This document shows, piece after piece, positions 1 through 64,000 of a DNA stretch of 64,000 nt. Each line of letters starts with the position of its first letter. Within the stretch, counting starts at the first letter, position 1. Made by a program: the position numbers and the translations under genes. Source of the stretch: Tribonema minus (lineage: Eukaryota > Sar > Xanthophyceae > Tribonematales > Tribonemataceae); NCBI GenBank assembly GCA_017506865.1, contig JAFCMP010000052.1:124001-188000 (forward strand), given 5' to 3'. The notes beneath the pieces are model-generated. The model was given only the letters and a program-made list of their open reading frames with translations, made no database searches and was not told the DNA's origin.

Positions 1-178
1 GGAGTTGAGGGAGGGGAGGGGGAGGGGGTGGTGAGGGGGCGGCAGCGGGCGTTACTGTCGACTGCTGCTTTCTCCCCTGCCCTGATGACTGCGTTGCAGT
101 TGCTACGTTTGACAACACGGCAGATAGACTACCAAGAGCTTGCACCTTCATTGCAGTCATGTCAGCATAACGTCATAC

Positions 179-468
179 CTGCAGTCACAGAAGTCATCGT
201 TCACCCTGGTGAAGCTGAAGGGGGTGCCAGAGCCATCGCGGCAGGAGAAGAGGCCGCTCTCCTTGGCTGCTGCATAGAACTCCAGTGCATCCACCGCGAT
301 GCCCCTGACAGGCGGCACGAACGGAGGCTCCTCTTCGCCTTCAGGCAGGTCGTCGCCATCATCTGAGCCTCTTGTCCAGCTAGATAGCCATGATGCCACC
401 AGCTCCTTTATCGCAACGGCATGTCCTAGGACCAGCAGTAGCGACGCCAGCAGCAGCGCAAACCTCAT
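179..468 (-). CDS. PRKCSH: Glucosidase II beta subunit, first exon (partial gene)
   Basis: This is the non-catalytic beta subunit of ER glucosidase II, which trims glucose from N-glycans and helps retain the enzyme in the ER. The ATG is at 468, reading leftward. The first ~19 residues form a clear signal peptide (MRFALLLASLLLVLGHAVA). They are followed by an acidic stretch and then by the family's N-terminal motif: RGI near residue 45, then FSCRDGSG and VNDDFCDC, the cysteine-rich LDL-receptor-class-A-like start. The exon ends at 179 with a canonical donor (AG|gtatga). The expected continuation (DGSDEPGT in the family) is not in 1-178. Those bases look like intron ending in a pyrimidine-rich tract, so the remaining exons lie left of the window. 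The gene is head-to-head with UTP15. The family call rests on about 50 conserved residues and would be fixed by the next exon. Confidence 0.85.
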
Positions 469-837
469 GCGTGCTGTGGATCTGGGATATAGATCTGGGA
501 AGCAAGACTTGAACTGGCTGTGCTGGTCTCAGCGGATGCTTTAGAAAGCGACACGTATGATGCAGATGTGCTTTACGCAGCCTGCTGGCACCGCAACACT
601 TGCGCAACGCACTTACGACAGATCTTCCACCTTTGAAGTTGTCATCCGAAGGAACTTCCCCATGGTGAAGTTCGTGGTTGACCGAACGAACGCCTACCAC
701 CGCGCGACTGCAAGTGGCGCATCGTATTCTTCGTACAGTGCTTGCACGACAGAATTGGCGGCAGGGAGCTTGACGATTCTTGACGACACCGACTTGCAGG
801 AAGAGGAGCGCAATCGCATCGCCAAGTGATTGAAAAA
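469..837. promoter_or_regulatory. Shared divergent promoter region, glucosidase II beta / UTP15
   Basis: 369 bases separate the two start codons. I see no clear TATA box. It contains a 90-codon ATG-started reading frame on + (557-829) that ends 8 bases before the UTP15 ATG. It resembles nothing I know and could be an upstream ORF in the UTP15 leader or chance. One TTGAAGTT motif lies at about 633. Confidence 0.35.
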
Positions 838-3800
838 ATGGGCACTGAGTTCAAGCGGCTGGCGCTGAAGCAGTTCCCGCAGATACAGGAAAAAGATACT
901 CCAGAGGCAAAATATTGGCGAAAGTTTAGCGGCCCTGTGGTGAGTGCTTGCGTTGCGTTTTTACTGGAGCGCCATACACAACTTCAAGTGAGGGCCTGGC
1001 CTGGCTTGCTGCCTGTTGCAGAGATAGATAGCAAGCTTAGTACACACCTTTTACATTTTTTTCCCACTGATTTATCTGGCTATCGCGTGATTCTGAACGA
1101 TTATCACATTTCTTCAAGGACCCGAAGGTGCAGAAACGAGTTTGGTCAGGGGTAGCCTTGCGGATGGCGCAATGCCGGCCGCAGCTAGCAGATGGGTAGC
1201 ATGCTGCCTACTGAAGTCACAACGCATCCTGCATGTTTTCCCATGCCGCACGTCCATCAACCAAAACATGCGGCGCGTCACTTGACGCCTCCGCAGGTGG
1301 AAACGCATGACGCGCACTGCACCAGCCTGCACTACAGTCCTGCCGCGCCATATGACTTGGCGGTCTCTTGCGGCTCACACGTATCAATACGGAGCGGAGC
1401 GACTGGCGCAAAATTGCGGGCCATCAGCAGGTTCCAGGGAGTAGCCTACAGCGGCGTTTTTCGGTGAGCGCTGCTGCACACTTTAAAGGCACCTCACGAG
1501 TGTGCCGATGCCAGGCAAAGAGCCCTATTGTCGCTGCTGCACAAAAGCAGTGCATTCTGGTAATAAAGCAGTTTTTCAACTAGCAGCGGCCCCGCCTCTG
1601 CGAGCACACTTTTTTTGGGGGGGTCAGGGCGAGGCCTCTGTTGTTGATTTTTACAAAGGGACAGTCTTCCTGTATCTTTTCTGAGCTCTGCACGCGCGCA
1701 TTGTGCGTGCATAACCGCCCTCAGCTCACTGTGCCGCCCCATGCCCAACACGCTCACGCAGACGCAGCAGCTGTCCGGGGTTTCTGCAGTACACGCTCTG
1801 CGCTGCAGTTGCAGCACTGGTTTCATGCCATATTGCAGTTACAGCACTGCTTCACGCCATATTGCATTTGCAGCATTGTGGGCTAGCGTCTCACCCTTCA
1901 TCAACTGGCCTGCACGCGCGCCTGCAACAGGGGCGATGGGAGGCTGATAGCCGGCGGGGACGCAAAGGGATCCGTGATTGTGGCGGACGCCACCAGCAAG
2001 GCCATGCTGCGCACGTTTGGTGAGCGCTGATGCGCAGATTGAAGTTGCACCTGAAGTTGCACAGGCTGCGCGGTCAAGCGGATAGCGTTGTACCGGCGTC
2101 TGAGTCGTTGCTGCGCTGTACAATTCTGTGATGTGGGACTTGTGGAGGCCATGCTGTGAATGTTTGGTGAGCGCTGATTCGCAAGTTGAAGTTGCACATG
2201 AAGTTGCACACGGCTGCGCAGTTAAGCGGACCTGCGTTCCCCCAGCATCTTCCACTAGCATCTGCGCTGCTTGCACTAGAAAGCTTCCATGGTGTGGAGC
2301 TGTATGGGGATGCATGGTGATCGGCACTATATAGTCCATGCTCATGCCTAATGTTTGGCTGTGGCCATTCTCATTGACTTCAGTAGCTGGTTGCACAGCA
2401 GTTGACTGCACGTGAACATGGCGACTTTGATGAACTTAACTGCGGTTTGTCTGCAAACCGTGCCCGGCTTGCGCGCGCGCCAACGGCTGAGCAACGCGAT
2501 CACACCATACATACCGCAGCCTCGACAGCGCTCAACCAGCACACACGCACACACACAAACACACCCAAAATCGCACGCGCTCACCACACGACCCTGCCGC
2601 GCTGACGCCGCCGCCCATCGCTGCTGCAGCCGGCCACGCCGCGGCGGTGCGCGCGGTGCGCTGGTCCGCGGACAGCCTGCGCCTGGCCAGCGCGTCGGAC
2701 GACTGAGCAATGCGATCATACATTCACAACATACCTACATACCACAACCTCCACAGCACTCACCAACGCACCCCCCCAATAACAAGCGCTCACTACACCA
2801 CCCTGCCGCGCCGCCGCCGCTGCCGCCGCCGCCGCCACCCGTCGCCGCTGCAGCCGGCCACGCCGCGGCGGTGCGCGCGGTGCGCTGGTCCGCGGACGGC
2901 CTGCGCCTGGCGAGCGCGTCGGACGACAAGAGCGTGCGCCTGTGGGACCTGCCCACGGGCGCGCACGTGGGGATGCGCGAGGGGCACACGGACTACGTGC
3001 GCGCCATGGACGCGAGCGCGGCGAGCGCTGACGCGTGGGTCACGTGAGTCAGGTTTTCCGTGACCATAGGTACGGTAGGAGGTTTAAACACGGACTACGT
3101 GCGCGCCATGGACGCCAGCGCGGCGAGCGCGGACGCGTGGGTAACATGACTGTTTGTTGGGCTGATACCGTAGGTATGGTAGGAGGTTCAGGCGCGTGGT
3201 GTGGTTGCACGGACTACGTGCGCGCGATGGACGCCAGCGCGGCCAGTGCTGACGCGTGGGTGACGTGAGTCAGATTTTCCATGATACCGTACGTACGGCA
3301 GGAGGTTCAGGCGCATGGTGGGGTGGGTGCGGCGCGCTTGTGGAGGGGCGGTTTGGTTGGGGGGCAACACGAGGGGGGCGGGGACTGTTTGTGCTGCAAA
3401 TGCCGAAGTGGACTGCGTTGCCGGCGGCACCGCATGTCTGAGCAATATTGAAGGGACAGGCAGGTAGCCTTCATGGACGTCGTGCATGCCTGCACGCTCT
3501 TGTGCTCCGACCTCGGTCCACTGCTGCTACGATCGACGGCGCAGCGGGCAGGTCCCACTGCATGCGCTCACATGCTCTCACCCAATTCTACCACGTCCCG
3601 TGCCCGCCCCGCCCTCGGCGCCGCACGCCGCAGCAGCAGCTTCGACATCGCGCTGCACCTGCGGAATACTAGCGAATGACGGCGCTGCAGATGACTACGG
3701 TACCATCGCATTGTCACTCACGCGCTCTCACCGACCATTATCCTGTTCTGTCCGATGACGCCCGTGCTCCGCAGCATCGGTCGTGACGGCTCAGTACCGC

Positions 3801-6800
3801 TGTGGGACGCACGGTTGTGGCAATGCGGCAGACAGCCAGCGTGCGCGCTTACCTAGCCCCACTGCAATTTCAAACCCTAAACCGTCCTTGTCTCACCTCG
3901 CTCGTTCTCCCCTTCAGCGACTACGACATCTCGGCGGCGCTGTTGGAAGCGCGTGCATGACGATGCGGCAGACAGCGAGTGTAGGCACTCAACTAACCCC
4001 AACCGAACCCAACTCCTACCCCGTTTGACACTGCTTGTGCTCGCGCAGCGGCGGCGACGACGGCACGGCGCGGCTGTCGGAGGCGCGCTTATGACCACGT
4101 TGCAGGCAGCGAGTGTCGTATGCATAGGCAGCTGCCAAATTTGGTGGCACGCGCGCACACGCACTCACCTCGAACACACCTTAGTGTGAGGGTTAGGGTC
4201 AGGGTGGGGGTTAGGGTTACCTCGTCCCGGGTCGCCCGTGCAGCGACACTTACGACGGCACAGAGCAGCTGCGCGGCGCGCGCTTGTGACAAGCGGCAGA
4301 CAGCCAGTGTGCGCCCCCGCCTAAAGCTTACCGCAACCCTAACCCTACCCCATTCGACACTGCTCGTGCTCGCGCAGCGGCGGCTACGACGGCACGGTGC
4401 GGCTGTGGGACGCGCGCGCGGCGGGAGCGGTGCGCGTCATGGAGCACGGCGCGCCCGTGGAGGCGGTGCTGTGCCTGCCCGGCGGCAGCCTCGTGGCGTC
4501 CGCCGGCGGCAACGTGCTCAAGGCGAGTCGCGCGGCGGCAGCGCTCAACAGCATGCAACAGCGCTCAGCACGTGTGATGTGTGTGTGTGTGTGCGCGCGC
4601 GCTGGGATTATCAATGATGAGCGCGCGGGGGCTGCGCGCGTGCGTGGCTGCGGCTGGGCGTGGCATGCATTCGTGCCAGTGAAAGTCGACTGAACTTTGT
4701 GGCTGGCGGTGTACGCAAGGCGAGCGGGCGGCGCTTGGTCAGCAGTGCTCAGCGCAGGGCCGCGTGCGCGAGATAGGCTGCTGCGGCGCGCTCTTGGAAC
4801 GCATGTGCGCCTGTCGAGGTCGATCAATGATTGTCGTGGTGGAAAGCGTGCGTGGGCAGCGTGCGTGCGCACTTGGCGAGGTTCACGGGCTGCCGTGGTC
4901 GAATGTGTGCTCAAGCGGGCAGTGCTCAGTCAGCAGCGCTCAGCCCATTGCGCGTTGCCGATGCTCACATGCATGCGAGGTTGGGCGCTGGAGTTTCCTG
5001 TGCACGAGACGTCATGGCCGAATACGTGCAAGTTTGAAGTAGACAGGGGCTTTGTGCGCATCGTGGGCGCGGTGGCAGGGGTCCTGTTGTGCTGTTGCAG
5101 TGCTCCGAGCCGTGCGGTACAACGGGTACCGCGCCTGACAGCGCGCATGCGCGCGAGCACGCCATCAGCAGTATCACGAGCCAATCCTCACGCTTCTCTG
5201 TGCCTCTCTGCCGCAGATCTGGGACGCCACTTTCCTTGCGAACTGTTTTAACTGAATCGCTTCCTCATTGTGACGTTAACCTACTTTGAGTGCCTCTCTG
5301 AAAGACATGCAAGTAGCAGCACACTGTGCTGAACCTGGAATAGAAGTTGAAGTTCAGTGCGCACTGCCTGCTGTGCGACCCCTGCACCTCTCTGCTGCAG
5401 ATCTGGGACGCGATGGGCGGCGGCAAGCTGGTCCACGAGTGCAGCCACCACCAGAAGACCATCACGTGCCTGGCGCTCAACGGCTCGCGCACGCGCCTGC
5501 TCACAGGCGGTCTCGACGGCCTCGTCAAGATCTGCTCCCTTTCCACCTACCAGGTAAGCTGATTTCGTTGTCTTCAGATATTAATGCATTTGTATCATTC
5601 GGCGTGAGAATACCTCACTCGCCTCGATCTTGTCAAGATGTGCTTGATCATTGACCTTTCGTGACGCGTGTATGTTACAATGGCTCACTTGACTCATTCA
5701 CTGGGCGTGCAGATGGTTGGCAGGCATCGTCATCTGCTGACTGCCGCACGCAGCAGGCGAGCTGCCTTCGTGTCGAGTGTAATGAGCTATGCGTGCATAC
5801 CCACATACTCCAGTGCCAGTTAACATGACCGGCATCATGGATGAGTGCTTTCGCGGTAGGCAGCATATTCTATGAGGCCTGTGCCATGCCATTCATATGC
5901 ATCGTGGACACTGCGCAATGGTACATAGGTACATCGAGCGTCTGCATTCATCAAAAAGCATCAGCAGCGCACGTCATGCACTGCTGCCGCGAGGCGAGCG
6001 CGCCTGCACGTGCCAGTGCAGACTACACACAGAGTACACAACGTATCGACCGGTGCACTGTGTGCGCGCCGCCGCCGCCGCCGCCGCTGCGCCGCGGGTG
6101 ATGCCCGGCCTACTGACAGTACACAGAGAATACACATGTACTGGTCTGTGAACAGCATGCGCACCGCCGCTGCCGCTGCGCTGCAGGTGACGCCCGGCCT
6201 GAGTACGCTACACAAACATAACACTATGTACAGGCCTCTGACCCCGCATGCGCGCTGCCGCCGCCGCTACGCCGCAGGTGATGCACGGCCTGCGCTTCCA
6301 GGCGCCGCTGCTCAGCCTGGCCCTCAGCGCGGACGGCGTGCAGATGGCGGCCGGCACCGCAGACTGCGCGCTCACGCAGCGGCGCAGGCCCGCTCCCTCA
6401 GGTACGGAGGAGCTTGTGTACACGAGGGGCCGGGGTGTAGGCTGCATTTGGCCCCGCTTCATGCGTGCCTACGTGCGAACTACTTCGAAAGCAGTCGGGG
6501 ATGCGTGTCGATGTGGATTGGTCACCACCTACTCAACTGCTTCCAATGGCGCTGATAACCGATGCGCGAACACACAGCCTGTGCGTGTCATGTACGACGC
6601 AGAGAGGCCGGGCGCAGCAGTGCCACCCGTACCTGCGGTGCGACGGAAGGCATTGCTGTGTGCGCACTTGGGTTGGGGCACTGGTCACCTGACCATGGGG
6701 CCGTCACTGCAGCGCTCACTGATGCAGCATGCAGGGTACATGTGGCGCGTACACACATACGTACACACACAGCGTCACGACTCGGCTGCGGCAATGCGGC

Positions 6801-9800
6801 GCTCGGAGCCTCGTGCACGCCGTCCCACGCGACGCGCACGCCCGCAAGCATCGAGCGATGGGCACGCAAATCAGCCACGTCTGTAACCGCCACCGCGACA
6901 CCAGCGCAGCGCATGCTGTCACAAAAGCGCCAACTTGCCAGTTGCGCCAGTTTGCTGTGCATGCACGCTCACGAAACGCCGCATGCGCGCCGCCGCTCGA
7001 CCTAGCGCTGCAGCCGCGACAGCGAGGCGCGCGCGCGGCGCCCGCTGTGTCCCCTGGCTCGCGCTTTCTTGATGTGACGTGCGTACCCACTCGAAGCTTG
7101 ACAGCCACACAAAAAAGGCGCCGCGCATTAATGTGTCCGGCTCCCACTGCAGCGTACCATCGCGCGAGACGTCTGGATGCACAAATCACTACGCTAAAGT
7201 ATGCTCACAAGATGTCGTGTGTGCGCGCTGCTGCTCCTCCTCGCGCCGCAGCCGCAGCGTGCCATCGCGCAAGACTCTCCGCAGGCATGAGTCACTGCGC
7301 CCACGAATGCTTTTAAACTGCCGTGCATGCGTCGTTTTCTGCGCTGCAGCCGCGGCGGTGCGGCGCGCGGAGCGCCCGCTGTACGCGCCGCAGCGCGGCA
7401 CGCCCGCGTACCTCAAGCGCGGCTCGCGCAACGCCGTGCCGGGCCTGGACGACACGCTCGTGGAGCAGAAGCGCCACAAGCCGCTGCAGCCGTACGACCA
7501 GAGCCTGCGCAAGTTCAGGTGCGGTCGCAACATTGAATGCTAAAGAGCTTGCACACAGAGGTCTTTCGACTACATACTGTGGATATGATGGCACTGTTTG
7601 ACTCGTGGCCACTGACTGCAGCAGCGGCGACCACGGTCATGGGTGGACGGCATTCGATTTGACGGCTCACCACACCTTGTCACCTAAAGCTCTACGATAT
7701 ATTTTGATTCGTTTCCACTAACATCGCGTAGATCGCCGTGCAGAGGAGCCTGAACTCGAGCCATGACAGAAACAAGCCACACACGCATGCTCGGCGGCAG
7801 TACGGGCACACACGCCTGGGGCTATTTGCTTTGTGACTGAGCGCGTTCTTGGCGTAACGGTTTCCACGGGCAGGCCTTTTGCACGTGGTGCTCGCAGGCC
7901 GCGCCTGTTGATACCAATGAGGCGCTGCGTAGCAGTCGTCGGTGCGCAGCTGTTGGCGGACAAAGTACTTGCGTCACGCCACTGCACGGTGCAGCTCGTG
8001 TGCTTGCCGGGCTTGCACGAGCCGTCTGCTAAGGATTAGACCTGGGTTACGTGCATGCGCTCCTTGGCGCTTTTCATGGAGCGTCTCTGTCAAGTTCTGT
8101 CTTCCCAGCAAGTTCTACCCTCAAGCGCGCCCTTCGTGCTCATCGGCTAGCAAGCCCAAACCTTCTTGGCACGATAGAAAGCAGCCATCACTGGCTCCTG
8201 CTATACCACACTGACCCATGCCCGTGTGGGGTGGCGTGCGGGTGTTCTCAGTCAGCTTCTGTATTGTCGCAATGTCATCATCCGGCTGCACATGATTAAT
8301 GATGTTGTTGCTCGTGACCCTGTCGCGTCAGGTATCAAGAGGCGCTCGACCTCGCGCTCGCCACGCGAAGCCCTATCGTGGTGGCATCCGTTCTGGAGGA
8401 GCTCATACAGCGCAGGTACGTATTGCTCACTGCTGTCGCAATCGTGGCCTTGCCAAGCAGCTGGTGGCCTTCGTGTTGGGGGCGTAGGTACAGGAGTTGA
8501 GAATCAACCATGAGCACAAGGTTGCTGGGACGTTGTGGTTTTGTAAAGTCTCATGATGTCTGACTACGGTTTGACCAGCACGCATCACAGGCGGTGTGTG
8601 TGCAGTGCTCAAAACTGCTCGTCTCATGCAATTTGTCAGCATCATGTAGTCTCAAGACAATGCCTGCAGTTCACGCTGCCGGCTGTTTCTTGCATGTGCG
8701 GCATCTTGACAGACGACTGGGCCAGTGAAAAATTCAAATATGTGTGCTGCCTGTGCGCTATGCTGTCAGTTGCTCTGATGCTCGAACTCGCATCCGCATA
8801 GCCCGGTGCAGCGGCTACCACCATTCTGTCCCCTCTTTCCCCGAGGCCTGACTCCACCTGCGCACTCATTTTCTGGGCATTTTTTCCTTATTGAGGGGCC
8901 TCACACTCATTTTCTGGGCATTCCCCCCCTTATTTAGGGGTCTCAACATAGCGCTCGCGGGCCGCGACGAGGTCACGCTGGAGCCCATCCTGGCCTTCCT
9001 CGCGCGCTACATCGCCAGCCCGCGCTACGCGCCGCTGCTGATCGACGTCACGCACGCCGTGGCGGACGCCTACGCGTCAGCGCTCGGCGAGAGCGAGGGC
9101 GTCGACGAGCTCTTTGCACGGCTGCAGCGCCAGGTGTGTGTGTGTGTGTGGCAGTGCTCACAAATCTTCAGACAGCGAGGGACTAGTCGCTGTTTCGGGC
9201 GCCAACGTCCTGCTCGCACATGCGTACTCGATAACCACAACGTCCAGCAGCGAGGGCGATGGCGTGGATGACGCCAGGCTGCAGTGCCAGGTGAGGGGGA
9301 TGCGTGTGGCAGCGCTCACCAGTTGTTAAACAGCGAGGTACTTGTTGCCGTTCCGGGGGCCGACATCCTGCTCGCACGTACATACTCCATGACCACAACC
9401 TCCAGCAGCTTCCGACTCTGGCAATAAAGGTGACTGCGGGGCCTGCACTTTCAACTTCAAGTGTGGGTACTTGAAGAGTGAGCGCTGTTGCGTGCGGCAA
9501 TGCACCGGTCGTGGTGTCCTTGTGCAAAAGTTGGAAACACGGAGATGAATACTAATGTTTGTGCAGTTTTGAGCGTCGGCGCAGTGCCGGATGAGCGCTG
9601 ATGCGGTGAGGGGGAGTGTCGCGTGCGCCATCGCGGGGCTGGACCAGATCAAAGTAAACTTATTCGTGAAGTTCTCTGCGACACATGTGTGAACACCTCG
9701 CACGCGCTTTTCAAATACTGTTTTGGCAGAGGCGCTTCGTAGCTCGCGCCTCTACAATGGAAGTCGTACGCTCTGGCGTGCTGCAGCAAGCGCACATGGC

Positions 9801-10501
9801 CAGCTTTCGCATACACCACTTCTCGTTTGCCTGAAGGCCTTGATATCAGTCAGCGTGCCTGTGCGCACGGCCTGGTGGTGCAGCCACTATGATCACCAAA
9901 CTCCCAACGTGTGAGAGGGCGGGTACACTGCATGTACAAGACCCCTCCACCCGTTTCCCCATCAGGGGGCTCACAGAACAACTACTTGTATGTAGAAGCG
10001 GTGGTTTCAGCCTCAGTGATTGACGGCATCGCGCACAGCATATGCTGAGCACAAGCTCAACTTCCAGTAGGTGAAATGGTACGACACCACAGACCAAAGA
10101 GCAGGAGTACTGCTTGTTCACAGACGCCTTAGGGCAGGTGACTTCTTCTCTTGCAGGGGGAAGGGGGGCTTTGGCCATGCATGACAACTTCAAGTTGTAG
10201 TGCATATTACGTAAGCTCGGGCGCGGAGTGCAGTGCACAATGACTTCAAAGGGCCATTCATACGCTCGCTTTTGTGTGATCATCCCCTACCAATCCGCTC
10301 ACAGCTATAAATTGCACATCATTCGCGAATTGATTGCATTTTCCCCCTGCTTGTTGGTGCGCACAGATTCACTGCGAAGTCGACTTCCAAAAGGACATGC
10401 ATGCGCTGCTGGGCAGCATGGATGCAGTCATTGCAGCGGCCAGCCTTGGGGCTGGCGGCGGGGACAGCCGCTCCGCAGTGGCACCGATGCCCGTTCCATA
10501 G
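838..10501 (+). CDS. UTP15: U3 snoRNA-associated WD40 protein UTP15
   Basis: UTP15 is a t-UTP/UtpA component of the nucleolar small-subunit processome, needed for pre-18S rRNA processing and rDNA transcription. Eleven exons join in phase: 838-939, 1297-1463, 1931-2019, 2854-3043, 4378-4522, 5401-5553, 6278-6401, 7350-7518, 8332-8415, 8938-9133 and 10367-10501 (TAG). They give about 517 residues; human UTP15 has 518. Residues ~30-320 are WD40 repeats, for example GHAAAVRAVRWSADG, SVRLWDLPTG, GGYDGTVRLWDAR and HHQKTITCLALNG. Residues ~365-510 match the UTP15 C-terminal domain (LVEQKRHKPLQPYDQSLRKF, ALAGRDEVTLEP, the end near CEVDFQKDMHALLGSMD). The intron after exon 5 has a GC donor (AAG|gcgagt). 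The ATG at 838 starts the conserved N-terminus (KQFPQIQEKDT, YWRKFSGPV). Introns around exons 4, 5, 6, 7, 8 and 10 carry decayed copies of exon edges. Internal exons are very GC-rich; exons 1 and 11 are much less so. Confidence 0.95.
2600..3290 (+). repeat. Tandem copies of both edges of UTP15 exon 4
   Basis: The 5' edge of exon 4 with its intron flank (about 2832-2931) has a near-identical copy at 2608-2705, which then runs into TGA. The 3' edge (CGGACTACGTGCGCGCCATG to the donor, 2988-3050) recurs at about 3090-3150 and 3210-3270, spaced about 102 and 120 bases. The last copy still has a perfect gtgagt donor. The copies are plain sequence duplications inside the introns. Confidence 0.9.
3895..4400 (+). 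repeat. Decayed tandem copies of the UTP15 exon 5 acceptor edge
   Basis: The unit runs through the acceptor (CTCGCGCAG) into exon 5 (CGGCGGCTACGACGGCACGG) and continues into a recurring GCGGCAGACAGC(C/G)AGTGT segment. Recognisable copies start near 3900, 4040 and 4235, ahead of the true edge at 4378. The last intact copy is the exon itself. Telomere-like TTAGGG/CCCTAA stretches (about 4186-4220 and 4333-4352) sit between copies. Confidence 0.75.
6010..6300 (+). repeat. About 95-base tandem array ending in the UTP15 exon 7 acceptor
   Basis: There are three units, each running from a TACACA-type stretch through a CGCCGCCGCC pyrimidine tract to a GTGATGC(C/A)CGGCCTG-like end, near 6100, 6185 and 6278. 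Only the last continues as exon 7. The earlier ones are decayed copies of the acceptor and the first ~15 exon bases. Confidence 0.75.
6985..7065 (+). repeat. Decayed copy of the UTP15 exon 8 acceptor edge
   Basis: The stretch around GCGCTGCAGCCGCGACAGCG, followed by GCGCCCGCTGT, closely matches the start of exon 8 at 7341-7385 (acceptor plus about 35 exon bases). A weaker match to the acceptor occurs near 7240. Confidence 0.6.
7591..7716 (-). repeat. Dispersed ~120-base intronic repeat, copy A
   Basis: On the minus strand the copy reads from GAAACGAATCAAAA through CGTAGAGCTTTAGGTGACAA and GTGGTGAGCCGTCAAAT to GGCCACGAGTCAAACAG. It shares this layout with copies at 22348, 38654 and 47166. It lies in UTP15 intron 8, opposite in direction to the gene. 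Both ends carry a CGARTCAAA-like motif. I see no coding capacity. Confidence 0.85.
9160..9410 (+). repeat. Tandem pair and exon 10 donor copy in UTP15 intron 10
   Basis: A roughly 90-base unit beginning near ACAGCGAGG and ending near ACCTCCAGCAGC occurs at about 9170-9250 and 9330-9410. Between the two, 9245-9290 resembles the end of exon 10 (GAGGGCG, then GGCTGCAGTGCCAGGTGAGG beside the true GGCTGCAGCGCCAGGTGTGT). Confidence 0.7.
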
Positions 10502-12025
10502 CGGATGCCTCACTGCCCAGTAATACACCGGTACACACATGATGAATGAATCTTCGATTTTGCTTGAGCCATTTTGAGACTCAGTTGTGTATGCGCCTGG
10601 CATGCTGAGCTATGCCCTGTCGTCCATTGGCTTTGTAGCTGCAGCGCACTTGAGCAATGCTGTGCAGCGCGCGCCACTTCACATGGCACCATTTTCGACT
10701 ACTGATGAAGCCAGATGGTTACCAGGACAACAACGCTTTGTGTGTGAGGGGCATTTGGCGTTCACCGCTTGCCTGTTTTCTGCAGCTGATGCTGCAGCCT
10801 GCCAAGGTCAATCTGTTCATGCTCAGTATGACGTTGTGCGCCAGCAAGCTGGTCTGTCAACTTGTCATCCTCTTCACACGCATGCTTGCCCCTTGTAACG
10901 GCTATGGTTGTTGGCTCGCCCTCTGCGGATGAGACCTTCTGCAGTAGACGCACTGCACATGAACCCACTCTGGCTATATCTTGCCATGTAACTGCTGCAT
11001 CTGAAGCTGCAACAAGCCCATGGCAGCCCCGCGCCGGACATCAAGTTCATCAACATGATGCTGGTCACCTCTTGACTGTGGCCAAGTAAGGAGAAGCCAA
11101 AACCTTTGACCCCTAGCTGTTCAAATATGCTTATGGTAGACTGCACCTTCTAAATCACCTGCTGTTTCACGGCTGGCGCAGTAAATGGCAGCAAAAAACT
11201 CAGCACTGCCCACCCTTGAGCCATGCTAGGCACGTTGTTTGATCACCGCTGTTCCACAGGCCACAAAGTCTGATTTGAGCACACAGTCCATGTGCAGGCA
11301 AACACAGCAACAGAGCATGTATAAGTGCAGCATTGTGATTGAGCATCACCGGCTCAACAGAAACGAAGCCTTTTCTCTATGTGTGTTGTAAGGGGACCCC
11401 ATCTCTCCACCTTCCTTGCAACTGCTGCACAGTCTGCCTGTGCGGCCAGGTGTTGTCGATGCAGTGCATCTCGAAACCTGTGCGCAGACTAGGCTGCTGC
11501 GTTGACGCAAGCTTTTCGATTGCATAGGCAACCCGGCCTCCCTTGGGCCTTTATAAATACAAGTCCATACGTACGACATCAGTGTTGTTGATGCAACGCA
11601 TCTCGGTACCTGTACGACATATGCGTGCTGCATTGCATCTCGGTACCTGTACGACATCAGTGTTGATGCAACACATATCGGTACCTGTACGACGTTACAT
11701 GTACGACATTGTCTGATATATTTTGTGTCGTACAGGTAAAGAGCATATCCGGCCCACTGGTAAATGCGCTGCAACACCTGGGCGCACCTGCCTCTACTAG
11801 TAGGTCAACCCCCGCACTCACACTCACAACACATCAAGTTTGATAGTGCCCTCCATTGGCAGCGGCAATAATGATAGCCTCAGCAATGGCAACGTTAACT
11901 ATTTGAAAAGCAACGGCTCCGTGGTAGCATTGCGTGTACCCTAGCTTAGGGTTGGTGACTGGGAGCGTCACCTTCGCAAGGCAATGGGGCCGTCGCCACA
12001 CAAACCGGCAAGGCAGATTTCGATA
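10502..12025. other. Gene-poor stretch after UTP15
   Basis: No gene is recognised here. Two short stretches read like coding sequence on +: one after TTTTCTGCAG at about 10790-10850, and 11011-11074, which ends in TGA after a hydrophobic run (DIKFINMMLVTS). Neither matches a family I know and I could not join them. The rest is ordinary mixed sequence followed by a short tandem array (11450-11760). Confidence 0.4.
11450..11760. repeat. Short tandem array with an inverted last unit
   Basis: Units built around GATGCAACGCATCTCGGTAC followed by CTGTACGACAT recur at about 11590, 11630 and 11660, with a shorter, more diverged unit near 11455. At 11728-11740 the motif appears inverted (GTCGTACAGGTA). 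The direct and inverted copies could fold into a hairpin. Function unknown. Confidence 0.7.
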
Positions 12026-12029
12026 TATG

Positions 12030-12830
12030 TCACGAAGCAGCAGCGGCAGCGGCTCTGGGATGAGTACAACAGCGGCTAGGGCAGCCATGCGAGCGACTTC
12101 GGCCCCGCCGTCGTCGCTGGCTTGGACAGCGCCGCTTCCCAAATCAGGCGCGAGGAGCGAGCGGTCTTAGCAATCATCCAAGGCCAGATGTCCACCCCCG
12201 GTAAGGATATGACTCGTCAACGCTTTGAAAGCGCAGGACAGCAGCGATCCGCACCTGCCATCACCGATATATGCTGTGTGAGACGCATGAAGGCTTGATT
12301 TGAATTTGGGTTGAAGTAGCACAGAACATGGTGGTGCCTGAAAGGCGGCCTGTAGATTGGATCGCAGGCTGGATCAGTCATCTGCGTCAGCATTGCTCCT
12401 CTCTCAACAATTCCTGCTGCATTTTGCTTCGCTTTTCTCGCCGTACAGATGGGCAACGCATCCTCCGGCAAGATCCTGCTGCATTTGCTTCCCATTTCCC
12501 GCTGTACAGATGGGCAACGCACCCTCCGGCAAGCTCTCCGCGACCTGCGTGCGACGACCCGAGAAATGCCACGCAGCCTGGGGCAGCTGGAGGCCGGCAT
12601 CCAGGGCAATTTCGACGCAGCCATCGTGGTCGTGGCGACCCTTGCCGATGATCGGATGCGTCAGCGAATGGACGATCTGCTGCCCCAGCTTGCTCAGGTG
12701 GCACTGCCGGACGATGACCAGCGCGGCTCCAAGGAGAGGGCATCTTTCACGCCCCCCCGATCATCTGCCGCCGGCTTCGATGGTGCTGCGAGTGCTGGCG
12801 ATGGTCCCGATGTTGAGGTAAAAGCACGGC
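12030..12830 (+). CDS. Unrecognised duplicated gene, left copy
   Basis: Two blocks keep the same reading as the inverted partner. Block 1 (about 12040-12290) is Ser/Gly-rich, then ASDFGPAVVAGLDSAASQ and ERAVLAII. Block 2 (about 12510-12830) encodes a likely helical segment (TLRQALRDLRATTREM, LGQLEAGIQGNFDAAIV, MRQRMDDLLPQLAQVA). Between them is non-matching sequence ending in a CCGTACAG acceptor. The acceptor and next ~30 bases are duplicated in tandem (12445-12520), so either copy could be used. No family recognised. It could be a host gene pair or part of an unclassified repeat. Confidence 0.35.
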
Positions 12831-13640
12831 CACAATTGTCGCACATCGTGGCTGAGACTTCTGTTGACCTTGCCAGCAGCAAATGCAGCAGGAAAAAAGT
12901 AGACTTGAAGCCTGAGCCACGACGTACGACCGGTGTCGATCATGTTGCTGACTCACCATCTGCGTCATCGCCGGCACTCTCACCGCCATTGGACCCGGGG
13001 CTAGTTGCGCGGGGGGGCGTGACAGGGGCCACCTCTTCGGAGCCGCTCTCTTCACCGTCTTGATGCAGTGCCAGCTGAGCTAGTTGGGACTGCAGATCGT
13101 CCATTCGTTGACACATGCGATCGGCATCAAGTCTCGCCATGACCACAATGGCTGCGTCGAAATGGCCCTGGATGCCGTCGTTCAGCTGCCCCAGGTTGCG
13201 TAGCAGTTCTCGGGCTGTCGCATGCAGGTCCCGGAGAGCTTGCCGGAGGGTACGTTGTCCGCCTGTACGGCCAGGAAAGCGAAGCAACATGCAGAAGGAA
13301 TCGTTCAGAAAGGAGCACTGCCGATGCGGAAGACTAATACAAAGCGCCGAGGTCTGCCTTCATGCGTCTCACACAGCATGGTGATGGCAGGTGCCGATCG
13401 CTGCTGTCCTGCGCTTGCACAACAATCACGAGTCAGTTCCTCACCAGCAGTGGTCATGTGGCCTTCGATGATTGCCAAGACCGCTCGCTCCTTGCGCCTG
13501 ATTTGGGAAGCGGCGCTGTCCAAGCCAGCGACGACGGCGGGGCCATAGTCGCTGGCGTGGCTACCCTGGCCGCTGCTGTACTCGTCTCCAGAGCCGCTGG
13601 CACTGCTGCTTTCGTGGCACGTCTTGAGAGCTGCCTTGTA
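12030..13640. repeat. Large inverted duplication (two arms, tail to tail)
   Basis: The left arm (about 12030-12830, +) and right arm (about 13640-12945, -) are diverged copies of one unit. Matching blocks include the peptides VVAGLDSAASQIRR and AGQQRSAPAIT, and further in TLRQALRDL and QRMDDL. Similarity is high in the two blocks and breaks down between them, as expected for two conserved exons around a free-drifting intron. The centre is about 100 unmatched bases. No terminal repeats or transposase were seen, so I do not assign it to an element class. Confidence 0.85.
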
Positions 13641-13700
13641 AGTTGGTGCTGCTTTTTTGGGGGGGGTTGTGAGCTCCCTCTCGCTCTTGGCCTGCAGCCG
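12945..13700 (-). CDS. Unrecognised duplicated gene, right copy
   Basis: This is the inverted partner of the left copy, read on the minus strand. Its first block (about 13700-13340) extends further upstream than the partner's (RSLTKAPKTLMLSITDPRLQ near 13700) and then matches it. The second block (about 13256-12945) carries TLRQALRDLHATARELL and QRMDDLQSQLAQLAL, then an acidic, Ser-rich tail. Conservation of reading frame between the copies is the main evidence that it codes or recently coded for protein. Start, intron ends and function are undetermined. Confidence 0.4.
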
Positions 13701-15181
13701 CGGATCGGTGATGCTCAACATCAAAGTCTTTGGTGCTTTGGTGAGGGACCGTACTGGTAAGTCCTGTTGTAGGAAAGTACGCCTTGGTTCTGTGCTGACG
13801 CGGCTGCTGTACTTTACAGTGCGCTGATCCACATTATCCAGTGTCTGCACATATTCATTACTGAAAACTATTGTTATGAATAAATGTCTGAAACGAGTGC
13901 CCAGAAATGTGGCCTGAAACAAGTGGCCGGAAATATGGCCTGGCAATGGCTGCTCTACTTAGAGGACAGGCATAGACTAGAAGTGTCACATACACATGTT
14001 CATGTGTGCATTCAGTTCTGTACTGGTGCGGTGTATGAGGCGTGCTCCTCTTTTGGCATCGGTCACAACGAACTGCAAATTTTGGTGGCTGCCGCGTGTC
14101 CAACGAAATTTATTCAATAGCGGCTCTGGAGGGCGTACTTCAGGCAAGTGTAGGTCACCAGGGTGCAGCTGACCACGCTGCTCTGGTCTGATGAGCCGGA
14201 AGGCGAAACCTACTGCTAATGTGGTCACAAGATAGCAGCACACGAAGTCCACTTAGTTAACAGGCACTTGGACATGATCCATGCTTCACATGTATCTTGT
14301 CATGCAGCCGAGTACTGCGCGAAGTTGCAATTGCTGAGGGCAATGCTTGACAATCAAACTTCACACTTGCGGCAACGCACATATACATACTCAGAAGAGA
14401 AGGGGGGGGGGGCGGGCATATGTCAAATGCAGCAGTGCGCATGTTGCTGACAAACAAAATATAGACAATTTGATAATATTGGAGTCGATGAGACCACGCT
14501 GCACTGGTGTGACGAGTCATGCATCATTCTGATTATTCTGATTAAATACTTGCCAACATGGTATCATATGCAGCAGGTAACCAAGCACAACGTTTGTGAT
14601 CATAGTGTGCTGTACGTCACACTGTTTACTAGCTGTTTTCTTTCTTCTGGTTTCTAGAAGGCAAGCGACTAAAGAGCTCACATTTGCTTCAATGCATGTC
14701 CAAAAGCATCCGACTTTGACGAAAGGGTGGTGATGCTCATTGTGCTGTGTCCTCTTGCTGGGGCTGCAGTTGCACCCACAAGAAATTCTGCAGCTGAAGC
14801 CATGGCACACATACTGTCTCCTAGAGTACATGATGTAATCTTTGCTAACTTTGCGAGAGCGTAGAAGAAACCTGGGGCCACAATCGGCAGTACTGTGACT
14901 TTGACAAGCCTGGATCTTGTGCAAAGTGTTGTCGAATAATCTTCACTTGTCACATGAATGCCATCCGCAGCAGCGTTCGCACAGGCGAAGCATTGTCGCT
15001 GGCGCTGCATGGACTATTTGCTGCAACATCGGTTCGACAAGCGACACAGGCTGTGACACAGTGATAGTGCATGATGCATGCATGCGTGTTCTTGAAGGCA
15101 ACAAACGTGTAGGCGAAGCATATTCATACAGGCAACAAAAGTGTAAATGAAGCCAGCACAGCTACAAAGAAAAGGTTGTTG
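13701..15181. other. Gene-poor stretch before DPH5
   Basis: No gene recognised. It holds only short low-information reading frames, a run of G at about 14404-14411, and small local repeats near 13890-13940. Confidence 0.4.
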
Positions 15182-18100
15182 TCATTGCTCGCCATCCCTT
15201 CCAGATTCATCATGTTGCGTTTGCTCCGATGGTGGCGCAGCTCTTGGCGTGTCTGCCGTTATGGCATACATGGCTAGCACCTCCTCTTCTATGGGATGGG
15301 TCTCTCCAGCAATGACGAGACTGTGTAATGGCGCCCCGAAGTCGACCGTAATGAGCTCGTCCAGTGTGCCCGATACAATGAGCTGTGACGGCTATCAATA
15401 GCACAGGAATGTCACAGGGCGAAGTGGAGCAACAACATCAAATAAGCGGTGACTGATTGAAGGCGCTGTCTGTGAAGAGCTGATGATGCACTCACGCATC
15501 CAAAGCGCTGTGAGCTGTGTTGGGATATTTGAACTTCTGCTGAAGTATGTCATACATGGCCGCATCGGCACATGAGTGATTGAAGTCCATTGTCAACTTC
15601 AACTTAGACCGACGTGCCTGCTGTAGGCATGTTCACTGTGACAATATGACTACACATGCAAGACCATGGAGACGCAATGGCCCCATCATAAAGCAATAAA
15701 CGGCAACGCACTTAGTGCCTGCCCCTAACAAAGTGCCTTGACCATGAGCCTTGACTGCGGGCAAAAACTTCAGCTACACATCTACAGGCAAGGAAGTCAT
15801 ACTGCAGCTTGGATTTGGGCTAATACAGCCCGCTAGAAATGTTGGTCCTTTCCTGGCGCTGCTAGGCAGCCAAAGCCTACACAGGCATCAACACGGCAGT
15901 ATGACAGCGCCGCAAGTGCAGCATCCCGACGAACCATAAAGTTAATTGTGCTTTGCATTGCATCCGCAGGCTGACCGTGGAGATGCAACTTCTTGCATGA
16001 AAAGCACATCCCTCGTCAACCAAAATTTTGAACTGCTGCAATGCGTTGGTCAAACAAGTTGGCTCCCCCATGTGCGCATATGACGGAAGGTTCGACAGCG
16101 TTTCTGTATGCCTGCATAGTCTTGAAAGGAAGCTGCTCACCCTTTACATATCTATGCTATCATTGCAAACTGTGATACATCGATGATAACTCTGTGGAGC
16201 CAAGTTGCATACCTCTGCAGCTGTAAGTTTTACGTATGTGTGTACATGCCAGCCTCACCTGTCCTAATCGCGCAAGCCCAACCGCCATAGTGTCCTTGGT
16301 GTATGCACCTGCTTTTCTCTCCGTCTCCACCTCTAATAGCTGCTCCACGGCCTGGCAGAATGGCAGTGCACAAATGACAAAATAGTGTACTCAGATGTAT
16401 CGCAGATTGGAGACCGCTGCTAACCACTCATCAAACAAAACCTATGCTTGTGCTTGAAGCACTGGCGTTGTAATCCGTCAAAAGGCCTTTGACATTATTG
16501 ATGACTGGACATGCTTCAGAACGCCAAGCCTCTGAGAAGCAAAATGCAGAGACAAAGCTGACCGGTGTTGGCCTACACTGCAGGCAGGATGACCAGGTGA
16601 CCAGCATATCCGCAACCTCTTGAGCAATAACAGGCACAGCAGGCCTTCTGGCCAGACATACATGCATCGGAATAAGTTGGCAATGGGGACAATGCGCATG
16701 ATGACATTTGCGGTGTACACCGTGATTCGCCGAATGCAGCTTGCTGCGCGAGGGCTGTTGTGTTTCAGACAAGCACAGTTGCCTGTGAGCAATAAAGACG
16801 TGAAGGGCCTTTTAACACCTGCAGTCCTCCCGTCACTATCAACACTCTCAAGTGCCTCTAGCCGTCACACAACTAGGAAAGCAGCCATTGCACGCATAAC
16901 CTTACCAGTCTCAATGGCGTCATCGCAGACGTTTGCTCGCACTTGCGCAATGGTATAACAGACGCTCACTCTCACCTGCGCAATTGTCATGAACCGCGGC
17001 GGCAGGTAGCGCACGCGCCCCTTGGCCATCTCCGCAAAGTCGGGCTCCTTCACCTTGATGTCCAGCAGGCACAGCGTGTGCATGCCCCCCTGACAGCGCA
17101 CCACGCACCAGCGCTCAGCGTAAGTTTAGCGTATTGTGCAATTGAGATGAGTGCCCCCCTGACAGCGCACCATGCACAGCGCTCAGCGTAAGTTTAGCAT
17201 ATTGTGCATATGAGATGAGCGCAGGCACAGCGTGTGCATGCCGCCCTGACAGCGCACCATGCACCAGCGCTCAGCGCAAGTTTAGCGTATTATGCATTGC
17301 CGCTATACGGTGACATGAGGCGATCGCCACCGATAATGCCTAATGCAGGCACAGCGTGTGCACGCCGCCCTGCCAAAGCACCACGCACCAACGGCGATCG
17401 GTGTGAGTTATGCATGTGATATGAGCGGCAATGCAGCAGACAGCGCGTCAGGCACCAGCGGCAACCGGCACAAGAGTGTGCGTATGATATGAGCGCTGCT
17501 GCATTGCCGCAACGCAGCAACATGAGGCGGTCGCCACAGATGATGCTTAATATAGCACTACAGTGGGGCGTGCCTGCACGTTAAGCCGTATTCAGGCATG
17601 ACTGGCATCAGTGTGCATCAGCAATTTGCAGGCTTGCTGCAGGGGGGGGGGGGGGGGGGGCAATTGAGGCATTTATAAACACGTGTCTCGGTCAATGCAC
17701 GTCAATATCAAGTGCAACTGAGTGATGCCATTCACATGCTGCCTGAACGCGTGCTCATTGTTTCACTGCGCATGTTGACGCGCAATCATATTGTGCCCGC
17801 AATGAAAAATATGTGGTAGTATGCATTGCCTGCATCCAGCATGTTGATCGTGCCCCAGCTGTTGGCGCATTGCAATTATGTCGGTACAGCGCATTTGAAG
17901 CCATCGCCGGCTTCTGAGCAAACATCCGCTTATGAGTCACACACCAGCACGTGTCAAGATGAGTAGTCCAACAGTGCACCGAAACATGGCGTAGTAAGAA
18001 CCTGTTGATTGAAAACGGTCTCCGGAATGGTTATTTGGCATGCATCCAGTGCCACCTCAACTACATACATCGACGCACCTTTCGATTGTACAGGACTTTT

Positions 18101-19403
18101 TCGTAGAAGCTGCTGGGTGTCCAGTCCATCTCCTTGTCCCACAAACACAAGCTGACGGTGTGCCCGAAGTTGTACAGCTGCAGGCCGCAGCTGGCGGCGG
18201 CACCCATCACGCTGGCGTTGTGCACCACTTCCACCTGTGACGACAGCGGGCACCGTGTTGAGACGTGATGCATTGCCTGTGGCGGGGGTTGCAGTTTACT
18301 TGCCTGTGTGGAAAACGCTGCTGCTTGGGAGCTATGAACTTGATGCGTGTGTGGCATCAATCAGTACATTGCACGGTCACATGCGCTGGGTACAAGTGCC
18401 CCACGCGCTTCTTTCTGCAGGTGCATGAATGCCGGCTAGTGAGTTCAGTGGCCACAAAGAGCCCCTGCCGCAAACAGGATTGCAGATGCCCACCCCGCAG
18501 GTGGCCGGCCACACATCATGCTTGCCCCTCATTGACATTGAACGCACAAGCATTCATCTACATCTATGATAAAAGTATAACAGATCCAATGCTCAGAGAA
18601 GACAAGTCAGGCTACGATCACACAGCGTCCATCGGCACTGACTTTGATGCCCAGTTTGTGCGCTCTCATCATCAGATCCGTGTGCGTGGTAGCACAGAAT
18701 GGGTCCCCGACCACCAGAAACGCCACGTCCTCTGTCGCTGCGCTCTCATATATGCTTTCTGCCTCCGATTCCACTGTCTCCCTGGTGCAAAGCAGGACCA
18801 CATGCGCGCAGGTTTCAGATTACAAAAGTGATGCGTGAGTGGTCATCAGTGCTAAGGGATCGTCTGTGCAAGAGTTGCGCTTCGAGCACGCAATGAGCCA
18901 CGTAAGGTCAACATGCCCAGCAACACCACTACAGAGCTGTACTCTTGAATCACTACGTGGCTTCAGAAGAGTTCAAAACAGTGAATCTGCTCTCAAGGTA
19001 CAAATTCATGTAAGCCCAAATAAAACTCACACAGTACATCAAGAAAATTTAAAAGCGCATGTGGGCCTGCGAACGAGAAACGGAGCTTCGAGTGTCGCGT
19101 TCACAAACGCAAAAGAGAACATGACATCGTCAACTTCAATATCCAGTTTGAGCTAACTTTGTAGCAGATCTGCAAGCCACTTCACTGAGCTGTCCATCAT
19201 CATGTGCCTTGCGCTTTCAAGACACACCTGTCTGCATAGATAATGGGCCTGCCGTAGAAGGCCTCCAGCTTCTCCTTGTCCACTCCCAGCACAGAAGTGT
19301 AGCGCTCCAGCACCACTTTCCTGCAGCCCTTCACCGCCTCCAGCCCACGCACTGTGATGTCTTTCTCGTCTCCCAGCCCCAGTCCGATGAAATAGAGCAC
19401 CAT
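15182..19403 (-). CDS. DPH5: Diphthine (methyl ester) synthase DPH5
   Basis: DPH5 methylates the modified histidine of elongation factor 2 using SAM, in cytosolic diphthamide synthesis. Six exons on the minus strand join in phase: 19403-19228, 18781-18643, 18234-18079, 17089-16976, 16351-16259 and 15382-15182 (TGA). They give 292 residues; human DPH5 has 285. Diagnostic motifs in order are [20 protein letters not shown] (residues ~4-23), [92 protein letters not shown] and [18 protein letters not shown]. The start at 19403 matches the family N-terminus. Intron 3, upstream of exon 4, holds tandem copies of that exon's acceptor edge. Exons are less GC-rich than those of UTP15. The gene is divergent from SGT1. 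Confidence 0.96.
16915..17490 (-). repeat. Tandem copies around DPH5 exon 4
   Basis: On +, the acceptor edge of exon 4 (GCAGGCACAGCGTGTGCATG, about 17066-17085, then CCCTGACAGCGCACCA) recurs, partly or fully, at about 17150, 17222 and 17343, with a weaker copy near 17435. Between copies a GCTCAGCG..AAGTTTAGCGTATT segment repeats. On the donor side, CTCACCTGCGCAATTG (exon end) has a decayed copy at 16935-16952. Confidence 0.85.
17642..17660 (+). repeat. Poly-G run (19)
   Basis: Uninterrupted run of G inside DPH5 intron 3. In the transcript it reads as poly-C. Confidence 0.95.
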
Positions 19404-19691
19404 GACAAACAATATCTTCCTTCTCCTTCACGCCAAACGCAACTTCAAGCAACAAGGTTGACATAGTTGAAGTACATGGCCGAACTTCTCCTGGTGATCA
19501 AACCCGTTCTCTCACGTCGGTGCAGTGCTTCGACAGGCGCCTTCTCCTCTTGGTCCTCGACTTCAAAACATCCTGGCATCTCACGAAGTCGTCCTCCGCT
19601 TCAGCACTTGCCAAGCTCGAGCCGCAGTAGTCTAGATCAAACCGGATCAAGTTGTTCAACTCGGCACGGGGGTGGCGACACCACCCTGAGG
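19404..19691. promoter_or_regulatory. Shared divergent promoter region, DPH5 / SGT1
   Basis: 288 bases between the two start codons. I see no obvious TATA box or other named site. A single short region probably serves both housekeeping genes. Confidence 0.45.
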
Positions 19692-22600
19692 ATGGATCTG
19701 CTGGCGCAAGGCAACGCTGCATTCGTCGACGATGACTTTGCCAGGGCCGTGCAGGTGCGGACTCCCATCTGCTCGTCAACAGTGTACAAATTTAACACAC
19801 CTCTGCATTGCAGCTCTGTAGACATATCTTGACGGCATTTACGTGGCTGGGCCAGCAGTGTTGATGCTTTCATGAATCAGGGCAGCATCACACTGGCCGC
19901 TTCTATAGCGCTTGTGCCCGACATGCCGAAAGTTCGATCCAGTCAATCTTCTCACTTTGCAAAAGAAACGAGGAGCAGCGTTCAGCAAGCACGAAGCTTT
20001 GTGCTGTTGCTTTCAACTGTGCATACCGTGTCATCATCTGTAATTGACAACTTACACCAATCTGACTCACTGAATGTCTGCTGCGCACAGCTTTACACTC
20101 AAGCCGTGGAGGCGGACGCAGGACTGGCGGATGCCTACGCTGCACGCGCCGCCGCGCACCTGAAGCTGAGGCGCCACGCCGATGCCCTGCAAGATGCGGA
20201 TGGCGCGCTCAAGTAAGTCCTGCGGGCGTGAGTATGACGGTGCCTGCCCCTCACGCCAGTGCGCTGACTGCAATATGAGATTGGGATGAAGTCAGGTTAT
20301 CTTTTGGTCGGACAAGCGGCGGTGGGCAGCGCACGTTACACGCTTGTTGATTTGTGAGGCGGCATGCAGCATTGCAGACCAGCAAGTGCATGTCCAGATT
20401 GCGCCCACTTGCGGTCAGCAAACTAATACGTGACGAAGCAGTCCAGCCTGAGCCTCACCTCTGGCTGCAGCGAAGCAGCTGCAAAAGCAGTTCACACAAG
20501 AGGCCAGCAGAATGGCGCCACATCAACAAATTGCGCCAAATATGCCGCACGCAAGTGCAGCACGCTCGCCAACCCCGCTCTCACAGCGGCTTCACAGCGC
20601 CGCAAAAGCTCTCTCTCTCTCGTACACTCTGCAGCACGCACAGAGGACGTGCATCTCACGCCGCGGCTGCTCCCATATCCTCAGGTTGCGGCCAGGGCTG
20701 GAGCCGGCTCTGTACAGGCGCGGCGTGGCGTGCTTCTCGCTGGACAAGTATGCGGAGGCGCTGGAGGCGTTCACAGCGGGGAAGGCGGCACAAGGCGACA
20801 GGCCCGCAGGCAAGCTGCCGTTTGTGTGCAGGGTCCGTGCTAGGCCGCATGATCATATGATCAGGTGTTTGGCAGTGCAGAAGGGCGGGCTTGACACCAC
20901 GCGGTAGAGTATCGTGGTGGCAGGGTCATGAGACACGCGCGAGGTGCGTCCATGCATGCTGCCCGCACAGCAAGTGCCTTCAGCAGTTGTCAGGGATGTG
21001 ACGCCAAATTGACCCTAACCCTAACCCTAACCCTAACCCAGGAGGCGACCTGCAGCTGCCGATGACATCAGCCATGCTACCTTATCTTCATGCTGTAGAG
21101 CACAGGGCGCGTTGCTGCTGATCAGGAAGCTTCTTTGAAGCTGCAGGTTGCTCTGCAGCTGCGACATTCAGTGCAAAGCAAGTCGCTGCAGCTCTGTGCT
21201 TGAGATAATCGATTGCAAGGGAAGGCGCTGAATGTTGATGCTATGATGATAGGCGATGAAGTTTGCCCGCAACATGTGTCAAGACTTGCGCCCTGTTCAC
21301 CTCGCTAGCTGTGGCTGCATGGCACATTTCAGACACCGCAATGCAGAACACACGTTTTGTCAGAGTCCTTGACGAAGCAAAACAATGCCGGTTGCGCACC
21401 GGGGCATAATCCCAGACATTGCATTGCAGTCTACACGGTCTGTCAGAGTACCTTGCCAATGTAAAACAATGCCGGTTGCTCACCCCAGACGACATCCGGC
21501 ACTGATGAGCCGACAGCTGTACAATTGACAAGACCACTGATTGCCACATTTGTTGCTTGTACACGGCAGGGTTAGGGTCAGGTAAGGGTTGGGATCAGGG
21601 GAAGGGTTAGGGTTCACTGTTGGTCCACCTGGCAGTCTGCTTGTACACCGCAGGATCTAGGACCAGGGTAAGGATTAGGGGCAAAGGGTGAGGATTAGGG
21701 CCAAGGGATACTCGGTCATGCAAAGCCGCCTCCCCCTGCGCCTCACACCTACGGCACCCTCCCTGTACGCGCTTGCCGGCCCCATCAGGCACTGACGACA
21801 GCCGCAAGTACAGCACGTGGATCCGCAAGTGCAACGCGGAGCTCGAGGCCGCCGACGCAACCGCAGCAGCGGCCGCCGCTGCCGCTGCTGCCGCGAAGCC
21901 TGCGCCCGTGCCCGCTGCTGCTGCTGCCGCCGCGCCGCCGCCAGCGCTCGTGCCGCCCAAGTACCAGTACTACCAGACGGCGGACAAGGTTACGGTCGGC
22001 ATTCTGGAGAAGGTGGGGCGTCACATTTGAAGTCCATTTGTATGGAAGTTGGGTCACGGTTGTGCACAAAGTTTGCCAGAGGTGGATGCCGCGTCATTGT
22101 TGATGTCGCAGCGTGCGCGTTTTGTTGGCATTGCTGAGTGCACAGATGCTGAGCGCCATGACATCAGCCGCTCATCTCAGGTGCGCATGCTGACACGCGC
22201 GCTGCCACACTGCTTGATCGCGGCTGTTTGCATTCCAGCCGCCGCATCCCGTCCTCCCATTCATCAAACCAGTCAGAGTCAGCGCCGCAATTGCATCAAC
22301 AGCGCCGTCTGATGTACGCCCCGCTGGCAGCACGTGCCCTTGTATGTGGAAGCGAATCAACAGATCTTAGAGCTCTAAGTGACTAGGTGTGGTTAGCCGT
22401 CAAATTGAATGCCTTCCACCAACAACCGTGGTCGCCGATGCTGCGGCAGTTGGCCACGGGTCAAACGGTATTTAAAACATGCATACACCCTCCGCACATC
22501 GGCAACTGCAGCATTGCTCACCGTCGCACCGCGCCCTGCTGCGCGGCGCCGCAGAACGTGCGCGAGGGCGACGCGGTGGTGGACATCTCGGAGGACCGGC

Positions 22601-25557
22601 TGCGGGTCGCGCTGACCTCCGGGCGCGTGCTGTTTGACAAGCAGCTCTTTGACAAGGTGGTGGTGGCGGAGTGCCGGACGCGCTTCCTCGCGAGCAAGGT
22701 GAGATGTCGCCCGCGCGCCGCGCACGTTGGCTGCACTTGTACTTGGCCAGGGGCGCGTTGCCTCTCGTCCAACAATGAGTAGAAGTGCTCATGGCAACGC
22801 CTGTTTGATGTAGTACTAAAGTGGCAATGATAGTGCTTGTGCAGTGCGCCTCTGTACCGAGACGCTTGTGCAGACACGCGTTTCTCAGCCCCCCGCAACT
22901 TCAACTTGCGGTCAAAGCCGATTACAGCTTAATTGCACTCTCTTCAGCAGTGTACTCTTGGTGAGTATCTACTGCAGCATGTAGTCACCGTGCCTTCTCT
23001 CTCTCATTGATGCTGGCCTGGCTTTTACGCCTGGCTGGCACCTGCAGTTAATCACCAACACGCTCATGGCAGCTCTACACGTCATCCCTCCCTGCCACCT
23101 GACTCTGAGCACTGACCACGAGTATGAGTCACAATTCACGATCCGGCCTCTTCCATCAGTGGCCTGATTGTTCAACCTGTTTGAAACGGGCTGAGATGTG
23201 CTGCAAGCACATCTGCCACAAGGGTAAGCACGAAGTTACCCTGTCTCAGTCCTTGCAGGGGCCCAAGACCCCCCGCCATTCCACCGCCAACACTCCCTCC
23301 TTCCGGCAACCACACGCGTTCATCGTCCTGATGGATACTCAGGAACGTTGCCGTGCCGCATCAGATGCGTCCCGTGCACTGTTTCAGTCCAAGCTGGTAC
23401 TATCGCAAGTGCCCCAACAGCCGCAGTTGCACAACCCCTGCCGTCAAAGCTATAACTGTCGAGACGGCTGTTTCCGACCGTTAACCATCGCAACAGCCGC
23501 AGCTGCACAACTTCTTTCCTCAGAGGCAAGCACATGCAGTAACTCTGTCCTGACCCTGCCTTATCGCAGATTGATTGCATATCCTGTACTGTCTTCGTCC
23601 AAACCGTCACCATCGCAAAGCCGCAGTTGCGCAACTCCTTCCCTCAAAGCCACAACTGTCCTGACGCCTGTTGCCCTGCCATATCGCAGATTGAATGCAC
23701 CCTCAAGAAGCAGGACGCACACAACTGGCCGCAGTTGGAGGGCAGCGGCAAGCCGCAGAAGGTTATCAAGCCGCCGCCGGTAGCGGAGGCGGCCGCCGCG
23801 GAGGCGGCGCCTGCGGGGGCGGAGAGCCAGGAAAAACCCCCCAAGCCGTACGCCAGCCACCGGGACTGGGACGCCATCGACAGGGACATCTCCAAGGAGC
23901 TGGAGGTAAGAGCGGTTTCAGTGGTGACGCGGCATCCGCTACGGTGCTGTCCTTAATCAAATGAGAGAGCGCGCATCGGGTGGTGCGGCATCCGCTACGG
24001 TGCTGTGCTTGATCAACACACAGAGAGAGAGAGAGCGATGCACGCAGAACCACGCAGAACCGCGCAAGCTGCGCTAGCTTGTTGAAGTTCAGGGTCGTGT
24101 CGGCGGCTGCGTGCTCGTATCAGATCGCAGGCAGTCAGACGCGCAGGCGCTCTGCGCTGACAGTGTTCTTCAGAGTACATGCCTACCCTCATGCACGTGC
24201 AGGCGCTCACGAGCTCAGGAGCAGTCGCTCGTATCTCTTGACGAGCATCATGTCGTGTCTTGGTATGAGTCTCGGCATTGCCAACCGCCGCATTGCGCGC
24301 AAAGTGCGCACCACACCACAGCGGCCACCAAGTGCTCGTGTATGCTGCATTAATGACTCGCCTCTCGCGGCACTACCGGTTAGCAGCCTAGTGTCGTTTA
24401 TGGGCATGGGAAGTTGCCTTGCGCGACGCTCCAGCGGTCAGCTGCAAACTTTGACACTACACCACATCACAGCTGAAGTAACAGGAGTGCTGGTTGGTGC
24501 CTCTTGTGCTGGTTTCATTTGTCGCGCAGGCCGAAAAGCCCGAAGGCGAGGAGGCGCTGAACGAGCTGTTCAAGCAGATCTACAAGGTGAGGGCCGGTGC
24601 TAGAACTGTGTGGCGGCAGTGTTGAAGTTTGCAGCGGCACTTCAGCGCGTCAGCTGCTCAGCTGCCCGTCCGTTCTGAGCATCATCTGGTCTGTCATCAG
24701 CGTCCTGCGCGCCACGCTGCACTTGCATCATATATTGGCTCCGCGGTGGCTCCACAAAGGGGATAGCTGCGACGTAACCAAACTGCTGCGTGCGTCATGT
24801 CATGTGTCTGATGAAAGCGCTAGATGAGTAGTTCAAGGTCGTCTTATCCAGGATCAAAGTCTGTGATGCTCGCATGCGCGCCATGAGGCACCTGGGTGAG
24901 GGCCCGGGATGCTGAGTCACCATTCCATCCAGTCTCCGCAGGCTGAGAATGCTTCACACAGCGCTGCATGTGCTTTTCTGCGCCTTCTTTGACCCCGTTG
25001 ACCCTAAACCTAACCCCAGTTGACCCTAAACCTAATTCTAAGTGGCCGCAACGCTGGATCGCTAATGAGTCGCCGATCCGCTTGCACGCGCTCAGTGGCG
25101 CAGTACGGCGATGCAGTGGCGTTTTGAGCCACAGTCAGACTATTTGCGGACCATCGCACTGGTTTGCTGAACGTGACACCTGCAGAAGTGCGCAGGCGCG
25201 TCATCACGCGCGCATTGTCGCTTAGGTTTAGGGTTAAGGGTAGGGTTGGAGTACATTAGGGCTAGGGGGAGGCGTCCTCGCAGAACCGCTTCAGCCGCAG
25301 AACTGCTGCGGCATCTCTCTCTGATTCGCTCATGAGCACGCACATCCCCCCTCCCACCCCCCCTCCCCCCCCAGGACGCCAACGAGGACACGCGGCGCGC
25401 CATGGTCAAGTCCTTCCAGACGAGCGGCGGCACGGTGCTGTCGACCAACTGGGATGAGGTCAGCAAGAAGGACTACGAGAAGGAGAAGCAGGCGCCCAAG
25501 GGCATGGAGTGGCGCACGTACGAGGGCGACAAGGTGCCGCAGATAGATGACGACTGA
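19692..25557 (+). CDS. SGT1: Co-chaperone SGT1 (TPR-CS-SGS)
   Basis: SGT1 is an HSP90 co-chaperone that links HSP90 to SKP1/SCF ligases, kinetochore assembly and, in plants, NLR receptors. Eight exons join in phase: 19692-19754, 20091-20212, 20685-20809, 21789-22012, 22555-22698, 23690-23905, 24530-24586 and 25375-25557 (TGA), 377 residues in all. TPR repeats cover ~1-103 (LLAQGNAAFVDDDFARAV, LADAYAARAAAHLKLRRHAD, PALYRRGVACFSLDKYAEAL). An Ala/Pro linker follows. The CS domain is at ~160-240 (KYQYYQTADKVTVGILEKNV, VDISEDRLRVAL, IECTLKKQDAHNWPQLEG). The SGS domain is C-terminal (FKQIYKDANEDTRRAMVKSF, PKGMEWRTYEGDKVPQIDDD). Exon 3 fits only if its donor is GC (GCAG|gcaagc), which restores frame into exon 4. 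Introns carry CCCTAA runs, a 110-120 base array and dispersed repeat copy B. Confidence 0.96.
21013..21039 (+). repeat. Interstitial telomere-type run (CCCTAA)4
   Basis: Four perfect CCCTAA units plus CCC, inside SGT1 intron 3. Degenerate TTAGGG-like stretches of the opposite orientation follow at about 21569-21614 and 21660-21710 in the same intron. Confidence 0.95.
22348..22470 (+). repeat. Dispersed ~120-base intronic repeat, copy B
   Basis: Starts near AAGCGAATCAACAGATC, runs through TTAGAGCTCTAAGTGACTAG, GTGGTTAGCCGTCAAATTG and CTTCCACCAACAACCGTGGT, and ends near GGCCACGGGTCAAACGG. It lies in SGT1 intron 4, in the same direction as the gene. Confidence 0.85.
23380..23700 (+). repeat. 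110-120 base tandem array running into the SGT1 exon 6 acceptor
   Basis: About three units share GCCGCAGTTGCACAAC, then CTGTC..GACG..CTG and CCATCGCA or TATCGCAGATTGA. The unit ending at about 23575 reads TTATCGCAGATTGATTGCAT, closely matching the true acceptor plus exon start, ATATCGCAGATTGAATGCAC, at 23681-23700. Confidence 0.8.
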
Positions 25558-25765
25558 GCCGTGCGCGCGTGCGCGTGGCGGAGGAGCGCTGACTCGCATG
25601 TGCGCGCTCGTGTGCTCTACGTGGTGGCAGATCGACAACTGCTGATTTCTGTGCGCGCGCGCGGCGGCGATGGAGCGTTGACGCGCGCGCGCGCCTGCGC
25701 TCTGCGTGGCCGCAGATCGACGACGGCTGAGCCGTGCGCGCGCGCGGCCGAGCGCTGACACACAC
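25535..25765 (+). repeat. Tandem copies of the SGT1 stop-codon region
   Basis: The end of the coding sequence (GCAGATAGATGACGACTGAG, then CCGTGCGCGCG) is copied at about 25628-25650 (GCAGATCGACAACTGCTGA) and 25710-25735 (GCAGATCGACGACGGCTGAG). Each copy is followed by a GC-alternating tract and a GAGCG(C/T)TGAC segment. The duplicated edge lies in the 3' flank rather than an intron. Confidence 0.85.
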
Positions 25766-26877
25766 GCCCTGTTTGCGTGGCCGCGCGCTTCTGTCCTGCA
25801 CCACTCCTCTCGCTCCTCGTGATTGATTGCATTTGGGAAGGGTGGTGGTTGGGGGTATGGTCTGTGTGCTGTGGCTGCACAGCGGCTGTGTGTGCGGAGG
25901 TAGGCACGGCGGAGCACTTATGATGCGCAGTGCAGCAGTGTGGTTAGTTTTGGCGGCATACACGGTGCCACGGTGGTGTGCGCGGTTGCGGTCAGCGTGC
26001 TAAAGTTCAGCTCACAGTGGCCCTGACACACGGCGTCTCTGCGTGTTGGCCGTCCTCTAGACCGCATCACGCTACAGGTGCTCAGGCCTGCGACCACTTT
26101 CTTTGTGTGTCTCTCTCTCTCAACACATGTCAATGAATCGCCTTTCGCATGGGCTCTTTGAGGTCGCTGTCATTTACCTTGCCCGCCTCCTGTGACATAT
26201 GAGGGCGTGTAGCCCCTCATGAGTGCACTTGTTTGCCTGCAAGCAGGGCAATGTTTGTGCAAATGGTCGCTCACTGTTGGACAGGATCGAGCAGTCTCAC
26301 AGAGCCATTGCAGTAGGGACTGCCTTGCTTGTACATACAGCATCTGGCAAGGGTCTCAAGTCTGTGGAAGTCCATAGTGATGGATCTCCCCACCAGAGAA
26401 GGCCTTCCCAAGACTGTTGGCAATGCAGAAGAGCACAGCCATGATGCTGTCATGTCATGATGCTGCCACACAGGGTCCTCACCAATCTACCTACACTGTC
26501 GTCATCTCGCTCCCCTCGATTCAACCACAGTGTTAGTAGTGTCTGCAATGAGTACGCCGTGCAGGGTGGCGCGGACAAAGCAGAGACAAAGCTGACAAGT
26601 GTGATTTTCAATGCAATTGCGTTTCAACAACTTCCAGGATCCGGTGCTTCGAGCCTTGTGTGGTGAGGCTCTTGTTGTGAAGAAATTGCGCACTGCTGCA
26701 ATGCTGCCGTATCTGTTGCCACAATGGCAGCGCTGAGCGTCATCACTCGCTCCATCTGCATTGCCTGCAGATCTGCGGCAGTGCACATCGTACCCCTGCG
26801 AAAAGCGTCCATCATGAACGGCCTGCGCAGGGTGTTCAAGATCTGTCGTCGCAGTAAACAAACCACCACACAGCGTA
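25766..26877. other. Intergenic region, SGT1 3' flank to cupin_5 start
   Basis: Nothing gene-like recognised. It should hold the SGT1 polyadenylation site and the promoter of the downstream gene, neither of which I can pinpoint. Confidence 0.4.
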
Positions 26878-28938
26878 ATGGCTGCATTTACTGGCAAGGC
26901 CTTGTCGGTGGCGGAGCTCAAAGAGCACCTGGACCTGCAACCTCACCCCGAGGGCGGCCTCTTCAAAGAGGTGTGGCGAGCAACAGAGGATATCCCTCAG
27001 CAAAGCTTGCCGGCGGCGGCGGGCTACGATGGGCCGCGATGTCTCAGCACCCACATCTACTACATGGTCACTGGCAAGTCCTTCAGCGCGTGGCACAGGA
27101 TCAAGCAGGATGAGCTGTGGCACTACTACACCGGGTCCGGCGGGCCGCTGCATGTACACATGATCGACTCGGTGAGCTCTCGGCCTTTCTGATGGTAAAC
27201 GGAGCTCTGATTTGTAACACAAGCATGCTGACTTGGGTTGGCTACTGGCGGCAGACAGCCTTTGCTGCCGAGACCAAATCCCGTCGTTACTTGCGTGATA
27301 TATTTGCATTATGCTGTGCAGAAGCACTGAACACTGATGCCGTGCGCACCTGGCCGATTGCACGCTGCCTGCTGGAGCTCCCTGCCTTGCTGTCATTCAC
27401 ATGTGCTAACGACGTTTGAGGCCAGCTCTCACCTGTGGCTTTCGACAGCCGCATGTAAGTGTGGCGCCAGAAGCTGTTGAAGTGGGAAAAAGGCTGGCTG
27501 GACGGCAGCCTTAACCCTAATCTTAACACTAAGCTGCGTTTAGGGCCCATCGACACCCTCGCTGCAATGCACCGCATCAGCATCTGCCACATGCATGGAT
27601 ACCTGATCATTCAGCTCTCGCACCACTGGACCTGCAAAGGCTCAACGATGGGCCTCCGTCAGGCAGCGCACTTTCTAACCCCGATCAACAACAGGGCAGC
27701 TCGGATCACGCACACTGCACACAGTCCCTCCTCAAGACACACGCACACTTCCTCATACACCCCCCCCCCCCCTTCTCACCTCCAGAAAACCGGCGCGTAC
27801 AGCGTCAACAAGCTAGGGCTGAACCTCGCGGCGGGCGAGCGCCCCTTCTTTGTCGTCAGGGGCGGCGACTACTTCTCGTCGTGCCTGCCGGACGAAACCG
27901 TTGCGGCCGCAGCGGCTGCGGGCGCGACGCCCGTGGAGGAGCTGTACGTGCTGGCGGGCTGCACCGTGGCGCCGGGCTTCGACATGGCGGACTTCGAGCT
28001 CCCCTCGAGGTGCGTGGACTCGATGTACGAACATAGATTGAGTGACGCGACATGGCGGATTTTGAGCTGCCCTCGAGGTGCGTGGACGTGGTGAACAAAC
28101 GTAGGTGGAGTGACGAAAACCAGAATGAATGGCGAGGACTGCGTCGCCGGGCGAGGCGCTGCGCGCGGAGGCGCTGCGCTGGCAGGCACCGCTGCGGCGG
28201 CGATGGCGGACGCAGCGATTGGCTTGAACTGCCGTCTCAGGAACTTGTATTGCTAGGAGAGTCTCCTTGTTGCACTTGCCGTTGTGCCTGTTAACGGCGC
28301 AGTTGCCACAGCATCCACGTTTTAGAATGGTGTTGTGTTTGACACTGGCGTTTTTGAGCTGAGAGCGAGGAGAGTCACCGCCACTCCCACCGCCACTCCC
28401 GCAGCGCGCCTATTGAGTGACGCGAGGGCTGCAGTGCCAGTGGATGAACCTGTGCATTTGAGTGGCGCTGCGTGTACATACCGCGTTTCTGAGCTGCGTT
28501 GAATGTCAGAGAGTAAAGCATGATTGCAGGGTTTCAGAAGTATTACCGCAGTCACCTACACGATGGTGTCGTGAAGGCTGCAGATCGTCCCTGCACGCTG
28601 CAGATAGAAGCTGTGGTGTGTGACGTCGCTGTTGCAGCAGTCAGCATTGTCGTGACCCTGTGTGGCTGCCTCAACTTGCACAGTGCACGTACATTTCAAC
28701 ATCTCCACCCACATACTCACAGTGCATGTAGACTAGTCCTTCATCAATGGCCAATTGGCTGCGCAACTCGCGTTGCGTCACCAAGCACATTTCAGCCACA
28801 GGATTACTGGGTATTGTCTCCTTCAGATACCTCAACTCCCCTTCCTCATGCGTGCGCGCCGCACTTGCTGGCAGGGCGCGGATGCTGGAGCTCTTCCCCC
28901 AGCATGAGTCCATCATTCGCCGGCTCACGCGCGAGTGA
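26878..28938 (+). CDS. DUF985 / cupin_5 family protein
   Basis: A small cupin-fold protein of the DUF985 (cupin_5) family, whose cellular role is not established. Three exons join in phase: 26878-27171, 27786-28009 and 28875-28938 (TGA), 193 residues. Family hallmarks are ELKEHLDLQPHPEGGLFKEV (residues ~14-33), the cupin core around IYYMVTGKSFSAWHRIKQDE followed by LWHYYTG, LGLNLAAGERPFFVVRGGDY, and GCTVAPGFDMADFELPSR. The last exon finishes with RMLELFPQHESIIRRLTRE, the usual family C-terminus. The conserved HRIKQDELWH histidines are candidate metal ligands by analogy with cupins. The end of exon 2 with its donor is duplicated about 70 bases downstream. The 3' edges of introns 1 and 2 are otherwise ordinary. 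Confidence 0.9.
27975..28115 (+). repeat. 70-base tandem duplication of the cupin_5 exon 2 donor edge
   Basis: The true end (CGACATGGCGGACTTCGAGC to TCGAGgtgcgtgg, 27981-28016) is repeated at 28048-28086 (CGACATGGCGGATTTTGAGC to TCGAGgtgcgtgg). Each is followed by a GTGGAGTGACG-like or TTGAGTGACG segment. The copy keeps the same donor, so splicing from it would need checking. Confidence 0.9.
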
Positions 28939-30110
28939 GACCGCCAGCACACTGTCGCACAGGCGATGCAGTAGGCAGCAGCTGTGTCCACCGTCCATGC
29001 TACATTATGCCCAGACCAGGAGAGCATCATTGCCGCCACGGCATGGCACAAGTTCATGTGCTCGGCATCACACAATTTGAGTGAAACGCTACGGCAAGGC
29101 GCGATGGCAAGTTGCGCATGGCGCGCGCGCGGCTGTTACTTAATAATTGAGGGTGCACGTGCGAAGCCTCACACAATATTCTTGTTGACGGGCCCCAGTG
29201 ATAACAACAGCACCCGGAGCTGGCCACCACGGTGCCTCTGAATAGCAACTCCCACCCCCCTAGCAGACAGTGTTTGCCACACCCCACACAAAACCATTGT
29301 TATTCCGGACCACTCTGCATAATGACACGGTGAAGCTGAGGCGCATGCATGTCATTTCTGGCCGCCGCACCCGCTGGCTGAGCATTTGATGCACGCTCAC
29401 TGTTTGCAGCAGCCCACACCTAGACGGCTACATGCGTTCATGGCTGCATGCATTTGGTGTCGGTCATGAACGCATCTACATGTTCACTTGTTGACTACTG
29501 AGGTCATCGAGCTGGCACTTCTTTCGAAAAAGGATGCGCGTGCTGCTGCATTATGTCCGTCCTTGGTGCAGAACAAGTCATCACCATGACGAAGCCCATG
29601 AGTGCCCTGACATTGCTGTGCCAATCAGGCCTGGTAAGCGGTTGCAGCATTGGCAGCAGGCGCGGCCACAGACAGCTCTGGCCCCCATGCGAATGCTGAC
29701 TTCTATGTAGCACCACTGAAGTGGAGCTGGTAATCGTAGTGACGGCCAGTGTCAGCATGGGAAGCCTCCGTGCTGTGGCTCGTTTACACGTGCGGCCCAT
29801 GTCTGGCTTTCAATCCACATCATCATGTTGTGCACTTCACACAGAAGGCTGAAGCACACCATTGCAGACAGCAGCTTGCACGAATGAGCCATTGTGACCA
29901 AAACACCCGACAACCACCAGGCACGTTGCCAAGCTCAAGCCAACGCGTGAAAAATAAAGCATGATGACAACGCGCCGCAGGCATACCCTCAAGCAACGGG
30001 TCAGAAACGCACCAACACACTCATCATCACAGGACAAAATACCAAGCCTCGTGATCATTGTGCCAAGACTCGGCCCCCCCGCGGCAGGGTCCCCCCCTGG
30101 GCCGCGCCCC
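28939..30110. other. Convergent intergenic region, cupin_5 / RPS23
   Basis: Nothing gene-like recognised in about 1.2 kb between two gene 3' ends. Confidence 0.4.
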
Positions 30111-32909
<2,799 letters not shown>

Positions 32910-33553
32910 GGTGCTGCAGATACCAGAAGTGGCAATAAAGGCAAGGGAATCAGTTAGGCAGATGGATTTGGCTCAGCTGCTTGGTGCAATACAATACAGG
33001 CTCCGTTGCAAGCACCAATCTGCCAGGCCTCCCGGATCAGTGCGACTTGTTGGAGGCCATTCAGCCTCAGGCAGCCGACCAACTCCAGACAGCCAGCTGC
33101 CGATTGCGCAACATGTTCCAAACTTGTGTTACACTCCTGCAACAGCCTGTGGCATCCTACCTTGAGTGCTTCCAGCGCGGGAGGAGGCTGAAGTCCTAGC
33201 CGATGGCTAAAAATCACCTGTTGAAGTGAAGTTGGATGAAGGAGACGCGCCGTTGCAATTGTGTGCTGTCCTGTTTGTTTGCGAGCCTTGCGCAAAAGCC
33301 ATGGGCAAGCGAGGCGCAAAGGGAGCTGATCGAATACATGGCGAATTAGGTACACGCCATATGCACGCCTGAGGGCTCTAGTTTAGGTTGCACATGTGCA
33401 AGTGCATGTTTCATGGATCCTGTACAATCCTAATTGCTTGCCAAGCCTTTCTTTTGCACCATGAGAGCAAAGCGGTGTGCGTCATATGTGCTGAGTGCGA
33501 CTGTGCCGCGGCCGTGACTGACTCGTGCTGCGTATGCATGCACACATCCTCAG
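32910..33553. promoter_or_regulatory. Divergent promoter region, RPS23 / methyltransferase-like gene
   Basis: Up to 644 bases upstream of RPS23. It must also hold the undetected first exon of the + strand gene. No core promoter element is evident. Confidence 0.35.
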
Positions 33554-36500
33554 GTATTGCTTATCTGGATGAATATCGCTCCATCATGGCGAAATGGCCG
33601 GACCTGGCAGACATGTTTCAGCCTTCGGTAACACCGGAGCGGCTGGCGGAGCTCTGGGAGGTGCTGTGCGATGCTGGAGAAATGCTGCAGCACACATATG
33701 CCTGGGCAAGTAAGTACAGGCCACGGTGCCCAGGTCTTTACTCTGAATCGTCAATCTGCGACAATGTGCATTCCATGATCAGTGGCACACAATGAGAAAG
33801 TGCTGCGCGATGCGCTTCGCGTTGATGATCCTCCTGCAGGGCAGCAACGTCTACGCCCAGCGCATGTCGCAGCGCCTTCATGTAACTTCCAGGCGGCTCG
33901 CTCACATACTGGCAGACAGTCCGAAGGTGCACCATGACGATACAACACGCTGAGGAGCATACGACTTATCCAGCCAGGAAAGCACAGTCTCTTTCATGAT
34001 CAGCAGCCGCAGCAAGCAGGTGCCCATAATGCGTGGAATCACCGATTTTCTCTGCAACTTAACGAGCATGGCTCTGCAAGGGTGTTGCATGTCCAGTCGA
34101 GTGTGCATCGAAGCGCAGCATATACGCCGACTCAAGGCCACAGGCTGCGCAACGCTCAGCAAACGCTTCAATCCGCCTCGCATGCGCGTTTGTCGTGCGC
34201 ATTTCGCCCTGCGTCTCTGTCCACATCCAGACGAGCTCACGCTCTGCGCATCATTGTCAAGGTCAAGGCTGCGCACAATGCTCAGCACGCTCTTGAATCC
34301 ACAGCGATCCGCACGCTCGTTCTGCCGCTGTTCCTCCGCAGTTCCGGACGAGCGCGCGCTGCGCATCGTCAAGCACTTTGCGCCTATCGTCGAGGTGGGC
34401 GCGGGCGGCGGCTACTGGTGCAAGCTGCTCGCCGACAGGGGGGTGGACGTGGTGGCCTATGACATCGCCCCCGGCGCTCCGGAGGGGGTGAGTCCATGCG
34501 CACGCCCGATTACTGCCTGCACGGCTGCCAGTGCGTACTACTGCTACGTTGTCAAAAGGGCGGGGGGGGGGGGGGGGGGGGGGGGGGGTACCGCTGCCTG
34601 TGCAATAGGGGATTTGGGGGGTGGGGGCGTGGAGCCGGCTTTATTGCAGATGGATGCCTTGAGCAGGTTTAGAGTCCCGCAATTGTCATAAAAGAGTACT
34701 GGCTGCTCTGTGACGATGCAATGTGTGGGCCTGTGTGGGCCTGCGTCGTCTCTCACCTACACAGGTGACTCCTGGGGGGTGACGTCGTGTCACGCCTACT
34801 TGTCATTGTCTATGGTCAGTACACTGCAGAACGTCTGCGCAAGCACACAGTTTGATTGGCAGTACAAGTAGTCGAGCAAATCATAGAGGTCGGTAATGGG
34901 GATCCGATGATGAAGTTGGTGCGCAGCTGACATCTCAGCGTGCGTCCGTTGTCGCTTTGGGAACAATCTGGGCACTAGAGGTAGAGGCCGTTGCAGCACC
35001 CTTGGCAACGCTCAGCCACCAAAGCCTGTGCGAAGCTGCTGCCAAGCGCGCACCACTGGCAGCAGAGTTGCGAAAATCGCCCCCCCTTCACTCACTCCGC
35101 AACCTCATCAGGTCATTCAATGTAGATACTCCTTGTGACTTTCTGGAACTTGCAGACCTCAGCAACGCAGAAGGGCAAGGGCAAGGGCAAGGCCAAAGCC
35201 AAGGCGGCGCCACCGCCGGGCAGCGACGACGATGATGCATCGCCCCCCATCAAGTTCTGGTGGACTGTGCATGAGGGCGGGCCCGAGCAGCTGACTCAGA
35301 GCGGTAAGTCAGAGTCACTTCAGATGAGTCATTGCACTGCGCTCGAGTTCTTCGGCAGTGTCTGCTGTTGGTCTTGAAGTTGAGTCGAGATGGTCCGAGA
35401 GGCGTTGGCAATCCCCCCTTCCCCCCCTCCCCCAACCCCCAAAGGGTGACGATCAGTTTCAGCATGTGCGAATGCTAAAAATTTCAAATGATGGCAAGTG
35501 AGGCCACATAATCCATTTTTTTGTGTGCTGTTTTCATGAAGGAAGCCTTGTTAAGTTTGTTGGTCCTACACTTGCGCGCGCTGCTGCCCACCAGTGCATC
35601 GTGTCATGTCGGTGTCAGCGGCGCCCTTAGCCTCTTTCTGCGCCCGCATGCTGCAGCAGTGTTTGCTATCGGCCATCATGTTGAGTCATTACAGTCTGAC
35701 AGGCCTTAGCAACTTGCCCCCCCTTTCCCCCCCCCCTCTCCTGTTAGCGGCGCTGCCCACCAGTGCATTGTGACATGTCGGTGTCAGTGGCGCCCTTAGC
35801 CTCGGCGGCCGCGGCGCATAGGCATGCAATTATGCACTCGCGCACCGCAGCGGCCAACAGGGATAGCCCAACGGCTTGAGCAGCGCGATGCAAGGCCATG
35901 GTCATGCTGAGGCTGCGGCAGCGGAAGAGATGTCAGCGTCAGTGCTGCCGTAAACTCTGTCGGCGTGCATCTGCTGTGTACGTATGGCAGCAGAAGGTAT
36001 ATTTGAACAGTGTCAGCAGGCGTGAGGTGAAGAAAGGGAGCATGCTCAAGCCGCCGCAGTGCATGAGAGTCACGCAGATGTGGTGCTGAGCAGTCATTGT
36101 AATGCCAGCAGCGCTTGCGGATGGTGCGTCGGGCACACACCATGCAGTTTGACGAGTTACAGTTGCAAAACGACAAGTACAGTTCTGCGCCGGTGCGTTT
36201 GCTTCAGCGCTGTGAATAGATTAATGTAATGTCGCACGTAACGTATGGCACTCCACATTGTGATGCGAAGTGCCGACCTTCAAGTTGCACCTACTTCAAA
36301 TCGTACGTGCCGCCGCAGCCAACGTAGCTGACGCTCCTTACGAGCCAATCAGTGAGTGAAGACCTGTGAATGACCTGCAGCGTGCTCCTCCTTTGTATGT
36401 ATGTATGTATGTGTGTATACAGGCATGGACAAGCGGGCGCTGCTGCTGTGCTATCCTGATGACTTCGAGAACAGGTGTGTGCAGTGCGGCAGCATGCCAA

Positions 36501-39470
36501 CGGCGCGAAACTCCATGTGCTTTGTAGCATCCGCGCGGATCCAACATCGGCCGTAAACATCAGGTGCAAACATTGTTGCTCAGTTTAGGTGCAAATGCGT
36601 TGTTTGAACATGGTGCACATGTGCATTGGAACACACCAGGCATCGAAGTTTCAGAATGAAGAAGCGGCGCGGCTGCTAATCGCAGAAGGCAACGCGCACA
36701 CCACACAAGCGTTCGCCTGCGTGACCGCGGTGCAGTGCCAAACCATCACTGCAGCCAAAGCACCGTTACCAGTGCAGGTCGTCAGTGTTGCCAAGTGTGC
36801 AGACCATCAGAGGCGCCACGCATCAGTGCTGCCAGTGGCAATATTCCACGCTGATTGTGCATTGGAGCCTGCTGAAGCGACCGTCACTTTCAACGGCGAC
36901 AATGGCTTGTGACGGCCAGCGACAGGCAGATGCGTTCTTCACCGTGCTCGCTCGCAACGCAGACGATGCTTGCCCGCGACGTAGACGACGCGATACACCT
37001 CCTCGCGAAGCTGCCAGCGTCACCCTGCGGCGCACGCATCAGCGCTCAGCGCCGTCACACCTTTGCGCGCCGCCGCCGCCGCCACTGCACCGTCCCAGCC
37101 AGGACTCGATGGCGCTGGAGGCCCTGCAGGCGTACGCGGGCGACACGCTGATACACGTGGGCGAGCTCTTTGGCGACGCCGTCAAGACCACCGGCAACGG
37201 CTGCTGGGGACGGACTACCAGCCAGGAGTTCCAGGAGGTGAGGGAGCGCGCGCATCCTGCGCATTGGGGCCCGAGGCTGCGCTGTCTGGATAAGATGATG
37301 CTGCCGTGTACGATGTACGGTGTGCGCATTCGCGTAAGCGCGCACGCTAACGATCGTTGCGCGCACGTGCTACGTATCCAGCCTGGTGATGATGAAGATC
37401 GCTGCAGTCCCGCAGCGGCGTACATGCGCTTCTGGGCACGCATGCTCATGCTCGCGCACTGCCGCAGAGCACGCCTTTCCTGGCGTCTCACACTGCGCCC
37501 TGCAACCCCCGACCACACGTGTTCTTCATAGCATAGCCCCCTGACTGCGTGGCCGTTGTGTGTGTGTGTCGCTGCAGGCTCTCGCCGAGGGCTGGCACTG
37601 CGTGCTCAAGGCGGAGCTGCCGCGCTGGCCCATCAGCGGCGACTGCATCAGCGTCTGGCGCAGGCACGGCGGCCGCTGCATTCAGTACGGCGGCAGCGAC
37701 GACGGCAGTGACGACAGTGGCAGCGGCGGCGGCAGCGGCGGCGGCAGCGGCAGCAGCGGCGGCGGTCAACATGAGGTACGTCCGCAGTTGCGCGCACGTG
37801 GGCGCTGCTTACTGACTGTGCAGAGTTGTTTGGAGCGAGTAGAGTGGAGTTGCCGGTGCATTCAGTACGGCGGCAGCGACGGCGGCAGCGGCGGCAGCGG
37901 CGGCGGTGGTCAATATGAGGTAGGTACACGCTTGCGCGCACGTGGGCGCTGCAGACGTACCGTGAAGAATTGTTTGAAACGAGGAGAGTGGAGTTGTGTA
38001 GCAGAGGTCACAAGACTGTTGCCGCTGTGGCTACGCACCACGCTGGTTCCCCGACGATAGGGGGTTTTGACAACATGTCTCACATTTGCAGTGCAGCAAG
38101 GTGGCCTTCAGGGCAGGGCATTGCCAGTGAAAGCGTAAAGCTCACCACCGTGCCAGGAATGGACAACCAAGGGACCAAAGCCGACACAAGACTTGCGGCT
38201 AGCGCATGTGTGCTAGAAGAGAAGTGATCATTGAGAACCCAGGAGGCACACCACGTCAGTGCTCAAGAACCCCAACCTCAACATGAGCTGAGCTGTGCGC
38301 TGTCAGCCAGAAAGGCGTTCCGGCACTGCTTTGTGTACTTCATTGCCGCACCTTTGATCAATGCAACCTTCATGCATGTATGCATGCCAGCTGCCCGCAC
38401 CTTTGCGCCATTGGCGTATATGAGTTTGCTTAGGTTTAGCTAACCCTAAGTGCGCTCGCGCCTTGACTCACTTCACGGCAGCACTCAGAGGGTCGTGCGC
38501 GCGGGGCACGTATGCAGAAGACCTCTCTAGCCATTTGCGATGGATAACACTCAGCGCCATGCGTTGATGCGGGGTCGGCTGCGTTGCGGCGCTGTGTGCG
38601 GTCGCGCTGCTTGTGACACGGCAGGAGCGTGGAGTACACGTTGACAAAGTGAATGAAAACAAGTCAAAAGATCGTAGAGCTCTAGGTGACAAGGGATGGT
38701 TAGCCGCAAGTGCCTTCCACCAATAACAGTGGTCGCTGCTGCTGCAGCGATTGGCCAGCAGTCAAACAGTACCACCGTATCCACCAGTCAAAAATACTTC
38801 TGTGTGCAAGCTTTTAACGTTCGAGGCATGGGTGTTCAGTATTGGAAAGGTCTCACGTGTTCGGTAGGCCAGCTCCAGCCGAATATTTCTTGTACACCCA
38901 TTGTTGGTGTTCCTGTTCAGGCAAGCTGAGCTTCATGGTTGTCACTGGTGAAATGTCAGGAGGTCGGCCTGAGAATTGCGGCGTTGCACAACTTCGTCAA
39001 CACAGAACTGGCCAGAATGGCTTTAGCGATGCATCCAACGCATTCCCTCTTGTGAGTAATCATGATCCCACATGACGACTACATGTTCCTATATGTGGTT
39101 GGTTCCGATTTCTCAGGATAATGCTGCGCCAGGCGGATCAGCAACCCCTCGCTCTCCCACAAGCAACGGCGGCCGTAAGCGCAAGCGGCAGGCGGGCAGC
39201 GATGAAGCCACGGCACCAGTGGCGGCGATGGCTGCAGCCGCAGACGCCAGTAGCGGCGCTGGCGGCGCTGGTGCAGACGACAGAAGTGGCAACGAGGGCG
39301 GCGGCAGCGACAGTAATAGCAGTGGCGGCAGCAGTGATGATGACCAGCAGTCATTATCAGATGCCATTGCAGACGGTCCTGAACAGGACTGGTACGCGTG
39401 CATTCCGCCAGAGGAGCGGCTGTGCACTGACACGGCGGTGCCGAGCTTTAAGCACTTGCTGGACCGCTAG
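33554..39470 (+). CDS. SAM-dependent methyltransferase-like protein (start missing)
   Basis: Seven exons join in phase: 33554-33709, 34342-34487, 35156-35303, 36423-36474, 37099-37237, 37578-37775 and 39117-39470 (TAG), about 398 residues. The first listed exon enters in mid-codon, so an upstream coding exon is likely. The in-frame ATG at 33586 is an alternative start. The core reads YAWAIPDERALRIVKHFAPI, then the SAM-binding motif VEVGAGGGYWCKLLADRGVD and VVAYDIAPGAPEG. Later conserved-looking parts are WWTVHEGGPEQL, RALLLCYPDDFE, LQAYAGDTLIHVGEL, LPRWPISGDCISVWRRHG and a C-terminus with IPPEERLCTDTAVPSFKHLL. This fits a eukaryotic family of Rossmann-fold proteins with unknown substrate. Two low-complexity insertions (Lys/Gly/Ala and Gly/Ser/Asp-rich) expand it. 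The substrate cannot be inferred. Confidence 0.78.
34562..34588 (+). repeat. Poly-G run (27)
   Basis: Uninterrupted G run in an intron of the methyltransferase-like gene, on the transcript strand. Confidence 0.95.
35579..35812 (+). repeat. Direct repeat of about 65 bases in an intron
   Basis: GCTGCCCACCAGTGCATCGT to GCGCCCTTAGCCTC (35581-35633) recurs at 35751-35803 with few changes. No exon edge is involved here. Confidence 0.85.
37840..37930 (+). repeat. Copy of the 3' half of methyltransferase-gene exon 6
   Basis: TGCATTCAGTACGGCGGCAG (true copy about 37677) recurs at about 37857, followed by a shortened GGC/AGC repeat, GGTCAA(T/C)ATGAG and a gtaggt donor (true gtacgt). A shared TTGCGCGCACGTGGGCGCTG segment follows each. 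The Gly/Ser repeat inside probably helped the duplication. Confidence 0.9.
38654..38773 (+). repeat. Dispersed ~120-base intronic repeat, copy C
   Basis: GAAAACAAGTCAAAAGATCG, then TAGAGCTCTAGGTGACAAGG, GGTTAGCCGCAA, CTTCCACCAATAACAGTGGT and finally GCAGTCAAACAGTACC. It lies in the last intron of the methyltransferase-like gene, in gene direction. Confidence 0.88.
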
Positions 39471-40002
39471 CTCGTCGCTGGCTGGCTGACGGGCGGACAA
39501 CTCTGTCTTAACGAGCACAGCGACGTGATGCCACAATACGCCTTAGGCCAACTACTCAGTGGATGACGCCCACCTGTTTGTATGCATACCTGCCGGCAAT
39601 GACTTGGCGTAAGAACAGGATGCATTGGCTTGTGCGTATATGTAAATGTGGGTCTCTGAAGCACGCTTGCCAAGGTGTGCTGCATGCAGCGAGCTCACAA
39701 CTTCCACATCATTTGTTATGCCTGTGACCATGTGGTCAGCTCGATGACTGTTCACATATGGTCCGTCGACAGGACGTGGGCTAACTGTTGTTGAACATTC
39801 TAAGTACATTGCCTATTCTTGGGAAAATGTGCTTGCTCCTTGCACTAGGGAGGGAGCTGGTTGGTGAACTTCAACGTGGACTTCAACAGCCACCAAACGT
39901 AAAATTCAACTTTTTTACGCATGGTGTGCCTGTAAGTGGCCGCCTGCCTCAAGCATTTGGCGTGCCTCCCCTACTCTTTTTCACTTACAACGCTGCACGC
40001 TG
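39471..40002. other. Intergenic region before the F-box/RING-CH gene
   Basis: 532 bases between co-directional genes. No gene recognised. Two clustered copies of an (A)ACTTCAAC motif lie at about 39866-39885. Confidence 0.4.
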
Positions 40003-43000
40003 ATGGCAGACACCAGCTGCAGTGGCCCCCACACCATTGACGTCCTCGTTAGCTCCGATGATCGCCTTGGGAGCTGCGATGCTTTCTCTGGCTTGCCTCA
40101 CGAGGTGCTCTTTGCCATCGAGTTACGGCTTCCAGTACACGACATCGTTACGCTGGGGCAGATCAGTCGCTTCTGGACCGCAAGACTCAATCAGGTAAGA
40201 AGTGCATGATCTGTTGGATCCCATGAAGGCATTGCCCTCACCTTGGGAGCTCGCGCTGCTGTGTGCATGCGCAAAGTCACAGATTTGTTCTGTATGCTGT
40301 CTGTATAATTCATTGCATCTGATTCCCCTGACATGCTCTGCGGTCTGTGTGTCGCTTGCTGTGCGCTTGTGCAGCTGCACTGGAGAAGCATTTTCATAGC
40401 GCGCTGGGGCCAGCAGTACAGGGAGGAGGGGGAGGAGAGAGGAGATGCCTCGCTGTCTTTCTGCAATGCGCGCATAGGCCAAAGGTGCGCGTGCAACAAC
40501 GGACTGCTACTTGTGCATCGTCTCGGACGCTGGTGTTGTGAGAGGCGGTTCACACGCGCACAAAGGGGAAGCGCAGCCTGCCGCCTTTCAAGTTGTTGGC
40601 GTACATGAGTCATTTGCTGCATGAAACTCCTGCAGCTTGTGCCTGGGTGTACGCAAAGACAACTTCTGCAATAGTTCGTGACTGGCCGGCAGTGTCCTGG
40701 GCAAGGCACCTGCTGCATGTGCATGTAGTCCTTGTGACTGCCATAAAACGCCTGCACTCACATTAGCATGGCACAGGCCCCTTGATCGTGCGCATCGAGA
40801 GTACACACAGCACCGATCACGGGAGCAACGAGCGCAAGCGATGCTGCTGCGCGTTGGGTCTCGCTCCAGACGTGCGCCCTCCTTCTGGTGCCGCCAGCAG
40901 TCACCAGGCACATCACGCGCCACCGCATGCCACCGTGCGTCCTGCCGCTCCACGCCTCCGCCCTTGACCACCTTACACTTTCTGGAAATCGGCCCTCTTC
41001 TTACCTACCCATGCAGCATCTGGGGCCTCGCAGGCAGCGGCACGCGCACGCTCGCGCCGTGGCGCTCGTTCTGGCGCACCATCGAAAACGGCTTCATAGG
41101 CCACGACGCGCCCGCGGCGGCGGCGGACGACATGGCGGTGGCGGCGTCGTACGCGCGCGCCTACGCGCAGCAGCAGCGCGCGCGCGACCGCACGCCGCAG
41201 CGCAGCGGCGCGCGGGGGCAGGGGGATGGCAGCGCGAGCCAGAGGTGCGCCGCTGCTGCTGCTGCTGCTGCCGCTGCTGCTGCTGCTGCTGATGGTGGTG
41301 GTGAAGCTGCTACGCCTTCGATTGCCACTGCTGTTTCGCACGAGTTGACTTCTTGATGTGACCTGCGCGAGAGGGCTCTGTGAGAGTGGGGGCGTGCAGG
41401 GCCTTCTGGGATCATGCGGTTGCAGCCGTGTGTCGAATGCAGCGCGCTCACAATTGCGCCGCAGCATCGCACCGCGGGGGGTGCCCGGCGGGGGGTTGGT
41501 GTCTTGCGGCCACCGCGGCCAGAGGGTGCACGCCACTCTGTCGCTGGCGCGAATGCGACGCAGGGGGGGAGGGGGGGGCTCTCTGCTGGTCTACATTGAA
41601 GAATGAGCGCGCCCGTATGAGGGTACTTTGTCGTCACGGGGAGCAGACAACATGCAGGCGGAGATGCTAGAGCCCACATCTTACCAAAGGCGTGAGTGTC
41701 GCAGTGGAGAGCACCATACCCCGGTGGCTCCGCTGCGCGCTGCGCAACTCCGGCGCATGGCCGCAGCGCCCATCGCCGCCGGCCCGTGCGCACGCCACGT
41801 GCAGCGTATGAGCTGCTCGCGCGAGCCGCACCCCCCCCCCCCCCCGCCGCTCAAGCACTGCATGAACGCCATTTGCCGCATGCACTGTCGCTCAACCGCT
41901 GCCCCCCCCCCCCCTTGTTGATCACTGCTGGAACCCCCCGCAGGCTCGGTCAGTGGCTCATCGGCGCCTTCAGCCTGCTGCAGCCGCCCGTGCCGTCGTC
42001 GCAGGCGGGCCTGAAGCGCGCGTGCAACAGGCCGTACCGGCTGCTGCGGTGGCAGGGGGGCGCCGCGGGGATGGAGGCCCGGTCCCCAGGTGAATTGGTC
42101 ACGCATACATAGGGTATACTTCAAAGAAGTTATGTATGTCTTGCAACGTAGAGAGCTGTTGCTCACTACCCTGCTGCTCGACATCGGCAGAGGTAGACAT
42201 CAAGGTGACCAAAGCAACGGAAGACCGATGTCATTCGTGTGCGAGTAGAAGTGAATGCATTGTAGTCTGTGTACCGGCAAGTGCAACTGTCGTAACCGTC
42301 AAGCGTGCAAACGGCATGAGCATGCGATTGCCACATGCTCCAACAGTATGATATGGTTTCTGAACACATGTGCGGTCTGAAGTTGCGGTTACTGGAGTGA
42401 GTTGCGTCATAGCGGCAGAGGTGTGGCCGGCTGCGTACGGTGATGGAATGTAGCAACCTTTTTGGTCTGCGCTATGATTGGTCCGTCAGCGAGCTGCAGC
42501 ATCCGCTGCCAGTGCCAACATGCGTCATGACACATCTCCTGTAGCGAGTGCTCAGCTTCCAGTTTCACAGGAATGAGCTTTCTTTGCCCGTTGTTGATGC
42601 GTCTATACACAATGGGTTCTAGCATCATCAAGTCATCTAATGCAGTACTGCAGCTATGTATGTGCGCTTTCACAACGTGCGCTTTCCTAACAATACGTAC
42701 GGCATCACAAGCCTCTACATACGCCCCGGAAGCCTGTGTCGCATGCCCTAGGGTTAGGGTTAAGGTTAGGACCTTGGTGCCCGACGACCCTCCCGCCATC
42801 ACCTACATGCCTCTATATGAAAGCATGACCGTGTTTCTCAGACCAACACGCAGTGCAGCAGCTGTTAATCTGTCACATCTGTGACTGTCAACCGCTGCTG
42901 CTGGGCACACTCTGCGCTACGCCGTCCACAGGCGGCGGCGGCAACGACGGCGAGGGCGAGAGCCTGCTAGGCGTGGCGCCCCCCTGGCGGCTGGCTTGCA

Positions 43001-44281
43001 TACTGAGGGAGGGGCAGGGGGCGGATGTTCTCAGGTGAGTCATCGCGCATCGCACACATTTTTGCCATCGCCGCGTGCGCGCGTCTGTTCGCAACACGCA
43101 CGCGCAGGCGCCCGCGTGTGGCATACCAGTAGATGGCGGTGGTCACTCCGCTGTGACCTCTAAGTCACACCACCTCTGCCATTTCACAAGAGACCCGGTG
43201 TTGCGCGCTGTGGCAGACAGCGACAAATTGTGTGGCAGACAGCGACAAATTGAAACGCGCCGTCGTGCCGTCGCTCAACCATCCGCGCTGGTCGCCCCGC
43301 CGCCGTCGCCGCCCGACCCCGCAGGTGCCGCATCTGCAACGAGGTCGACGTGCTGACGAGCGAGATGCGCGACTGGGAGGCGCTACCCACGCAATCGCCG
43401 TCGTGGGTCGCGCCGTGCCTCTGCAGCAGCGTCACGCACCGCGCGTGCCTCGAGGAGCGCGCCAGGACCGCCACGGGCGCGCCCGCGGCCGCCACCGCCG
43501 CCGCTGCCGCCGCAGCCGCCGCGCCGGCAGCAGCGACAGCCGCCGGTGAGCAGCGTCCGAAAGGACTTGCGATCGCTGCGCGTGGCTGCTGGTGTTCACG
43601 CGGTGCGTGTGTGTGTCGCGGCATGGCGGGGAGGGCGGCGGCGCGCAGCGGCGGGCGCGCCGTCATGCAGCTGGTGTGGCAGTGCTCAGCGCTCGAGGGT
43701 CGAGGGTGGGGGATCTTGGGTTGTGGCAGCCCGCAGCGCCGCAGCTCCATGGCACGTGTTGTGGGCGCACGCTTTGTGTTGTGGCGTACAAGCATGGTGT
43801 GCCCCGCATGCAGCGGCATCCGGTTCAGGCGCCGCCCGCCGTCACACACGCTTGTCTGCAATGCATCCATGCAGGTGCCGCTCCCCAGCAACAACCTGTT
43901 TGGGGCGCGCACTGCCAATTGTGTGTGACATCATGCCGCATGCGACGCCAGGGCATCAATTGACCGATGCCACCCCACCGCTGCCACCTGCCCCTCCGCT
44001 CGCGCAGCGGGAGCGCCGCGCGTGGAGCGGCGCCGCGGGTGCGATGCGTGCATGCGGTTCGTGCGCAGATTCGCCTGCTGGAGACAAGGCCGCGGCGGCG
44101 GTGAGTACATGCGTACATCACGCATGAGAGTGTGGCTGAACGCAGCCTCGCGTTACTGCGGTAGAGTCGCCGCGCTGCGTGGCGTGCGTCATCGACGTGC
44201 GTTCGAGATGAGCAACAAGCAAGCCGCTTTGCTTCCGCACAATGCGCGTCCACGCGGCATCTGACATGACTGCGCCAGCGC

Positions 44282-44325
<44 letters not shown>

Positions 44326-47300
44326 CCACGCAGCCCCCTTTGTTAAAACAACACACACGCTCGCTCTCTCTCTCGCCGCAGCGGCCAGCGCGCGCGACTG
44401 GATCTCTTTCGATGACGCGCGCGCCGCGGGCCGTGCGGGCGCCGCGCAGGGCGGCACTGCGTCGGCGTGGGGCACTGCCGCCGCCGCTGCCGCCGCTGCT
44501 GCGGGCGGCGGCTGCGACGGCGCGCACGCGATGACCTGCACGCGCTGCGCGTACCAGTACCGCCTCGGGTGGCGGCTGCCGCGGTCGCTGCGGGAGCTGG
44601 CACGCGTCACGGTGAGCGCTGAGCGCTGCTGCTGCCGCTGCTGCTGCTGCTGCTGCTGCTTGCTGCTGCTGCTGCTGTCCAGCCCACCCTTGTGAGCTGG
44701 TCGCCGCCCCTGGGTCTGTTACTTTGTACACGCAGCGGCGTGTGGCCACCACGCAGCATATATGCGCACGCGCTGCGCGTAACAGAGCTGTCTGCGGCAG
44801 CTGCTGCCGCACTTGGTGGGGGAGCTGGCGCCTCATCCCCCCCTTGCAGCCCCTGACTCCCCCCATATGCAGGAAGACGCATACATGACACGCGCATCGC
44901 ACTATCAGCGACGTTGCGCGCCTCAACCCCCTGCTGAGCACCTGATGACCCCCCACCCCACCCCCCCGTTCCCCTCCGCCCCACAGATGGAGGACCGAGT
45001 CGCGTGGAAACGCGCGCTCAGCAGCATCGGGTACTGGGGCCTGCTGGTGAGCCTGGTGCACACGCTGGAGGTGCGGTTCGGCGGCGTGGACGCTGCGGAG
45101 GCAGCAGCGCTCGGCGGTCTGGCGTGGCCGGAGCCGGGCGGGTGGTGGCTGGCGTGGTGGCTGTTTCAGCAGGTGAGACGGCGGTGCCGGCCGCTGCTGC
45201 CATGGTACTGTTTATTGCGCTTTGCAGTTGAGGTTTGAGTGAGTGAGCCATGATGACGGCCCGTTCTTGGCGTGAGCGCATGCGCGCCACAAGGTCTGCT
45301 GGCGCATGTACACGTGGTCAGTGGGTCGCGTGCATGCAGAGTGGGCGATTGCGGGCTCGACTGGGGCCAGGGTTATTGGTAGTTGGCCGAACGACGGCCG
45401 CTTTCCAGGGGGGGACACCGCGCGGCTGCGGATGAGGCACGCGTGTGGTTCATGTTCTAGCCAAATGGTAATTGGCCAAAGCGGCAGCAAATGTTCTGAC
45501 AGCACGCGGCGCGCCGCGACAACAGGGCGGTGCAGCAGTTGTTGTTGCGAACATGCACGACGCGTGCGCGGCCGAGCATACGGTGCCACCGGCTTCTCTC
45601 TGCTGCGCGAACTCTCGCGCTCGTCGTGTACACCGCTCAAAGCACATGCGGTGCACTCACATACCTGCACACATCCACACTCACGCCGCAAGCGCAACCG
45701 CAGCTCTCTTGCGCACAGCTCTCGGGCCCCCGTTGCCCGCGCCGCGCGCGCGCCGCAGCACAGCACTGAGCACTGCTGCACCTCGCCCCCTTTCCCGCGC
45801 GCGCGTGCGCAGGTCCATGCAGCACACTCACGTACTCGCGCACGCTCACACTCGCGGCGCGAGCGCCACCGCAGCTTACCTCGCGCACGGCTCTTGGGCC
45901 CTGTCGTGGGCACCACAGCACTGAGCACTGCCGCACCTTCCCCCCCTCCCACGCGTCGCGCATCGCAGGTGGTGCTGCTGCAGATCTTCTTCTCGCCGCG
46001 CTTCGTGCACGTCGTGAGCTGCCTGTGGCGCGGCCCCATCTTCGCCTTCTACTGCAAGCTGTACCTGTACTTTGTGGGCGCGTGCTGGGCGTTCCCCGCG
46101 ACGTGGTCGCCCGCGCTCACGCGCCTCGCGCCGGCGCTGCTGCCGCGCGCGAGCCGCGGCGGCGGCGACGGCAGCGTGGCGCCGCTGCAGCGTGAGTGAC
46201 TCCACATTGTCGTGTGAAGTTTGATAGGTGCACTGCGGGTTGAGCGCTGCTGCCGCGCGCGAGCTGCGGCGGCGGCGGCGGTGCCGTGCCGCTGCAGCGT
46301 GAGTGACTGTTTCTTGTCGTGCAAAGTTGATGCTGCTGGTGGGTGCACTGCCTGACAGGCCCTGAGATCGAATGTGACCGCATAGGCACAACGCCTGACA
46401 GGCCCTACTAATGGGACTGCGGGTTGAGCGCTGCTGTCACTCGCGAGCCGCGGCGGCAACGCGTCGCTGCAGCGTGAATGTCTCCCTGCTGTCATGTGAA
46501 GTGGATGCTGCTGCTACTTACTTTGCTGACTGACTGAGTTCGATCAAGGTGTGAATGCAGGTTGAGCGCTGCTGTCCTTCGCGAGCCCCGAAGCGGCGCC
46601 GGTTCAGTGAGGGACTCTCCATCGTGTGAAGTTGACACTCCTTCTTTCACGTTGAATTTCATGACCTGACAGCGCTTCAGCAAGTGTGAATTCAGCATGC
46701 TCTGACAGCGCGGTAATCATCTGAACAGGCAAGGCGTTGCACCATTCAACGATGCCCACCAAAGCAATATCTGACAGTTGCTGTCCGCAAAGGCCAGAAT
46801 GGACCTGCAAGAAAGCAACTCGGCGGCAGGGCGCCTGCACGGAGTCGCGTCCACATGCTGACGCTGACCAATGCTCTTTTTGGCAGCTCGCACACGCTGC
46901 CATGGTGATTCTCTGCAGGTGGTACGAACCTACGTAGAAGCAGCTTTCATCCCGCCAAGTAGTTTTCACCCAGCCAAGTACTGCAGTGTTCACTGCTGTC
47001 CATATGCAGCCGAGTGTTTCTTTACGCAGCCAAGTACTTTCCACTACTCTGGACTTATTCAAACGTGTCCCATGGTCGGTGATGCTCCGCAGGCGAAGCG
47101 AGCCTGCCGCTGTGGCTAGTCGCGCTGGGCTGGCTCAACGCGCTGGCGTACCTGCCTGATTATATGAAAACGAGTCAAAAGATCGTAGAGCTCTAGGTGA
47201 CAAGGTGTGGTTAGCCGTCAAAACATGTAGCACCTCTCATAGTCTTCACTACTCTGAACTCACTCAGACATGTCCTCACGATTTGTGATGCTCCTCCGCA

Positions 47301-47483
47301 GGCGAAGCGAGCCTGCCGCTGTGGCTGGTGGCACTGGGCTGGCTCAACGCGCTCGCGTACCTGGGCGTCTCCAGCGTCGTCATCTTCCTCTTCTGGAAGA
47401 CCAACTACCGCCTGCGCACCGTCGCGGACCGGCGCCAGAGCACGGGCCGCCTGCACCCCATCCTGCACCTGCACAGCTCGTGA
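40003..47483 (+). CDS. F-box / RING-CH (MARCH-like) membrane E3 ligase, fused gene model
   Basis: Ten exons join in phase: 40003-40194, 40375-40484, 41017-41244, 41944-42089, 42932-43034, 43325-43545, 44382-44611, 44987-45172, 45969-46191 and 47302-47483 (TGA), 606 residues. Residues ~28-75 read as an F-box (GLPHEVLFAIELRLPVHDIV, LGQISRFWTARLNQLHWRSI). A RING-CH domain starts at ~261: CRIC, then PCLCSSVTHRACLEE, then, after an 85-residue Ala-rich insert, CTRCAYQYRLGWRL. C-terminal hydrophobic helices follow (YWGLLVSLVHTLEV; WWLAWWLFQQVVLLQIFF; IFAFYCKLYLYFVGACWAF; LVALGWLNALAYLGVSSVVI). RING-CH membrane proteins are ubiquitin ligases; F-boxes recruit SKP1. An alternative exon 2/3 join (donor at 40538, acceptor 41033) is also in phase. 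The F-box part could be a separate gene, but no stop or new start separates them. Confidence 0.72.
41250..41300 (+). repeat. GCT trinucleotide run after exon 3 donor
   Basis: GCTGCT repeats begin directly after the donor of exon 3 and turn into GGTGGTGG. A similar GCT run follows the exon 7 donor at about 44628-44682. Confidence 0.9.
44283..44322 (+). repeat. Poly-C run (40)
   Basis: Forty uninterrupted C bases about 60 bases before the exon 7 acceptor, in an intron of the F-box/RING-CH gene. It is long enough to raise doubt about its exact length in the assembly. Confidence 0.95.
44758..44840 (+). repeat. Decayed copy of RING-CH gene exon 7 donor edge
   Basis: GCACGCGCTGCGCGTAACAG, then GGGGGAGCTGGCGCCTCA, tracks the end of exon 7 (GCACGCGCTGCGCGTACCAG to GCGGGAGCTGGCACGCGTCA, 44537-44609). 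The frame is no longer open. Confidence 0.75.
46130..46625 (+). repeat. Four tandem copies of the RING-CH gene exon 9 donor edge
   Basis: The unit starts near GAGCGCTGCTGCCGCGCGCG, passes CGGCGGCGGC and CCGCTGCAGCgtgagtgac, then runs through GTCGTGTGAAGTT-like intron to the next GTTGAGCGCTGCTG. Copies end near 46198 (true exon), 46305, 46480 and 46610, with increasing decay. The 46305 copy keeps the exact gtgagtgac donor. Confidence 0.92.
47034..47163 (+). repeat. Upstream copy of the RING-CH gene exon 10 acceptor edge
   Basis: GGTGATGCTCCGCAGGCGAA, then GCCTGCCGCTGTGGCT and GCTGGCTCAACGCGCTGGCG (47080-47150), duplicates the true acceptor and first ~75 bases of exon 10 (from 47290). The flanking TCCACTACTCTGGACTTATT (true side TTCACTACTCTGAACTCACT) is duplicated too. 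The copy stops at GTACCTG and dispersed repeat copy D follows. Confidence 0.92.
47166..47224 (+). repeat. Dispersed intronic repeat, truncated copy D
   Basis: GAAAACGAGTCAAAAGATCG, TAGAGCTCTAGGTGACAAGG, TGTGGTTAGCCGTCAAAA. Only the first half of the unit is present, between the two copies of the exon 10 acceptor edge. Confidence 0.85.
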
Positions 47484-48999
47484 CGGCCAACCGTCCCGGG
47501 GGAGGGGGGGGCGGAAGGGGGCAGCGCTGCGAACCCGCGCAGCTCACGACAGGCGACGGACGGTCGCTGGTGGCGTTGCGGGGGTGGGGGGCTGCGCAGG
47601 CCGCAACGCCGCGCGCGTCTTCAGTCATGGCGGCTGCGCTCCGTCCTGCACGTACACAGGTCATGTCGAACAAGGGGGTTGCAGGGGGCGCGGCGCGGGG
47701 GGCAGGCCTGCTGCAGCCGCTGCGCACCTGGCCCGAGGTACCACGATGCTGCGTGGCGCGCTCGACGGCGGCGGCGCATCAGCGCGATGCGCGCTTGTCG
47801 TCAACGGCGGAGCGCGGTGCACTTTGCTGTGCCTCAAGCACCTCACGGCAGCGCCGAGTGCAGGGGGCGGCTAGAGTTATGGCGGTCGCTGACTGCACAG
47901 TGGGCATCCCGTGAGCCGCACAAATGGGGGGGGGGGAGGGGGAGGGGGCCAGACGGCTACGCGACTGTCACAGTCGGCTACGCGACTGTCACAGTCAAAG
48001 GTTGGCACGACAGAATATGCGTCACGCTGTTGCATGACTTGAGAGCGCAGTCCGCTCCTGCCACAGAAGTCTTCTCAAGAGCTTTGAAGTGGCCGCAAAG
48101 GTGCTGCCAGCTCAAACTCCAGGGCGGCAAGGCGGGGGGGGCGCGGGGGGGGGGGAAGAGACCTCGGGGGGTGCACCGGGGCACATGAGAGGGGGGGGTG
48201 TATGTGGCTTGAGTGTTTGTGATACGTTTATGTGAGATGGTCCCGCTTTTACATGTGGGGCAGTGTGCGTTCATCATCATTCCGAGAACTTCAACTTCCC
48301 TGTTTGAGGCCCTGTGGGCGTCCTGCAGATAGAATTGGGGCGCAATTCAGTGGGCAGCGATGCTCAGCGGTGTGAAGTCGCGTGCCGGAAGGCGCACGCA
48401 CGCGCCACGATTTTGTGATGATGCACAACGACCGGCGCCGTAGATCATGGCCATCGCTACAGCACGCACGCATGGCTGTCGCGGTCGCTGTGCGCAGGCA
48501 TGTACAGCATGTTGTGGCGCAAACATACATGGTGACACAGTTTGGGGAGACACCGTAGCATGTCTGTGGGAATTGCACCTCTTTCATGTTGCCGTTTCTG
48601 TTTGTTTTGCCATGTTGGTAGGACAGCCCTGAGAGCAGTGTGTGTGGTGCGGCTCGTGCGAGGCGAAGCCGGCGTTCGGTCACGGCATCGTTGTCAGTGC
48701 AGGTCGTGATCTGGCGTTCTCTTCAAGGTGCTGAGCACTGGTTGTTGGCGCGCTGGACACCTTCTGCTACAGCAGCAGCAGTGCTCCGCTTTGCCTTTGT
48801 CCGTTCCTGCGCGCAGCCGCGCCTCTCAGACAGACACGCATGCTTTGCTGCTGCAGTGCTCAGCCCGTCCATGCCCGACTCCTCATGACAGTTTTTTCTC
48901 TCGCATGCCGCTCGTGCATACGCCTTCCTGCCGCCTTCATGAGACCCAACGGTATGTGTAGCAGGCGCTACAAAGGGCAATTCAGCGTGAGATGGAACA
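47484..48999. other. Convergent intergenic region, RING-CH gene / FKBP12
   Basis: No gene recognised in 1.5 kb. It contains several G-rich runs (for example near 47926-47948 and 48136-48162), a 21-base direct repeat around GGCTACGCGACTGTCACAGT at about 47954 and 47974, and a CAACTTC motif at 48287. Confidence 0.45.
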
Positions 49000-50472
49000 T
49001 CACGAGAAGGTGATGAGCTCCATGTCGAACACGAGCGTGCTGTTGGGCGGGACGAGGCCCGGGAAGCCCTTGGCGCCATACGCCATGCTCGGCGGCATGG
49101 TAATCTTGGCCCTCTCGCCGATGCTGAGCTGTGCTGCGCCCTCGTCCAACCCCGGTACCACCTGCTCGCTGCCCAACTTGAACTTGAATGGCTTGCCCTG
49201 CACGTGGGCAGGGAGGCGGTGGCGCGCAGCTGTTGTTTGCAGCTCATCTCTAGGAGGGGATTGGGGGCATTTGGGCAGTCAGATGCCTTGGTGATGAGAG
49301 GGTGGACGAGTGACGACACGGGCGTGCAGACTGCTGCAGGTTGTGTTGCGGTTGCTGACGTGCAGTTGAAGTCTCTAACACGAGGCACCACCCCCTCACT
49401 GACCATGTGTCACTTTCGATGGCTGCTGCCATCTGGGGACAGCGCGATCATGGGAAGGTCTTGGCATGCATGCTGTTTCGTCAACCTCATCTCGAAATGC
49501 GGAAGCTGCTTCAGTGCCATTGCAGACCGCGAGTGCAGACCGTGACATGTACTGCCTTAGTAGTATATCATGCTGATATGTTTGCTTTGCCCGCACGCAG
49601 TAGGCGCGCGTGCGCTGACGGTAGCAACCGCACATCTGCTTCACTCCATACACTGCTGCACGACGCTGCTGCCATCAGGCTGAAGTCCATGACGCATTTG
49701 CCCGGCCGGCCTTCCAGTGCAGCCCCGCAACACCCGCGCAACTGTGCATCATCGTAATTGCGCGCCAACAACTGCTGGCGAACACAGGCCGTTGCATGCC
49801 CAGGACATACCTTCTGAATGGCTGCGCTCAATGCTCAACATCAATGATGTGTGCCTGACGACATTCTTGATGCTGCTGCTATTGCAAGTGTAGAGTTGAA
49901 GTCAGCAGTGGCAGCTCATTGGGGACTGCTCAACGGCGTTTGTTGGGACGTGGTGTACAAACAGCCCCAGGGCACAAGTGGCTCACCAGCAATGCGATCT
50001 GCTTGAGGTAAGTTCAGAACATGAGAACATGAGGAGCAAATCTGATCTGATCTGCTAGCAGCTCAGCATTTCAGCTATGTTTTTCTTGCTTTCAGCTTGC
50101 GAGGACCTGCATAGATTTCTGACAAGACTTTCACACACACACTGCTCAACTCGCCTTTCAAGGCTCCCCATCGGGCATATTATCAGATGACGGAAGTGAA
50201 CCATTGGCTGCTTTGAAATGAGACTGCTTCGAAAGTGAGGCTGCTTTGAAATGAATGAATACACCATTATATGAAGTGCTGCTTGCTTGATAGGCAGCCT
50301 CCCCATTGCAAACTACGCTTCCCCCCCTTTTGACGAAACTCACCCTCTCCCTGCTGGAGTCGAATTGAGTGCCGTCGTCCAAGTAGGCCGTGTAGTGCAC
50401 GGTCACCATCTGCCCTTTGCGAGGGTAGTTGACGCCATCGCCTGCCACCAGGATCTCCACCGTCACGGGCAT
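49000..50472 (-). CDS. FKBP12: FKBP12-type peptidyl-prolyl isomerase
   Basis: A single-domain cytosolic FKBP that catalyses cis-trans isomerisation of prolyl bonds and, in other species, is the rapamycin/FK506 receptor. Two exons on the minus strand join in phase: 50472-50344 and 49197-49000 (TGA), exactly 108 residues. The match runs end to end: PVTVEILVAGDGVNYPRKGQ, VTVHYTAYLDDGTQFDSSRE, RGKPFKFKLGSEQVVPGLDE, GERAKITMPPSMAYGAKG and FPGLVPPNSTLVFDMELIT. Pocket residues Tyr27, Phe37, Asp38, Arg43, Phe47 and Val56-Val57 are kept. The tryptophan at the pocket floor (Trp59 in human numbering) is Leu here. The 1,146-base intron is otherwise unremarkable. The gene is divergent from the DUF1415-like gene. 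Confidence 0.96.
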
Positions 50473-50735
50473 GCCTTCTGCGACAACCGTTTTTCAGGCC
50501 GGCCTTGCTTGAAGTAACCTTTCACCTGTGAGGACCCGGACAGGGGGCTTGGTTGAAGCCTCAAACACCACCGTATCGCCAAGCAGACACCACTGGAGAA
50601 CGCCTGCACTTGGCATCCCGATACAGCTGGCGTCACTCTGCTCTTGCCCCTGGCCGCACACACGAAAGCACAGGCGCTTCTCTCGGAGATTACCCGAGCG
50701 CGAGATCTTCCTCAGCACGCTGCTGCTAGCGTAAA
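50473..50735. promoter_or_regulatory. Shared divergent promoter region, FKBP12 / DUF1415-like gene
   Basis: 263 bases between the two start codons. No classical core element is seen. Confidence 0.45.
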
Positions 50736-53700
50736 ATGGCGCGGAGAGCAGGGCCAGGGGTGCTGTTATGGGCAGCATTCCTGACGACCACATCGGGCTT
50801 CATGGTGGCGCCACCGGGCTGCACCACCGGCTTGCCAGCCTTTGATCTACGGGCTGCCAATCCAGATCACGAGGTCAAAGAGGACCTTCAGGGTGTGAGG
50901 AATGCAATGGAGAACTGGGTATCTAGCAGCATGGCGCCTGAGGGCCACAGCAAGCGGCATCTGGTGCACATGATTTCCGAGGGCACCACGCTGCCGGCGG
51001 TGCTGGCAGACTTCTGGCACGCGGTGAGCACACAGATTTCCATTCTGACCTCTTCGCCCCAGCGCCCACCAGCCCTCTGCTTCCTCTCGTAAGCTGCTTG
51101 CAAGCCAACTGCATTGGGTCGCATGTGTCCCATTTTTGTTGCTGAATTTGCTCTGCTTGCGTATGACACTGCGCCTTCATTGTTTTACGCGTGCGGCCCA
51201 TCCAAAGATATTGGCCGGATGTCCTCGCTGCCGGCGATCAGCTATGGCTATCATGTTGTCATGTGTCTCTGATGTTCTGGTCGCTGCTGTCACGCTTTTG
51301 TGGTGTTTTCCGCAGGTCGGGAGCTGCGTGGACAAGCAGCGACTGGCGCCCGAGGACCGGTCCTTCAGGCGTCTGCACATCTTGACTGCCCCCTTTTGCG
51401 AGCCGCTGAGGTCGTACAAAACGATGGCAATCCTGGATCGCCTCCTCGAGCGCGCAGCAGCAGAAGGGGGCTGCCAGCACTTCATGCCCGCCACGGACCA
51501 CGACGGCGTGACCGTCTATCACAATCACCCTCGCTTCCGCAACACTCCACCTCCGACCGTCAAAGCCTACGCCGTCCGGCACTCCCCTTATCCATCCTTC
51601 AGTCTAGCTGCGCACTACAAGGCAGGCGGCGGTGCGCAGGCGCGATGGCCGCTCCCCCCTGCAGGGCAGGAACCGCCGCTGGATTCGATGATGCAGCAGC
51701 CGCTGCGAAGGCTGGCTCCCAGGCCGATGCAGCCGGACCGCAGCGCCACTGCGGGGAGCAACAGCGCTGGTGGCGGCGGCGGCGGCAGCGGCGGCACGCC
51801 TCAGAGGAGCAAGCCGGAAGGGCGGCGCGGCAAGAAGCAGGCGCCTCGTCCCGACAAGTGAGTCTCTCGTTTCCAGCATGACAGGCGCATTTGCACTTCA
51901 TGCTTGGAGTTGACCGTTTGTGTTGTCTCGAGAAGGGGCTATGGATATCTAGCTCAAAATGATTTGTGTCGGTTCCGGAGGTTTAGGCCCTAAGCACGCT
52001 CCCTCACATAGTGGATCTGTTGTGGCCTGCTGCTCTCAATGACTTGCAACTTCAACGTCGTTGCTGTCCAGCTCTGAAAACGCACCCTTGAAGACACAGA
52101 AATGCGGGCAGTGTCCCCATCTTTGTAGGACGTCAAGGCCGCCGCTGTATTTGTCTCACGCCCCTCAGGACTGCAACAACACAACAAGGCTGTGCTGCGT
52201 GTAGCGGCAACGTTTTTGGAGCCATGATCAGCAAGGCACCGCTCGATATTGCGCTGTCATTTCGCAAGCTCCTGGTGCTGCGTTGAGGCCCGCTGCCCCA
52301 GAAGGGACTGTTGTCGGCACCAAATGCGTTTGCAGCAAGTGCAGTGTCCTCTGGTGCGAGGCTCAAGTCGTCATGCTCAATTTTCATGACATGCTCACTA
52401 CACAGGTGATGCGCGCTCAGTAACAGTTGACACCCTGGCACGGTTTCGGCGCGATCTGGACGCCATGCAGTTTCAGCGCTCCTTCAGCATCTGCAATCTG
52501 TTAGTGTACCGCCAGGCGCTGACGCCACCGTGCTGGGCCAACGACCAATGGCAACTTGAGCAGGTGCCCTTCTTGGACCAGCCCTGTAGACCGAACGCAG
52601 CGTCGGCGGTGCAAAAGAAGCAGTGCACGGCCTCCGCCACCCCGCCCAAAAACGCGTGCACAAAAACCATGCACTTACAGTGCGCGCTTGCTCGCGTAAC
52701 TGCCGTAACCGCCACAGGGAGTGGGCGCCGCGCGTGCGCGTCGCGCTGGAGTCTGCGTACGCCAAGGCCGCCGTGAGCGCGAGCGACGACAAGGTGGAGC
52801 CGCGCGGCGCGGCGCCCGCCACCAGCGTCGCCGTGCTGCAGGCGACCATGGAGTGGGTCGCGCGCGTGCTGCAGGAGGCAGAGGACGTCAAGGTATGCAT
52901 GTATGCTTGTAAAAACAAACGTTTGGCATGCCTACATACCCCCCTGTCTACAATCCTGTGCTCTCGGCCGTGATCCCTTTATACCTAAATAGAAGTATTC
53001 ATTTGGCATGGCTACGCGCCCCCCCCCTGTCTGTAACGCTGATTCAGATTCAAGCTGTGAACCCTAGTGAGCAGGTCCTGCGCAGGAGACGTCGGGGTAT
53101 GAAGGTATGTTGACTATCGTTTGGCATGCCTGCATACCCCTATCTGCAACCTTTCCCTCCGGCCTCCAACCCTAGTGACACACCGCCTTGCACACCGACG
53201 ACGCGCGCGGAGGCACCTCTGTGTCGCGGCAGCTGCGCGGCGCACACGCCCACCAAAGCGCGCTCCGACCCGATGACGACGCGTGCTCACCGCCGCCCGC
53301 CCACCCCGTGCGCTCGCTCGCGCGATGCCTGCAGAACCGCGGGCTGGTGTCGAGCACTGTGGTGCGGCGCATGCGCTCGGTGGCGGCGTACTCTGTGACG
53401 CGCAGCGCGACGGCGGAGGACCTGTTTGCGGACGTGTGGGACGCCGTGGTGGAGCTCACGCAGCGCGCGGCGGAGGCGGGGTGCGCCGTGCCGCAGGAGC
53501 ACGAGGTGAGCTGTTACATTTTAGCAGCGGTTACGTTTATAGTGCTTTCGTTTGTATCCGGTTCAATTGTAGCACTTACGCTTGCAACACGGTTTCAGTT
53601 TGTAACGGTCGTCATGTTTGTTTACAAGAGGAAGCGCTGGGCGCGCTGGGAGGGAAAGTTGAAGTAACGGTGCTCAGTGAGCTGTTGCCGCTGTGCACTG

Positions 53701-56209
53701 AGGAGTACACTGTACGACGCAGAAGTACATACGCTGTGCGTGCGGGCGCTTCTTAGTAACCCTAACCCTAAGGAGAAGATGCAGACCAGGCAGTCTTTCC
53801 TTCATACGTGGCCTGAATATCACGGTATGACTGGGCAGTGATGCTTCGTTTGCAGTCATGTTCTGCCGACCGCATTTGCGCGCAGACGCACAGACAAACC
53901 GCCGTGATAGCAGTGCTCAATTCCAAATATCTATGAGCACACAATGCGGAGCGTGCAGCGCGGCGGCACCACAAAGAGTAGCTGTCTGACTGATGGCGCA
54001 TGTCCTGTCTGTAACTGGCAGTCGCGCTGCACTCAGTGCATCATCTCATGTGCGCTCTGAGTGATTCGCTGTGCGCTAATCTTGTTGAAGTTGAAGTACA
54101 CGTGCTCGTTGGCTGTTGGCGGTATGTGATGCGTGTTTGGGCATGCGACGTTGTGCATACTGAGCGCACATGTGCATCTGTGTACTTGCCAGTCGGGTGA
54201 CCTTCGCAGTATTGCGAGTTTCACTTGAGAGTTGCGTTGCAAGTGGCCAGCGCAGCTGGTCTGCCAGCTGAGCCCTCACTCCAGGCAGGTACGCGACAAC
54301 ACGCGTCACAAAGTGCACAGGCATCACACATACATACAGCTCAAGACTTGCCGACTCAACACGCATGGACCGTTGCACGCACCGCACCTGTCGCAGGCTA
54401 CCCTGGACGATGCGGGGAGGCCCCCGTGCTACAGCGCAGTGGTTGTGGCGCCGGAGTTTGACGCGTACTGCTCGGAAGGGTTCCGGCGCTTTGGCGAAAT
54501 GTGAGCACCGCTCGAGTCACGCTAATCCTAGCCTTGAACGCACCCTCATCTGAGCCCTACTGGACCCCGTCAGTTGTGCATGCGGTGGCAAACTGTGGCG
54601 TGCATCAGGAATGCATGCAGCTGGCGTCGCAACTTTCGCTTGAACGTCGTTCGCGCCCTTGTCAGCCACTCCAAGAGGACAGTTCATGTGCCCTGTCAGT
54701 GTGTGTGTCTCACGGCGGACACTGCTGCCAAACCGTCACCGCGGCGCTGTATTTGCGCCACCACTGGCCCATGCCCGCACCAGTTCTCACAGTGTCAAGG
54801 TGGCTGTTGGCGTCTGTCTCACCGCCGCTGATGGCATGGTCAAGCGGTCACATGACATCTTATCTCCGCTTATCTCCGCCAGTTGTGGTGCGGGCTGCGG
54901 CAGCGATCAGCGCTTTTGCGGCAGTGAGCGTGGGTGTACCTTGAAGCATACTATTTCGATAAGTACTGCATGGCGCTCTACGCATCTACGGTCTCGATTC
55001 GCACCACGTCGACAGCGTCCCGCGGTTCTCTCGCACAAGCTCTGCGCAGCAGCTTACGTAGAAGATCATGTTGACCAGCAACACGAAACACATGGCTGCA
55101 GTAGAGCCCCAGGCTTTTGGCGATATCAGACTGCCCATGCCCCCTGGTTGCTGTGAAGGGGAAGGGCCAGATAGAAAAAGGGGGAGGGGGGGAGGGACGT
55201 GTGTATTGCAGTGTCCGAAATACGTGAGCACAAGCAACCGTTTGTGTGCTTGTGCGCATGGCTGTATTTGGTGTCTCTGACTGGTCCGTGCTGCGGGCGC
55301 GTGTTGCTGTGCTGGTGTTGACAGACTGCGGTCGACGCTGGACTACCTGCCGATGGAGGACAACATCACTATTGAGGTGCGTGGCAGCGCTCTTACTCTT
55401 TAAGTTTGCGATGGTGAACTCGCACACCTGTGCCAGACAGACCGTTGCAGCGATCATTGTGTCGTCAGCAGCTTGAAGATTAATCGAGATGCGCGCTCTG
55501 CGGCGGCAGCGGAGAGGGCGATAGTCTCGTTGGCACGCAGTTGTTCGTTGGCAGTGCAGTTCATGGTTGCCCATGGCGACAAACACAGGCAGATTGCGCA
55601 TAATGCATCATGGTCGTTTACTGTACTCCTACTTTGACGCATGTTGAGACATGGCAGACGGTACACATATGCATGGCACCGATACCACAGTGCAGCTCGA
55701 CCTTGTGAAAATAACAGCAGCGCCAGAGCCACAGTCACTGTCGCTGCCATCAGGCGGACCATACCTTTTGTCGTTGGGCCACTCCTATCTCATACCATCC
55801 CTTGTGTAGGCGCTGGGCATAGCATTGTCAATGCCGCCCTGCGACCACACCACTGTGTTCTCAGCTACAACACACTGAGTCCGGCACGTCCGCGGCCAAC
55901 TCGCACACCTGCCGCCACACTGCGTAGCACACCTCACTGACCGAGTGCCACGCGCGCGCGCTGCCGCGTGAGCAGGTCGCAGGCCTTTGCTGACTAAGCT
56001 CAAGCACCACAAAGGGAACGCATGACACTGATGGGATACTGTTGTGTGCATCAATCGCACGACGTCCCGCGCAGGTCTTCCACCCGGAGTTCGTGACGGG
56101 GCACGACAAGGAGCGCGACCGCTCCGCCATGCGCCGCAGCCCGTGGCCCGCGATCCACATCTGCTTTGAGGGCGCGCGCGTGCCGGACGTGCAGGAGAGC
56201 GCGCAGTGA
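50736..56209 (+). CDS. Tandem DUF1415-like protein with N-terminal signal sequence
   Basis: Seven exons join in phase: 50736-51023, 51316-51857, 52718-52892, 53335-53505, 54397-54500, 55325-55376 and 56075-56209 (TGA), 488 residues. The N-terminus (MARRAGPGVLLWAAFLTTTS) looks like a signal or organelle-targeting peptide. Residues ~55-235 resemble DUF1415: AMENWVSSSMAPEG, APFCEPLRSYKTMAILDRLL, HPRFR, RHSPYPSFSLA. A Gly/Ser/basic linker follows. Residues ~277-488 repeat the pattern: TMEWVARVL, YSAVVVAPEFDAYCSEGFRR, VFHPEFVTGHDKERDRSAMR, then RSPWPAIHICFEG. At 51857 a good donor (AA|gtgagt) overlaps a TGA. If it is not used, the first domain is a separate 181-residue-exon product ending at 51861, and the second lacks a visible start. 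The family has no established function. The assignment is from memory of its motifs. Confidence 0.55.
53065..53125 (+). repeat. Copy of the DUF1415-like gene exon 3 donor edge
   Basis: GCGCAGGAGACGTCGGGGTA, then TGAAGgtatgt and CGTTTGGCATGCCTGCATAC, parallels the true edge GCAGGAGGCAGAGGACGTCA AGgtatgc with CGTTTGGCATGCCTACATAC (52870-52940). A partial intron copy also occurs near 52998-53010. Confidence 0.75.
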
Positions 56210-56460
56210 TGTCGTCAGTCGCCGCGATGCCAGTGGCCGTGATTGACATTCAGCGGCTGTGATGGCGGCGGTCGGGATGCCAGCGGCCGTGGTGTCAGTC
56301 GCCGCGATGTCGGTGACTCAGTGGCGGTGATGCCGGTGGCCCTGATGTCAGTGGTCCTGATGTCAGTGGCCCTGATGTCAGTCGCCCCGATGGCAGTCGC
56401 CCCGATGTCAGTGGCGTCAGCGGCTGTGATGTCAGTGGCTGGGATGTCAGTGCGGCGCGG
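56205..56460 (+). repeat. Minisatellite of about 13-15 bases starting at the stop codon
   Basis: Units such as GATGTCAGTGGCCCT, GATGTCAGTCGCCCC and GATGCCAGTGGCCGT are repeated about 16 times with changes. The array begins at the stop codon of the DUF1415-like gene (GCGCAGTGATGTCGTCAGTC), so it is probably 3' untranslated sequence. Confidence 0.9.
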
Positions 56461-57963
56461 GGAGAGGGGGAGGGGCTGGCCCTGAGCGGGGGGTGCGGCG
56501 GCGGCAGTGCTCAGTACGATGGGCAATCTTCGCTTTGTAAAGGGAAATCGGGGGGAAGGGGGGGGGGGGGCAGAGGGTACATGTGTAGGGTTTTTGGCGC
56601 GGCACTAATGCAGACCGCCGCATGGTAGGTATTAAGTACTTGTAGAAGTAGAGGTGTGCCAGTGCGTGTGCCGTGGGGCCAGAGAGGTGTGGGGGGGGGG
56701 GGTACAGTTGAAGTGGGTGCGGTGTGGTCAGCTCCCCCGAGAACAGTAGGCGCGGCACTTTTTGTCGGCGCGCAGCGGCGCAGGCGGCACTTCACACTTG
56801 AAGTTGTCGATGAGCTCAGCAAGATCCCCGTGCGCAGAGGCAACGGGCCAATCAGTAAGCAGGAAGACAGTCACGGGCCACGTGCACTGAAGTGGCTGTG
56901 AGACGGGGTTGCAGCTGCGCAGACGTCTGCAGCGTACCAAGCAGGGGCATGGAGTGTGGGGGGAGGGGGGGGGGGGGGCGTGTCTTGTTTGTGAGTTTAC
57001 TGTACACATGCGCCAGTTCCGGTTTCAGTCTGTAAAGAGTAGGGTGTTGGTTTCATTCAGGGTTGTGCTGGTGCTGGCGAATGTATATACCACTAGTAGT
57101 GTGTTTGACAAGCACTCGCCCCGAGGTTAGAGCCAATGATTGTTGTTGCTGTTTGCTTTGCTTGAGTGTGTGCTTCACGTGGTGTTGAATGTGGTGTGCT
57201 TGTGTATGGCAATGCGTACAAGCGGACGAGCATGAAGGTCGTTGCGTTTTGTGCTCCTGCTTCTGACTTTGCGAGTGCATTGATGTTTTTCTTTCTAAAT
57301 GAAGCTTTCAAACTGTGATGCATTTCAACCTCATGATACGTGCGCTGCTTGTCTGTCACGGCTGCGCGCCTTTCACTTAGCGGCGCCTGCGCGCGACGCT
57401 GCGCGCGCTGCAGCGATTGTGCGCATCGCTGCCTGCATCGCAGCCGGTGATGCTTGCACGTGCTGCTGCGCCCCGCGCCGGCGCTTGCGCGCTCGTCTCA
57501 GTCAGCGGCGCGTTCCTGCCTGGACAGCGTCGCTGCGGTTGCTTCGCCTACTGTACGTCGCCACGCTCGCGGCCGGCGGCGGGTGGTGTGCTGCGGCGCT
57601 CATCCCGGCCACGCTTCAATGTACTTGAGTTGCTGAGTTCGTGCGCATCTTTCGCGTTGGACTCTGAGGTACCTGTGCTGCTGTCTGTCGATGACGAGCT
57701 GCTCGCATTGCCGGCGGGGCTGCTCGCGCGTTACCGGCGGGTCGTTCTGCGAGTGCGCTGCGGCATTGCTCAAAGACTTCGTGTCTGTCTGTGCCACGGC
57801 GCCGCCGCACGCACCCGTCGAGCGCGGCGCGCGGGCGTTGCTTTGAATGCACATAGTGCCCTATGGTGGTCACGAGCAGCCCCCGGGGCGGCGGGAGTTC
57901 TTGCTTCCAGCTGAAGAATTCAAGAAAAATCATCATCACTCTGACATTCTTTAGGAAGCAAGA
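56461..57963. other. Intergenic region
   Basis: No gene recognised. It has G runs near 56558-56570, 56691-56701 and 56966-56978, and a TTGAAGTT motif near 56796. It probably contains the promoter of the next gene. Confidence 0.4.
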
Positions 57964-60900
57964 ATGCGTTTGTTAAGGGCAGGCGCATTCCCCACATCCG
58001 GAAACAGACCTGAGCTGTTCTGGTTCAGAGGAAGGCGCTTTCCCGCTATGAACGACACCATCGCACCAGCAGCAGCTGCAGCTCATGGTGCGCCCCCTCC
58101 TGGCCAGCGCCTGGCTGGCGATCGCGACGCGTTTCTGCACATTACGTATCAGTCAACTGACACGTTCTACAAGGACGAGGGCGGGAGGCAGGCACACATA
58201 CAGGTGGACTGCTGCATAAGGCAAGTGGATGTGTGCAGTTGAAGGCACTGGCCTGTTTCCATCTTGCGAACTCGCACATGGCGTGCTGCCGTGCTCTCAC
58301 TGTCGCATTTCCAAAACAGGTCGGCCTGAAACACCGTCAACTGTGACTTTGAGCATCGGATACATCGCGCCAACAGCGTTTCTGCTGCTTGTCCTTGCCG
58401 CCGACTGTGTCTCATGCCGTTGTGATCGTGTCGGCGTTCCCGTTCCTGTGTTGTCGCCAGGACGTCTGGTGCGGATCTTGACTTGAGCCACGTTCCCGTT
58501 CACCTGAGGCTACTGTACGAGACAGACTACCCGGTGCACAACCAGGAGATTCTGACGACGGTGCCGGTGCTCTCGCAGCACCTGGAAACGGACAACAATG
58601 GGGAGGTCACCGTGCGCTTTCGTATCGAGGAGGTGTCCAAGAATCACCGCAGGTAACGCCCCTCACGGTAGCACACTTTGCATTCAGGTCGTACTTCATC
58701 TTCACCAGGTCTTTAAACCCAAGCTCACCACCACCGACACCTATAGCATGTATTCCAAGGACCCTCCAACGAGTTTGTCACAGTAAGCAGGGCTTTACAA
58801 AAGAGCTAGGGTTAGCTAGGCATGCGTGTACAAGGGGTTTCCAAGTTTCCGTTGATACCACACTTCAAGTGCTGAGAATATGTGTGACACTCCATGCGTT
58901 CGCTGCACCTACCACGCCTGAATGTAGCACTGCAACGCCTCTTTTGCACGTGAGCTGCATGCGGAGGCCAAGCTTGGGGTGAGGTTACTGTACCCAGGGG
59001 CAGCCGGAACCCGTCAGGGCTGACAACAGCGCATCGTCGCCTGTGCAAGATCGCAGATGCAGTCACCAACCAAATGGCGCAACGGTCTGTTTAAGGGCAT
59101 CATCAATTAGCTCTGGCGCTCTACTCGTTTGCTGCCCCCTCCCGAGTCCCTCTTGTTGCCGCTGCACGCAAGAATCAAGTCCGCAATGAAGTACAAAATG
59201 CACACGCGCGCTCTGAACCCCAAGTCATCAAGCATCGCGTCCAGCATGCTCGCCCTGATCGCACCCCCTTGCCCATGCGGCCCTGAAGTATGGTGATTGT
59301 TGACTTCATGCAGGGCTGACGCTAGCGTAAACAGTGTTGCCGCTTGAAAGCAGTTTGATCGTGCGGCCCTAAAGTGTGGTAATTGTTGACTGCGTGTGCA
59401 GCTCACGCTAGAGTCACCAGAGTTTCCGCTTCAAAGCACTACGATGACGAGGCTGGCCTGTAGCCCCACCCCCCGTGCCAACAGCCCACAGCCCCAGGGG
59501 CTGTCGACGGCGGCAAAAACGACAGAGGCAATGACACACAGCCCATGCCCCCCTCATAATATCATCCATACACGCCTCTCGCATTTGCGCCTGCCCCCCT
59601 GATGCACTCCCCCCCCCCCCCCCCCTCCCCCCCTGATGCACTGCCCCTCCCCCCCTCCCCCCCCTGATGCACTGTCCTCCCCCCCGCCCCTCGCGCGCGC
59701 GGCGCGCAGCCAGCGCTTCGTGGTGATGATCACGGCGGACACGGCGCGCATGCGCGACCTGCCGCAGATCGAGCCCATCAAGACGGCGCCCATCATGGTG
59801 CTCTCCAAGCGCAAGGACCGCAAGCGGCGCGCGGAGCAGGCGGGCCTCACGTGGGCGCCCACGCCGCAGGCGCCTCCCGCCGCCGCGGCGATGACGGCCG
59901 CCATGCAGGCGCAGCAGGTGAGGGTGCGGTAGTGCGCAGGCGTTGGCGCAGCGCAGCGCCAGGCGCCACCCGTTGCCGCGGCGATGACGGCCGCCATGCA
60001 GGCGCAGCAGGTAGAGGGGGGTGGGCGCAACAGCGCTCGGCGTCAAGGGTTTGGGTGGGTGAGAGTCACAAGTCATTTGAGAGGGGAGTGTGGGGCGACG
60101 CGCAGCATGCGGGTGTTGTGCGCGCCAGGCGCCGCCCGTTGCTGCGCAGATGACGATCGCCATGCGGGCACAGCAGGGGGGGGGGGGGGGGGGGCGCGGC
60201 AGCGCGCGGCGTTGAAGGGTTTGGGTGGGAGAGTCACCAGTCGTTTGGGAGGAGAGTGTGGGGCGGTGCGCACCGATGGGGTCGCGCTGCGGCGCTCGCC
60301 AACATCATTTCTGTCGCTTAAGTCGCGTGCCATGTCGGCGCTGGCGCCGCCCCCCTTCTCACGTACGAGCCCCCCCTCACAGTTACTGCCCTTACACTCA
60401 CTGTCACCCCCCCCACTTCAACTTCAACTTCAATAGGCGGCGGGCGACTCCGGCGGCGCGCTGGACGTGGCCGCGCTCGCCGCGCGCCGCGGCAGCCTCG
60501 GCGCCGCCGGCTTCGCGCTGCTGCCGCAGGCGCACCTGCTGCCGAACGCCGCCGCCGCCGCTGCTGCGCCCGCGGCGCCGCCGGCAGCACTGATGAGCGC
60601 TGCGCCGGCGCTGGCGCTGAAGCGCGAGGCCAGCGCGCAGCACCCGGAGGGGCCTTACACGGCGGCGGACCTGGGGCCGCTGGGGGCGCGCGCGTACCAG
60701 ATGCTGAGCGATGCTGAGGTGCGCAGGGGGGGGTTAGGGGGCGGGGGTGGGCGGGCATTTGTGTTCTGTATGAGTGTACTTGATGTGAATGTGAGGGCTG
60801 AGGCGTGGAGGCAGGGAGTAGGGGGTATGTGTGTGTGTGTGTGGTGCGCGGTTGACGTGGCGTGTCCCTAACGGAGGTGCTCTGTATGCTCTTCCTTCAC

Positions 60901-61663
60901 GGCGGGGGAGGTCACGTGCGTCTGAGCTCTGTAAGGTCTTGTGCTTGCAAACGGGCACGCGTGCGCACTGCGAAGGATAGAATTGTGTGCACTATGGCGA
61001 CGTGTCTGCGGCCGCCGCAGCCGGGGCCGCTGAGCAATGTTGAAGTTGTGCAGGAAGCCTCGCGTGCATGCACGTGTTGCTGCAGCCCGATTAGTTATTC
61101 TGCGACCGCGGCTTGCTCACACACAGTCATGACCCCACCCCACCCCCCTCCCCCCTGCTGAGCAGTGGCACATGGTGGGCGTCGGCGTGAACCCCGAGAC
61201 GGGCACGCCCGACGCCAACAACCCCATCGTCAAGTGCCACGTGTGCGAGGCCGTGTGCATAGGCCTGGTGCACATGCACAGGGAGGGCTGCCGCCTGCGC
61301 CGCCTGCTAGATGACTGCATGTCCGTTCTCGAGGCGGCGGTGCCGGAGGGCGGCAACACCGGCGCTGCCGTCGCCGCAGCAGCAGCAGCGGCAGCCGCTG
61401 CCGGTGCCGGCGGCGGTCCGCAGTCGGCGGAGCGGCGCGGCGGCAGCAGCGGCGGCGCAGGCGTGGTGCAGCAGGCGCTGCCGGTACCGACGCTGCCCGG
61501 TTCACATCCCGCCTGGATGAATGACGCGCGCGGCGGCAGCGGCGGCGGCGGCAGCGCTGCGGCGGCAGCGGCGGCGCAGCAGCAGCAGCAGCAGCAGCGG
61601 CAACACGGCGAGTTCTCGCCCGCCAGCGGCATCCACGCCATACTGCACGCGGCGGCAGATTGA
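57964..61663 (+). CDS. Unrecognised, probably nuclear protein
   Basis: Five exons join in phase: 57964-58220, 58461-58652, 59710-59917, 60437-60718 and 61166-61663 (TGA). They give 478 residues from 57964 or 450 from the ATG at 58048, which I prefer because the upstream part looks unconserved. Intron 1 has a GC donor in ideal context (AAG|gcaagt). The N-terminal half is beta-rich and ordered: FLHITYQSTDTFYKDEGG, HVPVHLRLLYETDYPVHNQE, VTVRFRIEEVSKNHRSQRFV, then PIKTAPIMVLSKRKDRKRR, a basic nuclear-localisation-like run. The C-terminal half is Ala/Gly/Gln-rich low complexity around VKCHVCEAVCIGLVHMHREG, a possible Cys/His metal site. The strand pattern recalls Runt/Rel-type beta-sandwich DNA-binding domains, but this is inference only. 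Confidence 0.7.
59860..60195 (+). repeat. Three tandem copies of an exon 3 donor edge, then poly-G
   Basis: The exon end (GCGATGACGGCCGCCATGCA GGCGCAGCAGgtg, 59888-59920) is repeated at about 59979-60013 with a gta donor and at about 60146-60176, where the copy runs straight into 19 G bases (60176-60194). Each copy is preceded by a GCGCCAGGCGCC(A/G)CCCGTTGC segment. Confidence 0.92.
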
Positions 61664-62959
61664 TTGCGTACTGGCGGATGCAATGGGGATAGTGCTGCCG
61701 TGTGGGCTGCGCGTATCGGGAGCTGCGCGCTTCAGGGTGCTGAGCGTTATCGCTGGCGTTGCGAGCAGCGACAGCGTCGAAATATGGCGCGGCAGCGGCA
61801 GCAGTAGCTTGCTGGTGCAATCTGTTTACTGTGCAAGCTGAGAGCCTGAGGCCGGCAGCGCATGGGACCAAACCGAAGCCTACATGCGTCCATCACAAAC
61901 TTCAAGTTTGGAAGTGCACTCGCAGGTCAAGTTCTCGGCTACCACAACAGCCAATCTGTTCATGTGTGGCGGGCGATCTATGCAGCGCCTTTTGGGGGGC
62001 TGTCGGGGCAGCGGCGGCGCGACGCGCTGCTTGCGCACATGCTGCTGCCGGAAGCTCCAAATCACTGTCACTGGGTATGCGCTTTGCGGCGCGCGTGGAG
62101 CTGCCGTACTTGCGCGCGTGCTGCCGCGCAGCTTTGCGCACGGTGCTCGATGCCGTATATGAGTTCCTCAGCGCTGCGCTGTGCGCCTAAGCGCGTGCGT
62201 GCGTGCGTGTCTCATGATCGATTGCCAGAGTTGTGGCTGGACTGTACATTGCAAGCGCAGCCGAGCGTGGCCATGAGACGTTGTTTGCTTTTGCTGCGTC
62301 AGGCGCCGCGCGGCGCGCAGTGTGTGTGTGGCGTGAATGCGGAGCGTGCCACACATGTCATGTGATGTTATCATAGATGAGGCGGTAACTGCTCCATCGT
62401 GCATGTCAGGAGGGCCAGTGCGCTGCCATACACTCGTTGCACCCATGAGATGAGGCTTTTTGCGTTTCTCTCGCTGCAGTGCTGCTGCTGCCTGTCGCAG
62501 CTGTTGAGCCTGCAAAATTGGATGCCTACTACATATGTCATGAGCAGTGGCGTGCCTCAATGATGCAGCTTGCGGGCATTTTTGCAAGTGCCGTCCTTGC
62601 CATTGGCGCCGTTTGCACATGCAGCAGGTGGGTGGCTGGCTAGATGACGAATCAATCTCATCTGGTGTCCATGTCTCTTGTCGACACGCGCCACAGGCTG
62701 CATGTGCTTGCATGCAATGCATTGATTGTGAGGTGGCATGCGCTTGCGGCCTGCCGTGGGTAGAAGTGGTTCATCCAACACTGAAACATGATGCATGCCG
62801 TGCATGCAGATGAACAATAAGGCAGACCCTTGCCACAGACATCATATGACAACAGTATGGTGGCATGCGGGGAATATGATACATGTAGCAGCAAGCGCAG
62901 CAGCACAGAGGCACGCACGGGCACAAGCTTGTGTAATGACAGGCAGGATCCCGTCGTAA
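61664..62959. other. Convergent intergenic region
   Basis: No gene recognised in 1.3 kb. An AACTTCAAGTTTGG motif is at about 61898 and a small GTGCGTGCGTGC run near 62198. Confidence 0.4.
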
Positions 62960-64000
62960 TTATCCCCGCACTTTCGGTCCGTCAAACACCATCGCCGTGG
63001 GGTTCTCAAGCTGCACCTTGGTCAGCACTGAAAGGTATTGCTGAGCTCCTGACAGCAGTGCCTTCTTCTCGATGCGGAACTTGAGCGCCGTGATGAGGCG
63101 CTGCCGGTGGCGCTGCTCAGGCGTCGGCTCCGCGCCCGCAAAGCGCGCCTGCAGCATCGACAGTTACAATTGCGAAACACAAGCATCAGCCAGGACAGCA
63201 AAAGTGGTGCACCTCACAGCGTTGGAGAGAAGCGCGGAGGCGCCGGGGGGGGGGGGGGGGGGGGGGGGCAGGGTGTGTGTGTGTGTTTCAGTCCTAGGAT
63301 CCTCTCCAGATGGTCTTCCGATTCTGGGCAAATGAGGCTGCTAGGGAAGGCGGTGATGCCAGACGCTTGCTAGCACACAAGCTCAGACTTGCCATGTGCT
63401 GTTCTCCAGGGCTGGCAAAGCGGACATGCGAGAGTACACATCAGAGTGCCTGCGCCGCACGTGAAGAGTGCGCGGAAAAACGCACAGATCCATCCTCGCA
63501 TGGCTCACAACCCTCGTTGTGTGACCAATGCACACGCACGCGCGTAAACACGCATTGATATACTTTGCAACGAGGTACATGCGCACTCTGGTATCAAAGT
63601 CGAGCTCAAATCATCTGAGGCCTTTTTATAAATGCCCTAAGCGAAAGCTACTGTACCAGAAACATGCACACACACGCACGCAAGAACCCGCCATGCAGCA
63701 ACAGCAAGTACGCTTTGCCCCCCTCCCCGCAGCAGCACTCCCCCTTCAGCAAGGCTCCCACAAACTTCTCACTGGGTGCACCTCAAGCAGGAGTGCACGA
63801 TGTACTTCATGTACACCTCACAAGAACACTCTACTGCTGAGCAAGTGCGCACCTTGGCCTCCTCAGCGCGCAGCAGCGCTCGGTCCTCGGCGAGCCCCGT
63901 CGCGCCTTCGCACGCCCGCGCCAGCGCGAGCCGGCACGTCACCAGCAGGCACATACGCGTGCGCGCCTCCAGCGCCACCGCCGCAGGCGCTGCGAACGCG
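62960..64000 (-). CDS. C-terminal end of a SET-domain / Rubisco-LSMT-like protein methyltransferase (partial)
   Basis: Two minus-strand exons are visible: one running in from beyond 64000 and ending at 63853 (AAG|gtgcgc), and 63148-62960 (TAA). They join in phase. The protein reads LARACEGATGLAEDRALLRA, EEAKARFAGAEPTPEQRH, RQRLITALKFRIEKKALLSG, then an unrelated tail. The pattern TxLxED-x-ALL, then R...A..FR..EK..L, matches the end of the helical substrate-binding domain that follows SET in LSMT/SETD3-type lysine and histidine methyltransferases. The catalytic SET domain would lie right of the window, so the call depends on about 75 residues. The intron contains 24 consecutive G bases (+ strand). 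Confidence 0.6.
63245..63268 (+). repeat. Poly-G run (24)
   Basis: Uninterrupted G run in the intron of the minus-strand gene, read as poly-C in its transcript, followed by a short GT run. Confidence 0.95.

What the first reader, a model, noticed from the sequence alone, without database searches (positions are those of the whole stretch)
2600..60195. Introns grow by tandem copying of exon edges with their splice sites
In most multi-exon genes here, at least one intron carries one to four decaying tandem copies of the neighbouring exon's edge, with its donor or acceptor and some intron flank. Clear cases: UTP15 exons 4, 5, 6, 7, 8 and 10; DPH5 exon 4 (both sides); SGT1 exon 6 and its stop-codon end; cupin_5 exon 2; methyltransferase exon 6; RING-CH gene exons 7, 9 and 10; DUF1415-like exon 3; the last + gene's exon 3; and one unit of the inverted duplication. 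Both ends of exons are affected and units are about 70-180 bases. Tandem duplication at AGGT-type sites is a known route to intron gain. A genome-wide bias of intron enlargement toward exon boundaries would be something else, perhaps repair or template switching centred on splice junctions.
Basis: seen in the sequence. Interest (0 to 1): 0.85.

Follow-up and report, generated by a model that had tools for sequence, protein, structure and literature searches.

The report
Tandem exon-edge copies that lengthen introns
In this stretch of what is probably a green alga's genome, short tandem duplications that cross the border between exon and intron have left decaying extra copies of exon edges and splice sites inside the introns, apparently making them longer without changing the proteins; the duplications are real and denser at exon edges than chance, but they need no special splice-site mechanism.

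Summary
I rebuilt 56 introns of 12 genes; the joined UTP15 and DPH5 exons align to solved relatives over most of their length. Local direct repeats far exceed the inverted control: 36 to 1 at 50 bits or more within 1 kb. At 45 bits, 20 arrays lie inside genes and 15 cross a splice site (8 donors, 7 acceptors); 17 of 56 introns carry an array.

The copies look like ordinary duplicates of which one stays functional. Copy-versus-exon divergence is 0.18 at synonymous sites, about 0.19 in the non-coding part and 0.08 at non-synonymous sites, near the 2:2:1 expected if the exon is conserved and the intronic copy drifts.

Edge arrays are in excess: 15, against 6.0 expected under viable placement (P 5e-5) and 9.0 under circular shift (P 0.006). 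With coding sequence masked, 9 of 15 cross a site (P 0.015 against 0.30, 0.18 against 0.45). Duplications are not centred on the junction, and repeat coverage is nearly flat with distance from it.

I conclude: local tandem duplication, purged inside exons and kept at edges. A junction-directed mechanism is neither shown nor excluded by one window.

The parts
1999..2230 (+). UTP15 exon 3 donor-side array: exon end, donor and intron flank, 2 copies (site 2019)
   Evidence: 105 bits
2483..2927 (+). UTP15 exon 4 acceptor-side array, 2 copies, offset 216 (site 2853)
   Evidence: 176 bits; copies abut
2986..3324 (+). UTP15 exon 4 donor-side array, 3 copies (site 3043); the middle decoy donor GT is lost
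   Evidence: 182 and 124 bits; coding differences all synonymous
3785..4417 (+). UTP15 exon 5 acceptor-side array, about 4 decayed copies by eye (site 4377)
   Evidence: 123 bits; the copy at 3965-4088 carries non-synonymous changes
6073..6292 (+). UTP15 exon 7 acceptor-side array, 89 bp unit, 2.4 copies (site 6277)
9087..9409 (+). UTP15 exon 10 donor-side array, offset 163, copies abut (site 9133)
12412..12536 (+). Acceptor-side array of the + member of the inverted gene pair, offset 62 (site 12509)
   Evidence: 81.5 bits; exon model
17065..17551 (-). DPH5 exon 4 acceptor-side array, several copies, 69 bp and longer offsets (site 17089)
   Evidence: 141 and 120 bits
23419..23699 (+). SGT1 acceptor-side array of the exon at 23690 (site 23689)
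   Evidence: 60.8 bits
25536..25784 (+). SGT1 stop-codon end plus 3' flank, about 2.5 copies of 85-90 bp; no splice site involved
27980..28115 (+). Cupin_5 exon 2 donor-side array, 68 + 68 bp, exactly abutting (site 28009)
37672..37996 (+). Methyltransferase-like gene, donor-side array of the exon at 37578 (site 37775)
   Evidence: 137 bits
45645..45970 (+). RING-CH gene: repeat ending 2 bases into the exon at 45969 (acceptor included); not counted as crossing
   Evidence: 75 bits
46134..46597 (+). RING-CH gene donor-side array, about 4 copies (site 46191)
47042..47363 (+). RING-CH last-exon acceptor-side array (site 47301), with a dispersed repeat lying between the copies
   Evidence: 130 bits
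52878..53140 (+). DUF1415-like gene exon 3 donor-side array (site 52892), weak
   Evidence: 47.3 bits
56202..56452 (+). DUF1415-like gene: last 8 coding bases with stop, plus 3' minisatellite; no splice site involved
59867..60272 (+). Last + gene exon 3 donor-side array, 3 copies (site 59917)
21330..21484 (+). Interior intron array, SGT1 (not at an edge)
   Evidence: 64 bits
35337..35803 (+). Interior intron array, methyltransferase-like gene (not at an edge)
   Evidence: 81.5 bits
59276..59438 (+). Interior intron array, last + gene (not at an edge)
   Evidence: 68 bits

Best explanation
Ordinary local tandem duplications of roughly 60-230 bp arise along the genes. Those lying wholly inside an exon, or doubling a whole exon, are removed by selection. 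Those crossing one exon edge are harmless, because the outermost copy keeps an intact exon end and splice site and the other copies fall inside the intron, which grows by the unit length. The extra copies, with their decoy splice sites, then drift neutrally. Edge duplications stay recognisable longer than intron-interior ones because one of their two copies is held by selection; this may account for much of the edge excess. Shown here: the repeats, head-to-tail layout in part of the arrays, the edge excess, and a divergence pattern near that of one constrained and one neutral copy. Inferred: the mutational origin (slippage, end-joining or unequal exchange), fixation, the size of the survival advantage, and which splice sites are used.
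For: Direct against inverted local pairs 36 to 1. 10 of 27 pairs at 60 bits abut or overlap (at most 1 unmatched base between copies); several of the rest are non-neighbouring copies of one array. Coding differences by codon position 24/289, 25/291, 42/290. Synonymous 38/207, non-synonymous 52/618, non-coding mismatches 253 of 1338 columns (summed). Decoy GT/AG bases kept at 45 of 48 positions, 21 of 24 decoys keep both; by my arithmetic, drift of about 0.09 in the decoy alone predicts about 20 of 24. Edge excess 15 of 20, 9 of 15 when coding sequence is masked. Introns with arrays have median 979 bp, without 598 bp. Donors and acceptors about equally affected. Stop-codon edges affected too.
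Against: An assumed two-fold survival advantage for edge arrays leaves 9.1 expected against 15 seen (P 0.006), three-fold 11.0 (P 0.05), so a real edge preference may remain. The 2:2:1 fit is approximate: in 20 of the 23 alignments, 37 non-synonymous differences were seen against 50.5 expected from half the neutral pair divergence, and without the doubtful 44538 pair the pooled rate is 40/575 (0.070). Three arrays (UTP15 exon 4 donor side, the last RING-CH exon, cupin exon 2; four alignments) differ from the exon only at synonymous sites: 15 synonymous, 0 non-synonymous over about 149 sites, where about 15 were expected; zeros that strong recur with P 0.004, though overall dispersion is not significant (P 0.22). 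17 of 27 pairs have 9-231 unmatched bases between the aligned parts.
Confidence: 0.65

Rival explanations
1. Exon-intron junctions are mutational hot spots: a repair or template-switching process makes tandem duplications preferentially at exon edges, and introns grow mainly there.
For: 15 of 20 gene arrays cross a splice site against 6.0 (viable placement, P 5e-5) or 9.0 (circular shift, P 0.006) expected; without UTP15 9 of 14 (P 0.0045 and 0.047). With coding sequence masked, a loose reading (repeat reaches the site, or any overlapping unmasked repeat crosses it) gives 12 of 15.
Against: Stricter masked count 9 of 15, P 0.015 against 0.30 but 0.18 against 0.45; one search's own count of masked repeats running up to a site is 5 of 15. 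Without UTP15, an assumed two-fold survival advantage gives P 0.09. Repeat coverage is almost flat with distance from the junction. The junction is not central in the unit and the exon part varies from 7 to 74 bases. Donors and acceptors are alike, and stop ends are affected too.
Confidence: 0.2
2. Some arrays are made of two diverged alleles or haplotypes put side by side, by unequal exchange between diverged homologues or by assembly, at the conserved exon where the two can pair.
For: Three arrays show only synonymous coding differences together with 12-22% divergence of the non-coding part; zeros P 0.004.
Against: Other arrays carry non-synonymous changes (52 in all over 23 alignments; the 2 stops are both in the doubtful 44538 pair). 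Arrays of three or more copies, and a middle copy with a dead donor, do not fit two joined haplotypes.
Confidence: 0.07
3. The decoy copies are functional alternative splice sites, kept because they regulate isoforms.
For: 21 of 24 decoys keep intact GT or AG.
Against: Neutral drift of about 0.09 per base in the decoy predicts about 20 of 24 (my arithmetic). Non-synonymous drift overall is near that expected for non-functional copies. No RNA data.
Confidence: 0.05
4. Intron gain by duplication of an AGGT-containing exon segment.
For: Tandem duplications involve exon sequence and splice sites.
Against: In the listing each of the 14 edge arrays holds a single splice site, not the donor and acceptor of one intron. 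Whether these introns are old or new was not tested.
Confidence: 0.02

Closest known systems
Internal tandem gene duplication spanning exon-intron boundaries (Gao and Lynch 2009, recalled; cited in PMC3443670 and PMC4974935, passages seen)
   Same: Segments internal to genes duplicated in tandem; by recall, often including an exon-intron boundary.
   Different: Here no array pairs a donor with an acceptor into a new intron: the result is intron sequence with decoy edges. 17 of 56 introns carry an array; not compared with published rates, since the paper itself is not held.
Potato RdRp intron gain by tandem duplication across an intron-exon boundary (PMC4974935, passages seen)
   Same: The duplicated segment crosses an intron-exon boundary and carries its splice signals.
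   Different: There a new intron arose; here the existing intron absorbs the copy.
Tandem genomic duplication of AGGT (Rogers model; PMC3443670, passages seen)
   Same: Tandem duplication of exon sequence near splice-like sites.
   Different: Copies are not paired into donor and acceptor of one new intron.
[quoted passage not shown] 2007; title seen in a reference list in PMC2586383, paper not held)
   Same: By title, tandem arrays within genes linked to introns.
   Different: Use of the decoys is untested here.
Introners (PMC9860276, listing and start of abstract only)
   Same: A process that adds intron sequence in many genes.
   Different: Introners are dispersed copies of one element; these copies come from the adjacent exon edge.

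Membership tests
Internal tandem duplication spanning an exon-intron boundary | Duplicated segment lies inside one gene and is direct and local | tested here: met
   36 direct to 1 inverted pairs at 50 bits or more within 1 kb; 20 arrays within gene spans
Internal tandem duplication spanning an exon-intron boundary | Unit includes exon edge, splice site and intron flank | tested here: met
   15 of 20 arrays cross a splice site by 4 or more bases each side
Internal tandem duplication spanning an exon-intron boundary | Copies are head to tail | tested here: inconclusive
   10 of 27 pairs at 60 bits abut or overlap; 17 have 9-231 unmatched bases between aligned parts, some of them non-neighbouring copies
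AGGT intron gain by tandem duplication | New intron runs from the donor in copy 1 to the acceptor in copy 2 | tested here: not met
   In the listing each of 14 edge arrays contains a single splice site
AGGT intron gain by tandem duplication | Intron absent in relatives | not testable with these tools
   No related eukaryotic genome at hand; scans of viral contigs and genome contigs found no relative
Introners | Same element in many unlinked introns | tested here: not met
   Within this window only: at 60 bits 27 of 33 direct pairs are within 1 kb; copies match the adjacent exon edge
Junction-directed duplication process | Arrays cross junctions more often than chance | tested here: met
   15 of 20 against 6.0 or 9.0 expected; the per-site version is weaker, P 0.03-0.07
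Junction-directed duplication process | Excess persists without help from conserved exon sequence | tested here: inconclusive
   9 of 15; P 0.015 against 0.30, 0.18 against 0.45
Junction-directed duplication process | Endpoints or centre fixed relative to the junction | tested here: not met
   Exon part 7-74 bases, mean fraction 0.35, sd 0.21, n 15

The most novel reading that the evidence does not exclude
In this lineage, tandem duplication is several-fold more frequent at coding-noncoding edges than elsewhere, through replication or repair trouble at the switch from GC-rich exon (0.67) to intron (about 0.57), so introns lengthen mainly by repeatedly copying exon edges, leaving decoy splice sites throughout the genome that the spliceosome ignores.
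Probability: 0.15. Interest if true: 0.75.

Novelty: new member of a known kind. Interest (0 to 1): 0.42.

Why it matters
How introns get longer, apart from transposon insertion, is rarely caught in the act. Here 17 of 56 introns still show the copies, with a built-in clock: synonymous, non-synonymous and intron divergence of the same duplicate. The intact decoy donors and acceptors near the real ones are natural tests of how the spliceosome picks a site. If the edge excess held genome-wide among young duplicates, it would point to exon borders as fragile sites.

Tried and rejected
Whole-genome test: impossible, no genome is held for this window. Related loci were sought to enlarge the sample: a dispersed-repeat pattern in viral contigs and genome contigs, RPS23, UTP15 and DPH5 proteins in viral contigs and SGT1 in genome contigs; none gave a relative. 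Rfam: nothing at gathering threshold.

A per-site test by circular shift gave only weak support (17 of 108 sites against 10.7, P 0.03, at 35 bits; 14 against 9.4, P 0.07, at 45 bits). Coverage against distance was nearly flat. Both speak against a sharp junction effect. On masked sequence, itself counted 5 of 15 repeats running up to a site at 45 bits; reading its list loosely I got 12 of 15; the stricter rule, that the same repeat must cross the site, gives 9 of 15, which I use.

Haplotype concatenation was considered because three arrays show only synonymous changes; it was kept as a minor rival. In the dispersion test I used 20 of the 23 alignments and left out 44538, 56202 and 37672. One search's 24 rows (35 bits or more) include one pair (44423-44502) that lies inside an exon and is probably chance. 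Repeats with fewer than 12 distinct triplets, or with offset below 25 or above 600, were left out of the array counts. The exon I first placed at 44069 was dropped because it breaks the frame; the starts of the SGT1 and RING-CH genes were not found. The exon 1 lengths of the inverted pair, and the end of exon 2 of its + member, are arbitrary.

Organism: a chlamydomonadalean alga such as Haematococcus is my guess from GC content and AACCCT repeats (PMC7617258, passages and section 3.5 seen). It is not shown.
Full report
What was checked. The window is eukaryotic, 64 kb, 49-69% GC in 2 kb steps, and no genome is held for it. I read the sequence and built gene models with GT-AG or GC-AG introns and in-frame joins. 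The multi-exon genes are UTP15 (11 exons), DPH5 (6), SGT1 (7 found), a Cupin_5 gene (3), RPS23 (4), a methyltransferase-like gene (9), an F-box/RING-CH-like gene (10 found), FKBP (2), a DUF1415-like gene (7) and a last + gene (5). Later I added the two genes of an inverted pair. Pfam supports TP_methylase, CS, SGS, Cupin_5, FKBP, Ribosom_S12_S23, DUF1415 and F-box-like; the methyltransferase match (25 bits) is below its cut-off of 27, and the last + gene and the inverted-pair protein match nothing. Joined UTP15 aligns to human UTP15 over residues 5-497 of 517, without a gap up to about residue 320 (exons 1-7, array-bearing joins included), with small gaps after that, one of them at the exon 7-8 join. 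DPH5 aligns to a solved diphthine synthase over residues 2-255 of 295 with one two-residue gap. So for these two genes the exon edges do not depend on the repeats.

The repeats are real. Self-comparison gave 36 direct against 1 inverted pair at 50 bits or more within 1 kb, and 48 against 2 at 40 bits. With offset 25-600, low-complexity units removed and 45 bits or more there are 23 arrays, 11 of which also appear by position in the Tandem Repeats Finder list. Of the 23, 20 lie inside gene spans once the inverted pair is included. Fifteen cross a splice site with at least 4 bases each side: 8 donors and 7 acceptors, in 9 of 12 multi-exon genes. 17 of 56 introns carry an array; median length is 979 bp with and 598 bp without. 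Copies cover 12% of intron bases, 6% of exon bases and 4.6% of intergenic bases at 45 bits.

What the copies are. In each edge array one copy is continuous with the real exon and the others lie in the intron. Comparing exon with intronic copy over 23 alignments (not all independent, since multi-copy arrays give several), mismatches by codon position are 24/289, 25/291 and 42/290. Synonymous differences are 38/207 sites, non-synonymous 52/618, and the non-coding part 253 of 1338 columns, 0.19 (summed). If the exon is held at amino-acid sites and everything else drifts, the expected ratio is 2 (synonymous): 2 (intron): 1 (non-synonymous); the data are near that. Without the doubtful 44538 pair, which holds both stops, non-synonymous is 40/575 (0.070). 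In 20 of the 23 alignments 37 were seen against 50.5 expected from half the neutral divergence, so the fit is approximate. The decoy GT or AG bases are kept at 45 of 48 positions, and 21 of 24 decoys keep both; by my arithmetic about 20 of 24 would be expected from drift of about 0.09 in the decoy alone. There is no sign that decoy sites are either purged or preserved.

An exception worth keeping. Three arrays (UTP15 exon 4 donor side with two decoys, the last RING-CH exon, cupin exon 2; four alignments) have 15 synonymous and 0 non-synonymous differences. In a simulation, four alignments with zero where more than two were expected occur with P 0.004, but overall dispersion is unremarkable (P 0.22). 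These copies may have diverged while coding, for example as alleles later joined by unequal exchange or by assembly. The middle UTP15 copy has a dead donor, which does not fit a joined functional allele.

Is there a bias to exon edges? I used several nulls.
- Random viable placement (intron-only, or crossing exactly one site with exon overlap no longer than the unit): 6.0 expected, 15 of 20 seen, P 5e-5. Allowing edge arrays an assumed two-fold or three-fold better chance of being seen: 9.1 (P 0.006) and 11.0 (P 0.05).
- Circular shift along concatenated genes: 9.0 expected, P 0.006. Without UTP15: 9 of 14, P 0.0045 (placement; 0.09 with two-fold advantage) and 0.047 (shift). Without UTP15 and the RING-CH gene: 7 of 10, P 0.0039 (0.058 with two-fold advantage) and 0.04.
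- Before the inverted pair was added the figures were 14 of 19 against 5.8 (viable placement) and 8.6 (shift, P 0.0025).
- Counting sites instead of arrays gives P 0.03-0.07.
- Hiding coding sequence from the search, so that conserved exon bases cannot help detection, leaves 15 gene arrays at 45 bits, of which 9 are the same repeat crossing a site: P 0.015 against 0.30 and 0.18 against 0.45. At 40 and 35 bits it is 10 of 17 and 12 of 22.
- Coverage against distance from the nearest site falls only from 0.132 to 0.095.

The excess is therefore present, moderate and partly carried by UTP15, and part of it can be explained by edge duplicates staying recognisable longer.

Is it centred on the junction? 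No. The exon part of the copy ranges from 7 to 74 bases and is on average 0.35 of the copy, sd 0.21 (n 15). Donor and acceptor sides are alike. Two arrays straddle stop codons (25536-25784, 56202-56452; the second includes only 8 coding bases) where there is no splice site.

Mechanism. I favour ordinary local tandem duplication with a viability filter: a duplication inside an exon breaks the frame or protein, while one across an edge leaves an intact outermost edge and pushes the rest into the intron, where it drifts. Whether the first step is slippage, end joining or unequal exchange is not shown. A real mutational preference for exon edges remains possible (0.2).

Relation to known work. Tandem duplication as a route to intron gain is well described (PMC3443670 and PMC4974935, passages seen). 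The potato case crosses an intron-exon boundary, as here, but made a new intron. Gao and Lynch 2009 on internal gene duplication is the closest general work; I know it only by recall and citation, since it is not held. In seven paper searches the titles and abstract starts listed did not describe a bias of intron enlargement to exon edges. The lists were capped (for example 20 of 154, 15 of 1,764) and most subscription papers are not in that library, so this is weak evidence of absence.

Limits. One window, one observer's gene models, 20 arrays, no relatives, no RNA. The organism is not identified.

Noticed in passing
2183, 5344, 15596, 22898, 31883, 48288, 53656, 54088, 60415, 60421: The 10-mer ACTTCAACTT occurs 10 times (two overlap) against 0.07 expected from shuffles, 9 in introns and 1 intergenic, in both orientations relative to the gene; AACTTCAA occurs 24 times counting both strands. 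Unexplained dispersed motif.
   Followed up: partly
7535-7718 (-), 22346-22469, 38654-38822, 47164-47217: Dispersed repeat of about 55-190 bp with a shared core TAGAGCTYTARGTGACWAGG, four copies, all in introns of my gene models; one lies between two copies of a tandem array. Looks like a small non-autonomous element; no clear terminal repeats seen by eye in the alignment.
   Followed up: partly
12009-12475 and 13236-13638: Inverted pair of related genes; the minus-strand member reads through an open frame, the plus-strand member has a TAG in exon 1 and a tandem array at its exon 2 acceptor. No Pfam match for exon 2 of the minus-strand member.
   Followed up: partly
4523, 20810, 58221: GC-AG introns (GCGAGT, GCAAGC, GCAAGT donors) in UTP15, SGT1 and the last + gene.
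   Followed up: no
21012-21039: Short interstitial array of the telomere-like AACCCT motif, with similar degenerate stretches seen by eye elsewhere in introns.
   Followed up: no
30111-32909 and 49000-50472: RPS23 and FKBP have long introns (up to 1357 bp) but no tandem array at 45 bits.
   Followed up: no
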